DNA from: Nereocystis luetkeana
Taxonomy: Eukaryota > Sar > Phaeophyceae > Laminariales > Laminariaceae
NCBI GenBank assembly: GCA_031213475.1
Contig: JARUPZ010000004.1
Coordinates: forward strand, 6,790,000-6,853,999
Direction of reading: 5' to 3'
Length of the DNA stretch: 64,000 nucleotides
Below, piece by piece: positions 1 through 64,000 of this stretch (position 1 is its first letter; every line of letters begins with the position of its first letter). The position numbers and the translations under genes are program-made. The notes beneath the pieces were generated by a model. That model was given only the letters and a program-made list of their open reading frames with translations, made no database searches and was not told where the DNA came from.

Positions 1-300
1 TTATGCAAGAAAAAGTCCCTACGAGCAAGCACTCGGAGAGACTTGAACCCACGAAAGTGATCTTGATAGGCACGCGGACCACTGTGTAGGTGTTATCAAC
101 TGAGCTTTAGGGGTAAAAGATCGATCGATTACCCAGCCCAAGGTAATCCTTATAACACTCTCCCTCCCTCTGAACGGCGGGATCTTTGGGGCGCCGGAAC
201 CGTATACCAATACGTCCGTGCGCTGACCTACCCGCTTCGATTCATTCCCTGGGGATCCAGGGAGATGTGTTTTTTTAGGTGTCGGTATTCCGCGCGCCCC
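1..300 (-). mobile_element. SINE family J, copy 1 (tRNA-derived)
   Basis: The body (118-300) matches 24551-24707 closely in inverted orientation. On the minus strand it is followed by a tRNA-like head (117-40) with A box AAGCTCAGTTGATAAC and B box GGTTCAAGTCTC. Body followed by head means that the end of one unit runs into the start of another, as in a tandem array. Confidence 0.65.
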
Positions 301-507
301 TCTGCTCTGTGGCAAACGACACCATCTTTGATGTCGCCCGTGTTGGCCGAGTTGCACACGCTAGTGTTTTAGCCCCGCGGTATCTACCACGCTAGTGTTT
401 TAGCCACGCATAATAAGGCCAATATCCTTGCGGATCTTCTTGAGTAGAAGCGCTGCAGTCTTAACTAAGCTTGGCCAGAGGGTTCGTCGAATGCGAAGAC
501 GTTAGAT

Positions 508-545
508 AGATGTGAAGGTGTTACCTACTGAGTCATAGGGGTAAC
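508..545 (-). repeat. SINE family J head fragment
   Basis: The sequence GTGAAGGTGTTACCTACTGA is the reverse complement of the family J tRNA head start. Only the A-box part remains. Confidence 0.55.
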
Positions 546-559
546 TAGCATGGTGCCAT

Positions 560-960
560 CTGGGCAACGTTGCGTGTCTGTATGCTCCAGTGCCTGCCTT
601 TCGTATTTTCTTTCCCCCCCGCCCGTGATTATCGCTTTTTTGTCCCTTCTTTTTTTTTCATTTTTCTTTCATTCCCGTTTGTACCTCTTTGTGTCTTTGT
701 TAGTATGGTCCGTTTTGCTTTTTTTCGCGTTTTGCTATCTGCTTCTGTTTTTATTTTGTTTTGTTTTTTTTTGCTTCGCTTCATCTTCTTTTTTAGGTTT
801 TTGTTGTCTCCTTTTTGCTTCCCTGGTGTCCGCAGTGGTGGAGTGCGTATGCTTGTTTTTTGTTTTTGCCTCTGTTTTACTTGAGGTATTTCTTCCACTC
901 CAGAGTTATTGGAGCTTGTCCTGCGACCACGGACTGCATTGTATTGTGAGTTAATGTGAG
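560..960. repeat. T-rich low-complexity stretch
   Basis: About 70% pyrimidine on the plus strand with many T runs, ending in a short (AAC)n tract at 960-974. Overlapping open frames here are rich in Phe, Ser, Leu and Cys only because of composition. No gene seen. Confidence 0.7.
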
Positions 961-974
961 AACAACAACAACAA

Positions 975-1050
975 GGGGTAAAATATCGATCGATTACCCA
1001 GCCCAAGGTAATCCTAATACCCCCACCTCCCAAGCCACCGGGGGTCTGTA
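975..1050 (-). repeat. SINE family J body fragment
   Basis: Contains the family J end (GGGGTAAAATATCGATCGAT then TACCCAGCCCAAGGTAATCC), followed by a diverged C-rich part. No tRNA head is left. Confidence 0.55.
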
Positions 1051-1321
1051 CAAAAACACACAACGTGAAAGATACGATTTCGATGCTTGATATCCGTGCT
1101 ACTGCGTATACCTACTCTGTGCATCGAACCTTTCTTTCGTTCGGTATCTGTAATGATCTTTCTTGAAAACACCCCCCCAAAAAAACAAAAAAATACAAGG
1201 AAGGATGCCAGGGGATGGAAGACAAAGCCCGATCGATTCGTATCAGTACGATATCTCGCATTTTTCGTTGTTCACCTGTTATTATGCGACATCTCGCATC
1301 GCTGTTTGGGCAAAATGAATA

Positions 1322-1410
1322 TGCAGCCCCGTCCGGTTTGGGGACAAATTACTCGGAATTTGACTGGCTTAGCCCCCAAAACGGGACTGAGGTTTGAACC
1401 AGAAGGGTGA
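1322..1410. mobile_element. MITE family A copy (diverged)
   Basis: Near-palindrome with arms CCCCGTCCGGTTTGGGGACA and CCCCCAAAACGGGACTG. Lies directly beside the next copy. Outer tips have decayed. Confidence 0.65.
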
Positions 1411-1418
1411 CACCTTAA

Positions 1419-1507
1419 CCCTTTAAGCACTGCAGTCCCGTTTTGGGGACAAACTACTCGGAATTTGACTGGTTTGTCCCCAAAACGGGACTGCGGTTCT
1501 AAAAGGG
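1419..1507. mobile_element. MITE family A copy
   Basis: Complete, 89 bp. Starts CCCTTTAAGCACTGCAG and ends CGGTTCTAAAAGGG. TTAA on the left, TTGA on the right. Confidence 0.8.
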
Positions 1508-1602
1508 TTGAAGAGGGAAACAGCGAATGAATGAGTAACGGTACGAGCACAAAAAAAAAATAAAAAATTACAGCAGCATGGTTGGGGGGTCCCATTCCGT
1601 TT

Positions 1603-1690
1603 GAGGACCCTAAGTCCCGTTTTGGGGGACAAATTTATCAAACTCGACGCAAAGTTTGTCCACAAAACGGGACTCCAGTCAGTCCCAAAA
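1603..1690. mobile_element. MITE family A copy (diverged)
   Basis: Both inner arms (TCCCGTTTTGGGGGACAAA and TTGTCCACAAAACGGGACT) are clear; both tips are altered. Confidence 0.65.
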
Positions 1691-1722
1691 AGTACCTGGT
1701 GGTGACTTACTGCAAGGAGCGA

Positions 1723-1775
1723 ATGCTGCGCGGCCGCACGGCATGTCCATCATATAATGTGCGGCCGCGCAGCAT
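1723..1775. repeat. Perfect GC-rich hairpin with two NotI sites
   Basis: Arms of 17 bp (ATGCTGCGCGGCCGCAC and its exact reverse complement) around a 19-nt loop. The loop motif (CATGTCCATCATATA) is repeated just after the second arm. Role unknown; could be the tip of a foldback repeat. Confidence 0.8.
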
Positions 1776-2033
1776 GTTCATCATATATATGATATGTTTT
1801 CCCCTGTCTGTGTGTGCTTCTGGGCGCACGCTGTGATCGTAGATGGTTGATATTGATACGGCGGAGCACCCAGAGGTGTTATCAACCATTGCTATTTTAG
1901 GTCGTCATCTCGGGTCCCTACGTAAAAAGGGTCAACAGCAACAGTCTATATATATCTGCAGGGGGCGGGGTCGTTGTTCGTTGTTCGTGAGTTCAACCAC
2001 GACGACAAGTTTTTTTTTTCAAAGAAAAGTTAA

Positions 2034-2122
2034 CCCGTTTAGAACCGCAGTCCCGTTTTGGGGACAAACCATCCAATTTTCAAGTAGTTTGTCCCCAAAA
2101 CGGGACTGCAGTCCCAAAGGGG
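2034..2122. mobile_element. MITE family A copy, complete
   Basis: 89 bp with intact TTAA on both sides (2030-2033 and 2123-2126). This is one of the best examples of the TTAA target duplication. Confidence 0.85.
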
Positions 2123-2214
2123 TTAATTATTTCCTCCTGTTGTCCGTTGTCCGTGCCACAAGAATCTGATAAAACACTCTTTTTTCCTGCCTGGATCCCC
2201 AGAGATTTTGTTAA

Positions 2215-2313
2215 ACCCTTTAGAACTCCAGTCCGCTTTTGGGGACAAGACACTCAAATTCCTAGTAATTTGTTCCCAATTGCCCCCAAAACGAGACTGC
2301 AGTCTTAAAAGGG
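2215..2313. mobile_element. MITE family A copy, complete
   Basis: 99 bp with TTAA on both sides. The loop carries an extra TTGTTCCCAATTGCC unit, a local repeat of the arm also seen in the copy at 17243. Confidence 0.8.
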
Positions 2314-2448
2314 TTAAGAACATCGGACTACAGCAGCAGTGAACACGTACGCCCTATACGGCAACCAAGAATCCCGCCGTTCTGAAACGGGGGGGGGGGG
2401 GAGTTTCACAAGGCTTATAAGAGCGAGTCGGCAATTTTTTTTGTTCTT

Positions 2449-2525
2449 CCTTTAGCCCAACGGACTAAGATCTTCATTAACTCAACTACCTGAATAACAG
2501 TAAATCCAGGTATTCAAATCGCGCA
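2449..2525 (+). repeat. Possible tRNA-like (SINE head) sequence
   Basis: TAGCCCAACGG fits the RNA polymerase III A box, and GGTATTCAAATC about 55 nt later loosely fits a B box. No good cloverleaf forms. Probably a decayed tRNA-derived SINE head. Confidence 0.25.
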
Positions 2526-2529
2526 AGCA

Positions 2530-2681
2530 ATGGATAGGTGGCGACAGAAAGGAATCGCCGAGTTGGGCGATGTCCTGGCTGAGTTCTCCGACGTGTTGTT
2601 GGAGGACAAGCGCGTAGGGCTACGTACGACGGTAGAGTGGGGGTGCGCCGCAACAAGGCAGAGGTAGGTGTGGGACAAGGC
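2530..2681 (+). other. Orphan coding-like segment
   Basis: An open stretch starting at an ATG reads MDRWRQKGIAELGDVLAEFS, then DVLLEDKRVGLRTTVEWG, and runs into a donor-like CAGAG|GTAGGT. Base use is GC-rich and codon-like compared with its surroundings. ELGDVLAEFSDV faintly recalls the segment before reverse transcriptase in Ty3-type elements, but it is too short to assign. Could be an exon, a retroelement scrap or chance. Confidence 0.2.
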
Positions 2682-2994
2682 GCTTCAGCCTTCCTTGTTG
2701 CTACTATTACCTTAATATATACATAATATGTGTTCCGATTTTACGCCACACATACACACATACAAAGCACGCCTTAACTCGCGGGATAAGGCCGAAACTG
2801 GCCTCGATCAGAACCAGGAGAAAAAAAAAGCGGGGGTAAAAAGGCCAGCACCCGGCCTTGAAAGCGGGAGAAATCGCTTGGACACCACATACACAAATCG
2901 AGTTTGATGTCGGAAAAACAACCCCCGATTTGGCCTGCCTGGTCTCTGCTTCCGTCTCTGCTAGTAATATTACGCGGAAACACAGTACCAGGGA

Positions 2995-3172
2995 AGTAAA
3001 TACGATCAAATCTTGTTGGTACACAGGGAATTATGTAGGTTTTTGTATGTAACGTACAGTAGGTCCTTTTAGAACCGCAACCCCGTTTGAGGACAGGCGG
3101 CTCGAATTTCAAGTAATTTGTCCCCAAAACGGGGCTGACTGCGCTTCTAAAAGGGGGTCCCCCGTAAATACC
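2995..3172. mobile_element. MITE family B copy split by a family A insertion
   Basis: The left part keeps the B core (GTAGGTTTTTGTATG, then CAGTAGGTCC), and the right tip GTCCCCCGTAAATA follows at 3158. A family A copy (about 3071-3157) sits between them. The left B tip is decayed. Confidence 0.6.
3071..3157. mobile_element. MITE family A copy inside family B
   Basis: Arms AGAACCGCAACCCCGTTTGA and CCAAAACGGGGCTGACTGCG. Inserted in the right arm of the B copy at 2995-3172. Confidence 0.7.
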
Positions 3173-3179
3173 ATGTACC

Positions 3180-3895
3180 AGGTATGTGACTGCCTCATCG
3201 CGGGGTACCCACTCTGTAACCCCATTGTAATAGATTGATAGCCCTACTGCCTAAACCGAGGAGGCCAAACCATTCCGAATTAACCAATCAATGGTTATAT
3301 ACGCAGTGTTGGACAATTTATCCTCGTGTGTCAACCATCTAATACAAAAAAATGGCTTGTCAAGTCTACCATTAATATAATATGAATATTGATATCAGTG
3401 CCTCTATGATGCCTCTTTTGGAGAGTTCAACTTTAGAAGAAGACCCGCCGACTTCTCCATTTCCCGCAATTTGTTCCACGTACGTACATATATACGCATA
3501 CGCGCAGTCCTCCTGCGCAAACTTTTTTTTTTTCATGATTCGGATTGGCGCTCGTCTTTTTTCCCTGCTCTTGGAAATAACTTTCAGCCATTTTTTTTTA
3601 TAGCGTTCGTCTTCCCCGAAAAAAATCGTTTTCCTCGGTACGGAATTCCAAAGCCAAAATGCTCGCAGTACAGCAGTAAGTAGTTAATCCAATGCCTGGT
3701 ATATCTCTAAAACTAAAACAAAAAAGCAACAGCTAGCTGCGAGATCGAGGATTTATGAAGTCGAAACTCATTCTTGCAAGCTGTGTGATACCTTACTCTG
3801 CCCGTAAAGGTAAATTAAATGACCGTTTGGGGGTATTAACAGTAACAGCACAGCAGTAAGTACCCACGGGCTCCTTGTTGGTATCAAGGGCAAAT
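3180..3895. other. Intergenic stretch, nothing recognised
   Basis: AT-rich, with T runs and several TACAGCAGTA-like motifs (3671, 3850). No open frame of weight and no repeat family matched. Confidence 0.6.
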
Positions 3896-3901
3896 CTTAT
3901 A

Positions 3902-4354
3902 GGCCACTTCTTATGCAGTCGGATTTGCAGCCAGTTGGGAATTAATTGTGCTATCGGCACGTTCGCACGAGCTTTTCCCCCGAAAATGTGCGAAACTGCT
4001 GTTTCTCGCCTCAGAATGACTTGGACTTTTCTCCAAGAAGACCTATATCTAGTAGAAGATCTGTTTCCCGCTTTCTCCAGAGGTGCCCAGTTGCAGGGAA
4101 AACACGTATTTGACCCAGTTGGATCGGAAAAGTGCCGGGGGTGATTTCCTGCAACTAACTGGGCACCTGGAGAAGCGGGAAACAGCTCTAGACAGGTCTT
4201 GGAGAAAAGTCCAAGTCATTCTGAGGCGAGAAACAGCAGTTGTTTCGCACACTTTCGGGGCAAACGCTCGTGCGAACGTGCCGATAGCACCATTATTGCC
4301 GATAGCACCATTTATTTCCAACTGACTGCAAATCCGACTGCATGAGAAGTGGCC
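3902..4354. mobile_element. Foldback element family D, copy 1
   Basis: Inverted repeat with arms of roughly 200 bp (3902-4105 and 4150-4354) that begin GGCCACTTCTTATGCAGTCG. Arms diverge by small changes. The loop contains CCCAGTTGGATCGGAAAAG. No coding capacity. Flanks (ATA and TTG) show no clear target duplication. Confidence 0.85.
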
Positions 4355-4595
4355 TTGTAGGGTTGCACTTTATTTTTCCCCCGAGGTTTGTTCATCCTTC
4401 TTTCTGCCGCGACTAACTGTTTTAACACGTACTGCGTCGTGATCGGCGATTTATTTTTCAATCTTCTTGTCCCGCACCCTGCTGTATAATTACTAGTCAA
4501 ATCTCTAAAGTTGATAGATGATAGATGTAAGAAGTAGACACAGAAGGTAGATAGCCTTGGTGTATAGGTTTCCTTCGTATACGGATAATTTTTCC

Positions 4596-4760
4596 TTCAG
4601 GAATGTTTGGATTGATCAAAGGTGAAAGCTCATGCTGCACATTGTCGGATGGCAAGCCTAACAATAATAACAATTCTTCACTACTTTCTGTTATTAAAAA
4701 TAGTCGTTTATTAGGACAACACTACACATTGTCGGATGGCAAGCATAATAATAATAACAG
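4596..4760 (+). mobile_element. Family C-related repeats (tail shared, different body)
   Basis: Two successive occurrences of the tail CACATTGTCGGATGGCAAG followed by AATAATAA, at 4638-4672 and 4724-4760. The second body (TCGTTTATTAGGACAACACT) matches 21644-21700. Confidence 0.65.
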
Positions 4761-4772
4761 CAAAATTTAAAT

Positions 4773-4932
4773 GGAGTAGACAAGCCGAAAGTTGGCACGG
4801 AAGGGAGGTAGACTTGGTGCATGGGTTTCCTTTTGTTTCCGAGGTTTTCTTCTTTCGGGAAAGTTATGAGTGATCCATGTTGAAGATCATGCTGCACATT
4901 GTCGGATGGCAAGAGAAATAATAATAATAGAT
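4773..4932 (+). mobile_element. Family C copy
   Basis: Begins GGAGTAGACAAGCCGAAAGT, runs through CATGGGTTTCCTTTTGTTTC, and ends CATTGTCGGATGGCAAGAG plus (AAT)n. The trinucleotide tail suggests a SINE or the 3' end of a LINE. The plus frame reads VDLVHGFPFVSEVFFFRESY, so it may be the end of an old open frame. Confidence 0.75.
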
Positions 4933-4934
4933 AT

Positions 4935-5770
4935 GTATAAGAATGACGCCTCGGACATACAATATACTGCTGCTGTAGATATATACCAGGTATTAGATAC
5001 ATGGAGTATTGTTATACCGTAACTACAGAGACAATCGCCTCCATGGAAAACTTGGTAGGTAAGAGGTTTCGATGCTTTCAAGCCTGCAACAATTTGGAGA
5101 CAACTCTGAACACCGAACACACCCCGTGAAAAGCGCGATCGAGTTATATCTCATCTCACACACCAAACTCGCTCGCACAGATACATGAAGAGTTTTCAGT
5201 AAATTTCCGATCTCACAGCTTCGTTTTTTTTTTTTGTTCGTTTGTTCTTCTCTTCTTTTCTTCATGTATATACATAAATTGATACCTGGTACAAACTACG
5301 CCGGCGTATGGAAAGCGAAATATGTTGTTGCGTGAAAGACGGTCGGTTTATGTTTACATGTTCCGCAGACTGCTGTGGGAGTATGAATGTGCGTACGTGT
5401 AACATTATCATTCCATGTGCCAGCAGACAATATATGTTGCGCCTGTTCAAACCATACCATCCGCATACTACGTACAAAGGGGTACATAGCTACATCAGCA
5501 GTAAAACCTAATAACATAACCCTGTTATCGGAGTTTTTTCCCCCCTTATTTTCGACATTTTCTCGCGCAATTTTTCAATCTTCCGTATTTTCCTGATTTT
5601 TTTTTTCCAAACGTGTGAAATTTAACGAACTTGATGTTTTGGCTTCTGGAGAATCTCACGAATATACAGTGACAGAACGCCTCCGTATATTGATACAGAT
5701 CTCAATTATTTCCAAACTTTGGAAATTAATTATGGAAAAAAACGCTCTCCGATAAGAATGAGCCTTGTAA
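4935..5770. other. Intergenic stretch, nothing recognised
   Basis: AT-rich sequence with two TACCWGGTA motifs (4983 and 5283). No supported gene or repeat family. Confidence 0.6.
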
Positions 5771-5775
5771 TATCT

Positions 5776-5846
5776 GCAGTCCCGTTTCGGGATTAGAGTG
5801 AGTGGTATATTCCCGAGACGGGGCTGCAGCAGTCCTAACAGGGCTA
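5776..5846. mobile_element. MITE family A remnant
   Basis: GCAGTCCCGTTTCGGGATTA and CGAGACGGGGCTGCAGCAG are decayed arms of family A. Confidence 0.5.
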
Positions 5847-5875
5847 AAAACATGGGAGGTGCTCGTATCAGTCTC

Positions 5876-5934
<59 letters not shown>
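5876..5934. repeat. (CAGA)n microsatellite
   Basis: About 15 perfect tetranucleotide units. The minus strand reads Cys-Leu-Ser-Val repeats in all frames, an artefact. Confidence 0.95.
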
Positions 5935-5935
<1 letters not shown>

Positions 5936-6247
5936 CTGAATAAATTGAAATATTGCACCAAAAAATAAATGCAGACTGCCCCCCCCCCCCCCAAAAAAAA
6001 AACAAGTCCCCCTCACTACTCATGACTCTGCTGACTCCTGACCGACGTTTCACCAACAATGAAATTTACCAGGCACCTCTGTCTGGGTAGGGTATTTTGT
6101 TATGATTAATTACATTGGCCATCTCACAAATCAACGTGCAGCTCTTATTATGCCAATACTACCACCCACATATACATAAAAGGGTAAAAACCGCTTACTA
6201 CTGTCAACTTCGACTATAAATATTACCAGGTAATATTAATGTTAATA

Positions 6248-6463
6248 TCACGGGGGACCACAATAACCCTTTTTTTAGGACCGCAGCCCCGTTTTGGGGA
6301 CATTAACTACTTGGAATTTGACTGGTTTGTCCCCGAACGCGGGACTGCAACACGAAAAGGGTTAGATGGGACCTACGGTAAAACAAAAACCTACCTGGTA
6401 CACATTTCGCTATTTTTACGAACAACATTTGGTTCTGTTTACTATTAATATGATCCCCCGCGA
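6248..6463. mobile_element. MITE family B copy split by a family A insertion
   Basis: Tips TCACGGGGGACCACA and GATCCCCCGCGA are flanked by TA on both sides. The family A copy at 6267-6361 sits in the left arm where B normally has TTAA. The B core also carries the CCTGGTA micro-insertion at 6393-6400. Confidence 0.75.
6267..6361. mobile_element. MITE family A copy inside family B
   Basis: 95 bp, flanked by ATAA and TTAG, i.e. a decayed TTAA duplication at the TTAA of the B arm. Confidence 0.8.
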
Positions 6464-6469
6464 TATTTG

Positions 6470-7140
6470 AAACATGGAACGTTCAACCGGGTATACTACG
6501 TACATGCTTCCTATCTGTATGCCAACCAAACCCGAACGCTCGATAAAATTATTCTGATAGATAAAATACCCACTGGGAGTACGTAAATACAGGCCGGAAA
6601 GTTAATGCGTCAATCAAGAGGAGGAGGAGGAGGAGTTCACCGACCGGCCGGGCCATATGTAAGACACCTCTATACAACAACAGCAGTACCACTGCTGTAG
6701 TAGTATTCATATTAATAGTACGACCAGGCGTATTTTATATGTGTCCGTGCGCTTTTTTATTTTTCCCGAGCAGCTGCGATTACCGTGCACATATCACCGG
6801 GGTGAAGACATGATATTGGGGGGGGGGGGGGGGCTACGGTATAGTAGAGGTAGCACCTACTATTTTCTTGGCCTCCTAACCTCAGGAACGCCTCCATACC
6901 TCTCCCCGCGAAGACCGTCTTCTGAATAAAAATAGACGCTCAATTGAGATCATCGTAGAAGAGCTAAAAAAACACGGACGTTTAATTGGGATGTCACCGT
7001 AGTAGGTTGCACTGCTCGAAAAAAAACGAAGCGAAACGAAAACTGAGAACAACGATATTGGGCAGTTCCTTTTGGTTGAGGGACCCCGGTCTATACTTTC
7101 GTAGCATAAATGCGCATGTATTCATTCAAGCCGTGCGAGC
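6470..7140. other. Intergenic stretch
   Basis: Contains a poly-G run (6819-6832) and a possible family E remnant (6835-6950: GTAGAGGTAGCAC then GAACGCCTCCATACC). No gene seen. Confidence 0.5.
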
Positions 7141-7145
7141 GGGGG

Positions 7146-7790
7146 ACGTCGACCATCCAAGCAAGCAAGCAACCAACCACCAGCCAACCAACCAACCGAC
7201 TAGTTGGCCGACCAACATACCAACCAACCAACCAACCAACCAACCAAACGATCATTCAACCAACCAACCAACCAACACAACCAACTCACCAACCGACCAA
7301 TCAACAAACCAACTATAGAGCGAGCGAGAAGGAAACCGACCAATCAGCGAAGGAGAAACCCAACGAACCAATCATCGAGCGAGGGAGATGCCAACCAACC
7401 AACCAGTCGTCAGGGAGCGAGAAACCAAAACCGAACCAAACCAACGAACCAACCAGCCCAATCAGCGGGCGAGAAACGACTCAACAAATCAGCGAGAAGC
7501 CAAAACACTAATCAACCAACTCGAACAACTTGATCACCGAGGAACCACCCAGATTGATCAACCAAAACGAACCGACCAACCGATCCAGCCAAGCAACCTA
7601 CCACAGGACTAAACCGACAAATCAACCAACCGATCGACCAACCAATCGAGATAAAGTGTGCCTAGCAATATTGTTTTTCAAAGCATCCACTGGGGAACAA
7701 AAACCCAACAACGACCCTCCAACCAATCATCCAACCAACCAACCAACCTACCAATCATCCAACCAACCTACCTACCTATCGGGGAGCGAG
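7146..7790. repeat. Degenerate (CCAA)n tract
   Basis: About 640 bp of imperfect CCAACCAA repeats with interspersed GAGCGAGA units. Period 4 keeps several frames open, with Pro-Thr-Asn-Gln repeats. There is no reason to think it is coding. Confidence 0.9.
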
Positions 7791-8346
7791 AAAATAACCG
7801 AAACGAACCACAATCAAAACACGCGTGCCACGCTACAGGGATAGAGGCGCCTTGTTGGCCAAGAAAACAAAATCGGACTGACGGGGAGCCTCTCCGACAT
7901 TTTTAGTACTGCCCTGCTGTACATACGTACACCTACATGAACAGGACTATAACTTCAAGTGTTTTTGCCCCACACTAATTTCAAGTGTTTTCCCCCACAA
8001 TGGGGATTGCGGTCTCACAATGGATCGACTGAGGAGCTACCTACCAGTCTGATCGGAAACATAAGGTACTTGCTTGTGGCCATCGAATCGTACCTTTTAC
8101 TTGTGCCTTCGATCAGAAAACCACGGTGTGTTTGTTTTTACATTCTCTTTTTGTTGTTGTCGTGCTGTTGTTGTTGTTGTTGTTATTGTTGTTGTGTACT
8201 CCCTGGTGCTCAGTCGGCAGTGGGTTTCACTTTTTTTTTTTTCTTATTTTTCTTTTTCTCGGCTATTCTCGACCTATTTTTGTTTTCGATTTTCGGGCCT
8301 GAAATCTCCCGTTTTGGGAACAAAGCGGCTCACACTCTATAAGCTA

Positions 8347-8718
8347 TTACGGGGGGGGCTAGTAAATAGGACCAAACATGGTTGGTAAAAATAACAAAAC
8401 AAAATATACAGGTTTTCGTGCGTACCGTGGGTCCTATTTAATATGGATGTATGTGCGTTCTACGATAGAGGTAGCACATTTCCGCTAAAAGGTTTTCCGA
8501 ATGACGGGGTCCCTTAACCCAAAATCGTCGGAATGTCAATCTTGTTTCGGAAAAAGACGTGCTTTGTATACTTGGGGGTCATGGGATTATTCATCGAGAT
8601 GCAATTTGGTTCTTGCTGAAGTCGGTTCGGATGAGGTATGGAGCTCCCTGAGTGAGGGGCCTCAGAAAATCAGAGTGAATCCCTATCGCAGAACGCCTCT
8701 AAATGGTCCCCCGTAAAT
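8347..8718. mobile_element. MITE family B copy interrupted by family E
   Basis: The left part (TTACGGGGG... to TCCTATTTAATATGG, 8347-8446) and the right tip ATGGTCCCCCGTAAATAG (8702-8718) are separated by the family E copy at 8455-8697. Confidence 0.65.
8455..8697 (+). mobile_element. Non-autonomous DNA element family E, copy 1
   Basis: About 243 bp with terminal inverted repeats GCGTTCTACGATAG and CTATCGCAGAACGC. The body includes CCCAAAATCGTCGGAATGTC and GGTATGGAGCTCC, shared with 30660, 34811 and 32825. Confidence 0.7.
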
Positions 8719-8744
8719 AGTTTAATCCCTACCTGGTACGCTAG

Positions 8745-8792
8745 CTTATTATCCCCCAAAACGGGACTGCAGTTTGGCCTCAAAGGGGTAAA
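8745..8792. mobile_element. MITE family A, half copy
   Basis: Only the right arm (CCCCCAAAACGGGACTGCAG then CAAAGGGG) remains, next to the ATT tract. Confidence 0.55.
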
Positions 8793-8802
8793 ATGCGTTT
8801 TT

Positions 8803-9148
<346 letters not shown>

Positions 9149-9305
9149 GTAATTTTTTTTTTTTTTCGGGGGTTGGGGTACAATAGTCCCCCAAGCGAGG
9201 AAGGAGCCCTCGAGAAGAAAATTATACGTGCAGCCCTTCCACCGCAGCACAGGGTCTCTCTCACACTCTCACACTCTCACACTCTCAGACCCCAAAAACT
9301 CTCAC

Positions 9306-9451
9306 CTAGTGCCAGCCCTAAGTCGCCGAGCTTGGGCGTGTACCCGCCCCCCGGACGGCGCCGCAGAAACACGTTGTCAGGCTTCAGGTCCACGTGGACA
9401 ACGCGGTGGCGGTGCATGTGGTCCAGGGCGCTGGCGACGCCCAGCATCAAC
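9306..9451 (-). CDS. Kinase exon with catalytic loop and DLG motif
   Basis: Encodes LMLGVASALDHMHRHRVVHV then DLKPDNVFLRRRPGGGYTPK and LGDLGLAL, i.e. helix E, the catalytic loop and the metal-binding loop. Asp and Asn of the catalytic loop are present; the HRD Arg is Val. The donor CTAG|GTGAGAG is strong and leaves phase 1. The acceptor follows a (TTTCG)n tract, so on the minus strand the polypyrimidine tract is poor. Confidence 0.85.
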
Positions 9452-12400
9452 CTGCCGTTCGGTTTCGTTTTGTATTGTTGTGTTTTGTTTTGTTTTGTTT
9501 CGTTTCGTTTCGTTTCGTTGCGTTCGTTCCGTTTTTTGTTGGTTTGTTCCGTTTCGTTTCGTTCCGTTTCGATTTTTTTTTGTTTCGTTTCGTTTCGTTT
9601 CGTTTCGTTTTGTTTGGTATCGTTTCGTTTTGTTTCGTTTCATTTCGTTTCGAGCGCGGGGTGTTTTTCACCACATGGCGGAGGCGGGGCGAGGGAGGGA
9701 AGGAGGGAAGGAAGGAGGACGGGAGGGAGGGAGGGAGGGAGGTAGGGAGGGAGAGGGGGGGGGGAAGGGGGGGGGGTCAAAAGTTGTACCAGCACCGTAC
9801 AAAACATCGGAAGAAAGCACTCCACAAGAAGTAAAAAAACGCAGACTCCGGCTTGGAAACAAAAAAAATATCTGTCCAAAAATGTAAGGCCCGTTAAGGT
9901 AGCGATACTCGTACGAATTATAATCTATTCCTGGCAAATACCAAACAACCGGTCTGAACATACGGTCGGTACATTTGCCCGCTTTTGTGGCCACCTTGAT
10001 GCCTTTCACCTGTCGCTGTCAGACTGGTGTACCATGATACGACTTTTTTTGGTGTTCGGGAGGGGGGAGAGCATGCGTGTATCTGGGGGGGGGGGGGCGA
10101 CAACATTAGAAGGCTGCTCCACCTTTCCCTTCCACACACACAATACATTACACGACAGTTGCGTTATCCTGACCTAGTGCTACGCCACGCCAACGCTGCA
10201 CTCCACCACACCTTTACTCCGCCCACATCCCCTGCCCCCCCCTGCAGCAACTCCCCTGCAGCAACTCCCCTCGCTTTCCCCCCTTTCCCGCTCACTACCT
10301 TCCATTGTAACACTCCACCGCATTCCCCGCTCTCTCTCTCTCTCTCTCTCTTTTTGGAGGTTGCCCACCGCTGGTGGTCAAGTTAGATCATTTGTGCGAG
10401 ATAAATAACCTTTGCTCGGCACAAGAGAATTGATCGTATCACGTAGTGCCCATCGCAAGGCGCCCAAGAGGCAAATACATAGTAAACCAACTGCTGTCCC
10501 TGGAAGTGGCTACACCGGAAATTAAATTAAATCATCGAAGCTGTCATCCATATGCAAGTCCGCCTCACAAGCGGTTCCTTAGTAGGATGCAGCTCACCCT
10601 TCACGCGACTCGCCGGACACCTTACGTTTCGCTTCGCGCTTGGTGCAAGCAATGTCTGCCTGGTCGGTGAAAACCCGACGTGCTCCGTCCCGGCAATGAA
10701 GGGACGTGAGGGTCTATGGTCATACGACTAAGGCCATGCGTGAGATCGAGTACATCTCTCCTATCGAGTACACCCCCCCCCCTCCCCCAACTCCCCTCCA
10801 CCACACCAGACAACAACCATAAACCACCAGACCACACTACCAAGTACACCGCACCATACGCATGGCTCACCATCTCCCCGGCCTGATCTGCCCCCCCCCC
10901 CGCCCCCCTATTTTATATAGGTTGGGTTGGCGTCGGTTGGCAACGACACTGTAAAACATGCCGCTCACTACGTGAGCTAGACAACCAGGGTACCGTTTTT
11001 GTTTTTTTTGGCGGTCGCCCACAGCTGGTTATCGAGTTTGATCATTTGTGCGAGGTAAAGAACCTTGACTCCGCACAAAGGCATTGATCTTATCACGTAG
11101 TGTTCAAGTTAAGGCAACCAAGAGCCAGTTACATAGTACTCCCATTGCTGTCTCTGGAAATGCCTACACCGGAAATTAAATTAACTCATTGAAGCTGTCA
11201 TCCATATGCAAGTCCGCCTCACAAGCGGGTCTTAGCAGGATGCAGCTCACCCTTCATGCGACTCGCCAGACACCTCACGGCGCTTCGCGCTTGGCGCAAG
11301 CAATGTCTGCCTGGTCGGTGAAAATCCGACATGCTCCGTCCCGGCATTGTAGGGATGCGAGGGTCTATGGTCATACGACTACGGCCATGCATGAGCTCCT
11401 ATCGAGTACACCCCCCCCCCCCCCTCCCCCCGAACTCACTCTATCTTGTCGGGGTCGCCGAGCGGAATCTGTCCGAACGCCACTCCGACCATGTCCCCGG
11501 CGTCGCACAACTCGTAGAAGATGGGCTTGTGCGGAGCCCGGTCGTCCATGCCATAGCAGCCGACGAGATTTTCGTGATAGCCGAGTCTACAAGTAGTAGG
11601 GAGTTTGTATCGAAAATGGGGGGGTATATAGAGGGAGAAGGGGTGACGGCGGGAGGGTAGGGAGGAGAGGGAAACGGGGGGGGACATAGCGGGGAAGGCG
11701 CAGGGGGCGGGGGGAGGGGGGGGGGGTAGAGAGAGCGAGAGGGGGGGCGGAGGGGGGAAGCGCGTTCGAGGTATACGATGTAGCCGTTTTTTTTTTGTAT
11801 TTCGACAGGTTTTTGCTACGATATGATACAGTATTAACATTATCACACTAGGGTGATAAGATAACATACCCCCTCGGACGATTTTCAAAAACTGGTTTTC
11901 TCGACAACGGGAGGAGGGCGTACTGAGTACGACAAGAGCGATGCGTCTATGCGACCTTCCTCGACGAGACCTTTCCAAAAAGCCACCATATTCGTTGTGT
12001 ATGCCCCTTAAGGCATGTTCGGGAGGAAAACCGGGTCTGGAATTCGTCCTAATAGTATGGTGGGTTATCTTATCACCCAGTGTGATACGGTAGAAATTTC
12101 GATACTTGCGATACATCGAACGTTTCTGAAGGCTCCGATACACCTAAAGTGTGACTACATCTAAAAGAACGTTTCGATACGATATCTGTGCAGCAACACC
12201 GTGGTAGGGCTCACCGGAGACGAGCAGCCATCTCGGAGAGCTGGCTCATCATCCCTTCGCCCTGTCACCATTCAAGCAACCGTGTTGTGGGAAACGTGGA
12301 GGGGGGGGGGGGGTGTACTCGATAAGGGTGAGGGAGGGTGAGGGGGAGGGGGTGGGGGAAGGGGAAGGGGAGGGTGGAAAGAAGGGGGTAGCGAAGGGGG

Positions 12401-14746
12401 AGGGGCAGGGGGGGGGGGGGGGGAAGTGTGAACGTTGGCGATTGCCGCTCGCGCGATCATCCTTGGGCATGTTCGACCTGCCGAAAGAGGGTCACGTCAG
12501 AGTACGTTCATACCACTCCGCAGGGTGGCCGGGGCCCCAACCCCCTCCTTGCAATAACGTGGGCGTATTACGTATCCTTCGGGAGACTCTTGACGCAGGA
12601 TGTAGCAAAATCCCGCAAGGTGTTGGCAACCTCTCGATTCGATTCGGTACGCCTTTATAGTAGTGCGCTACATTAATCAATGTCTTCACAACTTTGGTTT
12701 TTCGCCCGCATTATGCGGGGGCGGGGGGCGGGGTCCCGGCCACCTGCGTCCGAAACGAAACATGTTCACCGCCGGTATAGTGATATTTCGTACAAAGGGT
12801 GCTTAATATTTACGGAGAGGGTTGTATTTTTTTTTTTTCAAGAATTTGCTTCAAGCACGCATACCTACCGTTACGATATGTCTTACATCACCCTGGCGGG
12901 CAATATAGTCCCCGTTTTGATACTCACATCCGAGTTGAGCCGGGGGAGATGTCATCGGCCTACGTACATACCTGGTACGTAGATCGGTTAAATTGTATTG
13001 CAGGTATCGCAATTCTTTGTTGTGGTATATGCATACGTACAGCAGGAATGACTCGTTATTTTGTAGGCAGAGGGCGACCGAGGGGTTCGTCCTTGCCACG
13101 GCCGAGCCGCTGCCGCTGCTTCCTACCTACCGCTGCCGGTGGTGCTGCCGCTGCTACCGCTGCTGCCGCCAAAAATAAATATGCATCGGCCGACAGCACA
13201 CTCATGTCCGTCAAGGAACTCCCCACTCTAAAACATACAGGCAGGCACGTGAGTCTACAGAGGTGTTGGCGAGTCAAAACTAGGCATTCAACCACCATAT
13301 TTAGGCTGTTGCTCTTGCTGCTGCTGCTGCTGCTGGAAAGAAAGGTTGGAGCTACAGCAGTGTTGCACAGCACAGGGCGCAAGCCGCTATTAATAGGGGA
13401 TAGGTTTTTTAATTTCTCGACCGCGGCAAACCTCTCGCCATTTTTTTTTTTTGCTTTTTCCGGAGAACGTGTCATCTACAAGGGGGACCAAGCAGTCACA
13501 AAAAAAAACAAAAACACCAAACGATCACAATACATTTTTCAACATCGACCCCAAACATGGCAACAGCGACAAAACGGCGTATCTACAGTGACACGGGGCA
13601 GAGGACGAGAGCTCCTGGCAATCCTTTCTGTTTTTTGGTCTTTCTCCCTGGGTTTGATCGAAACAGCGGCGTGCATGCCCACAGCATATTTTCACGAAGT
13701 TTCTTTCTTATGCCTATGATTTAAATATTGTTTAAAAAAAATCAATCTAACATGCCACGTCACAGACACATCATAACTACAATAACTAACCCCCAGCATG
13801 CACCAGGTCAAAACGTTCGACAGCGAAAGTACAACAGCAACAAAATATCACAGCAGACCAAAAAAAGCGACAAAATAATCACACGGCATACATCCTCCGA
13901 CCAGGGCCACTTCGCAGGCACTCTACCCCATACAACCCACCCACCCACCCACCCGCCATCCACCCCTCCCACCTCCACCCCAACCCACCACCCCCCCACC
14001 CCCGCTCCAACGCACCCACGCACGCCCTCGCCCCCTCTACCCTACCTCGCCCCACCTCCCCCCCTTCCCCCCCCCACCCCATCCCAACCCACCCCTCCCC
14101 AACCCCCACTCTCCCACCCACCCCAACCTGCCCCAATCTCACTGCCCTCCCTGCCCCTACCCACCCTGTGCGCCAACTTGACGGCCACACACTTCCCCCG
14201 TCTCCGGCAGCGGGCCTTGATCACGGTGCCGAAGCTCCCGACGCCCAGCTGCCCCTCGACAGCCAACCGACCGGTACGTGGGTGCAAGTCCTCGGCCGTG
14301 AAAAGCAGCCCCTCCCCCTCGTCGTGCTCTCGGTGCTGCTGCCACCGCTGCTGCTGCTGCTGGTGCTGCTGCTGCTGGTGCTGCTGCTGCTGCTGGTGGT
14401 GGTGCTGCTGCTGTTGCGACTGCCGCAGTTGCGGCGGCTGCCGCGGCCGTTTGTTGTGGTTGATAATCGCCTGCCGCGCGAACCCGTTAAAGTACGTGCC
14501 CGCCTTCCAGGCTCGAACCTCCTCTTCGATACCCGGTAGTGGTGGTGGAGGCGACGCCGCCGCCGCTGGGTGGTGGCTCACGCCCGTCACGGAGGCGGCT
14601 GCTGCCGCTGCTGCCGCTCTCGCGGCTGCTGTTCTGGCTGCGGCTTTAGCTGCTGCTGCTCTCGCAGCTGCGGCGGCTATCGCCGTCGCTGCTGCTGCTG
14701 CTGTACCCGCCGCGGCTGTCGCGCCCATTGCTGCCTGTTGACCCAT
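9306..14746 (-). CDS. Protein kinase gene, four exons recovered (3' part not found)
   Basis: Minus-strand gene joined from exons 14746-14165, 12261-12215, 11586-11440 and 9451-9306, 922 nt or about 307 codons. All three introns start GT and end AG, and codon phases match at each junction (0, 2, 2). In order the product has an Ala-rich stretch, a Gln/His-rich stretch, the glycine loop GVGSFG (about residue 175), the VAVK catalytic lysine, a short helix-C exon with SEMAARLR, HENLVGCYG, the hinge ELCDAGDM, the catalytic loop HVDLKPDN and the DLG motif in GDLGLA. These are protein kinase subdomains I to VII in correct order. The usual Arg of HRD is Val and the usual Phe of DFG is Leu, so the group is uncertain and activity may be altered. 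The activation segment and the rest of the C-lobe were not found downstream (below 9306). They may lie beyond a very long intron or be lost. Family call sure; gene intactness unknown. Confidence 0.85.
9476..9655. repeat. (GTTTC)n tract in kinase intron 3
   Basis: Pentamer-based GTTTC/GTTTT repeats directly next to the kinase catalytic-loop exon acceptor. Confidence 0.9.
9684..9777. repeat. Purine-rich GGGA tract in kinase intron 3
   Basis: GGGAGGGAGGGAGG-type run grading into poly-G, with potential for G-quadruplex formation on the plus strand. Confidence 0.85.
9780..10330. other. Kinase intron 3, unassigned part
   Basis: No family matched. Includes a poly-G run (10085-10097) and CT repeats at 10330-10352. 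Confidence 0.5.
10355..10780 (+). mobile_element. Family F repeat, copy 1 (5'-truncated)
   Basis: From GGAGGTTGCCCACCGCTGGT to the poly-C run. The shared core includes GAAGCTGTCATCCATATGCA and GGTCTATGGTCATACGAC, then GGCCATGCG. Lies inside kinase intron 3. Confidence 0.75.
10909..11412 (+). mobile_element. Family F repeat, copy 2 (full length)
   Basis: About 500 bp from GGTTGGGTTGGCGTCGGTTG to GAGTACACCCCCC. Strong identity with 15131-15656. No open frame. The poly-C end takes the place of a poly-A tail. Confidence 0.8.
11440..11586 (-). CDS. Kinase exon for strands 4-5, hinge and helix D
   Basis: The acceptor is CTTGTAG and the donor GTGAGTT. It encodes LGYHENLVGCYGMDDRAPHK followed by PIFYELCDAGDM and a short stretch ending PLGDPDKIE. 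HENLV and ELCDAGDM are the conserved beta-4 and hinge signatures of kinases. The exon begins with one base and ends with two bases of split codons, which match exons 2 and 4. Confidence 0.85.
11650..11760. repeat. G-rich low-complexity tract in kinase intron 2
   Basis: GGGGAGGG-type sequence with long G runs. Confidence 0.85.
12215..12261 (-). CDS. Kinase exon for helix C (47 nt)
   Basis: A micro-exon too short for ORF finders. The acceptor reads GGTGACAG and the donor is GTGAGCC. It encodes GEGMMSQLSEMAARLR, with the last codon split 2+1 across the next intron. SE is the likely helix-C glutamate that pairs with the VAVK lysine. It fits in phase between its neighbours and supplies just the segment expected between strand 3 and HENLV. 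That match is the main reason for the call. Confidence 0.8.
12300..12425. repeat. G-rich low-complexity tract in kinase intron 1
   Basis: (GGGGGAGGGT)-like units ending in a long G run, just beyond the acceptor side of the 47-nt kinase exon. Confidence 0.85.
12430..13920. other. Kinase intron 1, unassigned part
   Basis: Mixed sequence with CTG/GCC triplet patches (13090-13165 and 13310-13335). Ala-, Gln- or Leu-rich frames come from these triplets. No supported exon besides 12215-12261. Confidence 0.5.
13925..14130. repeat. C-rich CCCACC tract in kinase intron 1
   Basis: About 200 bp of degenerate CCACCC units next to the donor of kinase exon 1. On the minus strand it reads as GGGTGG repeats. 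Confidence 0.85.
14165..14746 (-). CDS. Kinase exon with Ala/Gln-rich N-terminus and glycine loop
   Basis: Starts at the Met codon at 14746. The first 50 residues are mostly Ala, followed by SHHPAAAASPPPPLPGIEEE, then a Gln/His tract encoded by CAG and CAC repeats (14290-14410), then the N-lobe start with GQLGVGSFG and VAVKLAHR. It ends AGG before the donor GTGGGT, phase 0. The same frame stays open without a Met up to a stop near 14945, and a possible acceptor (GACAG) ends at 14921. So this may be an internal exon beginning at 14920, with the true start further upstream. Confidence 0.8.
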
Positions 14747-15130
14747 CAGTGAAACGGTGGGTGTTGTTCTTGGGGCAGTAGCCGTTGGGGTCGCGGGGGC
14801 CTGGGCGTTGGAATTTCGATGTCTTCTTCTAGCGGCGGCGGAGGCAGCGGCTGCGGCGGCTGCGTTTGCCGAGCTTGCGGTGCGGGTGGTGAACGCGGCA
14901 CCCTGGAAGAGGTGTGGGGGCTGTCGAGCGATGGGTACCGCGAATTACAAGGGACGTAGAGAGATAGAGCGATAGAGAGGGAGGGATTGATATGTTTTGT
15001 TTTCGATGAACGGGTTTGAGCGCAATCATGCCGCACGTTTTATTTGCAGCCACACGAGCTATTCATATTGCAGAAGAAAAGCACCCCAGTTCCGGCCGCT
15101 GTATGCATGCCCCCCCCCCCCCCCGCCTAC

Positions 15131-15656
15131 TATATATAGGTTGGGTTGGCGTCGGTTGGCAACGACACTGTAAAACATGCCGCTCACTACGTGAGCTAGA
15201 CAACCAGGGTATCGCTTTTTTTTTGGGCGGTCGCCCACAGCTGGTGGTCGAGTTTGATCATTTGTGCGAGGTAAATAATCTTTCTCCGCGCAGGGGGATT
15301 GATCGTATCACGTAGTGTATATGGCAAGGCACCCAGGAGGGAGTTAAATAGTACTCCCATTGCCCATAGCTGTCTCTGGAAGTGGCTACACCGGAAACTA
15401 AATTAACTCATTGAAGCTGTCATCCTTGTGCAAGTCCGCCTCACAAGCGGTTCTTAGTAGGATGCAGCTCACCCTTCTTGCGACTCGCCGGACACCTCAC
15501 GTTTCGCTTCGCGCTTGGTGCAAGTAATGTCTGCCTCGGGTCGGTGAAGTCCCGACATGCTCCGTCCCGGCATTTTAGGGATGCGAGGGTCCATGGTCAT
15601 GCGACTACGGCCATGCATGAGATCGAGTACATGTCTCCTATCGAGTACACCCCCCC
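15131..15656 (+). mobile_element. Family F repeat, copy 3 (full length)
   Basis: About 525 bp, the same orientation and boundaries as 10909-11412, ending in a poly-C run. Sits upstream of the known kinase exons. Confidence 0.8.
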
Positions 15657-15659
15657 AGA

Positions 15660-17240
15660 CCCCCCCCCGTCCCCCTTCACTCTGCGGCCACCTGTGATTG
15701 CATGCAGTATGCTTCATGCTTACATGCTTACATGCGTGCCCCTTTTTTCATCGAGGTACCGCTGCCGCCATTTCTCTGATTCTGGGCGCGGCGTCGCCTT
15801 TCCAAGATATAATATATAGTATATATATATATATATTCCTGCTCACTCACAGAGATAAATATCTCAGGCTCAATCGAGCGAACGATTCTTCTATTCTTCA
15901 TGCCGTCGGTCGCGCCCACCGCGATATGGACGCAACAAAAAAAAAGAGACAAGCGGTGAGCGATATCTTTTTATTCTGTCCCGGATTCTTTTCTCCCTCG
16001 ACGAGCAAAGCAGAGAAGAAGAACACGTGCCGCTAACTGCTGTCAGCTGTCAAGCGTGGAGAGCACATTCGCAATTATTTCTTGCTCTCCAGTACTTGCC
16101 TCGTCTGTGTGCGTAGTACGACGACACCTATATTGTAGGGGGAAAAGTTCTTTCCGATTGACTCTTTCCAAAACGATGCGTTTCGTTTCGTTTCCCTTCG
16201 TTTCGTTTCGTTTTTTTTGTTTTGTACGGGGGCACCGCGCCCGTCGTTGGTCTTTGGAGACCAGACTCTGAACGGGCTACTCGTGCGCCACTCCTAGCCT
16301 CCGACTTCGCTCGCGGCGTGGCGACACTTTGCGTGTGCTTAGTAGTATGCCTGCGCACGCAGGAGGCGCGAGGGTGGCTTCACCTCCTTTGGTAGTTTAC
16401 CACTTTTTTTTCGAGAAAACGGCTGAGAGTGGCCGCTGGGTCCGAGACGAATATGAACTACCGGCACAACCTCAGCCCTAACCCTCAGCCAATCAGGACT
16501 GGGGACGAGCGTTATTGCCTTCGTCTCGTACACAGCAGCGTACTACAGCGCTTCAGCCGCTGTCTCGAATAAGTGGGAATCCCTCTTACTGGTCGCTCGG
16601 TTGAGCCACTCCTAATGGTGGCGCGAGCCCTGTGTACGGTACGCGCTCGTACTGCGTTTGGTACCTCGACGGGTTCGTTCGCGGTATTCTGTATTTTTTT
16701 TTCCACCGACTGAATAGACTTGAGACTACATCAGTCCCTAGTTGGAAGGGGCTTTTTTTTATTGAATATTCACATTCAAACGATCATAAAATTTGGGGAC
16801 AGAGGTGGTATGCGATATCGTAACATACGATACCATATACACACCAGGTAGTACGCAGTAGGTATACCACGAAGACATTTGACCCCAAACCTGTCTGGAA
16901 ATGGAACAGAAACGGACGACAGCTTTACATAGCTCACCTACAGATGTTGCGTAAGGAACAGGAAGGAGTCTTGGTCCAGGCTGTGGTTTGCCTATTCTTT
17001 GTGTTTGGAAAGGGTGCGGTGTAAACTAAATTTAGTATAGCGAGGGTTCGGACTAGCGTATTTCCCCGTGAACCCCAACCCGGATTTCTTCTTGCTGTAG
17101 GTAGTGCCCGTTTTCTCAGCACCGATGTACGAGCAGGTGCGTTGTGCCGGGTAGGGCTGCGTGCGCTTTTGCGGTGCTGCTGTGCAGCGCAGAAAGGAGA
17201 TCGTCGCCTTGGTCGCAGAATCCAACGCGATCGACGTATT
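15660..17240. other. Intergenic stretch, nothing recognised
   Basis: Contains an (AT)n run at 15813-15835 and a (TTTCG) patch at 16180-16215. GC-rich, gene-like composition at 16230-16680, but no frame I can defend. Confidence 0.5.
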
Positions 17241-17242
17241 AA

Positions 17243-17360
17243 CCCTTATAGAACTCCAGTCCCGTTTTGGGGACACGCCACTCAAATTCCAAGTCAATTG
17301 TCCCCAATTGTCCCCAAAGTCCCCAATTGTCCCCAAAACGAGACTGCGGTCCTAAAAGGG
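17243..17360. mobile_element. MITE family A copy with expanded loop
   Basis: 118 bp. TTAA on the left, TCAA on the right. The loop carries a threefold repeat of AATTGTCCCC. Confidence 0.8.
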
Positions 17361-17364
17361 TCAA

Positions 17365-18020
17365 GTCTATGTGCTCAGCGCGCGGTTATCTACCAGGTAT
17401 CATTTTTAATTAGAAGAAATGTGGTTGGGGGGAAAATTGGCGGTTTGCACTATTAATAACAATGCTACTGCTGTGCGTCCTCGTATCGTGTGTGCAATTC
17501 TTGCAATAGGGTAATGATATCACAGGAGTATATAGCAAGATCATAACACCAGTCTAGAGTATCTTTATGCAATCATTTACAACAGCTGAAACGTTGAACG
17601 CGCCCGCACACGAGGCCCATAAAAATACTTTTTCGACTCGTACGGACGCGATCGGGCGAGGCATATATATATGTACGTAGCAAGGCCGCCAAGCGATCGT
17701 GAAAGAAGGAAGGTAATAGATGATACTCGTAGCTTATTACACTCGTATAGGCACTATAGGCTATATTATTAAATTGTTTTCCGTGCGTATGAGGTATATC
17801 TAGTGTATACCTGGTACACTGGTGTGGATGATGCATCATGCCGGTATGTACAGAGAAGGACGCGCTCCATTTCAGCTGACTTTATGCCACATTAATGGTA
17901 TGAGCCCGTCAGCCAAAAACAAAAAACCAAAAACAATACTCGTACGACCGTAGGAGTGATAAGATACACTCTGAGAATGAGCCAGCCTTATTTTCTTATT
18001 GTGACACCATCCTTGTTTGA
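17365..18020. other. Intergenic stretch, nothing recognised
   Basis: AT-rich, with two TACCWGGTA motifs (17390 and 17808). No repeat family matched. Confidence 0.5.
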
Positions 18021-18029
18021 CCTTGAGGC

Positions 18030-18235
18030 GTGGACTATTATGTACCTAACCTGGCACGTAGGATTCGCTTAGTGTGCGAGCGCTCGCCGCTGAAGACATT
18101 TTCTTAATCCGACTTTCTCATGTAGCGTCCCCCTAAAAGTGAGCCTCGTGTTCTTGTTGGCCATTCTTATGTATGCAGCGTCCCCCTGAAAGCGAGCCTT
18201 AATACAGCGGGCTCTTTCTCATCCGTGGGCCTATA
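18030..18235 (+). repeat. Family I repeat, copy 1
   Basis: GACTATTATGTA...GCTCGCCGCTGAAGACATTTTC matches 18345-18430 and 18950-19012, followed by two GCGTCCCCCTNAAAGNGAGCC units. Compared with the sister copies it carries an extra CCTAACCTGGCACGTA after ATGTA. Confidence 0.55.
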
Positions 18236-18339
18236 CTGTATATACTGTATGCCTGGTATACAGTACACGACAGCAGTCAAGAATCTTCTACTCCAGCTAA
18301 GGCTCGCGGCTTGTTGTGACGTCGACGCTGAGCGCAGGT

Positions 18340-18430
18340 TCTCGAAGGCTACTATGTAGGGTTCAGAGTGGCGTTCTCGCTGGGCACAAGTGCTCAGCTG
18401 TAAGCTCTTACTTATATAAAAACAATTTTC
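18340..18430 (+). repeat. Family I repeat, copy 2
   Basis: GGCTACTATGTAGGGTTCAG and the following 60 bp match the other family I copies. Uninterrupted at ATGTAGG. Confidence 0.5.
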
Positions 18431-18818
18431 TCAGCCGGGAATTGTTATCTACGTGGTTCTCAACACACGTTGCGCATTGCTGCATGGGAGGGGTGGTCAA
18501 AATCGCGACCTCTTTCACGCACGGCAGGTCTCTCGAGCATTCCGGATGCAAGCTCCTTCGACACCGGATGCAAGCTCCTTTGCCACTTACTTGGTGCCTA
18601 GGCTGGTCGGTACTCGTATACTTGCTGTACCGGTACAGACCAGGCATATGCTCGGTTAGACAGAATCGATACGTAGTGCGGTAGTGTGCGTTACTTTTTT
18701 TTCTTGGTTGCTTCCTTTTTTCGGGTGCGAAGTGACTGCATACAACAACAGTAGTCGTACGTACGGGTTCGGCAACAAGAAACGCGTAATCTGACCAAGC
18801 CCGAGCCTCAGAATCGTA

Positions 18819-18925
18819 TTAGGACGAAATATTGCTAGTAAAAATGGTTAAATATATACCAGGTACCAGGTACCTGGTAGGTTTTTATGTATACCATTGG
18901 TCCTATTAACTATGGTCCCCCGTAA
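18819..18925. mobile_element. MITE family B copy with micro-insertion
   Basis: Right tip CTATGGTCCCCCGTAA is intact; left tip lost. At 18859-18879 it carries 21 extra bases made of three TACCWGGTA motifs, where the consensus has only TA. Confidence 0.7.
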
Positions 18926-18949
18926 TAACTCATCCCGTGCTCAACCGTG

Positions 18950-19012
18950 AGCGCTGACTACTATGTAGGCTTTAGTGTGGCCCTCGCCGCTCAGCACGTT
19001 TTCTCAAGCCTC
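18950..19012 (+). repeat. Family I repeat, copy 3
   Basis: GACTACTATGTAGGCTTTAG then GCTCAGCACGTTTTCTCAAG. A further GCGTCCCCCCTACC unit lies at 19166. Confidence 0.5.
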
Positions 19013-19017
19013 TATTA

Positions 19018-19107
19018 TTACGGGGGTCCATAGTAAATAGGACCTACGGTACACACAAAAACCTATATATTTACCTGTTCTTACTAACAAAATTTGGTCC
19101 TATTTAC
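19018..19107. mobile_element. MITE family B copy, right end lost
   Basis: TTACGGGGGTCCATAGTAAA through TTTGGTCCTATTTAC. A decayed family A copy (19107-19155) begins where the right arm should be. Confidence 0.65.
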
Positions 19108-19497
19108 TGCAGTCCCGTTTCGGTGAGAAACTACTTAGAATTTGAGTGCAGTCCTGTTTTCAATAGCGTCCCCCCTACCAAAGTGAGCCAAAAAAAGTTC
19201 TGATGATGAGTACTCGTACCCACTCGTAGTCTCTTTCTTGTCAGTGGGCATATAGTGCTGTAGTACTCGTTAAGCAGCAGCGTCTACAGGGTAGACCACT
19301 ATTAATAGACCTACACACTACTTTGTGCTAGAACCGAATACCAGGTATCATACGAGTAGAGCAGTAGAGTACCCGGTGCTGGTGGTTCTTAGAACTACCA
19401 GGTACCCCCCGGGGCTCGGGGACGATATGACCAGCAGGTAAAAAGGCGGTATCGTTCGTATACGGAGCTGGTTCGTGGGGCGTTTTGTCGCCCTTTT

Positions 19498-19581
19498 TTT
19501 TGAACCGCAGTCCCGTTTTGGGGACAAACTACTTCAAAATTGACTAGTTTGCCCCCAGAACGGGACTGCGGTTCTGAAAGG
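19498..19581. mobile_element. MITE family A copy
   Basis: Arms GAACCGCAGTCCCGTTTTGG and CCAGAACGGGACTGCGGTTC are near perfect. Flanking TTAA lost. Confidence 0.75.
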
Positions 19582-19804
19582 GGGAACATCTTTTTTACTA
19601 CTGGTATGTGTGTGTGTGCTCGTACGGGTGTAAGCTCGCAATGATTCTGATAATGTACGTCAAAACAGACCGTCTCCTCTGCTGTTCAGGCAGATAAAGA
19701 GCAAAGCGCGTGCCTGGGGTAGGCTACGAAAGGTACAGCTCAGCTATATACATGGTACCAGGTAGGTACACAGCAAGCAGTAGGGTGTGGCTTACTGCTT
19801 AGAG

Positions 19805-20109
19805 CTACTGCTGTAGCAGCTCTCGGTGTACGCGCAGCGGTGTGGTCGAGTTGAAGATAAACTTGCCGGAGCGAGAGACGAGAGCGCGGCCGGTGGCCGG
19901 CCGCCCGTCCTCGCAATCGTGCCCAATCTCGGTCACGACGGCCGCCGTCTAAGAATACTGATACTACTAAACTATCCGGCACCCCTTCTTCTATTCCAAT
20001 ATCATAACGCGAGCGTGTTGATGACTGCTACTTACCCACGCGCAAGTATTATGCCTTTCGGCATGACTGACGCTCTCACCTGCCGTCTCGGGTCGGTAGC
20101 TTCGGCCAT
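19805..20109 (-). CDS. Small two-exon gene, 57 aa, unknown function
   Basis: Exon 1 (20109-20080) reads MAEATDPRRQ and ends at a strong donor, CAG|GTGAGAG. The 131-bp intron ends TTCTTAG. Exon 2 (19948-19805) continues in phase 0 for 47 codons to TAG and contains TEIGHDCEDGRPATGRALVS and GKFIFNSTTPLRVH. Codon use is GC-rich in the third position, unlike the surrounding repeats but like the kinase exons. The ATG context (ACGATGG) is reasonable. Further 5' exons are possible because CTG/GCC-repeat-rich sequence lies upstream to 20280. I do not recognise the protein. It could also be the last two exons of a longer gene. Confidence 0.4.
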
Positions 20110-21053
20110 CGTCGCAGACCAGCGTTCGTTGTGATGCGGGCGGCGGTTATCCGACTGCACCAGTAGCAGTAGCAGCAGCAGCAGCAGCAGCTGCCGCTGC
20201 TGCTAAGCTGCCGCTGCAGCAGCCGCGGCGGCGGCGGCGGCAGCAGCAGCGGCCGTATCCGCAGCAGCAGGAGGAGAGTGGGCCCGCTTTTCTCAGTCAG
20301 CCCCGCTGCTGCTGTGCTTTGTTCTTGGAATCGCCGGGTTGACACGGTGGAGAGATCGATCGGCTTGTCGGCTGCTGGGCCAATCGCTTCCTCCGCCGCT
20401 ATGTGTGGGAAAAGGCAGCAATGGGGGCAATGGGCCCCCCGGCACTTTGCTGGCCGGTGGCTGGCTGGCTGGATGGATCAAGCCTTCCGTCCTGCGTAGG
20501 CGTGGTGGGTGGGTGTAGACTGGGCTGTTTTTCTTTGCTGTACGATACTGCTGTACAACGAAGGAATATAGTAGGACGATAGGGAGACGTGACGACGGGA
20601 CTGTCAATATTTGGGGGTTGGGTATTGTGTCCAGGCAAAACAACTCCCGAAAAAAGAAGAATGGTTGACAATTAGTTAGATTCTCAAAGAGAAATAATAA
20701 AACATCAGCCGCTATTATACTAGATTGAGAATGGGAAATAAAATAGAATGGTTGACTTGTTGGTTTGTTGCTCCACAAAAAGTTATTGTGGGCTCACGGA
20801 GACGTCCAGTGATGACGTCAAGAGGCGGTTCGGTTATTGGTTGGTGGGCGACGAGAGTCAAAATGGTTGTGTTTTTTTTTTTTTTTTCCAGTTTCGTTTC
20901 GTCCATGGCTTTTCATTTTTCCCCCATACTACTAATAGTGTGGGCAGCATGCGTTTCGTTCCTTCGTGTTGCATCATCTGGAACCATCAATCAATACACG
21001 AGTGAGTGTGAGTATATCGTCATCGATAATAATCGCCATCGACGGATCTCAGC

Positions 21054-21096
<43 letters not shown>

Positions 21097-21300
21097 CATC
21101 TCATTTATTATCTTCGCACATCTTCTTCTCTCTCTCCTTCCAACTCGTTACTCAGATCCGGGGTCACATAGCAGGCTCTTCTCCCCCCTTCCCGCTACGG
21201 TACGTGCCTTCATTTTTATCGCGAGAATATTTCAGCCTTTTCTTCCCTCGTCGACTCGCATCGAATTGTGCCTACCCACGCTGCAAGGCGCTCTCAACAA
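20110..21300. other. Region upstream of the small gene
   Basis: GC-rich CAG/CCG triplet-rich part (20160-20280), then AT-rich sequence with poly-T runs at 20872-20888 and 21057-21093. No further exon could be supported. Confidence 0.45.
20813..20840 (-). promoter_or_regulatory. Possible promoter elements (CRE palindrome and CCAAT box)
   Basis: TGACGTCA at 20813-20820 and, on the minus strand, CCAAT at 20840-20836, about 700 bp upstream of the small minus-strand gene. The spacing of two known activator motifs is suggestive only. No TATA box or transcription start could be placed. Confidence 0.2.
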
Positions 21301-21304
21301 TTGA

Positions 21305-21308
<4 letters not shown>

Positions 21309-21339
<31 letters not shown>

Positions 21340-21430
21340 AAATAAAGTCAAAGTCCGACCCACCTGGGGCTCGAACCCAGGACTCAAACAAGTAGAATTC
21401 GATGGACCATCATGGCAGTATAGTTTAGGC
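21309..21430 (-). mobile_element. tRNA-related SINE with poly-A tail
   Basis: The minus strand has a perfect T arm (CTGGG-TTCGAGC-CCCAG) with a B-box match, followed within 35 nt by about 27 A residues (poly-T 21309-21337 on the plus strand). The D-arm half is weak. A young A-tailed insertion is likely. Confidence 0.55.
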
Positions 21431-21599
21431 AATAATAATAATAAAATAATAATGGATGGATGGATGGATCCCCATCAAAATGCATTTTTTCCGAAGGGGC
21501 GTATATATACCTGACCAAAAAGAAGCAGAGAGCAGGAAAATCATTCTTGTACTATTGATAGAGGTCTGCTATTAATATCAATCAATACGTACCTCGTAT

Positions 21600-21700
21600 A
21601 CCCTGGTATTTATTAGAATATGAAGAGTTCTTCACTTTCTGTTAGTCGTTTATTAGAACAACACTACACATTGTCGGATGGCAAGCACAATAATAATACT
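21600..21700 (+). mobile_element. Family C-related repeat
   Basis: Shares CGTTTATTAGAACAACACTA and the tail CACATTGTCGGATGGCAAG plus AATAATAAT with 4672-4760. Confidence 0.65.
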
Positions 21701-21902
21701 CCGTATGAATGTGTGTCTATTATAATTATGAAAATATGAACGTGTAATATTAATGTTAATAGTACGATTTTTTATGTACTCGTACCGACTATAACACACG
21801 TACGATTCATGCTACCACCGTGAAACATCGCATTCATCTGTTTGGCTAAACTTCTTACGTACGTACAACACTCACATTCTCTCATTCTTCCGAGAATACT
21901 CT

Positions 21903-22862
21903 GTTGCTCTGTTGTTGTCTTGTTGTCTTCACATTAAATCGTCATTTCTACCCACAGCTTCATCATGATTCAGCACACCCAGTGTCCGTCCTGATTCCCT
22001 ATCCTAGAGAGATACACGTACTGATTCTGTGGTCACAGACTGCGAGACAGAGGAAGACCAAAAATAAAACTAAATCGCAAATTCAAGTGTCAAGCAAGTG
22101 AAGTGTCAGCGTACCCGGAACGAGAACACAACAACACAAGCAAGACCGGAAACATAGGAGCAAAATACAATAAAACCAAAAAACCAAAAATCTGAAATGA
22201 AAAGAAAAGAACAAAAAAAGAAAGAAAAAACAGAATGCAAACGACGGAAGGACTTCAGAAAGGCTGCTAGACGCCCGATCTATCAATTCGTTTCCGCATT
22301 CGTCGACAGCTGTATCAGAACAGCTGCCCCTCCCCCCTCCCCCCCTCCCCTTGTCGCCGCTCTTGGCGTCCTCTGCTGCGTGGCGCAGCCGGCTCTTCTG
22401 TGCTTCGTCCCTGTGCCACCTCGCCATGAAGCAGTCCGCCGCTTCGACGACCCCCCGGTACCACTTCCCGCTCTTCTTAGCCGCCCTCGGCCATAACAAC
22501 GTCTCTACTCCGAACAGCAGGGGGGAGCTTTCCGTGGACCCCTCGGTGGCTTGAAAAACCCTGAGGTCGTCTGCTAGGCATTGGGCCCAGTTCTTTTCCG
22601 GTCGGCCTCGTCCCGGGTTCTCCCCACTAGCCATCGTCCCAAACATCACCCGGTGGGTCAGCCGCTCATGGGTCGTCCGCTGTACGCCCCCCGCAAAGAG
22701 GAGGCGTCGTTTGCGGATGGTCTCGTCTCAGCGCTCTCGCATTGTGCCTTTTTGAGGGCCTTGGCGTACGACATGAGGTGGTCAGTGCGTTGCCGGCGCT
22801 GGAAGCCAATGATCCGTAGGAGGAGTTTGTGGTGTGCATGTTGTCCCCGGATTATATTGTGT
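21903..22862 (-). mobile_element. LINE 3' end, copy 1 (5'-truncated)
   Basis: The minus strand encodes the end of a non-LTR reverse transcriptase protein: RKRRLLFAGGVQRTTHERL, then GRPEKNWAQCLADDLRVF, then VVEAADCFMARWHRDEAQKS, then a Gly-rich tail. Basic GRP.KNW near the C-terminus is typical of LINE ORF2 ends in algae and oomycetes (family knowledge). A 2-nt frame change just before RKRRLL is shared with copy 2, so the source itself was already altered. The 3' UTR ends in an (ACA)n-like tail near 21903. Clade not assigned. Confidence 0.75.
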
Positions 22863-22889
22863 CCACCGTAATACGAGTATTACATAATA

Positions 22890-22985
22890 TTACGGGGGGC
22901 CATCATAGTTAATAGGACCTATGGTAGTCATAAAAACCTGTATATTTAACCATTTTTACTAACAATATTTGGTCCTATTAAAAGA
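22890..22985. mobile_element. MITE family B copy, right tip lost
   Basis: TTACGGGGGGCCATCATAG through TTTGGTCCTATTAAAAG, between the two LINE copies. Confidence 0.7.
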
Positions 22986-22989
22986 CCTA

Positions 22990-23860
22990 TGCCAATAATG
23001 GAAACGCGAAGTTCGAAAGTTTTTTTTCAAATATATTGCTTTATAAAAACAGCCGAACATTTTCACGTACCGCCGCTGTGGGAAATAAAAAGATAAAATA
23101 GTTTTTTTTTTTTTTTTTTCCCCAACGGAACGGCTGCAGGCGGCGCAATTTGTGTTTTTCTGGTTGCAAATTGTCAACACAGATATCTGATGTCGAAACC
23201 AGCTCGTGCGACGATCGACGCTCGATCTCGACATAGACTCAGCCCACGGCCAACCCGCTCGGTATCTGGCAAGGCCAACGAATATAGATGACGGCCTCGA
23301 AGATATCAGGTGGATCCATGGTCTAGGGCGCGAGAGCTTGCCGGCGGCGTCCTACGGTATCCTCCCAAACCTGAAAAAAAAAGGCTATTTTTTTTGCCAT
23401 TCGAGACTGTTGGAGAAGTGTTGTCTTCTATTTTGTGCAAACCAGCGGCCAAATGTTTTTATCATGCGCCTGCTCAGCTCCCGCCACATGACACCGGCCA
23501 TGGTGTGAAGACGGTGACCCTAGGGTGGGTCGGAGCCCCTAACGAGCGCACTCCGTTCAGAATTCATGACGCAATCGTTGGTTTTGTTGATCGATGTCTG
23601 CCGAGGACTCGGAATCTCGCCGCTTCGAACCAAAGATCGGCCTGAGTTTTTCTCATGCAAGCCGATTTATGTTGGCCCAACATTGGCCCCAGATTTGCTT
23701 TTTTCGGGCTTTTCTAAAAGTTAGGAACTTTTTTTTTTTTTCACGTGGCCCATAGGAAGCGTGTTCTGAAATGTTTTGGCGGGTATCTTTGAAATTCAAA
23801 CTTGTTATTGAAACTTCGCTGTCCCAATGGCATAGGTCCCCCGTAGTAGTAGTAGTATCA
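22990..23860. other. Spacer between inverted LINE copies
   Basis: Mixed composition with a poly-T run at 23101-23119. A B-type right tip (GTCCCCCGTAG) lies at 23837. Short plus frames at 23206-23645 are not recognised. Confidence 0.45.
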
Positions 23861-23864
23861 CATA

Positions 23865-23969
23865 GTACGGGGGACCATAGTTAACAGGACCTATGGTACA
23901 CATAAAAACCTATATGTTTAACCATTTTTACTAACAATACTTGGTCCTGTTAACTATGCCCCCCCGTAA
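23865..23969. mobile_element. MITE family B copy, complete
   Basis: 105 bp with both tips and TA flanks; the left tip reads GTACGGGGG. Confidence 0.8.
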
Positions 23970-24019
23970 TAGTACGAGTATATACCTGGTTCTTGGTGCC
24001 CTGTTGTTATTATACTCCT

Positions 24020-24250
24020 TTGTACCAGGTATGAGGTTGAAAGCCCGGTAATTACCTGGGTTCTGGCACTGGGAACGTATTTGTAGTACTTGGAAGGCTA
24101 TCTTAGGTGGAAAACCAGGGGTTTTCCAAGAGAGGCACGAGCGTGGTCCCAGTCTCCGTCGTGCGCGAAAGGAATAAAGTGGCTCTTCTATCTCTAAGCG
24201 AACATCAACGTGAGCACCAACGAGTGCCGGCTTAATAGGCAGACCTGTCC
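24020..24250 (-). repeat. Family H repeat (diverged copy)
   Basis: The minus strand shares CCAAGTACTACAAATACG and AACCCAGGTAATTACCGGG with 26985-27270 and 27960-28250. Confidence 0.6.
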
Positions 24251-24292
24251 AGGGATACAAAGTGTCCCGCTCTCCGTGATCTCAAGAAGTGG

Positions 24293-24373
24293 CGTCGTCG
24301 GCAGGACTCGAACCTGCGCGTGAAATCACAATGGGTTTCCAATCCATTCCCTTAACCACTCGGGCATGACGTC
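24293..24373 (-). tRNA. tRNA-Ser(GGA)-like gene, possibly a pseudogene
   Basis: The minus strand shows a D arm (CCCGAGTGGTTAAGGG), an anticodon loop TTGGAAA with anticodon GGA, a long variable arm (TGTGATTTCACG), and a perfect T arm (GCAGG-TTCGAGT-CCTGC). This is a type II serine tRNA. With the usual spacing the acceptor stem GACGTCA/CGACGAC has two mismatches, and the anticodon stem has one A-C pair. A perfect 11-bp pair exists instead between 24291-24301 and 24378-24388, but its 5' strand lies about 13 nt from the D arm rather than 2. Either a decayed gene or an oddly remodelled one. Confidence 0.55.
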
Positions 24374-24390
24374 CGGCCGACGACGCCAAA

Positions 24391-24475
24391 TGTGAAGGTG
24401 TTACCTACTGAGCTATAGGGGTAAAAGATCGACAATATTTTACCCCTATATAGCTCAGTAGGTAACACCTTCACA
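24391..24475. repeat. Palindrome made of two SINE family J heads
   Basis: GTGAAGGTGTTACCTACTGA (24392 on) and its exact reverse complement (ending 24474) face each other around GATCGACAATAT. Head-to-head heads with arms of about 36 bp. Confidence 0.85.
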
Positions 24476-24745
24476 TTTGACGTCGTCCAGGTCACGGGTT
24501 CGAACCTCACTTCGAACGTTTCTTTTACAGAAACGCTTGCGCGTGCACACCTCAAAAACACATCTCCCTGGTTCCCCAGGTAATGAAACGAAGCGGGTAG
24601 GTCAGCGTACGGACGTATGTATACGGTTCCGGCGCCCCAAAGATCCCGCCGTTCAGAGGGGGGGAGAGTGTTATAAGGATTACCTTGGGCTGGGTAATCG
24701 ATCGATCTTTTACCTCTATAGCTCAGTAGGTAACACCTTCACACT
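24439..24745 (+). mobile_element. SINE family J, copy 2
   Basis: Head with A box TAGCTCAGTAGGT and B box GGGTTCGAACCTC (24451-24507), body 24545-24707 ending GGGTAATCGATCGATC, then the first 38 nt of another head. So head, body and the next head lie in tandem. Confidence 0.75.
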
Positions 24746-24849
24746 GTTGTGCTGATGTCTGTACGTATCATACGTACGTGTAGTCGGTACGAGCATACAT
24801 AAAAGGTCGTACCATTAATATTAATATTAAATATTAATATGCTGAGTAA

Positions 24850-25830
24850 CGCACTGACCACCTCATGTCGTACGCCAAGGCCCTCAAAAAGGCACAATGC
24901 GAGAGCGCTGAGACGAGACCATCCGCGAACGACGCCTCCTCTTTGCGGGGGGCGTACAGCGGACGACCCATGAGCGGCTGACCCACCGGGTGATGTTTGG
25001 GACGATGGCTAGTGGGGAGAACCCGGGACGAGGCCGACCGGAAAAGAACTGGGCCCAATGCCTATTACGGGGGACCATAGTTAATAGGACCTATGGTATA
25101 CATAAAAACCTATATATTTATCGATTTTTACTAACAATATTTGGTCCTATTAACTATGTTCCCCCGTAATAGCAGACGACCTCAGGGTTTTTCAAGCCAC
25201 CGAGGGGTCCACGGAAAGCTCCCCCCTGCTGTTCGGAGTAGAGACGTTGTTATGGCCGAGGGCGGCTAAGAAGAGCGGGAAGTGGTACCGGGGGGTCGTC
25301 GAAGCGGCGGACTGCTTCATGGCGAGGTGGCACAGGGACGAAGCACAGAAGAGCCGGCTGCGCCACGCAGCAGAGGACGCCAAGAGCGGCGACAAGGGGA
25401 GGGGGGGAGGGGGGGGAGGGGGGAGGGGCAGCTGTTCTGATACAGCTGTCGACGAATGCGGAAACGAATTGATAGATCGGGCGTCTAGCAGCCTTTCTGA
25501 AGTCCTTACGTCGTTTGCATTCTGTTTTTTCTTTCTTTCTTTTTTCTCTTCTTTTCATTTCAGATTTTTGGTTTGTTGGTTTTATTGTCTTTTGCTCTTT
25601 TTTTTCCGGTCTTGCTTGAGTTGTTGTGTTCTCGTACCGGGTACGCTGACACTTCACTTGCTTGACACTTGAATTTGCGATTTAGTTTTATTTTTGGTCT
25701 TCCTCTGTCTCGCAGTCTGTGACCACAGAATCAGTACGTATCTCTCTAGGATAGGGAATCAGGACGGACACTGGGTGTGCTGATGAAGCTGCGTAGAAAT
25801 TATTATTTAATGTCAAGACAACAACAACAA
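24850..25830 (+). mobile_element. LINE 3' end, copy 2, interrupted by MITE B
   Basis: Inverted relative to copy 1 and nearly identical. The 5' break lies about 60 bp further in than in copy 1, so the two are probably separate insertions. The open frame 25247-25672 repeats VVEAADCFMARWHRDEAQKS. Ends in (ACA)n. The family B insertion 25065-25169 splits ...CAATGCC and GCAGACGAC. Confidence 0.75.
25065..25169. mobile_element. MITE family B copy with proven TA duplication
   Basis: 105 bp. The uninterrupted LINE copy reads CAATGCCTAGCAGACGACC. Here the same site is CAATGCCTA, the element, then TAGCAGACGACC. The duplicated target is therefore TA (25063-25064 and 25170-25171). Confidence 0.95.
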
Positions 25831-25845
25831 CCATCATACCTGGTA

Positions 25846-26044
25846 GTTAATAGGACCTATGGTAGTCACATAATTTTGCGGGGGGCCATCGTAGTTAATA
25901 GGACCTACGGTAGTAATAAAAACCATAATATTACGGGGGGCCATCATAGTTAATAGGACCTATGGTAGTCATAAAAACCTACCGGTATATATTTAACAAT
26001 TTTTACTAACAATATTTGGTCCTATTGACTATGGACCCCTGTAA
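25846..26044. mobile_element. Cluster of three family B copies, last complete
   Basis: Partial left ends at 25846-25875 and 25873-25928, then a complete copy at 25931-26044 with TA flanks and a CCGGTA micro-insertion at 25980. Confidence 0.75.
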
Positions 26045-26097
26045 TATGTACGTAAGGCCAAGAAATAAAATACACATACCAGGTAATTAATAAATAA

Positions 26098-26238
26098 ACG
26101 GAAGGGAGGTAGACTTGGTGCATGGGTTTCCTTTTGTTTCCGAGGTTTTCTTCTTTCGGGAAAGTTATGAGTGATCCATGTTGAAGATCATGCTGCACAC
26201 TGTCGGATGTGGCAAGAGAAATAATAATAATAATCCAA
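26098..26238 (+). mobile_element. Family C copy
   Basis: From GGAAGGGAGGTAGACTTGGT to GTCGGATGTGGCAAGAG plus (AAT)n. Confidence 0.75.
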
Positions 26239-26369
26239 CAAGAAAGAAGATGTGGCTCATTCATGCACCCTCCAGAGGGGATTATATATTACCCTCAAGA
26301 GGGTGTTTGGTGGTAGCCGATTGGCCACGTGGGCACCTTTTGTGGAGGGCGCTAAGAAATTTGGAATAA

Positions 26370-26456
26370 TAGGACCGCAGCCCCGTTTTGGGGACAAACC
26401 ACATGGAACTAGAGTGGTTTGCCCCCAAATCGGGACTGACTGCGGTACTAAAGGGG
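26370..26456. mobile_element. MITE family A copy
   Basis: GGACCGCAGCCCCGTTTTGG and CCAAATCGGGACTGACTGCG arms; flanks not TTAA. Confidence 0.7.
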
Positions 26457-26789
26457 ATAAGGACCGTGTACCTCGGTGCGTACACATGTTGGAGGTATTT
26501 TATATACAATGTCAGACATACATACATGCGCACACACTATTAATATATGCTTGATACCTCGCTTGGTGGTTCCACACAAAAATCTCAAGCAGCACCACAT
26601 ACATGTTATAAGTTTAAAGGTCGGGACACTTCGTATCCCTTTTGTTGTAGGTTTGCCTATACTTGTACTGTGCAGGAGGTACTTGGTTGGGACACGTGTG
26701 TCTGTTGTTTGCTTTTTAGAGACGGAAGAAGAGGTAAGCAGCTTGGGATTTAAGAATTAGAACGTAATGAGAAGGAAAGAGCAAGGGCA

Positions 26790-26960
26790 GCAGATAAATG
26801 GAGTAGACAGGCCGAAAGTTGGCACAGAAGGGAGGTAGACTTGGTGCATGGGTTTCCTTTTGTTTCCGAGGTTTTCTTCTTTCGGGAAAGTTATGAGGGA
26901 TCAATGTTGAAGATCATGCTGCACATTGTCGGATGTGGCAAGAGAAATAACAATAAAGAG
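26790..26960 (+). mobile_element. Family C copy with longer open frame
   Basis: The plus frame reads ERARAADKWSRQAESWHRRE then VDLVHGFPFVSEVFFFRES without a stop before the tail, so family C may derive from the end of a transposon protein. Tail GTCGGATGTGGCAAGAG plus AATAAC. Confidence 0.7.
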
Positions 26961-26984
26961 GTACGAGTAAGTAAGCTTTTTATT

Positions 26985-27270
26985 CCTTTCGTGCAACACG
27001 AGAGACTGAGACCAAACGCCTCTCGCTGGGAAAACCCTCTTGGTTTCCCATCTAAGTTACGTACGCCTCCCAAGTACTACAAATACGCGATCCCAGTACC
27101 TGAACCCAGGAAATTATCGACTTTTCAGCCCCATATCAAAGCTGTACCATAACACTAGCCCACTCGGATGAGCCGTGTATATCATATGTATATAGTTATG
27201 GGAACTTCGCGGAAACACCGATTCCTCGTGAGTCGAAGATGCGGCTCCTCCGAACCCACTCCCATACCTC
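26985..27270 (+). repeat. Family H repeat
   Basis: Direct repeat of 27960-28250: TACGTACGCCTCCCAAGTAC then TACAAATACGCGATCCCA, and ending GTCGAAGATGCGGCTCCTC. Confidence 0.75.
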
Positions 27271-27955
27271 TGAACGGCAAGGTTATGTACGGAGCCGGCA
27301 AGGTACGCCTGAAAAAGATAGAAAGAAAAGGAAGGCCTATAGCCGGAAGGGGCGAAACTGATCGCCAACGAAAGGGTTCGCCATACCACCCGCAGCGGGG
27401 CCGGGTGGGGCGAGAAAGCGTCGGCGGGAAAGCGGCAAGTGGACACAAAAGGCGAGGCGGTCCTGTGCCCCAGTATTCGCCCTACCGACCGGGGGGAGGG
27501 GCGGGGGGGGTCGGCAGGACGAAAAGGAAAATGACAAGGAATGCTTGAAAAAAAACAAACACTTACGGTAAATGTAAACCCCGACCAAAACTCCGGAAAC
27601 GTGTCCTGTGCCACAAATGAGTGGCCCGATAACACAGACCAGCCCCGACAATGGGCGGGGGGGGGTCGGCAGGACAAAATGCGCGGAAACCATACCCAAA
27701 AGTCGGCCCAAGAAAAAAAAAGAAAAGGATATTCCGAGCAGAACCACCCCCCTCCCCCCCCCCCCCCCCCGCTCCCCGACCCGAAAACTCGGAAAACGTC
27801 AAAAAGCAGAGACAACACCCCAAAGGCCAGGAGAACGACAAGAAAAAAATATCGAGTGCAGTCGAGAAGCGAAAGTATCTCTTGCTAGATTTTCCTCTTG
27901 AGCAGGTACTCGTTGGGACTCACGTGTATTGTTTTGCTTAGAGATAGAAGAGCAG
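27270..27955. other. Segment between family H copies
   Basis: GC-rich with two GGGGGTCGGCAGGAC units and a poly-C run at 27743-27770. Minus-strand Pro/Phe-rich frames of up to 234 codons lack recognisable domains. Confidence 0.4.
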
Positions 27956-27959
27956 TTAG

Positions 27960-28250
27960 CTTTGTTCCTTTCGAGCATGATGAGATACAGAGAGCAAGGC
28001 TCGTGCTTCGCTGGGAATACCCCTGGATTTCCATCTAAGCTACGTACGCCTCCCAAGTACTACAAATACGCGATCCCAATACCTGAAACCAGGTAATTAC
28101 CGATCAGTCTCATTCAGAGCACTGCTGTATCATAATACTAGCCCACTCTGATGAGCCGCATATATGCAGGATTGTGGGAAATTCGTGGAAAACCCGATTC
28201 CACGAGCTATAACACGAGTCGAAGATGCGGCTCCTCAAAGCTCTTTACGC
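27960..28250 (+). repeat. Family H repeat
   Basis: About 290 bp matching 26985-27270. A short open frame of 43 codons (28225-28356, starting MRLLKALYAAPESAVEIMYA) begins in its end. Its ATG belongs to the repeat, so I do not call a gene. Confidence 0.7.
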
Positions 28251-28576
28251 GGCCCCAGAGAGCGCGGTGGAAATCATGTACGCCTCGACCGATGCGTTTG
28301 TGCTTGCGGGGGCCTGGCGAGGGCACAATGCGCTCCGCTGCGCCGTGGTCCCGTAAAAAGGGGAGCTTTTTCAGCCATAATATACTGCTCCGCGCAGGAA
28401 CATGACACGTCGGCAAAGACAAATTCAACATGGTAACATCCCCACCACAGCTTACCAAGCAGGCTGTGCTACGTGGTAGAATTAAATACTACTGTAGATG
28501 AGTTTTTTTCGTAAACATAATAACATGCAGGTATTTTTTATTATTGTTGTGCTCGTCATCCGACAATGCGTAGTTA

Positions 28577-29196
28577 GGCCACTTCTTATGCAGTCGGATT
28601 TGCAGTCAGTTGGAAATGGTGCTATCGGCACGTTCACACGAGATTTTGCCCCGAAAATTTGCGAAGTTGCTGTTTCTCGCCTCAGAATGACTTGGACTTT
28701 TCTCCAAGATGTATCTAGAGCTGTTTCCCGCTTATCGAGGTGCCCAGTTACAGGAAATCACCTCCGGTACTTTTCCGATCCAACTGGGTCAAATGCGATT
28801 ACAAAAAGTTTCCTTTTGTTTCCGAGGTTTTCTTCTTTCGGGAAAGTTATGAGTGATCAATGTTGAAGATCATGCTGCACATTTGTCGGATGGCAAGGGA
28901 AATAATACTAAAAATTGCAAACCCCGATTGGATCGGAAAACACACGTTTTTTCCGATCCGACCCCTGATCGTAATCGTATTTGACCCAGTTGGATCGGAA
29001 AAGTACCGAAGGTGATTACGTGCAACTGGGCACCTGGAGAAGCGGGAAACAGCTCTAGATAGGTCTTGGAGAATAGTCCAAGTCATTCTGGGGCGAGAAA
29101 CTGCAGTTTCGCACATTTTCGGGGCTAAAGCTCGTGCGAACGTGCTGATAGCACCATTTCCAACTGGCTGCAAATCCGACTGCATAAGAAGTGGCC
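28577..29196. mobile_element. Foldback element family D, copy 2, with family C in its centre
   Basis: 620 bp. Arms 28577-28800 and about 28960-29196 start GGCCACTTCTTATGCAGTCG, and the flanks are TTA on both sides (28574-28576 and 29197-29199). A 3-bp TTA duplication with GGC-starting ends fits PIF/Harbinger-type elements. A family C copy occupies the loop. Confidence 0.85.
28803..28918 (+). mobile_element. Family C copy inside foldback D
   Basis: 5'-truncated (starts TTTCCTTTTGTTTCCGAGG), tail GTCGGATGGCAAGGG plus AATAATA. Confidence 0.75.
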
Positions 29197-29363
29197 TTAG
29201 CGTTGTTCTAAAAAAAGACTAACAGAGAGTGAAGAACCCGCCAGAACAAAAAGCGCGGCAGTATCGCACGACAAATCAAGACTGATGTGACGCTCATGAA
29301 GACTACTACAGCCACAACATCCCTCCATCTCATCCACCAAAAACCGACCACGCCCCTTCTTAA

Positions 29364-29454
29364 CCCCTTTAGCACCGCAGTCCCGTTTTGGGGACAAACT
29401 ACTTGATATTTGACTGGTTTGTCCCCAAAAACAGGACTCCGGTTCAAAAAAGGG
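29364..29454. mobile_element. MITE family A copy, complete
   Basis: 91 bp with intact TTAA on both sides (29360-29363 and 29455-29458). Confidence 0.85.
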
Positions 29455-29589
29455 TTAAGCACCCCCTAAGAAGCATCTACAGTATCAAAAACCCGGTATC
29501 CGCCCTCTCGTACGGAAACGCACTTTTAGGATATATACGAGTATATATTCGGACGACCATAATTTTCCCTTATACTTTTTTCATCTGAT

Positions 29590-29850
29590 CTTGGTTTTTG
29601 GGTGCTGTCGTTGTGTTCACGTGCCCGGCACTGTATGTACGCTGGCACGTCTTCTCGCTTTCACCGTGAATTTGCGATTTATTTATTTTTCCGGGCCCTT
29701 CTCTGTCTCGTAGCCTGTGACCAAGTATCCTGAAGAATTACTAACAGTAATCTCTCTAGGACAAGGAACCAGGACGGACACTGCTGGGTGTACGGGCGAA
29801 TCCGGGCAGAAAGGACGATTTAACGCATGTATGTGAAGACAACACACACG
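29590..29850 (+). mobile_element. LINE 3' UTR, copy 3 (diverged)
   Basis: TGAATTTGCGATTTATTTATT, CTCTGTCTCGTAGCCTGTGA and GGACGGACACTGCTGGGTGT align with the 3' UTR of the LINE copies at 22 and 25 kb. Older by divergence; coding part absent. Confidence 0.65.
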
Positions 29851-29854
29851 CAGT

Positions 29855-30655
29855 CAGTCAGTAATCGGGATCCATAGTAAATGAAAAACTACTATATTAC
29901 AGTATTTTTGCTATTATTGATAAGCGTATTTGGTCCCACTACAGTAGTCTTGCTTATGCTTCCCGGTAATACCTCATAGCTTTTGTTTTTTTCAAGAAAA
30001 CGTGCGCTGAAGCCTGAGCACTCGCTGTCTGTACGTAGACAAACATTGAAAGAATTCTCCCCCACTCTCTCGCTCGGGGAGAATGGGAATCTACAGCATA
30101 GCATTAATTGGCCTACAGCTGGACTTCCGGTTCCAATTCTTGCGAGAGGGCCGATACTGCTCCGCTACACAAAACACATCCATTCATTCTTATTTAATTT
30201 AATCCGTACGCATAACATCTGAATACGGTATGCTACATCAGTAGTATGCGCTCTTCCAAATGTAATATTGATAGTTGTCGTGATATATACCTGGTACAGC
30301 ACTAATAATCTATCAGGTAGTACCCATCCATATGCAGTAAGAGGGCAACATGATTCGTGCCGCGCTAATAGATTATGGATGGATCCGGGGGAGGGGGGGG
30401 GGGGGGGGGGGGGGGGCTGCAGGGTTCGAAGGGGCCTGGACGGGGGGAGGGAGGGGGGGGGGTGAGTTGGGGCAGGTCCGGCTGTGGTGGTTACCCGAGT
30501 ATAGGGTGGGTGGGGGCGACTGGCCTTCTTTTTCTGTGGTATACATCTGCGGGGCTCTGGGCTGTCGTAAACGCGTATCTGTTCAAACGGTTCGTCTTTT
30601 TGTTCCGTTTCTGCTGGTACTAGATCGGCCGCGCGATGTACTTTGTGTAATGTGC
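29855..30655. other. Intergenic stretch
   Basis: Contains an apparent B-derived core (29885-29970), a long poly-G run (30388-30415) and G-rich sequence to 30470. No gene seen. Confidence 0.45.
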
Positions 30656-30659
30656 ATGG

Positions 30660-30914
30660 ATGCGTTCTACGATAGAGGTAGCACATTTCCGCTTTTTTGT
30701 TTCTGACTGACGGGCGGCCTTAACCCAAAATCGTCGGAACGTCAGTCTTGTTTCGAAAAATTAAATGACGTTTTTGTATACTTGGGCCATGGGATTTTTC
30801 ATCGGGAAGCAATTTGATTTTTGCTGAGGTCATTTGTCGGATGAGATATGGAGCTCCTCAAGTAAGGAACCTCGGAAAAATTAAGGTGGCCGTCTACCGT
30901 AAAACGCCTCCATG
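30660..30914 (+). mobile_element. Family E, copy 2
   Basis: GCGTTCTACGATAGAGGTAG to CCGTAAAACGCCTCCA, body as in 8455-8697. Confidence 0.7.
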
Positions 30915-30963
30915 TGCGGGGAAGTATTCGTATGTGCCTATGGACTGTTACAACTTGTCAGGG

Positions 30964-31080
30964 TCACGGGGGAATATATAGTAAATATGACCAAAATATT
31001 GTCGGTAAAAAAAAGCAAATATGTAGGTTTTTGAGCATACCGTATAGATAGGTCCTATTTTACTATATGGTCCCCCGTAA
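30964..31080. mobile_element. MITE family B copy
   Basis: Left tip TCACGGGGGAATATATAG, right tip TATGGTCCCCCGTAA, followed by TA. Confidence 0.75.
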
Positions 31081-31127
31081 TAGTACTTACTTGCTGTTTG
31101 CTGTAGCAGCACTGTGTACAGCTAGTA

Positions 31128-31313
31128 TTACGGGGGACCATAGTTAATAGGGCCAAATATTGTTAGTAGCAATGGTTAAATATATAGGTTTTTATGCATA
31201 CCACAGGTCCTATTAACCCCTTTAGTACCGCAGTCCCGATTTGGGGACAAACCAGTCTAATTCCAAGTGATTTGTCCCCAAAACGGGACTGGGGTTCTAG
31301 AAGCCCCCCGAAA
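31128..31313. mobile_element. MITE family B copy split by family A
   Basis: Left arm intact from TTACGGGGGACC. The family A copy at 31217-31302 follows B's own TTAA (31213-31216). Right tip CCCCCCGAAA. Confidence 0.8.
31217..31302. mobile_element. MITE family A copy inside family B
   Basis: CCCCTTTAGTACCGCAGTCC to ACTGGGGTTCTAG. TTAA kept on the left only. Confidence 0.8.
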
Positions 31314-31416
31314 TAGTGCTGTCTGTGGTGTAGTGGTGTAGTGGTAGCGGTTGTACAACAGCTGCACGTACGTGATGTGCAGAATGGTACTGTACTGCAG
31401 TATTGATATACCATTA

Positions 31417-31626
31417 TTACGGGGGGCCATAGTTAATAGGACCAAATAATGTTCGTAAAAATGGTTAACTATGTACGGAGTACCAGGTTTTTATGTATAC
31501 CATAGGTCCTATATTAACCCTTTTAGAACCGCAGTCTCGTTTTGGGGACAATTTACTTAGAATTTAAGTGGGTTGTCCCCAAAACGGGACCGCGGTTCTA
31601 AAGGGGCTAACCATGGTCCCCCGTAG
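31417..31626. mobile_element. MITE family B copy split by family A
   Basis: Both B tips present with TA flanks. Family A occupies 31518-31606, with TTAA to its left and CTAA to its right. Confidence 0.85.
31518..31606. mobile_element. MITE family A copy inside family B
   Basis: 89 bp, CCCTTTTAGAACCGCAGTC to CGCGGTTCTAAAGGGG. Confidence 0.85.
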
Positions 31627-31695
31627 TAGTATTAGTAGTAGTAGGAGTAGTAGTAGGAGTAGTAGCAGTAGTAGTGGTAGCAGTTGTACTTCGTA
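31621..31695. repeat. (GTA)n-rich patch
   Basis: GTAGTAGTAGGAGTAGTAG and similar. Starts directly at the B right tip. Confidence 0.8.
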
Positions 31696-31763
31696 ACAGC
31701 AGTAGTGTCGTTTCGTTGTACCAGTTATGGTGGGCTGTACGAATTAAGTCTATCCTTGGTGTA

Positions 31764-31870
31764 TTACTCCGGGGGACCGTAGTCAACAGGACCTATGGCA
31801 TACATAAAAACCTACATATTTATCCATTTTACTAACAATATTTGGTCCTATTAACTATGGCCCTCAGTAA
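31764..31870. mobile_element. MITE family B copy, complete
   Basis: 107 bp, left tip TTACTCCGGGGGACC, right tip CCCTCAGTAA, TA flanks. Confidence 0.8.
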
Positions 31871-31932
31871 TACTGTTCGTTGTGAAACCAGGTTTATACA
31901 CTGCTGTTGTTGGGACTGGTGTGTGTGTTTAA

Positions 31933-32012
31933 CCCTTTTAGGGCCCCAGTTTTGGGGACAAACTATTTAGAGTGTTTCGTCCCCACGTATGGGAATGCGG
32001 TTCTAAAAAGGG
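31933..32012. mobile_element. MITE family A copy (shortened)
   Basis: 80 bp with TTAA on both sides; left arm lacks part of the CCGCAGTCCCG block. Confidence 0.8.
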
Positions 32013-32230
32013 TTAAGGCCCAAACAGAGGAGACGAACGGGCGGCGATCAAGCTGCACGGCGATAGGCTGCAGCGGGAAAAAAATGCTGCTGTTGTTGCC
32101 GTGTGTGTTTCACGAAACCGCAAACACACTCTTCACCCAGCAACCACATTTATTTGTTTTTACTGATACTAGTTTCAGATTACAATACGACCGAGTGCCG
32201 TGTCGAAGAGTACAGCAAACACTATTACTA

Positions 32231-32335
32231 TTACGGGGGGCCATATTAAATGGGACCTACGTTACATACAAAAACCTACATGTTTCGCGATTTTTACTAA
32301 CAATATTTGGTCCTATTATCTATGGTCCCGCGTAA
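32231..32335. mobile_element. MITE family B copy, complete
   Basis: 105 bp with TA flanks (CTA on the left side). Confidence 0.8.
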
Positions 32336-32511
32336 TACTTATATTGCTGCTGCTGGTTGGTGTAGAGTACAATCAAGCTACAAAAGAAACAGAGCGTCAG
32401 CCGTTTCGGCGTAAATTAGAACGAAAAGGGCTCATTGCGAAAAATGTACTGGTGGAGAATACTACCTATAATGACCTACGTCGTATATCTTGCTTATTTG
32501 CGTATTAATAG

Positions 32512-32680
32512 CAAATGGAGTAGACAAGCCGAAAGTTGGCACAGAAGGGAGGAGGTAGACTTGGTGCATGGGTTTCCTTTTGTTTCCGAGGTTTTCTTCT
32601 TTCGGGAAAGTTATGAGTGATCCAGGTTGAAGATCATGCTGCACACTGTCGGATGTGGCAAGAGAAATAATAATAGTGAG
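32512..32680 (+). mobile_element. Family C copy
   Basis: From GGAGTAGACAAGCCGAAAGT to GTCGGATGTGGCAAGAG plus AATAATAAT. Confidence 0.8.
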
Positions 32681-32824
32681 TATGTCGAGCTTTATCTACA
32701 TTTTCATGAAGGGAATACAATTTAGATGAACTCGTCACTTACTATTAATACTTGTTGTTTGTGGTTATATTGGATTGGTCAGGCGTGGTGAGTAGAAAAC
32801 GTCACCCTTGAAGGTTTTTGATTG

Positions 32825-33080
32825 GGGGAGGCGTTCGACGATGATAATAATAATAGAGGTTCACCCTAATTTTTCTGAGGCTTCTCACTTAAGGAGCTCC
32901 ATTTGCCTCACCCGAAAACTGACTTCAGTAAAAATCAAGCTGCATCCCGTTCAATGATCTCGCATGCCCCAAGTATACGGAACTATCATTTTTCGAAACA
33001 AGACCGGTATTCCGATGAGTTTGGGTTGAGAAACCCCGTCATTCAGAAAACGTTTTTAGTGGAAATGTGAAACGTCGGTT
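32825..33080 (-). mobile_element. Family E, copy 3 (inverted)
   Basis: GGAGGCGTTCGACGATGAT, GGAGCTCCATTTGCC, then CATTCAGAAAACG: the reverse complement of the family E body. Confidence 0.65.
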
Positions 33081-33084
33081 GCTA

Positions 33085-33122
33085 TTACGGAGGACCATAG
33101 TAAATAGGACCAAGTATTGCAC
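33085..33122. mobile_element. MITE family B left end
   Basis: TTACGGAGGACCATAGTAAA then TAGGACCAAGTATTG. Cut off where the GATC minisatellite block begins. Confidence 0.7.
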
Positions 33123-33123
33123 A

Positions 33124-34398
33124 CCTATTAATAGGACATATCAGATCCCTTTTTCGGGAGCTAGATCTTTTGGGGCAGATATATCCCTGATCTATAGGGA
33201 TCTGCGGGATCTAGATCATGTTTGCTGTAGTATAGGATCTGTGCGATCTAGATCCTATGTACACGTTTGCCTGGGTGGGACCTGTAAGATCTAGATCTTA
33301 TTTACATGTTTCTGTGTGTGGGATCTATATGATCTAGATCTTACACACACGTTTGCCCGGACATGATCTGTGTGATCTGCCTGATCTGCACATGTTTGAC
33401 TGGTGAGATATATATGACCTGCAATATCTAGGCCATATATATATGCCTGGAGGGATCTGCATGATCTAGATCTTACATACCTGGTATATGTTTTCGGTGG
33501 GTGGGATCTGCATGATCCAGATAATACATATATGTTTCGCCAGGTGGGATCTGCAAGGTGGGATCAGCAGATCTGCGTGATCTGCACATGTTTCATAAAG
33601 TGGGATCTGTATGATCTAGATCTTGCATACATGTTTCGCCAGGTGGGATCTGCATGACCTGGGTGATCTGCACATACACATGTTTGCTAGGTGGGGTCTG
33701 TATGATCCGCATGATATGCCACATTGTACTCGCAAATGACGATGTACACGTTTATGTTTGCTCGCGGGTGATTATATGCGTTGGCTCGTGTATATCGGAA
33801 CCGTTGTAAACGAGATCTGACCTACATTGACGACATCGCAGCCCATGGTGGCGGCTAGCAGCTCAAGCTCCCTCCCCATCAACCGCACAGCCACAGCTGC
33901 ACATGCACGCCGTCGCTTACTAACCACGTACGGCATATATATGACAACTGTCGGGGGCGGGCTCTGATAGTGACACTGGGGCAGCAGGTGATGTCCGCAG
34001 CGGGCCGTTCCCCGGCGGATCCCGGAGGCGAACCGATCGAGTTGGATCTTGCACACACATTTGGGCGTGTTCGATCTGTATATCTAGATCGTACACACAC
34101 GTTTGCCTGGGTGGGATCTGTATAATCTAGATCTTACATACATGTTTCGCCAGGTGGGATCTGCATGATCTGCGTGATCTGCACATATCCGCCAGGTGGG
34201 GGTCTGTATATGATCTGCGTGATCTGCACATGTTTCACCAGATGGGGTCTGTATTATCTAGATCTTGCATATATGTTTGCCCGGGTATGATCTGTATGAT
34301 GTTTCGCCGGGTGGGATCTGTATGATCTAGATCTTGTGCACAACTTTCACGTGTCTGTGAAAAAGGATCTAGATGATCTAGATCGTGATCTGTCCTAT
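33124..34398. repeat. GATC-rich minisatellite block
   Basis: Irregular units of about 45 bp built on GGGATCTGTATGATCTAGAT and CATGTTTCGCCAGGTG, in two arrays (33124-33735 and 34036-34398). Both outer borders carry the palindrome CCTATTAATAGGAC. Internal AGATCTAGATC is itself palindromic. Confidence 0.85.
33736..34035. other. Non-repeat insert within the GATC minisatellite
   Basis: GC-rich 300 bp. The minus strand has an open frame (to 33772) containing VVIYMPYVVSKRRRACAAVA and MGRELELLAATMGCDVVNV. Not recognised; might be an exon or a captured fragment. Confidence 0.4.
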
Positions 34399-34417
34399 TA
34401 ATAGGACCTAGGTGTGT

Positions 34418-34532
34418 TTTATTATTATTATTCCTCTTGCCATCTCACAATGTGCAGCATGCTCTTCAACATGGAACACTCATAACTTTCCCGGAAGAAG
34501 AAAACCTCGGAAACAAAAGGAAACCCATGCGC
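34418..34532 (-). mobile_element. Family C copy, inverted
   Basis: Starts with the reverse of the (AAT)n tail, then CTTGCCATCTCACAATGTGC, and ends at CCCATGCG. 5'-truncated, running into a B fragment. Confidence 0.75.
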
Positions 34533-34534
34533 CT

Positions 34535-34651
34535 ATATTGTTAGTAAAATTAGTTAAATATATACCACCTGGTACGAGGTACCTGGTAGGTTTTTGCTTG
34601 TACCATACGACGTGTATCAGGTAGGTCCTATTTACTATGGTCCCCCGTATA
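34535..34651. mobile_element. MITE family B copy, left tip lost, micro-insertion
   Basis: Right tip TATGGTCCCCCGTAT. Extra CCWGGTA-type sequence at 34565-34588 where the consensus has TA. Confidence 0.7.
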
Positions 34652-35023
34652 ATAGGAGCCAGTAGAGTCATTCATAAGGGCCGGGAGTGCTTTATTGGAA
34701 TAATATACTATTCTCGAGCATTCAGGTTTGATTGGTACTGATGGTGTTCCATCTTGCATGTTTCGAGTCACATTGAATTATTATATAATCCTTCGACAAA
34801 TATATATGGCGCGTTCTACGGTAGAAGAGGTATATAGTACATAGCACATTCCCGCATTTCCCCCCCGAATGACGGGGGTTCCTTATCCCAAAACAATCGG
34901 AAGGCCATTCTTGTATCTGAAAGATGATATTTTTGTATACTACTGGAGGCATAGTATTATTCACCGGGATGCAATTAGTTTTTTTTTGAAGTCAATTTTT
35001 GGGTCAGGTATGGAGCTCCTTAA

Positions 35024-35112
35024 CCCTTTTAGAACCGCAGTCCCGTTTTGGGGACAAATTACCCCTAATTTGACTGGTTTGTCCCCAAAACGGGACTGCG
35101 GTTCTAAAAGGG
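35024..35112. mobile_element. MITE family A copy inside family E
   Basis: 89 bp with near-perfect arms of about 37 bp; TTAA on the left. Confidence 0.85.
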
Positions 35113-35130
35113 AGCCTCAGAAAAACAGTA

Positions 35131-35235
35131 TTACGGGGGACCATAGTTAATAGGACCAATGGTATACATAAAAACCTATATATTTAACCATTTTTACTAA
35201 CATTATTTGGTCCTATTAACTATGGTCCCCCGTAA
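35131..35235. mobile_element. MITE family B copy inside family E
   Basis: 105 bp, both tips perfect (TTACGGGGGACCATAG), TA flanks. One of the best-preserved copies. Confidence 0.9.
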
Positions 35236-35689
35236 TAGTAACAGAGTGAACCTCTATTATCATCGTAGAACGCCATCAACATACCATACGTGGATCGTAT
35301 GGTTGCGCTGTACACACGTCAGATGGCAAATTGAATACCAGTATATATATACGGTACGTACCTCCAATTATTCTAGAACCGCTTTTTATATTTACGGGCA
35401 GTCTGGTACTACCGGTACTGTGTAATATTAATAGTATACCAGGTATGTGGTCTATTATATTTGCATGCCCCGGGGCCGCGCCCAGCACGGTAACACCACA
35501 ACAAGAATATAGCGGATTAAATGATCTTTTAATAATACTTCCATTTAGTTGTGACTGCCCTCCCCTTCAATTCGTAGACGATCCACATGGATTGGGGGGG
35601 GGCTACGAGCATATTTCGTAGACGATTTGCCAGAGTGTGTGCGCGTTCTTCACCTGAAGAAACCGTTTTTACTACCCGGCGACATCCAG

Positions 35690-35755
35690 CGATGAAAACA
35701 GCGTCCGTGCCGATTCTTATTCAATCAATCCTAGAGAGATAGATATACAACAACA
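35690..35755 (-). mobile_element. LINE 3' UTR fragment
   Basis: CAGCGTCCGTGCCGATTCTT and ATCCTAGAGAGATAGAT align with the UTR of the LINE at 21970-22020 in the same orientation. Confidence 0.4.
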
Positions 35756-36008
35756 ACTAACACACGAAGCTACGACACAGCAGAAATAATCCTAGAGTAC
35801 GTTGTTGCCTGGTTGGTATGCTGTAGGCACAGCAGCAGTAGAGACAATGCAACGCCATGTCATCGTACCGGGTACGACACATACATGCACGACATACAAA
35901 CACATTCTATAAAATATTAAAAAATCGGAAGAAACAAAAGAAAACAAGTCGATAGGTCGTGCAGATCATACCAATATAAACAGTGGTACATCTGCCCCGA
36001 AACATGTA

Positions 36009-36117
36009 TTACGGGGGACCACATTGAATAGGGCCAAATATTGTTAGTACAAGTGGTCAAGTATATAGGTTTTTATGTATACCATAGATAGGTCCTATTA
36101 ACTATAGTCCCCCGTAA
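36009..36117. mobile_element. MITE family B copy, complete
   Basis: 109 bp, TTACGGGGGACCACATTG to TATAGTCCCCCGTAA, TA flanks. Confidence 0.85.
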
Positions 36118-36505
36118 TAGATGTACTGAAAAGGGGGAAGGAATCGGATGTGTCCCGATGTATGTGTGGGATAGAAACAAGCAGTATGATAGATAATAAT
36201 AGTTACTTCTCCCCCTCCAGGGATACATTCGAGAGTACATCGTGCGGAGGATCTACAGCGGCAGCAGCAGTAGAACCTATTGAAAGCGCCGGTGTGCCTA
36301 CTATACCGCGTTTTACACTACGCAGTGTGTATAACCATCATGCTATCATCATCTCAGATGAGATTCTATTGTAACCCCCCCCCCCCTCAAGCACAGGAAG
36401 GAGAGAGAGGTGAATCTACTGCTTGGCACATTGTGCAATGGAAACTATTAATAAATAGCACGCCAGATTGTGACCGAAAGTGCTCGCTTGTTGCGAGAGA
36501 GACTG

Positions 36506-36597
36506 CAGCAAAAGAAACAGCAGCAGCTGCAGCAGCAGCACAGCAGCAGCAGCATCAGCAGCAGCAGCAGCAGCAGCAGCAGTGTAGCAGCAGTACC
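36506..36597. repeat. (CAG)n triplet tract
   Basis: CAG repeats with a few CAT and GCT units. The Gln- or Ser-rich frames here lack other coding evidence. Confidence 0.85.
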
Positions 36598-36988
36598 TAC
36601 AAGTAGTAGCGACAGCCAGTGTCCCATGGGGTACGAATTCTCAGTCTACAATTTGTCGTCGAACAGGTACAACAGGGTACTTTCACGTATGCATGCAAAT
36701 TGCATGTATCCAAGCGCGTCGACCACGTGGTGGGGGGGGCGCTGCAGGGCTAAAAAAAAAAAGGTTAAAACAATACCTGGTAACTCACAACACTCAAATC
36801 AAGTGCAGACACATACCAGGTACTACTACTGCAGTTATTATTATTCCATCTACCCTCTGGCAAAATGTGCAGCTTACTCCTATGATGCCATCCGCATAAT
36901 ATTATCAAAAGGGGTACTTGCATGTACAGCAGTTTACTACTGCTGTAGAATCCAATGACTTGACACACGGAAGAAGAATGGGCTATTA

Positions 36989-37109
36989 TTACGAGGGACC
37001 ATAGTACTGTAGCAAATAGGATCTACGTTGAACACAAAAACCTACCCTGGTATATATTTACATTTTTTAGTAACAATATTTGGTCCTGTTTACTATGTAT
37101 GGCCCCGCG
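36989..37109. mobile_element. MITE family B copy with two small insertions
   Basis: Relative to the consensus it has CTGTAGC after CATAGTA (37008) and CCCTGGTA in the core (37043-37050). Tips TTACGAGGGACC and GGCCCCGCGTAG. Confidence 0.7.
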
Positions 37110-37172
37110 TAGTTTGTGTCGATCAGGCTTGCTTGTGTGATCGAACACATCTGACAACATGATACTGCTGTA

Positions 37173-37356
37173 GTACGGGGGACCATAGTTAATAGGACCA
37201 AATATTGTCAGTGAAAATAGGGAATTGTATAGGTTTTTATGAGTACCATAGGTCCTATTAACCCCTTTAGAACCGCAGTCCTGTTTGGGGACAAAACTAC
37301 TTGAAATTTGACTGGTTTGTCCCCAGAACGGGACTGCGGTTCTAAATCCCCCGTAA
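37173..37356. mobile_element. MITE family B copy split by family A
   Basis: Family A (37262-37346) follows B's TTAA (37258-37261). Right B tip TCCCCCGTAA. Confidence 0.85.
37262..37346. mobile_element. MITE family A copy inside family B
   Basis: 85 bp, CCCCTTTAGAACCGCAGTCC to ACTGCGGTTCTAAA. Confidence 0.85.
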
Positions 37357-37603
37357 TAGTACCAAGGATTTACTGCCCTCGTTGTGATTGGCCCTGCTTT
37401 GTACGTACCCCTGACCGACGTTTCACCAATCAAATCTAAAAAGGGCGACATGTACTTACTTGCGCTTAGGCAATCAAATCTCTCCTAGTGACGAAATTGT
37501 GCCCCCCCCGTCGCCCTCCCCCCCTCCCCCCTCACATCCTTACACATCTATCTGCTCCCCTTCGCATGGCAGCGAGAGAGGAGAGTCGAACAGGTCTTCT
37601 TGA

Positions 37604-37697
37604 CCCTTTCAGGACCGCAGTCTCGTTTTGGGGACACCAAGCTCTTCAAGAATTTGACTGGGTTGTCCTCCCAGAACGAGACTGCGGTTCTGTAAAG
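37604..37697. mobile_element. MITE family A copy
   Basis: CCCTTTCAGGACCGCAGTC to ACTGCGGTTCTGTAAAGG, flank TTGA. Confidence 0.75.
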
Positions 37698-38082
37698 GTG
37701 GGCCTTCAACGACCATACCTGGTACCAGGTTCGCACCCTACCTGGTATATTTTATAGTCGTAGACAGGCGGCGTACGAGTACGTGTTTGCCGGCTACTTA
37801 TTAAAATACTACTCGTGCCGGATGCGTGAGGATACACATTAAATGATTTACTATCAATACTAACCAACTGCTGTGTGGATAATTTTGCGGGATTGCTATT
37901 ATTTGCGCTATGATTGCCGTTGTAACCAGCCGGTCCTTTATGTCTCCTGTCTTTCTACTGGTACTACTGCTTGCTAACTCCGGGCGTCAGGGTATGTATC
38001 ATATGCATGCGTAAGGGCCTATGTTGTAAGTGTGCACTACTAACTGACGTCTTTACGAGGGAATAATGGGTTTTGATATTTC

Positions 38083-38330
38083 AACAACCCCCACAGCCAG
38101 CTGCAACATGGCCACCACCACCAACAAAGCCACCTTCTATAGCAACAGCAACAGCAACCGCAACCGTAACAGCACTAGCAACATCATCAGTAACACCAAC
38201 AGTCACAGCAACAGCAACCGCAACAGCAACAACAACAAAAATCACACCACAACCACCACCACCACAACACTAATAACAAATATCAGCAATGATGACAACA
38301 ACAATGACAACAACGAGATCAATGACACCA
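38083..38330. repeat. CAA/CAG/CCA low-complexity tract
   Basis: Gives Asn/Ser/Thr-rich frames of up to 105 codons. No domain. Confidence 0.75.
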
Positions 38331-38569
38331 AGCCAAACGGTCGGTCGCGGTCCGTTCGTGTGATGTTTGTCGTTAGGCGTTGACCCCTTTCGAGCAACGT
38401 ACAACCCCCAAAATGCCGAGATCGTGTTCTGCACACCAGGTATGTACTTATACAATAAGAGTATCGCCCTGTACAGAGCGCGTTGCACTTCTCCTTGCTC
38501 TACCGCTACTACAGTATAATCCCGGCACTTGACGTATCACCCCACCCCCTTCAACTTCAGCACAAATAC

Positions 38570-38870
38570 CTCATGTTTCGCTTCGCGCTTGGTGTAAAAG
38601 CAATGTGTGCCTGGTCGGTGAAAACCCGACGTGCTCCGTCCCGGCATTGCATGGATGCGAGCGTCTATGGTAATACGACTCCGGCCATGCATGATATCGA
38701 GCACACCCCCCCCCCCCGTCCCTCCTTACCTCAGCAGTGTCGGGTTGCCAGCACTCGGATGTATACGTGTGACCGATGCAGGAATCGTCCGTGCACTCGG
38801 TATCATGCATGGCCGTAGTCGTATGACCATAGACCCTCGCCTCCCTACAATGCGGGGGCGAAGCACCCGG
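38570..38870. mobile_element. Family F 3' parts, two in opposite orientation
   Basis: 38570-38712 plus (CATGTTTCGCTTCGCGCTTG to poly-C) and 38795-38870 minus (TGCATGGCCGTAGTCGTATG). Head-to-tail ends face inwards with poly-C and poly-G borders. Confidence 0.65.
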
Positions 38871-39093
38871 TGGGCGGGGGGGGGGGGGGTAAGGGAGGAG
38901 GGATGGTACCTGTTGTCTGTGGCCAAGGCTTTACCAGAAGGTCGCTGGGTGCAAAAGCCCCCGCGAGTTGATAAGCTTGACAGGAATGTAATCGACGATT
39001 GCCGACACGAATTCTCGAAAAATGCATTCATTCCACAAACTCATCGCCACACCAAGAGCCCCTCTAACTGTGCTTGCAACTGCACGACGCACA

Positions 39094-39165
39094 CACACAC
39101 ACGTACGTACGTACGAACGTACGAACGAATGAACGAACGAACGAACGAACGAACGAACGAACAAA
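39094..39165. repeat. (CGTA)/(CGAA) tetranucleotide tract
   Basis: ACGTACGTACGAACG and GAACGAACGAAC runs. Confidence 0.9.
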
Positions 39166-39356
39166 GATCGAAGGGACAAACAGCAGTCGAAAGCAGAGTC
39201 GGATTGTTACAGCAGCAGTTGTAGCTACAAAAATTGTCGTCGGGTTCTCGGGATCAAAGAGGCTACAAGGAGAGACCGCGCGGTTTTGACCCCTTGACCG
39301 ACCACCGCCTGCAATAAACCTGCACTTCAAAGCAGTACTGAACTTTGATGTTAGAC

Positions 39357-39448
39357 CTTCAAGGACAAACTGCAGTCCCGTGTTGGGGACAAACTTCTTA
39401 GTATTTCGAGCGGTTTGTCCCCAGAACGAGGCTGCAGTACGAAAGGGG
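39357..39448. mobile_element. MITE family A copy
   Basis: GCAGTCCCGTGTTGGGGACA and CCAGAACGAGGCTGCAGTAC, TTAA on the right. The last family A copy in the window. Confidence 0.7.
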
Positions 39449-39449
39449 T

Positions 39450-40440
39450 TAACGGAGGCTTTGACGCGCCCAAAAACGATAGGCTTCTTAACATTAGCAT
39501 CTTTGCCGGAGATGGACTCGATATATATGACGGATACCGTTGTGTTTGTGACGTTTTTACGTCACAACTCACACGCACACGTTGCTCCGCGTGTGCGTGC
39601 ATCGACACTGTAAATACTGTAGTAATAACACGCGCGTGAAACGTTCAAAAAAAGTTAGCGCAGCTGTGCTGCGATCTCTTGCTATTAATAGCGCTTAAGC
39701 ATCTTTTCGGAGGCATCGCTCATGGTGCACCAGACGTTCCCGAGCCCCTCACATTAGGAGCTCAATATCTCACCTGATACAATACTCGGAAAGAAAAGTG
39801 TTCGCGCCACCCGACCGGCACTTGTGTTCGCGCCACCCGACCTGACACTGATGTACGAGTAAGTTTTTCATCCCAACAGGTGGTTCCTCACTCAGAGGAC
39901 TCAATCGGTCAGAACCCTTAGGCCCAAAACGTGCAACCCCTACCGTGGGGCGACTCGCTGGACACCTATATTCGTATTAATAGTAAGAAACAAGGGGTGT
40001 TGGCCCGGGGATAGACTTTTCCCACAGCAGGTGCATTTCTTGCCGGTAAGTTGCTTCGAGTAAAGAGAGGATGATGGGGGATCGGCGGCCGAACCCGGAA
40101 TAGCCGGTGACTTGCCTTGGGAGATATCTCCTATTGTGGCTCTTCGCCGTGCGATTGTCGAGTCGGGTTCAATCGTTGCTCGAACAACAGGTGATCTCAC
40201 TCTGAGCCGCCGGCAAACGATTTCTTGTCTGTACGCCCGTTACCAGCCCCTCGTACCTTTTGCGTGTTCTGCTCTCAAAACCCTTTTGCGCCTGCTTTTA
40301 TTTGCGAACAGAGCTCTTAAGGCAAATATTCCTTCACGCAACTAAAATATTTTCACTCTCCGCTTGCTGTTTTCCCGCTGTTTTAATGTTCGATTTCTCT
40401 GAGACAAAAAATGATGCCCGGCAGCAAGGTCGGGAACATA
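39450..40440. other. Intergenic stretch
   Basis: Has a tandem TGTTCGCGCCACCCGACC repeat (39798-39842) and a minus-strand frame (40200-39943) with LTGKKCTCCGKSLSPG that recalls a zinc knuckle. Not enough for a call. Confidence 0.4.
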
Positions 40441-40447
40441 TGTATGC

Positions 40448-40676
40448 ATCATGTTTTTCCTCCCCCATCCTCCTCCTTCTCCCCCTTCCCCTCCTCCTCC
40501 TCCTCCTCGTCCTCCTGCTCGTCCTCTTCCTCGTCCCCTTCCTCCTCTTCCTCCTCCTCCTCCTCTTCTTCCTCGTCTTCCATCTCATCCCGCCCCTCCT
40601 TCTCTTCCTCCCCCCCCCGTCCCTTCCCCCTCTCTCTCTCCCCCCCCCCTCCTCCTCCTCCTCCTCCTCCTCCTTA
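40448..40676. repeat. (CCT)n-rich tract
   Basis: Pyrimidine triplet repeats; Pro-, Ser- or Leu-rich frames only. Confidence 0.9.
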
Positions 40677-40797
40677 GTTCACCATTAATATCATTAATGT
40701 TCTCCTGCCCTCTTCTTGAAAACCACCACCATTGTTGTCACTATTATTCTGCATTTCTATTAACGAGCACCCCCCCCCCCCCCCCACCCTCTGCTTC

Positions 40798-41375
40798 GCC
40801 CCGGCATTGTAGGGATGCGAGGGTCTATGGTCATACTACTACGGTCATGCATGACAATGAGCACACACCCCTCCCCCCCCCCCCCCCTCCACCCTTCATC
40901 GTCCTCCTTGTTACGGCCAGCACTGCCTTTATAGGCATTGTATCGGCCATTGTATAGGCCAGGCCATTATAACCCCCCCACGGGTCGTATTGTCCTCGTA
41001 GTCACTGCCCCCCCCCCCCCACCCCTAGACGCGAGGGTCTATGGTCATACGACTATGTACGGCCATGCATGATATCGGGTACGGTCACCCCTCGTTGCCT
41101 TCCTTGCCACGACAACTCCTTCCAATCTGCGTCTACCGCTACTGATTTCCGCCTTCACCGTCCTCTTCTCTCTCCTTTCCCTTTCTACCGTTCTTTGGTC
41201 CCTCCTTCTCGCCACCTTCACCTTCACCAGCTTGCGCTTTTGCAGTCTCGCTGTCACAATCATTCCACCCCCTCCCCCCCCGCATTGTAGGGATGCGATA
41301 ATCTACGGTCATACCACCACGGCCATACATGAGATCGGGCACCTCTCTCCTACCAGGTATCGAGTACACCCCCCC
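40798..41375 (+). mobile_element. Three short family F 3' ends
   Basis: At 40798-40868, 41029-41085 and 41281-41375: GGGATGCGAGGGTCTATGG, then TCATACNACTACGG and CATGCATGA, each followed or preceded by poly-C. Confidence 0.65.
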
Positions 41376-41399
41376 CCCCCCCCCTTACCCCTCCAGTTC

Positions 41400-42900
41400 A
41401 TCGACCTTTCTATCACGGTAATTGGTGCCGTCGACGTCGACGTCGTTGTTGCCCCCTCTCTGCTGTGCTTCACAAAAATTGCGCTTTGAAGAATGCTTGC
41501 ACAGGCACTGCGCCCATTGTAAAAAAATGCGCTCGGACCCCGTGTACCAAGACCTCGTTGACAGCAGTCAGGGCACTTTACGAGGGGAGGATTCAGACTG
41601 TGTTGGACATGTCTATGAACAACATCCCGATCATGGCGCCAGTTCGTTCGATTAATACCTTATACATACTGCTAAATATTGCCCACAAAAACAGCACCGG
41701 AGTGACACTGTCATAGCCCCCGCACCGCGTAATGTGCTTAACAGCACAGATGCCAAGACAGGAGTCAACACGGTCATCGCGGCGATGGCGTCTTTTCATT
41801 TATGGCGTGTCACAGCGCGGCGGGGGCCGCAGCAGCAGCAGGATAAATCAGCCCCAAATTGATACATAGCACCAAGCAAGCGGAAAATCGAAGACAGAAA
41901 GTGAACAAACCATCAGGTAGGATACAACTATAGGCGCACATCAGTGTTAAAATCCCATTCGTCCCATCTGTCCTGTTATTATTGGTATCCTTATTACAGT
42001 ATGAACCGTTGTTCCGTTGAGGCGCCGAGCCAGAGAATCGTACCAGTAGGTTCTGTATTTACTGCAAACACATGCGGCTGCATATTAGGTAAGCCCCCGG
42101 AGCTAAAGTAGCACGGCAGCAGCAGCAAAGCAGCATAGCAAAGCACCAGCACCTGCATAGCACCAGCAACAGCACCAGCAGCACCAGCAGCAGCACCAGT
42201 ACTCAACAAATAACGAATTTTGCATATCATACCAGGTCGAACAGTACAACAGGATGGGGCAGCAACAGGTCTACTAACAGACAGCAGTAACATCGGCTGC
42301 GTGGGTCAATAACAGAACAACAAGGGCAGGGAAGACACATTGGGCCTGTTGAATATCTCGCCCAATACGTGTACTTCGTAAGAATACTTTGAAGTACATA
42401 TACTGCTGTGTGCTTGATCTTATTTTTACGTACTGCTGTGTGAATATGTTCACAAAACTAACGATAGTGCCGATAACGCATTACAGATATATACTTGTAC
42501 ACACGACGTGCCAAGTCTCTTATTTCAAGTAATTTGTCGAGTGGTCGGCGTCAATACGTTGTTAATGCTGCTGTAATACATAACCATGAAGCCTGTGCAC
42601 TGGAACGCCATTCGAAACGTGTTTCACACTGTGTAACCTGTCAAGGGCAATGACACACCAACCGATATACTCAATATATAGCATGAACACATATTTGTCC
42701 TGAATTCAGCGGATTATTATTAATAGCCCAGTCGCATGTCCGCTTGAACCAAAATGGCGTACTGTGGCGCTACTATAAATTGTATCACACCAGCAGAATC
42801 AAAGAGGATGAAACCATGCAACTCTCCCTTTCGCGTGAACGCAGCAAACGAGGACAACCAACATAACTCCTTACGCTTTGGTTGTCTAGAGTTATCAATT
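41400..42900. other. Intergenic stretch
   Basis: An (AGCACC)n patch at 42130-42202. Frames at 41465-41716 plus and 41799-41593 minus (VTPVLFLWAIFSSMYKVLI) are not recognised and overlap each other. Confidence 0.4.
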
Positions 42901-42944
42901 TTATAGCCCTGAATACGCTGATCAACTTGCGGAGGTAACACTAC

Positions 42945-45900
42945 CTACCTGTGCTTACTGAGAGGGTTGGTGCCAATATCAGCAAGCTGGCCCCCTGTCT
43001 TCAAGTACTGGCGATTTTGCCCTCCTTGACTATTAATAGCTCCTCGATGAAGACTTACCGCAGAGCCACGTGCTAATAAGTAACACTGGGTTTGCTTACT
43101 GGGAGGTATGGTGCCAATGCCAGCGAGCTTGTCCTCAAGTATTTGACGGCGATTCTGCCCTCCTTGACGAACTCTTCGGCGAAAATTTGCCGCAAAGCTT
43201 AACTCGCCAACCGTAGGCCTGATTTCCGGCGAAGTGCAGACCCGCGGTGTTGTCGACACACAGTGGTACGCTGTCGAAGCACGTGCCAGCTCCCAGTTCC
43301 TTCGTTACGTTAGCTTCCGCTATCTCTAGCGCTTCGGCCACGAGCTCTGACACCATTGTGGTTTGCGCTGTCAGTCCCTGCAGCCTCACCTTGAAGCTAA
43401 CCGGGGCATTCGAATGGAAGACAATATCCGAGGATATCGACTTGACGTTATCCAGGTTGGTACCCCAGTTTGCATCCGAAAGTACACCCGCTCTCAAAGC
43501 CACCTTGCTTGTACGTGGCGCGGAATCCAGCGTTCCGGCCAGGAAACGAAGTGGATGTTTAGCTGCCGCCATGTGAGCTTTGAACGGGTTGGCCATTGCC
43601 CTCGCCACTTGGCTCACGGCGAATAAAAGGCCATACCGAGTCACCTGCGCAAGGTACCCTACGCTTCCCGTTTTGACCTGAAAACGCTGTTTCTCCTCCT
43701 TGTTTAGAAGCCCCTTCTCTGGCAGGTCCAGCGACAGCTCTTTTCACACTCCAGGCGCGTACGTTGGGTTGCAGCTTCTCACACCGTACCGCTCAGCAGG
43801 GGCTTGATACATCCCTCCTGGGTGATGGTCTCCGTCCCCTTCTCGCAGTCACGAATTGCGCCAATCCCGAGCACGAGTGACACGTTTCCCATGTCCGTCA
43901 TCGAGAAAAGACTCATCGGCGTCTGCTAAATCCGCCTCAGCACCAGGAGGTCTATTCCGAGCAGGAGAACGTCGTTTTCTTCGCATATAGTCAGAATTAC
44001 AATAGCGCTGCTCTCCAACAAGGTGTACACGTACCGGTCCGACTTGAGACTTGTGCGAGTAAGCCAATTTCCACCCGATATTCGTCGATCATGTTTTACC
44101 AGAGCCGGTTGATCTCTGGCGGAGGCCGTACAGGCTTTTCGAAAACCTCATTTCCAGTGGGGCCCGGTTTTCGTCGAATTTCTTACATCTGGGTGCTATC
44201 TTGACGTACACTTCCTCTGTGACATCGGCGTTCAGAAAAGGAGGTGTTGTAGTCTAGTTGCCAGCACTCCAGATTATATATTATACTCCTCCGATATCAC
44301 TATGCTCTGGAGTCTGCAAACGGGAGCAAACGTGCTGCCGCAACGAATACCAGAGAATTTCCCCCTTCCCAGCACAACAGGATGTCTCTTGTGCCAGTTG
44401 TCAGCCGTGACCTTGTAGACCAGTGTTTGGACGATAGTCGTGTGTCCCGTGGACAAGGAGTTCACTGGCAAGAGTGTGTAGAGTTTGGTATTTTTCAGGC
44501 TTGCCATTTCCTTCTCAGAGGCCGCTTTCCACTGCGCCTTGGCCAGTAGAGTCATGACCTCTTTGGAGGCGTTCGGAAGTATTTCCGCTTTCCCTCTCGC
44601 CAAATAGCTTAGAACAACGGTTGCGGTGCAGGCGCATTCCACGGCCGATCCTGCTCCGTACGTCTCATGCATGATATCTGGTAGGGTCGCCTTTGTGTAA
44701 AGCCTCATCTCTCGGAGCTCAGACAGGCCCGGCGGCGATCTCTGCTAAGTGAGCAGCATTCGCACGGTTGTGGGCGTTACGCCTTCTGAAGCATCGTGCT
44801 GCAGTGCCAACACGCACAACCGCAGGTGCCACGTCTAGACGCGAATGCCCCCGTTGCTTGAGCGGGGGTGACCCAGCCAATGGTGTTGCCAAGGAGCCTG
44901 CTGGGGGTGACACCGGCCACGCCACCGGTTGGACAACGCCCTCTTGCGATCCGTCCTCCGTCGGCACCCTCCCGGGCATAGCCTCCTCTTGCGGTGACCC
45001 TGAAGCTCCGCCGAACCGTAAACCCCTCCTGGTGATGTCGCTGATCCTTTCAAACAAATGGGCCACCGGTGGGCTGACAAAAGAGGTTCCAACACCGACG
45101 TGTAGTCGCGAAGATCGCGCAGGAAGTCGTCGTCTGTGATGTAGTTGCGGTCATGTAATCCGTTGCTCGATGGAATAGTCTGCGCCGAAGTCTCCTCCGG
45201 TAGCAGGAGCAGGCGCGAAGACGGCTTGATGAAGATGACGTTCCATCTCTTCATGATGCGGCGGGTGGCGGTATGGTAATCACGGTAGCTCTTGCTGTTG
45301 TTACTACTGCTGTATCCTATTAGCGTCCTGCCACCGCCTTGAGTTGAAGTGTTTTAGAGTACGTCTCAATGTGCACGAAGGCCATGAAACCGATAACTGA
45401 AGAAAAACACAGATCCTGTTCCGCCCCTGGTAGCATCTTGTACGGGGACTGCGTCCCAATCACGTGGGTCGGCGCCCTGTTGCCCAGAAACGCCACCGAA
45501 AACATCAATTCTCCCCAGGGACGTTTCGGCAATGCGCTGTCGGCAAGCATACGCCGCACCATCGCTGCGAGATGTATTCATACGCGCTCGGACATGCTAC
45601 TTTTCTGCGGGGTGTTGGTGCTGGCGTACTTGAGCGATACCCCCGTCTGAAGACAGTAGCCCTTGACTCCTTGCCGATGAACTCGTCGCCTTTGTCAACC
45701 CTCAAATGCTCGACCCGGAAACCACTTGCAATCACCAGATATTGTACGAGCGCCTGAAACGGGCTGAGAGCGTCGAGTTTGGACTTCAGCAGGTAAGTCT
45801 CCGTTCCCGTGGTGTGCTCGTCGGAGGTCTTGGCGACGTACTCGTAGTCCTCGAAAGCTTCTGGGGTTTACGGTCCCATCAAGGTTGGTGAAAAAAAGCT

Positions 45901-47050
45901 GACAAGGGAGTTTGACCTTGTGATCGGCGGTCTTGGAAGAGTCAGTTGGTGACTCTTGCCCACGGCGCACACGTCACAGTCTGGCACATGCCCATCGAAG
46001 CTCACCTCATTGAAGCCCACAGTATTCAAGAGACGTAGGTTCTTGCGATTTAGGTGTCTTAGTTGCCGATACCACCGGTTGGCGTTCGCAGCAGCCTGCG
46101 GGAGCCACCGAAAGATTAGAACAGTCCGCTGGTGTCGATTGGTTCATTTGTGGGGCCGAATGGCCCGAACTCGTCCTGCTCCGTCGGTGCTTCCAAGGCG
46201 GTGTATGCGATAGGGTCGTTGATGTAGTGAGAGGCGGCAGTAGTTTCGTTACCGGCGTCTGCACTGGTGATGCCCATGCTGGATACGGCAATCCGCGTCG
46301 CTACGTATGCGTGGTGGATTTATCGAACACTCACCACAACGAATTTCCGTATCCCCTCTCCTCGTGTCTCGGGGGTCCTGCTTTTGCCTGTCGTTTTCGT
46401 TGGTTAGAGTTGTTGCCCCCACTGATTGGCCTCACGCCTGTTCTCCTTTCTCCGTCAGGATAGCGCGGTCTTGTCATGCGTGTCCGACTCCTCTGCAGTA
46501 GTTGCACTTCTTGTCGCTGCATTTGTGCACCATTACCTACCTGCAAGGCGATGCCGCGGCCTGCGACCGGCTTAGAGTTGAACGAGCGCTAAAGGATGTC
46601 GACATACAGAGTGTGTACCATGTGCCTGATGTCGTAGCTGGCGGTTCGTACCTAGTCGAAGAGCTTGCAGGACGTTGTCTTCGCGCCTCTCGTCCTGTAC
46701 CGTTTGTCCCATTTCCTCAAGGAGATCCCGGCATTGGTTCAGGACGAGGGAAAAGTCATCGGGATCCAAGCCAGAGTCTATCTTCGCGTGGGTCAACCTC
46801 TCAGGACACGTCCTTTTGGCCTCCTTAGACAAGCCGTTGCTTTTGTCAGTCCGAACTTTCCACGCCGCCTGTCCGTGCCGCGCTCCATCGTCTGCCCTCC
46901 TTTCCTTGAGCTTCTTGATGGATTTGTTTTCGGAGCCATACGTGGTGATGTTGGCCCGCTTGGTTCTGTTTCTGTTCAGCAACGCGTTAAGCATCGCGGT
47001 GTCGGCGCCGCCCAGAGTAGTAGATGATGGCTGAGATTTGCATTAAACCA
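42945..47050 (-). mobile_element. Ty1/Copia retroelement fossil 1
   Basis: Parts in order on the minus strand: Gag of the UBN2 type (about 46830-46570, with the LDPDDFSLVL block), a CX2CX4H zinc knuckle (about 46525-46471), integrase core and C-terminal part (about 45900-45320), start of reverse transcriptase (44708-44274), RNase H (43644-43135) and a Copia-type C-terminus (QLADIGTNPLSKHR) by 42945. The last part is present twice in tandem (42945-43050 and 43085-43190). The element is broken, with at least five breaks spread over three frames. No long terminal repeat pair was recognised, so age cannot be measured; it looks old. Family assignment rests on Gag and RNase H plus domain order (integrase before reverse transcriptase). 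Confidence 0.85.
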
Positions 47051-47228
47051 CTCACAAAACTCGCTTGCTGTCTTGCGATAGGCAGACGCGAAGTTTGCGC
47101 TTGTATCCGCGAAGTGTATCCTTGTTCCGAAGCGAAGATTGGGCCCTTCTTGAACATTGCCCCGGTGTTCTCGGATGCCACGGTCTCCATAGCGATCAGC
47201 CGACGCTGAAGGCAGATCTGTCCTTTCG

Positions 47229-47315
47229 GCGAAATAATATTCAGTACTCCTAGGTAAATATAGCAGATAAACGGCGAACCCGAGTCTCGGTCGAGGTGCT
47301 GAATATTATCTCGCC
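47229..47315. repeat. Inverted repeat near the start of Copia fossil 1
   Basis: CGGCGAAATAATATTCAG and CTGAATATTATCTCGCCG, 17 of 18 bp paired, around about 53 nt. May be a small foldback insertion or an element end. Confidence 0.75.
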
Positions 47316-47319
47316 GGTG

Positions 47320-50300
47320 TTGGGCCACTGAATCGCGGAACCGAGCTGTGTCGGCTCGTTGAAAATTCAAAATAAAGCTGAAAAAAGTTGTGTAAAATCA
47401 AAATAAAGCTGAGGGTCTTTGTGTAACATCCTCGGACGCTGTCCAGCTCCCGGTCCACGAAGGTCATCAATGCGCACGCCGAGCTGAAACGATGGCTCTA
47501 TGACCGGTAAATCATATTTATCGAAACCCTTAGCAGCAGGCGGCCACGGAGATTGGTGCTCGCACTCTTTAAACTGACCGAGCAGACGGCCTGCGTATCG
47601 AGGATGTGAAAAGTTGACGACTCTTGAAAAGGGCCGGTTGTGGTCAATAAAGCTTGTGACGATAACCTAAGTTTAGATGCGCTTAGACGAGTGGGCGTGG
47701 GATGTGTGCAAAAACTCCGATTCACCAATCTTGATAGCCTCTCACAGCAACGCCTATCGACGGCTTTTTGCTGCAACTTGTCGACTGCAAAAATTGCTGA
47801 AGGGCCTCTAAATAGCATGCCACCTACGCAGTGTAAGCAGTCGAACCTCACCTTATGATGCATTGACTCGACATGTTATGTACTTCTTACTTCTCAACAC
47901 ACATTACGAGAGTACCACAACTCCCATGGTCTTCGGTGTGGTGTTCAAGGGGAAGAAGTAAGAAATGTATTTTTGCAGTTTTATCGAGTCTGGAACCCCG
48001 GGGATGGGATATTTTCGTCCCCCAATATTGAGGCAATATCGGTAAGAACCTGGAAAAACCAATTGCGGGCAATTGCCGGTAGGTAACTGGGCTCGGACCG
48101 GGGGAACACGCGTCCCGAGAAAAAAGCGATACAAGTTCGCGAAGTACTTTGTCCTGCCTATTAGTGAAGTTTTTGAGGCGCGTTTTCAGTACTTGGTGAA
48201 GCACCCGACCACTATGTTTTCGAATGAAATTAGAAGCAAAAGATCCACATGAGTTTCTATTTAGGGATTTGATAATAGAGCCACCAGTGAGTGGCACTTG
48301 AATTCGACCCACCAACGGTGATATATCTGGCTAGAGTGCCACGAAGAACGATGAAACGCGCGAGCGCCGGCGACAGCGACGACCGCAAGATGATAGACTT
48401 GTATAGTTGTACCCCTTTTGAAAAAAACCTGGGTACTCGCGGCGAGTAGGAACTCACGTTGTCTGTACTCACTCGTCACGGGTAAGGGTGGTGCTTTCAT
48501 GCTCGCGAGTATTTGGGGCTCGATTACCCGAGAACTCGCGAGTAGCGAGGGGGTACCCGGGTACTCGCTGTTTCATCCCTGGAAATACCGGGAATGTCAT
48601 TTTTTCATCCCCTCAATAACGTCTCCAGCGCAGTACATCGTACTAATCGGCAAGGAAGCTTTGAGAAGGCGCTCGAAAACGTTTTGTTCGACGAATCACG
48701 TTGAGGTTTTCAACTGCGAACCCCTAGACAGGGTGTACTCTCATGCTATACACGGTCGTAGTCATGGGGGGGGGGGATACCTGACACCGCCCGCCCTCCA
48801 AACGGCACATTGACTCCTATATGAACCACCGTACCTTCCGGTATAAAAAACACACCAACTACGAGTACCAGATTCATAATTCGTATTTTAACAAAGAAAG
48901 GCGCCACACTATTAAGAGTTCCTATGTATAATGCTGAACTTCTACCATTTCCTGTACAATACACAATACCCCAAACTACTACTCTAATTTATATATACAC
49001 ATTGCCACCATATTAATTCCTAGATTTATCTCGGCACCGTATACATTTCTATACAAAACACACACTATTAATAGTTCCTTTATGAATAGGGTCCACTCCT
49101 TTACAGCACACAATACCAAATTCCAGGTACCACTTTTATTCTCCGATAGACGATTGCATCATCCTACTACAGTAGTCCCTACGAATCTATATCGTGGCAT
49201 GATACCATAGTATTGTAAGTCATAATAGAAGAACACATTGCTACTCTGAGACCCACAGTATAGAAACAGAGGCACCTACGTCTAAATCTGGAACATTTTT
49301 CCTTCTTGTGAGGTTACAACAATAGAAGTAGTAGTAGTAGTCGTTTGATTTATCGGCTTCGATGCAGTGTCATACCAGAGAAACATTTCGTAAGGCACTA
49401 CGTTTTCGGGATGTGCGTTTTGAGGGAGAGTTGGTCATACTTGGTTTGAGAGTTCTTTCTGAGCCTTTCAGGTACATGGATCTTACCACTATTGCCGGAA
49501 ATGTAAAAATCGTTTGAGCATTAACATAATTATTACCGCTTGGGTACCAATATTACTGCTCAAACCGTCTTACTTTTCACAGGGTGATATCGCCGCCAAA
49601 CTGCTCTGCTGCTGTGTAAAATCTGCAGGAAAACGCGCCCTGGCAGTGAACGTGGAGGGTTTGCCCTGCTGCTGGAGGCAAGCGGCAGGGCTCCTGGATT
49701 CACGTAATCTGTTTGAGTATGTTGTCTGCTGTGACAGTTGTCCGGTCGAATGCTGTACAACCTGCTGCGTTACCTACCCTGTATTCATTGCAGCGTTCAA
49801 GACCAAACAAGGTCGACCAAGGTGCCAGGTACCCGTGTACTCGTCTTATTATCCCGAAAATACTCTCGAGGACTCGGGTTTTTCCAACCAGATTTCGCTA
49901 ATTAACTCGTGTTGAGGATGAAGGTGGCCGACTAGGATAATAGTTGAGAGGTAGGCGTTTTGATCACTGTTAGGCAAGTCCAGCTGCGAGCTTCCTCGGA
50001 AGAAAGTTGTTGGAAATACTGAAATGGTGCTTCCAGGCCGATTGAGAAAAGGAAGAAAGAAGAGTGCGAGGATGGGAATACCACCATCAGTCAGTACTCA
50101 GCAAGGTGCACGCTCTACGGTTATTGATGGTACCGGGCGATTGTACTGCCCGCCTTACAGCAACGTTCCTAGGATGGTTGATCGTGATCATTCCTCGATG
50201 GTTTATCGTGACCGTTCCTCAGCGTGTGATCGTAAGGTTTCTTATTCGTATTTCTGCGACAACCGCCAAACGACTACCAGGGGAAGTTCCTTGGAGAGTT

Positions 50301-50950
50301 CTTGATACACCGCATCTTGAGTGCCACTATACCACTCTTACATGAACTATATAGTACGTGGAGATATCGTGCTACTGGTCACTGACTAATAGATGACTGT
50401 TCGTGACTGACCAGCAACTCGGTAGGCTACTGGCTTACTGCTTGAAGCGAAGTGCTTAACACTAACACGACCCCCCGATGGAGGTGACATCATCAGCCTT
50501 GCTATTCGACACCGAACGATTTGTTTCCTCAACTCTCCGCAATCTCAAAAGACCTGCACAGCAATGGGTTTTGCGGAAGGGAAACTGTTCTATCTCCTTG
50601 GCAACAATTGAACAACATAGTCAGGCCCGTGTATGAACGGCGGCCATGTGGGTGTAGTCTTGACACATTCCATCGTAGTGTACGTACGCTATCAAGTAAG
50701 ATGCGATAACGATACCTCAGCGACCAGTTAGTTGACCTAGAAATGGAGAAACAACCTACAATGTAGCAGTCTGCCATGTCCCTGCTCACCCTGTCAAATC
50801 TGCAACTTTTTGATTTACCTACTAGCCTATAAGACAAGAGTCCAACGCGAGCAATTCCAGTCGGTTACTCGACCAAAAATAGAAGATGTTGGCAGTAGTC
50901 TAAAACAGTGACTCCGTTCATTTCGCCCAAGCATACAATCGAACGGGGTA
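47320..50950. other. Stretch without recognised genes
   Basis: Frames of up to 142 codons on both strands lack known domains. CTCGCGAG palindromes cluster at 48500-48545, and a poly-G run lies at 48766-48775. TATTAATA occurs at 49069. Confidence 0.4.
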
Positions 50951-50999
50951 CCAATGTTCCTGCCACCCACAAAACAAAAGAACAAAGGGGCACTGCCCG

Positions 51000-53900
51000 C
51001 GCTTTTACACGCGTTAGACTACGACCACTATGTCAGAGGGGCATCGCCTTTTGTATACACCGATTTCTCGCTTGCACTCGTCCACACGGCGGGTCCTCCC
51101 TGCCACGCACGTTGGGGTCCCGAGGCCGCGAAAAAAACGCGACGGGAAGCTTGTTTGCAGCTCCGGTGTGTGTCTCGGCGTGGGCGCAGGATTGAAGCCC
51201 TGCATTTCGAGCCTGTTCAGGAGGCCGTTGAGTGACGTAGATCTCCTGAGTGATGGGGCCTCGTTCGTTTCTAAGGTCGACTGCAACCAAAACGCTCTTC
51301 CCCCGCTGCAGATTATGCAGTGAGTGTCTGCATCTTGGCCCCGATTTAAGTGGGCCCTCCGTCCAGGCCGTGGTTGCCTGGCGGGTGTACACGAAGGCCG
51401 TTGATGTCAGTACTGGTGTTCCGTCACCGTGTGCGAAGTTCAGATGTCCTGCCGCGGGGTTAGCTCGCGATTGCCCTTCCGCTGACGTGGGCGCTTGAAT
51501 TTCCTTCAGCTCGCTGTCGGTCTCGGTGGTGAGCTAGGGTCGAGGGTGTAGCTCAAGAGCAGCTGGTTCGACCCCGGGTGATGCTGACATTGCCGATGCA
51601 TCGACCCCTGACGCATCTGACGCATCTGACGCTCCAGTGGTCCTAGACGACAATGATCCAGCCACCCCATACGATACGGTTTATCCTGCTGATGCTCCTT
51701 CAAAACCAAGAGATTGTTGATCCCGCGATCCCAGATGCAGTTACTCCAGCAAGCTCAGGTGGTGGCGATCCGGTCCTAGCAGGCGCTGATGCTCCGACGT
51801 CCCATCGCGATCCAGTGATACCCACCGCTGATGCTCCGATGACCTCAAACGCTTGTTCCCCGAGGGTCCCGGGCGATGCGATGCTGTTCCTCCAATGGGG
51901 TACTGGTGTTCAGTCACCATGTTTTTCCCCTCCAAGACCCGATGGGTCTCGATCTGTGCCGTCGAAACTCCCGCACATATCCGATGGTTTCGCCCGACTC
52001 GGGGTGTTTGCCCGCGGTGCTCTCTCCGTGAGATCAAGCAACGTGGTAAGGGTCAGGTTGTCGTACGCTACCTCGCAGGTGCTCTCGGTAAAGCTACCTC
52101 GGCAGGTGGACAAGGTATCGTACTGGCTGCCATGTGCTCTTGTGCATTCGGTACGATTCCAGTGGAGTCAGCAGGTGCTATCCCGGGTCAAACGCAACGC
52201 GTGATCACGGACGAAATTGCAAGTGTGACTGCTGGCGATGTCAATCCAGCGTTTGATGAGGATGATCAATTCCCTAACGATGATGCTCCAGCCCCGGGTG
52301 ACCACGCCCCTTCCCTTAGACGAGTCTCCAGGTGTGGGTACTCCAGTAGAAGATGATGGTGATCCAATGATCTCGGGCGATGACGCAACATGATCCCAGA
52401 CAATGATTCCCGGGCGACCCCAGGCGAAGATGCTTCATTCAATTGTCCCAGGCTTTAGCACTTTGGCGATCCCAGATGATGAAGCTCCGCTGTCTACAGT
52501 ATTCTCCACTTCGAATGAAATCATACCCAACTCCTCTTTGCGTTGCTGGAACGGCACCATGACCTCACCTTTCCGCAGGTGGGGGTTACCTCCCTCGAGG
52601 ACTGCAGTGACCCCCCGTTTCATTTCTAAGGGGGACGAGAAGACGTGTCGCCCCAGGCCTGAAACGATCAATCTGGGAAACCGTACTCGGAGTTTTTTGC
52701 CGGTCTGGTCAACGATGGTGTCGTAGAGGATTCCGGTTGAAATGCCTCTGAGATCGTTCTTGCCTGCAGTCACGATTACGTCGGTGAGTCTATCCACGCG
52801 TAGTCCTTTATCTGGTCCTTTCGCCCGGAGGTTTGGCTCGTCATCCAGAAGGTGGTCTGTTCCGTCGCTATTCACCAGCATCGTGACTCTGCGGCTGTTG
52901 GGCATATATGTCAGCTATGTCCGTCTTTTAGTAGACGTCACCCACAAGAATCCACCGCTGAGATCGTTGTTGAGATTGAAAGTCGACTTTTCGTCGTCAT
53001 CAACAAGATAATTATGGGCGTCGAGCACAGCAGCAGGGGCGAACGCGCTACCCTGTGGGCGTGGCGCTCCCTGCTGATAGCCCTCTGTGTCGCTGTCAGT
53101 GGTGGTCTTGTGAACGGAGCACCACTTCCCCCCAGGGCCGCCCCCCTCCCCCGGATCCAGCGTTGGCTCCAAAATGTGTCTTCTCGCTGTCCTGCCTGCC
53201 CTGCATGATGCATCCTCCGGTATATTTCTTGGCGGGCATAGGGCAGTTGCGCGAGAGGTTTTCCTACCTCTTGACAGTTAGAACGGACGACTGATCCCGC
53301 TGACGTGGCGATACCACGTCCAGCGATCATCCCTTTCGCCTCATTGCTGCGGAACAGATTATCCAGATGCAGATGATGCATTGTATTCTGGATCTAGGCA
53401 AGGTCGAATCACGATACATCATTTATTTGATGCTCTTGTACTCTGGCGAAAATCGTTGAAGGATGATGTCCTTACCGCCGACCGGTCATGGGCTGGCCCA
53501 TTGCCTCCACCTCGGCACGCTTGATTCTAGCCTCGGCGACGTTGTCGTCCGGGTCTTGTCCGGCATTCATGGTCGTTGCTGCCAGTTCTGCTGTCGTAGC
53601 GCGAATAGGCTAGTCACGTCGTTGACCTTGAGGTTATTCTCTTGGAGCTCCCCCCGACCCTTCCGCGCGTCGCCGCTGGTACCGGTTGCATCCTCGTGTT
53701 TGAGCACGATGAGAAACGCTGGTTTCCTCGTCACCATGAAAAGGATCGTGTAGAGGTCGTGAGACACTCTGACATATGCTGCGTATCATACGAGTATCCG
53801 TGGGCGGCGACCTATGAAACGTACCAACAACTACCGTAAGACACCAGAAAGAGATGTCGGATAGTTTAGTTCTTCCTAGCGTTTGGAGGGGCGCAGGTGG

Positions 53901-54000
53901 GGTATGAGAGGGACGGAAGGAGCGTACGTGTCTTAAAAATATCCATGCGCGATGATCTGTAGGGACAGGAGAAATAAGTGCTGTTACAAGGGGCTGCGTA
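51000..54000 (-). mobile_element. Ty1/Copia retroelement relic 2
   Basis: On the minus strand: Gag-like part (about 53900-53350), then the aspartic protease and following segment (52905-52435; DGTDHLLDDE, TAGKNDLRGISTGILYD and LIVSGLGRHVFSSPL fit the Copia protease region), then a linker to about 51000 that includes local GATGCTCC repeats (51570-51860). Integrase, reverse transcriptase and RNase H were not found. Broken and incomplete, several breaks. No terminal repeats seen; undated. Confidence 0.7.
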
Positions 54001-55760
54001 TGGCAACGCCCGCTCAACATCTTGAGATGAAGAGTGGTTGCCACATAGAAATAATACTAGAAACAGTAACAATTCTGGGCACTGGAAAGAGTGTGTCCGG
54101 GTATAACTCAATTAGAGCGGAAGGTCACCATTTCACACGTTATTATGGCCGTCGGAACAAATGATTCGATATCTAGCCCTGGTAACCGGATGCGACCGGA
54201 GTTGAATATGACTCGCGTACATCTGCCCGCGCAGGCATGTGATCTTTACTTCGTGAGCCTGCACAACGACATGGAGAGTCTTTTCAAGTACAGCGACCCC
54301 CAACGCACCAACCAAGCAACCCTCTGGTTGGTGTACGGGTTAGAGTTCCGGGTCAAGGTGATGGCCGCGTATAGCAAACCTCAAAACATTATCACCGTCG
54401 GAAAAAACAACGCAATACTAAGGTAAATTCATGCAAATCAAACGAGGTACGCACAGCAGTGATATACGGTATACTTTGGCGTATACATGTATACATGTAA
54501 ATGCACGGTGTGAAGAATAGGTCAAGCTTTCGAATGTTGTGATACGGGCCCCGGATGTCATGTTAAAAAAACTCTAAAGGCACTGTGCATCGCTCACTCG
54601 CTGCTATCGTAAATGGAATTACAAACTTGGAAAAGTGGAATGTTTCGAACTGACAAAGCCGCAAGCTGCGAGCGATTGGGTAATACGCTGCCTTTGATCG
54701 ACCGGCGGACTGTGAGTTTGTGCATGCGTGTTGAACGCTGGCAGAAAGGCTGCGCGCAATCGAAGTGAAATACAACTTTGAAAATCTTACCCTGTATAGG
54801 TACGAGTATGGAGCTGCTTCGAATCATATCAGTATCCGTGTGCGATGGCCTCTGAAGCATCCCTCAGACAACCGTAGCCCCTACCAGGGTATATACTACT
54901 TTAGAGAGACGCCAGAGGTTTGCGCCTAGCGCGGGCTACTCGCGTATCCACCTAGAAGCCCGCACGCGCCTTGATGGCGACGTATATCACAGTAGCATGC
55001 TTCCCCATGAATGCTTGTGCGGTAGGGTCTGCAAGTCTGCATTGGGCGGGCTCTATTTCGCCTAACTATGTATAAACGGTATACATTTATGACAGATACG
55101 ACAACTGTGAGTTCGATCGATTGAGGGGCTGATGCTCAACTTCCAAGCTGCGTCCTACGTCGGGCGCGCTTATTATTTCGGAAACTCGGCCACGGACGGT
55201 TGTTGCACTCGATGGCTTATCGTGTTTTTATATACGCCGCTGTCGAACGTGTCCTCTTGTAGCATACGTGGTTTGTAACATGATCGTTGAAGAGAGCGGT
55301 AGATGCGTACGGTACACCAACAAACAGACAACACACATACAAGAGTTAGCCGCACCAAATTGTCACCGGCTGCACCCACACATACACCCCAGCAAGTTGC
55401 CCGCACCTGATTATCACCGGCTGCACCTCTCACATGTATACAGGAGGGAAGGTTGTAGGACACACCCGGGTCGTATCGTACTACGTCATCGGCGTCCTCC
55501 GAAGAAGCTCACCCATCCACACCGAGCATCGCCTCTGATAAGAAGGCTTGGCCACACAATATAAAACCCTAATCTCCGCAGACCTGTATAAGATCGGCGA
55601 GTGCCTCAAACATGGGGTCGTTTGTCGAGAATTCACTATAAATAGATTAAATATGTTTTGGGTCGTTTATTTGATTATGTGAAATGCTTGGACTATTTCA
55701 TACTTGTACTGCATGAACGGGCATAATGAGATGTATATACGGGTGCCTGATATTTAGCAT
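54000..55760. other. Stretch without recognised genes
   Basis: A plus frame of 111 codons (54091-54426) with VHLPAQACDLYFVSLHNDME is not recognised. Short similarity between 53757-53840 and 54811-54890 around AGTATCCGTG. Confidence 0.35.
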
Positions 55761-55770
55761 TTTCATTTTT

Positions 55771-55945
55771 GCATTTTTCTTTCGAAGTTGTTTAATATTA
55801 ATGCGCACCCCCCGCTCGGAACAAGGGGGGCGCAGAGAGGGGCAGAACCGCGGGACTGCTCCAGTAGCAACCCCTGTCAGCACCCGTAAACCTGCGTCAA
55901 ACTTCATTCCCAACTGGCGATGTTGATCTCTCGACGCCAGCCTCA
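55771..55945 (-). repeat. Split direct repeat B2
   Basis: Same orientation as B1. Its outer edge near 55771 should be the 3' end of the element. Confidence 0.8.
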
Positions 55946-55949
55946 CAGA

Positions 55950-56635
55950 CTCGAATCGTAATGCATACAGGGGCAATAACGAAAAGTAAATTTTAAGTAT
56001 ACATGTATATTTACGTACCGTATGCAGAAAACATACACGCGATACGCATACGTCAACAGCCTTGCATGCGTAATAACCGGCGTAGTATATACATGGCGTA
56101 GACATACCAGCACAAAAACATAACACGTTCACCCTAAGAGATGCACTCCACGCCCTACGACATTAGGTCATCCTCCGACGGATAATAACCTTTCTCCTAC
56201 GTGTACGTTTCACATTGTGTGCATAATCTGAGCTGATGACGCGACACCATGACGTGCACGCCGAGCGTCGATCACTCCGCCATATTTTACGCGTCAGATA
56301 ACACATGTCCCCGGCAGGTGGAAGAGCACCTCCGGCCTGGGGACATGCTAGCAGAATATAGAGTGGAAGGGCCAGCATCGTCCCCCGCGTCACACCAACA
56401 GCATATGCTACCCGACCGCACGTCCCTTGCAGAAGGCAGGAAGGAAAGGACGGCGAACCGTGCACCAGAACATAAATCTTAAGTGCGGCTAGTCCCCACC
56501 GCAATCTGCGCAAATCAACGACACTCGGACGCCAACACTGGCGCCCAATAAGTACGTAAGAACAAACAGCAGCCAACACGCCATACCGCTTCTGCGACCA
56601 GGTAACCCCCCCTCCACCGGTATCCTCAAAAGCAC
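55950..56635. other. Segment between A2 and B2 of the retroelement
   Basis: About 690 bp. The minus strand keeps an open frame of 138 codons (56579-56163, with CPQAGGALPPAGDMCYL). No domain recognised. Either unique element sequence or an insertion. Confidence 0.4.
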
Positions 56636-56639
56636 GGGT

Positions 56640-56850
56640 GGGTGGGTGGGGAGCCAGTCTTTACCACACCTTGGACCTGTCGTGACGTCCCTGCCCCGCT
56701 GTGCCGTCTGGATCGCGAGTCAGCTGCTACAGCAGGACTGATTCCAAGTGCGCTTGTGGACTATACGGGTACAACAAAACCGTGTTGATCTGATTGGTCA
56801 ACTTCTCCCGTACATCCAAAACACAATTTTTCTCGTACCTCGATAATACT
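56640..56850 (-). repeat. Split direct repeat A2
   Basis: Adjoins B1 directly. The stretch from 56701 is the best match to A1. Confidence 0.8.
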
Positions 56851-56852
56851 CA

Positions 56853-57035
56853 GCGTTGCATTTTGCTTTCGAAGTTGTATTATTTTAGTGCGCCCCCCAC
56901 GCTCGGAGCGAGGGGAGAGTAAGACGGGCAGCCCCCCCGGGCTGCTCCAGTAGCAACCTCCTGCTAGCATCAGTAAACCTCAGTCAAACTCCATCCCCAA
57001 CCGGCGACATCGGTCTCTCGACGTCAGCCTCCAAC
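56853..57035 (-). repeat. Split direct repeat B1
   Basis: Contains TTTCGAAGTTGT, GCTGCTCCAGTAGCAACC and TCTCTCGACG, all also in B2. Confidence 0.85.
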
Positions 57036-60000
57036 ATGGGGTTGGCTCAATTTGCGGACGCCTACGCTACCCCCCCTCCCTCCAGCGCACGTATTGCTTT
57101 AGTTTACAACTTTTCCTTTCTTCTACCTGGCACGCGTAACCGCCGCTACACACCGTCCAAGTGTTACCGCTTCCTACCCAGCTCAGATATTATACCCACC
57201 TGCCCCCACTCCGTACCTGCCCCGGCTGGATTACGTTACTCGAGCCTTTTTGAGCCATCACGCTAGCCACCCAACCGGCGTCCTCCCCGTGACTACATAC
57301 GTACGCCCTGTACGCGTCAAACGCCCACCGACCCTAACGTTGCAAGAACTCTGGTGTAGCCCCCCCGGCCGACACGTGAGTTGCGCCTTCAATCCCAAGG
57401 GAATGCGTGGCGTAATCCCCCGCCCACACGCCCGCCAACGCAACCAATTCTCGCAGGGAAGCCGTCGCTTGTCGATGGGTCCACAAGGACCATCTGCCGC
57501 TACCAGTACCACACGCAATCAGGGGGGCCGATGAGGGAAGGAACGACTAACAAGATATCCACTCGATCATAAGATCGACGGCGCCCCCCTCGGCGCCAAC
57601 GGGCCTCGAATAATCCTTCCGCACGCGCGTGAGAACAGCCTCCTTTCGTATCTGATGATCGTTTGACCTGCGAAAACGGACCTCACGGCGGTCCGCGGTC
57701 GACTACAGCGCTTCCGTCAGCTGGGGATCACCGCAAAAGAGACCTACGTCGCCCCGCCGCAAACAATACGATTTGTATATTTCCCCAATATTTCCGATGC
57801 ACGGGCCAGGAAACAAAACAATGCCCACAGAGCAAGCAACACAACCCGACCCCCAAGGCGACACGAAGGCATCAGAGCCTCGCCAGCAAGCGTCATTATC
57901 CATGAAATCGGCCGGCGCACGGTTGCTTGGTTTTCTGCATCAGCGCGCGAACGAGCAGCGCCTTTTAGGGCGCTAGCGATAACGGAATTAGTTGTGTCAA
58001 GCTCGAAACCGCGCGAAATACGGGGACAGTACTGATCACCGACATCTGGCTTTCGATGTTCGCCGACCGCGTACGCTACGTACTCAAACAAGCTCCACAC
58101 GTCGATCATATCAGCACTACCATGCTGGAGAAAAACCGGCACTCCACAGCATACCCACAGGTCTACCCACAGGCACCAAAATACCGCAGATAAATATGCC
58201 TAGACGAGACCTCAACTGCGTTGAGCATAAGCTCGAGACCTACACCATATTTCAGAGATACAGTGCGGCATCGTCGAAGTCCTGAACCTGGTACGGAACA
58301 TCAGGACGAGCGGAGTCCAGGTTACGGAGAACAAAGTCGCGATCCCAGGGTGAGATATCAGCAGCAGCGACGTTAACAACTCTCTGTATGTGTTTCGCAT
58401 CGAAATGTTATCAGACGACAATTCCAATGCCCCGAGGAAGCTCATCAGTGCAGCTGAACGCGGCTCCTTACCCTCACGACACCGTCGCACCCACTCCACG
58501 GCGGCTTCGTTGTCCTCTCGCTTCCACACGCAGTCGCCCGTCGCTAACAGGGGCTCTGCGCAGGGAGACACAAGGACACACACCGAAACCACCATCTCCA
58601 GGACTTCAAGGGCATCGCCTGTGACGGCCTTGCTCGAGCCACAGAAACGAAGCCGTTCGGCGGGCTCGAGCGTATAGCGCCAGTACACCCCAGGTTTGAG
58701 ATAAAAAAGCCTCGATAGCTGTTTTGGAAGCATCCGAAAACAGAGTACGTCGGGATGCGCCTTCAAGCAAGTGGTACATCGGAGCAGACAAAGTACCCCC
58801 CCGCATGTCAAAGCCCTCAGCAACGAACCAACACCACAACTCGAGGTCCCCGTGGAACTCGGGCCCGACGGCGAAACCCAGCCCGGAGTTGGTGGTACGG
58901 CACACGAAGTCAGCGCCGGCGGGATTGCGCGACATCTCCAACGAGACCAACATACGCTGCACGCAGAACGACCCCGGGCGGACGGCGAAGGATACGTGCA
59001 TGGGGAAGCCGACGAGCCTTGACGTCTACTTCGCGCAAGCTGAAGCCCGAGACGGAGGCCACGCCGATATAAGCTCGAGCAGCTTTCCTCGCCTAGGCGA
59101 CGGTAGCGTCACCGTAAGAGCCTTCGTGTCACTGATTCAACTCAGCACCTCCAGTCGAGTATCCCAGCTAGTGATTTTCCAGGCAGATAAGAGGGGAGGC
59201 TCAGATGCCCCACGCCCGCCTAGCAGACAACCATGGTCCGACGCGAGCGACCGTACCGCCCACCGGAAACGGCCACCATTCTAACTCGACAAGGATGCCG
59301 TCGTCGACGTAGTACCGTACGAAAAACACAGCTCCCGGTATTACCCCCCGTGCCAGGCACGGGCTGACAATCCCCCGGGAGCGGCAAGGCCGAACCTCCC
59401 CGCGGCGGGGCGAGTACGACGTGGGCGACGTCGGCCGCCCCTTGGGGGGACACGAATGCATTTTGAATCGTAGAAGGAGTGTGATAATGTTGGAGCGCCG
59501 ACGCCACCAACCCCCAAAAGCCGGGGCTGTTTCGCCACTCGAACTGCAACAGGGGGTCCACTACCACGTAACCGCCGGCCACATACCCAAAAACGGGCGC
59601 CCTGGTAGGGTCGAGCCTGTCGAAATTCGTCTTTGCCATCCACCCCGCATAAGACAATTCGAGCGTTCTTACCGTGTGTCTGACGCAAGAATAGAACCCG
59701 CAGCGACACATCGCGAAGCACACTGCCGAGCTTGCATGGCGGCGAGGAATAAAAAATGGTGTCGTTATTAACGCGGGTACGTCGGCCCACGCGCGCTAAA
59801 GTGAGATCGTGAATTATACGAAATTTGGGTTTCAGAACGATAGCCAAGGATGGAATACGGAGCCCCGAATATCGGCAACGGAACCCAAATCAAACACCAG
59901 GGCACGCCCGCACGTCACGTCCGCGCACACCATGTCGTGAATAACATCGTAATGAGTGAGCGAGCTAGGGTGCTTACCGTAGGCAAGCTCAGTAGTCGAA

Positions 60001-62009
60001 TCACACCCTCCTGCAACGCAGACAGGCGAGCCTGAAGACAAAACGCGACGCAGTTGAGAAATAGCGGGAACCTTCTCTACGGCCCTGAACCAGTGGCGAA
60101 CTGTATGAAGGCAGATATGCGGAGCAAGACAAGCCGAACCGACGGTGGCCACAAAGGAGGCTAAGGGAGGTACCTACGCTAGCGGCCTGGTCGACCCTCA
60201 CCGAGCCTAACCACGACATGGACGGCGCTATCCTTGTCCACGTGGAAAGCCACTACTCGACCGCAACGCTCCGAGTGAAATCACACCCAGAATCACTCGT
60301 TAACACCTGCGCAGATGCACAAACGCTACCTTTGTCCCCGAAGGAGACGGGTTCCGGAGACAGGGCGACGCGCTTGCGCCCGACGCTACCGTCGCCAAAC
60401 GTAGCATCCAACGCACGCCCCCACTGTTCCCTCACGGCGTCGCGCTTGGCAACCCGCTCCGGAGCATCTACGCGTGCAGTGGGCGCCGCGACCGCCCCAC
60501 CGGCGGTTGGAGCCGCCGCCGCCCCTTCAGATGTAGGGCCCAACCAAGAGGAAAGGCTCGTGTCCTCATTTGGAGCTGGAGCCACCGCCCCCAAAAGCTC
60601 CTCAGCCACCCGCGGCCCGAGGAGCGTTGCCCACGCGCAGAGCCAGAGCACGGGACACAGCCCCCGCCGTCGCCGATATGCCCCCACCCCCAACGCTCAG
60701 AGCGACGGGAGACGACGAGTCCGCCGGGGGGGAGACATGCACTCAATTGCAATCGCGCCACTTGCACCTCCCAGTGGCTTCATACATGTTGCAGAACTGG
60801 ATGCTCTTTTTCGTGGTGTGCCAGGCGTCAGGCAAGGAAGGCCCGGAAGCGGCCTTACGTTTGAAAGACCCCTCCCCGCGGACGCCGGTGCCTCGTGAGG
60901 TTTCCTCGACGATCTTCAGGAGTTCCCCACCACCCCGGCAGAAGGTGGACGCACAGTCGGAGACCGGAATCGGGGGCTGTTCGAGCATCGTGTCCGGGGG
61001 AGGAGGAACCACAGGCAGTTGGTTTCTCAGGGTGAAGCGCCTAAGCTCGTTTACCCACGGCCGAAGATCGTGATTGACCATATCGCACATAACTCTCTTA
61101 CCCTTGGCGCTCGACAAGCTGGTGTAGTTGCAAAGAGTGTGAGTCCGCACGTCGGCGGACGCCGCCGTAAAAGTCGCGCTGAGTGGAGCCAGCCGCTCTG
61201 GGCACGGGGGATCGGCCTCAGCTGTCTGCGACAACCCAACGGACAGCACCCCGACGAGCGCCGACCGCACGAGCTCGAGGCGATCGGCGATCGTATCCAC
61301 CCCTCGGGGGACCAATCCGTCCGGGGCCCAAATTGGGCAATGGCAAAGTCGCTAACGGAACGGAGCTGGGCGACAACACGTGCTGTGACGTTGACCGACT
61401 GCCACACGAAGGCTTGCATATCGGCCGGAGAATCGCCGAGCAGGTGGGGAATGCGACCCCGAAGAATCCATTACCGTGTGAGTCCGACCTCTTCCGGAGA
61501 GAAGCTGCATCGACGAGCTGCGACTTCTGCTTTTTCCGAAGCCCGCGTGTCGGCTGTCTCGCGAAGCGTCACTTTGAGCGGCTTGGATCGCAACGAGCTG
61601 TTGCGGCACGATCTCCTGGTGGGCGCGCTGTGCCACGCAGGTCGACAGCGAGACCTGGAAGCTCGAAGTGGAAGTGGCCAACTCCTTGGTTCTTGATGAG
61701 GCTGCTTGCATGTAGCCCTGGATAAGGCAGAATTGGCTTTTCACCTGCCAGCCACTGGATCATGTCGACCAAGTGGACGAAGTCCGATTCAGCGCCAACA
61801 GGGGGAGCATCGGCCGCAGTGCTCCGGGGCTCAGACTCAGCGTCGGGTGCAGTAGTGGCAGCGATGACCTCGTGAGGCTTCGGGGCATCACCTATCGCAC
61901 GAACAATATCAAACAGCAGCAGTATGTATCCCTGAAATGCCAACGCCAGCGCCAAAACGAGCTGCGAAGAAGGACAGCAGCTGCCATCCCACCCCTTCAA
62001 AGCCAGCTA

Positions 62010-62180
62010 AACCAGTTCCCACACCATAGACCCGCCTTGACAACCCCGCGTCGCTGCGTCTTCTCGATGGCGAGTCAACTGCTACAGCGGAACTGGCCAG
62101 CAATCTGTGTTGATCTCATTGGTCAGCTCCTCCCGTACATACAAAACACGTATTCTCTCATACCACAATATTACTCAGCT
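62010..62180 (-). repeat. Split direct repeat A1
   Basis: Shares GCGAGTCARCTGCTACAGC and TGTTGATCTSATTGGTCA with A2. Marks the outer 5' end of the retroelement. Confidence 0.8.
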
Positions 62181-62184
62181 TTGT

Positions 62185-64000
62185 GCTACGACGTCTGTGG
62201 TACAGCGTCAGAATACATATTTGACAGCAGCAACAGCAGTATACTGCCATGTATCGGTTATTGCAGATAATTTATCGTTACCTTTGTAAAGACTGAATTA
62301 AGATGATTTACCTGGTATAGGATAGTTGTGGAACTCTAACACGGGATCGAGCAGTCTTGTACTCGAGTGCACGCACCCGACATCGACGACGATCTGTTTG
62401 CTTCGTTGTCTATGGTACTTATTTACTTTAGACTGCTGATGTTTCTGGTTTGTGGATTTTGACTTGACTTTAATCTGCGATTTCATGGTTCAGGGGTTGT
62501 GGAGTCATCAGAAGGACATCGTGACATTTTGCTATAAATCATGCGATGAATGCTGTGTCGTCTACCAAAAAGGGGGGGATAATAGCTGTACTCGACTACA
62601 GGACGGAGAACTTCTATCGCAGAGAACGAAGTCGAGGTGGAGTTAGATCCCGCGTGGATGCGGACTATGCCCGCCAGGCTACTGACCGGAGGTATGTCTT
62701 TGATAGAGTGATTTTGTCCACTGGTGTCTGTGTATCGTTTTCCTTCAAGACGCAGATATATGGGGCGTGTGTCTATCGGAGAGTTTGTGATTGACACGAA
62801 CGGTCGGCAGAGCAGCATGCCGATCTTCTTATCAAACAGTTGCACGCTGGGGCGTTCGCTTCGCTTTGGCCGGGACTTTGTGAAGAACGTGCGGGGATTT
62901 CTCCTACCGATTTGTTTTTGCGGGGTATTTGGGGTGTTTGGATTTGTAAGATAACACGTATGATAGGGGGTTCCGGTACGGGTGGAACTTTTTGGGAAAC
63001 ACTTTGAAGGATTTACCTGCGACTTCAGGTGTTATTAGGGGTAGGGAGAATGTGTTGGAAGGTACCCATGCGTCCAGCAAGGTTTTTAGGTCAGTGAGAT
63101 ACTATGATGGTCTTCATGAACCGTGCCATACAATTTGGCTATTGGTTAGTCACGCACAACATACAGGGTAACCAAGTACTACATACAGTAGTATCTATAT
63201 ATAGTATTTCTGAATTCAGATGAAGTAGTTCGTTGTCTTTTTGTATACTTCCGAGGGGAATGCCTAGTAGGGGGGCTGCTATATAATATTTCGATTGCGT
63301 TTGATTTCAGTGACGTGCTGTTGTTCTGCTGTCGCAGAGTACACAACAGGGAGGCCGATGTTATCGGGCGAAAACACATCGATGTGAAGACGGAGCCACT
63401 GATTGGTGTTGAAGATTTACCAACATACCAGGTACTCACGTTTCTTGGATGTTTCCCTTCCCGTATTTGCTTGCTTCGCTGTATTTTGGAAGGTCTATAC
63501 TGAAGCTGAGATGGACGGATTGGGTACAGAGATTGCTGTTTAACGTCCGCAATTATTTAGAATGGATCTTGGGATTGGCGTTTTATCTTAGCAATTGTTC
63601 ATTCTGAAGTTGGGGCTTTTCTTTCTGACGGATCTTGATGGAATTTGTCATTACGGTTTTACCTTGGCGATGGTGTCCGATGGAATTTGGGATGTGCTGC
63701 TTCACCTGGAATTTAGTGACACGTTGCTTGGGACTTGCCGTATGACGCACCGAGCAGGGAGGCTATTTGTAGTACTCGGTGGTTTCGTAAACGTCTACGG
63801 GATAATGCTTTATAGTGTGTGGCGAGGCCTTGTGAACAGAGATTATGCTTAGATGCTCCCTCTTCGGCGCCCGTCAATATTGTGTTGCGATACGACCCGG
63901 GTGTGTGATACGACGATACCGCCTGTATGCATGCGAAATGCACAGCCGGTGACAATCAGACGAATGCAACCTCCGGTGGCTTATGTGTGAGTGCAGCCGG
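62185..64000. other. Right end of the window, nothing recognised
   Basis: Plus frames at 62546-62954 and 63595-63852 are open but match no family I know. Two TACCWGGTA motifs (62310 and 63426). Confidence 0.4.

Follow-up and report, generated by a model that had tools for sequence, protein, structure and literature searches.

The 9-mer TACCWGGTA, strongly enriched in the genome of Nereocystis luetkeana, is best read as the excision scar of a TA-specific, Tc1/mariner-like cut-and-paste transposon whose tips would be CCAG(G); we place the probability of this reading at roughly 0.85. The earlier note on this DNA had proposed a scar of Tc1/mariner type, and the proposal is supported by sister repeats holding a plain TA, by symmetric flanks, by tandem units and by the parallel behavior of a second mark, TATTAATA.

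The window, i.e., the whole 64,000-base stretch analysed, holds 29 exact copies against 0.46 expected, and 0 of 100 shuffles reached 29, bearing out the first estimate of about 30 copies where chance would give about 0.5. The whole 465-Mb genome contains 182,395 copies, compared with 1,744 for a reversed-pattern control, a density of about one per 2,500 bases and about 100 times that of the control. The genome-wide count had been proposed with the idea that values near expectation would speak against a transposon, and such values were not obtained. The count is an upper guide to the number of excisions rather than an exact number, because carrier repeats multiplied some scars. TACCWGGTA was the highest-ranked TANNNNNTA word in the window (29; runner-up 14) and also in a 264-kb sample (109; runner-up 23; order-3 Markov expectation 2.6) made up of the window and 20 stretches of 10 kb, one of them with 2,500 N. 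The sample copies lie in 68 distinct flanking contexts, the maximum for any 9-mer with 14 or more occurrences once simple repeats are excluded; a stricter collapse of contexts left 44, followed by CTATTAATA with 38 among the four words compared. The motif is near-palindromic and abundant, as might be expected of a site under selection for protein binding or regulation, or of a piece of a larger repeat. Such an origin is scarcely credible given the number of contexts, which also disposes of the single larger shared repeat named beforehand as a possible undoing of the idea, and given the indel spectrum and the clean 7-bp presence or absence among near-identical repeat copies described below.

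The sites in the window are listed here with one example of family B, a TA-flanked MITE; no strand is assigned to any of them.

3176..3184, scar TACCAGGTA, exact 9-mer
4984..4992, scar TACCAGGTA, exact 9-mer
5283..5291, scar TACCTGGTA, exact 9-mer
6224..6232, scar TACCAGGTA, exact 9-mer
6392..6400, scar TACCTGGTA in a family B core, exact; family B sisters empty
8730..8738, scar TACCTGGTA, exact 9-mer
12969..12977, scar TACCTGGTA, exact 9-mer
17391..17399, scar TACCAGGTA, exact 9-mer
17808..17816, scar TACCTGGTA, exact 9-mer
18857..18879, triple overlapping scar of period 7 at a family B core TA; sisters empty
19339..19347, scar TACCAGGTA, exact 9-mer
19396..19404, scar TACCAGGTA, exact 9-mer
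19756..19764, scar TACCAGGTA, exact 9-mer
21599..21608, 6-nt variant TACCCTGGTA
24023..24031, scar TACCAGGTA, exact 9-mer
25063..25171, example family B MITE with both flanking TAs, core empty; likely parent type of TATTAATA
25837..25845, scar TACCTGGTA, exact 9-mer
25980..25987, variant TACCGGTA in a family B core
26077..26085, scar TACCAGGTA, exact 9-mer
30288..30296, scar TACCTGGTA, exact 9-mer
33478..33486, scar TACCTGGTA in a GATC-rich repeat setting, exact 9-mer
34563..34574, variant TACCACCTGGTA in a family B core, adjoining the exact site at 34580
34580..34588, scar TACCTGGTA in a family B core, exact 9-mer
35437..35445, scar TACCAGGTA, exact 9-mer
36774..36782, scar TACCTGGTA, exact 9-mer
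36814..36822, scar TACCAGGTA, exact 9-mer
37043..37052, 6-nt variant TACCCTGGTA in a family B core
37716..37724, scar TACCTGGTA, exact 9-mer
37739..37747, scar TACCTGGTA, exact 9-mer
41351..41359, scar TACCAGGTA; plain TA in 10 sister repeats (12 by another method)
54882..54891, 6-nt variant TACCAGGGTA
62309..62317, scar TACCTGGTA, exact 9-mer
63426..63434, scar TACCAGGTA, exact 9-mer

The earlier note had cited three repeat settings in which sister copies lack the motif. Its five family B insertions were partly exact: that at 6393 is an exact copy (from 6392) and that near 18859 comprises the three overlapping units, whereas those at 25980, 34565 and 37043 are the variants TACCGGTA, TACCACCTGGTA (with its exact neighbor) and TACCCTGGTA. 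The GATC minisatellite case at 33478 is an exact copy; the "Family I" case near 18045 proved to be a different, longer insertion without the 9-mer.

TACCWGGTA is an insertion at TA, judged from the indel spectrum and from empty sister sites. Rotations of TACCWGG were the commonest 7-bp indel among repeat copies, accounting for 8 of 39 distinct insertions (the next kind, 2), of which 6 are independent because L041, L043:1140 and L045 appear to share a single event; this spectrum was drawn from the window, 20 evenly chosen stretches, and loci selected for the motif or for a chosen repeat. At 14 of 134 sites (12 if shared events are again counted once) a plain TA stands exactly at the scar position in at least one sister, so that insertion at TA with TA duplication, as in Tc1/mariner elements, is observed at these sites as read from scars, not intact insertions; the 134 were drawn from a sample of the same composition plus core-variant loci, and thus include loci chosen for carrying the motif, its variants or a selected repeat. 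A fifteenth candidate, L067, was not clean. The scar at L043:369 and the plain TA of L037 lie in sequences 97.7% identical over 400 bp, and the scar at L013:1490 is missing from L030, which is 99.6% identical over 281 bp. Because of this last pair, the transposon first called "once very active" is better described as active until recently.

Scar flanks show a symmetric preference, centred on the TA as in Tc1/mariner target sites, which reaches 7 bp to each side and is weak farther out (99 distinct-context sites compared with 14,941 TAs). At flank position +1, A is depleted (0.07 vs 0.20 at background TAs); T is raised at +6 (0.48 vs 0.25, chi2 63.8) and A or T at +7 (0.82 vs 0.54, chi2 66.3); chi2 falls to 9.5 at +8 and is at most 6.4 beyond. 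Tandem 7-bp scar units were found at 5 of 103 places, as expected if the new TA within a scar can be hit again.

The second mark, TATTAATA, behaves like TACCWGGTA and has empty sister sites: 19 at L017:4568, 18 at L033:1837 (best identity 98.8%) and 7 at L042:2950 (best identity 100%). Its parent is likely family B, the MITE noted above, which is about 107 bp long with tips TTACGG/CCGTAA. Both systems share insertion at TA, scars made of tip bases and empty sister sites; they differ in that the family B parent is visible and repeated, its apparent scar is TTAA rather than CCWGG, and its target preference is GTA outward from the TA. Scars whose likely parent can be seen thus provide an internal parallel that supports the excision reading of TACCWGGTA.

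In the proposed mechanism, a transposon with tips reading CCAG(G) inward would insert at a TA, duplicate it, and later be excised to leave TACCWGGTA. Cutting would yield short 3' overhangs derived from the tips, perhaps 3 to 5 nt long; joined in register, these would set a central A opposite A, and repair to A or T would give CCAGG or CCTGG between two TAs. Slippage by one or two bases, with copying of one strand during repair, would produce CCAGGG/CCCTGG or CCAGGGG/CCCCTGG. The scar itself would create a new GTAC target, and a second hit there would generate the 7-bp tandem units.

The variant spectrum was examined against this scheme. CCCTGG/CCAGGG is the commonest variant of the core and fits slipped joining of CCAGG overhangs; in the sample TACCAGGGTA occurs 9 times and TACCCAGGTA once. 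At one family B target site 204 variants stand beside 1,093 exact scars, and 120 of these variants were read as a non-random part: the first 40 of one list; 20 more from the same list, comprising six with a preceding G or T, two CCCAGG and a further 12; a third batch, from another list, of 12 ATGG, 2 GTGG, 3 TTGG, 2 TAGG and 1 AAGG; and a fourth of 36 ATGG and 4 GTGG. These 120 include CCCTGG 39 times, CCCCTGG 4, CCCAGG 2 and CCATGG 21; the left-flank pattern used was loose (116 of 120 matched), and L070 and L155 were placed by visual inspection. A double scar with a rearrangement stands at L077, and 42 of the 120 did not parse as TA-CC...GG, among them substituted or one-sided forms and core deletions (e.g., L158, L162, L166). 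For the CCWGG tips first suggested, the variant set points to CCAG(G) and not CCTGG. Scars and main variants are compatible with overhangs derived from the putative tips; CCATGG and the one-sided forms resembling TGG are more easily accounted for by an overhang of 3 nt than by one of 5 nt. The slip model does not predict TACCACGGTA (6 copies) or the C- or G-centred form TACCCGGTA (12 vs 1.8 expected). Since TACCACGGTA and CCATGG resemble repair variation, and no element was seen in the searches, the motif might instead be an element-free micro-insertion of CCWGGTA, templated or polymerase-added, during repair of TA-centred breaks. This is very improbable: the 5-base core is fixed, the variants are strand-specific (CCAGGG/CCCTGG but scarcely CCCAGG), the target preference is symmetric, and TATTAATA runs parallel, all as tips and a transposase would give.

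Under the preferred reading, excision of a transposon, an intact parent was sought. None with CCAG(G) tips was recognised by eye among 380 TACC[AT]G starts, nor any intact element among 2,108 TACC starts; paralogue-boundary tests gave 39 and 27 cases, respectively, which by eye were scars, ordinary repeats or family B. The search first suggested, for elements starting TACCAGG or TACCTGG with inverted ends, recognised none in the sample, and TA-flanked inverted-repeat searches gave no candidate parent in the sample, which is <0.1% of the genome. CCAGG/CCTGG-tipped pairs at window positions 18857-19764 and at L014 851-1481 start with scars. The TACCTGG sequences inverted 4 kb apart at window positions 24053-28095 belong to inverted repeat copies, similarity continuing beyond the TA, as it does for the TACC inverted pairs in L012 (282 bp) and L015 (190 bp). 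A possible shared tip, TACCWGGCATTGGATT (two sample matches, 233 genome-wide), was the interior of an ordinary repeat in the 20 loci fetched, with sequence shared on both sides or around. A split-alignment search for larger insertions gave no TACC...GGTA case among the matches listed. The PF13358 (DDE_3) profile matched none of 30 candidates scored, with its control working; PF01359 (Transposase_1) also gave 0 matches, but its control was silent too. Nine window and ten sample ORFs compared with Pfam included no transposase.

No clear intact insertion was found in the 120 of 204 family B core variants read (L145 being ambiguous), beside 1,093 exact scars at this one target, and genome-wide the scars far exceed recognised insertions. 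These numbers, together with the presence of recent scars, would suit a parent that is normally non-chromosomal, whether a virus that integrates or an episome, or else insertions that a domesticated transposase clears away; every stay would end in excision and leave a scar. We consider this unlikely; nothing positive points to it, a scan of viral contigs for tandem scars found nine stretches of 2-3 motifs each and no scar-rich DNA, and a few resident, conservatively hopping copies account equally for the data. The broader proposition, that a transposon, or else some agent that integrates at TA from outside the chromosomes, was excised about 100,000 times in one genome while leaving almost no resident copies, is advanced only tentatively, as rather doubtful.

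Sleeping Beauty footprints show central A/T resolution, and the Mos1 tip is CCAGGTGT. A transposase of Tc1/mariner type, and membership in that superfamily, are suggested by likeness: Sleeping Beauty, Mos1 and Passer use a TA target with duplication and leave a tip-base footprint between TAs, and Tc1/mariner elements favor bendable target DNA, to which the scar target preference may be likened (PMC7827188). Sleeping Beauty and mariner transposases leave 3' overhangs of 3 nt, and Sleeping Beauty footprints are identical to the overhangs (PMC7827188); the main scar here, CCWGG, is 5 nt, compared with those 3 nt, with 3-nt Mos1 overhangs (PMC4505599) and with Passer footprints of 0-4 bp (PMC9976928). 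Of the TACCWGGTA system scars were recognised, but neither an element nor a transposase in the sequences searched. Ectocarpus likewise bears a large Tc1/mariner load, mostly of non-autonomous copies, though the term "footprint" is absent from that text (PMC12477816). Among the papers listed in literature searches, none showed a genome-wide scar of this kind; 217 papers contain the 9-mers, and the 20 listed had unrelated titles. Excision footprints are typically studied singly, in assays.

Here one genome holds about 182,000 scars of one kind and a second kind whose likely parent persists, and it may hold several such classes. It thus offers bulk data on how ends are joined in nature, on the choice of target and on relative timing, and an example of scars far exceeding any recognised element; the scars could act as an excision counter. 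Should the parent come to light, it may prove to be a TA-specific transposon of unusual activity; should it really be missing, annotating repeats from their resident copies would seriously understate past transposition.

We examined the abundance of TACCWGGTA, a 9-mer that the earlier note had taken for a transposon excision scar in excess over chance. The excess was borne out: 29 exact copies lie in the window against 0.46 expected (100 shuffles), the highest count among all TANNNNNTA words there. The whole genome (465,085,209 bases in 1,987 contigs) holds 182,395 copies, about 1 per 2,550 bases, far above the 1,744 found for the backwards-read pattern and not near expectation. A 264-kb sample, made of the window and 20 stretches of 10 kb (one with 2,500 N), contained 109 copies against an order-3 Markov expectation of 2.6, and the runner-up of the same form reached 23. 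The note had named membership in one larger repeat as a refuting outcome; the word is not a piece of such a repeat, as it tops the 9-mers of this sample (words with n≥14, simple repeats left out) with 68 distinct flanking contexts, or 44 under a stricter collapse. In the window, exact scars number zero between 41360 and 62308 (about 21 kb) versus 27 in the first 41.4 kb.

The scar is a 7-bp insertion at TA. When 336 kb were aligned all against all, 1,556 distinct insertions emerged, 39 of them 7 bp long; rotations of TACCWGG made up 8 of the 39, although three (in L041, L043:1140 and L045, loci outside the window) look like a single event, and the next most frequent kind occurred twice. In a directed test of 134 sites (346 kb), a sister copy of the same repeat lacked exactly 7 bp at 15 sites; at 14 of these at least one such sister had TA in place of the scar, and at the remaining one (L067) the alignment was not clean. 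Some sisters of the same 15 sites carried TG, CA, TC, GA or AA, as mutation of TA would produce. The best pair, L013:1490 and L030, shares 99.6% identity across 281 bp; one copy reads TA where the other reads TACCTGGTA. At the core TA of family B, a TA-flanked MITE that the note had also compared, the empty form is AAATATATAGG, and filled copies hold at least one scar unit. Units of 7 bp stood in tandem at 5 of 103 places (264-kb sample).

Variants of the word in that sample were TACCAGGGTA (9, against 1 for TACCCAGGTA), TACCACGGTA (6), TACCATGGTA (1), TACCGGTA (14), TACCAGTA (26) and C- or G-centred TACCCGGTA (12, 1.8 expected). Genome-wide, one family-B core TA carried 1,093 exact scars, 101 sites with non-A before CCWGG and 103 with non-C before WGG; the 120 of these 204 non-exact sites that were read gave CCCTGG (39), CCATGG (21), CCCCTGG (4), CCCAGG, CCAGTGG and CCTTGG (2 each), single forms (8) and 42 not parsed. 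A 3' overhang CCAGG on both ends would leave CCAGG/CCTGG when paired in register, CCAGGG/CCCTGG when slipped one base and CCAGGGG/CCCCTGG when slipped two; a 4-nt overhang CCAG would also account for CCWGG, CCCTGG and CCAGTGG, and CCATGG is compatible with a 3-nt overhang CCA. Because of this spectrum we infer a parent element with tip CCAG(G) and an overhang of 3 to 5 nt. A CCTGG tip fits less well, since it would yield the rare CCCAGG. TACCACGGTA and the C/G-centred forms fall outside the slip scheme and may stem from later mutation.

At 99 distinct-context scar sites, set against 14,941 TAs from that sample with both sides merged, A was depleted at +1, whereas T was favored at +3 and +6 and A or T at +7, the bias being weak from +8 outward; a side-by-side table of 109 sites had it on both sides. 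A transposase target preference would naturally yield such a bias.

The note had also proposed a search for elements with CCWGG-type inverted ends; inspection of the sample revealed no family bounded by such tips. Among the 120 core variants read, no clear intact insertion was found, family-B sequence standing on the left in 116 by a loose pattern and, on visual inspection, in L070 and L155. In L077 a double scar has been rearranged; L145, with about 950 bases of unrelated DNA on its left, may be a truncated copy. Pfam searches gave 0 matches for DDE_3 and 0 for Transposase_1, the latter with a silent control; in either search introns could mask a transposase. As the random sample covers <0.1% of the genome, copies numbering from hundreds up to a few thousand may still reside there. 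Membership of the parent in the Tc1/mariner superfamily is putative, as neither element nor transposase was seen.

Other features were also observed. The open frame at L010:1-2730 (minus strand) is perhaps a NADAR-carrying retroelement, since in it a NADAR domain (5.2e-48) is followed downstream by one for reverse transcriptase (1.9e-22). A tRNA-Ser (gga) at window 24290-24373 lies among inverted repeats, some of which surround copies of a tRNA-like stretch.

A second scattered word, CTATTAATA, occurred 71 times in 264 kb versus 3.2 expected.

Window 6443, 17451, 26538, 33126 and 16 further places: TATTAATA, apparent second scar class

A usable sister was available for 15 of 77 TATTAATA places, and 13 showed an empty match without gaps, most clearly L017:4568 (19 sisters), L033:1837 (18, best 98.8%) and L042:2950 (7, best 100%); the other cases are weaker, and two sit inside family B itself. 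Family B, an inverted-repeat element some 107 bp long, has TA on its flanks and tips TTACGG; CTATT precedes it in 30 of 60 copies. We infer it as the likely parent of the TA-TTAA-TA scar, since TTACGG tips would leave this form and both prefer CTAG. Further TA-bounded words, possibly additional scar classes, were TACAGCAGTA (16 contexts, 1.2 expected), TACGAGTA/TACTCGTA (42, 11.3 expected) and TACAGTA (64, 36.7 expected), all in 264 kb. At the family-B core of L062, TACTTCGAAGTA (n=2 in 264 kb) adjoins TACCCTGGTA, a different palindromic insert; in L162, TTAGGG/CCCTAA-like repeats border a core deletion.

The original observation was real and its interpretation good. Single-base neighbours of TACCWGGTA number only 0-12 each versus 109 exact copies (264-kb sample), and a sister at 99.6% identity lacks one scar; measured against repeat divergence, the scar-making was recent. 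TACCWGGTA works like a Tc1/mariner-type excision scar.
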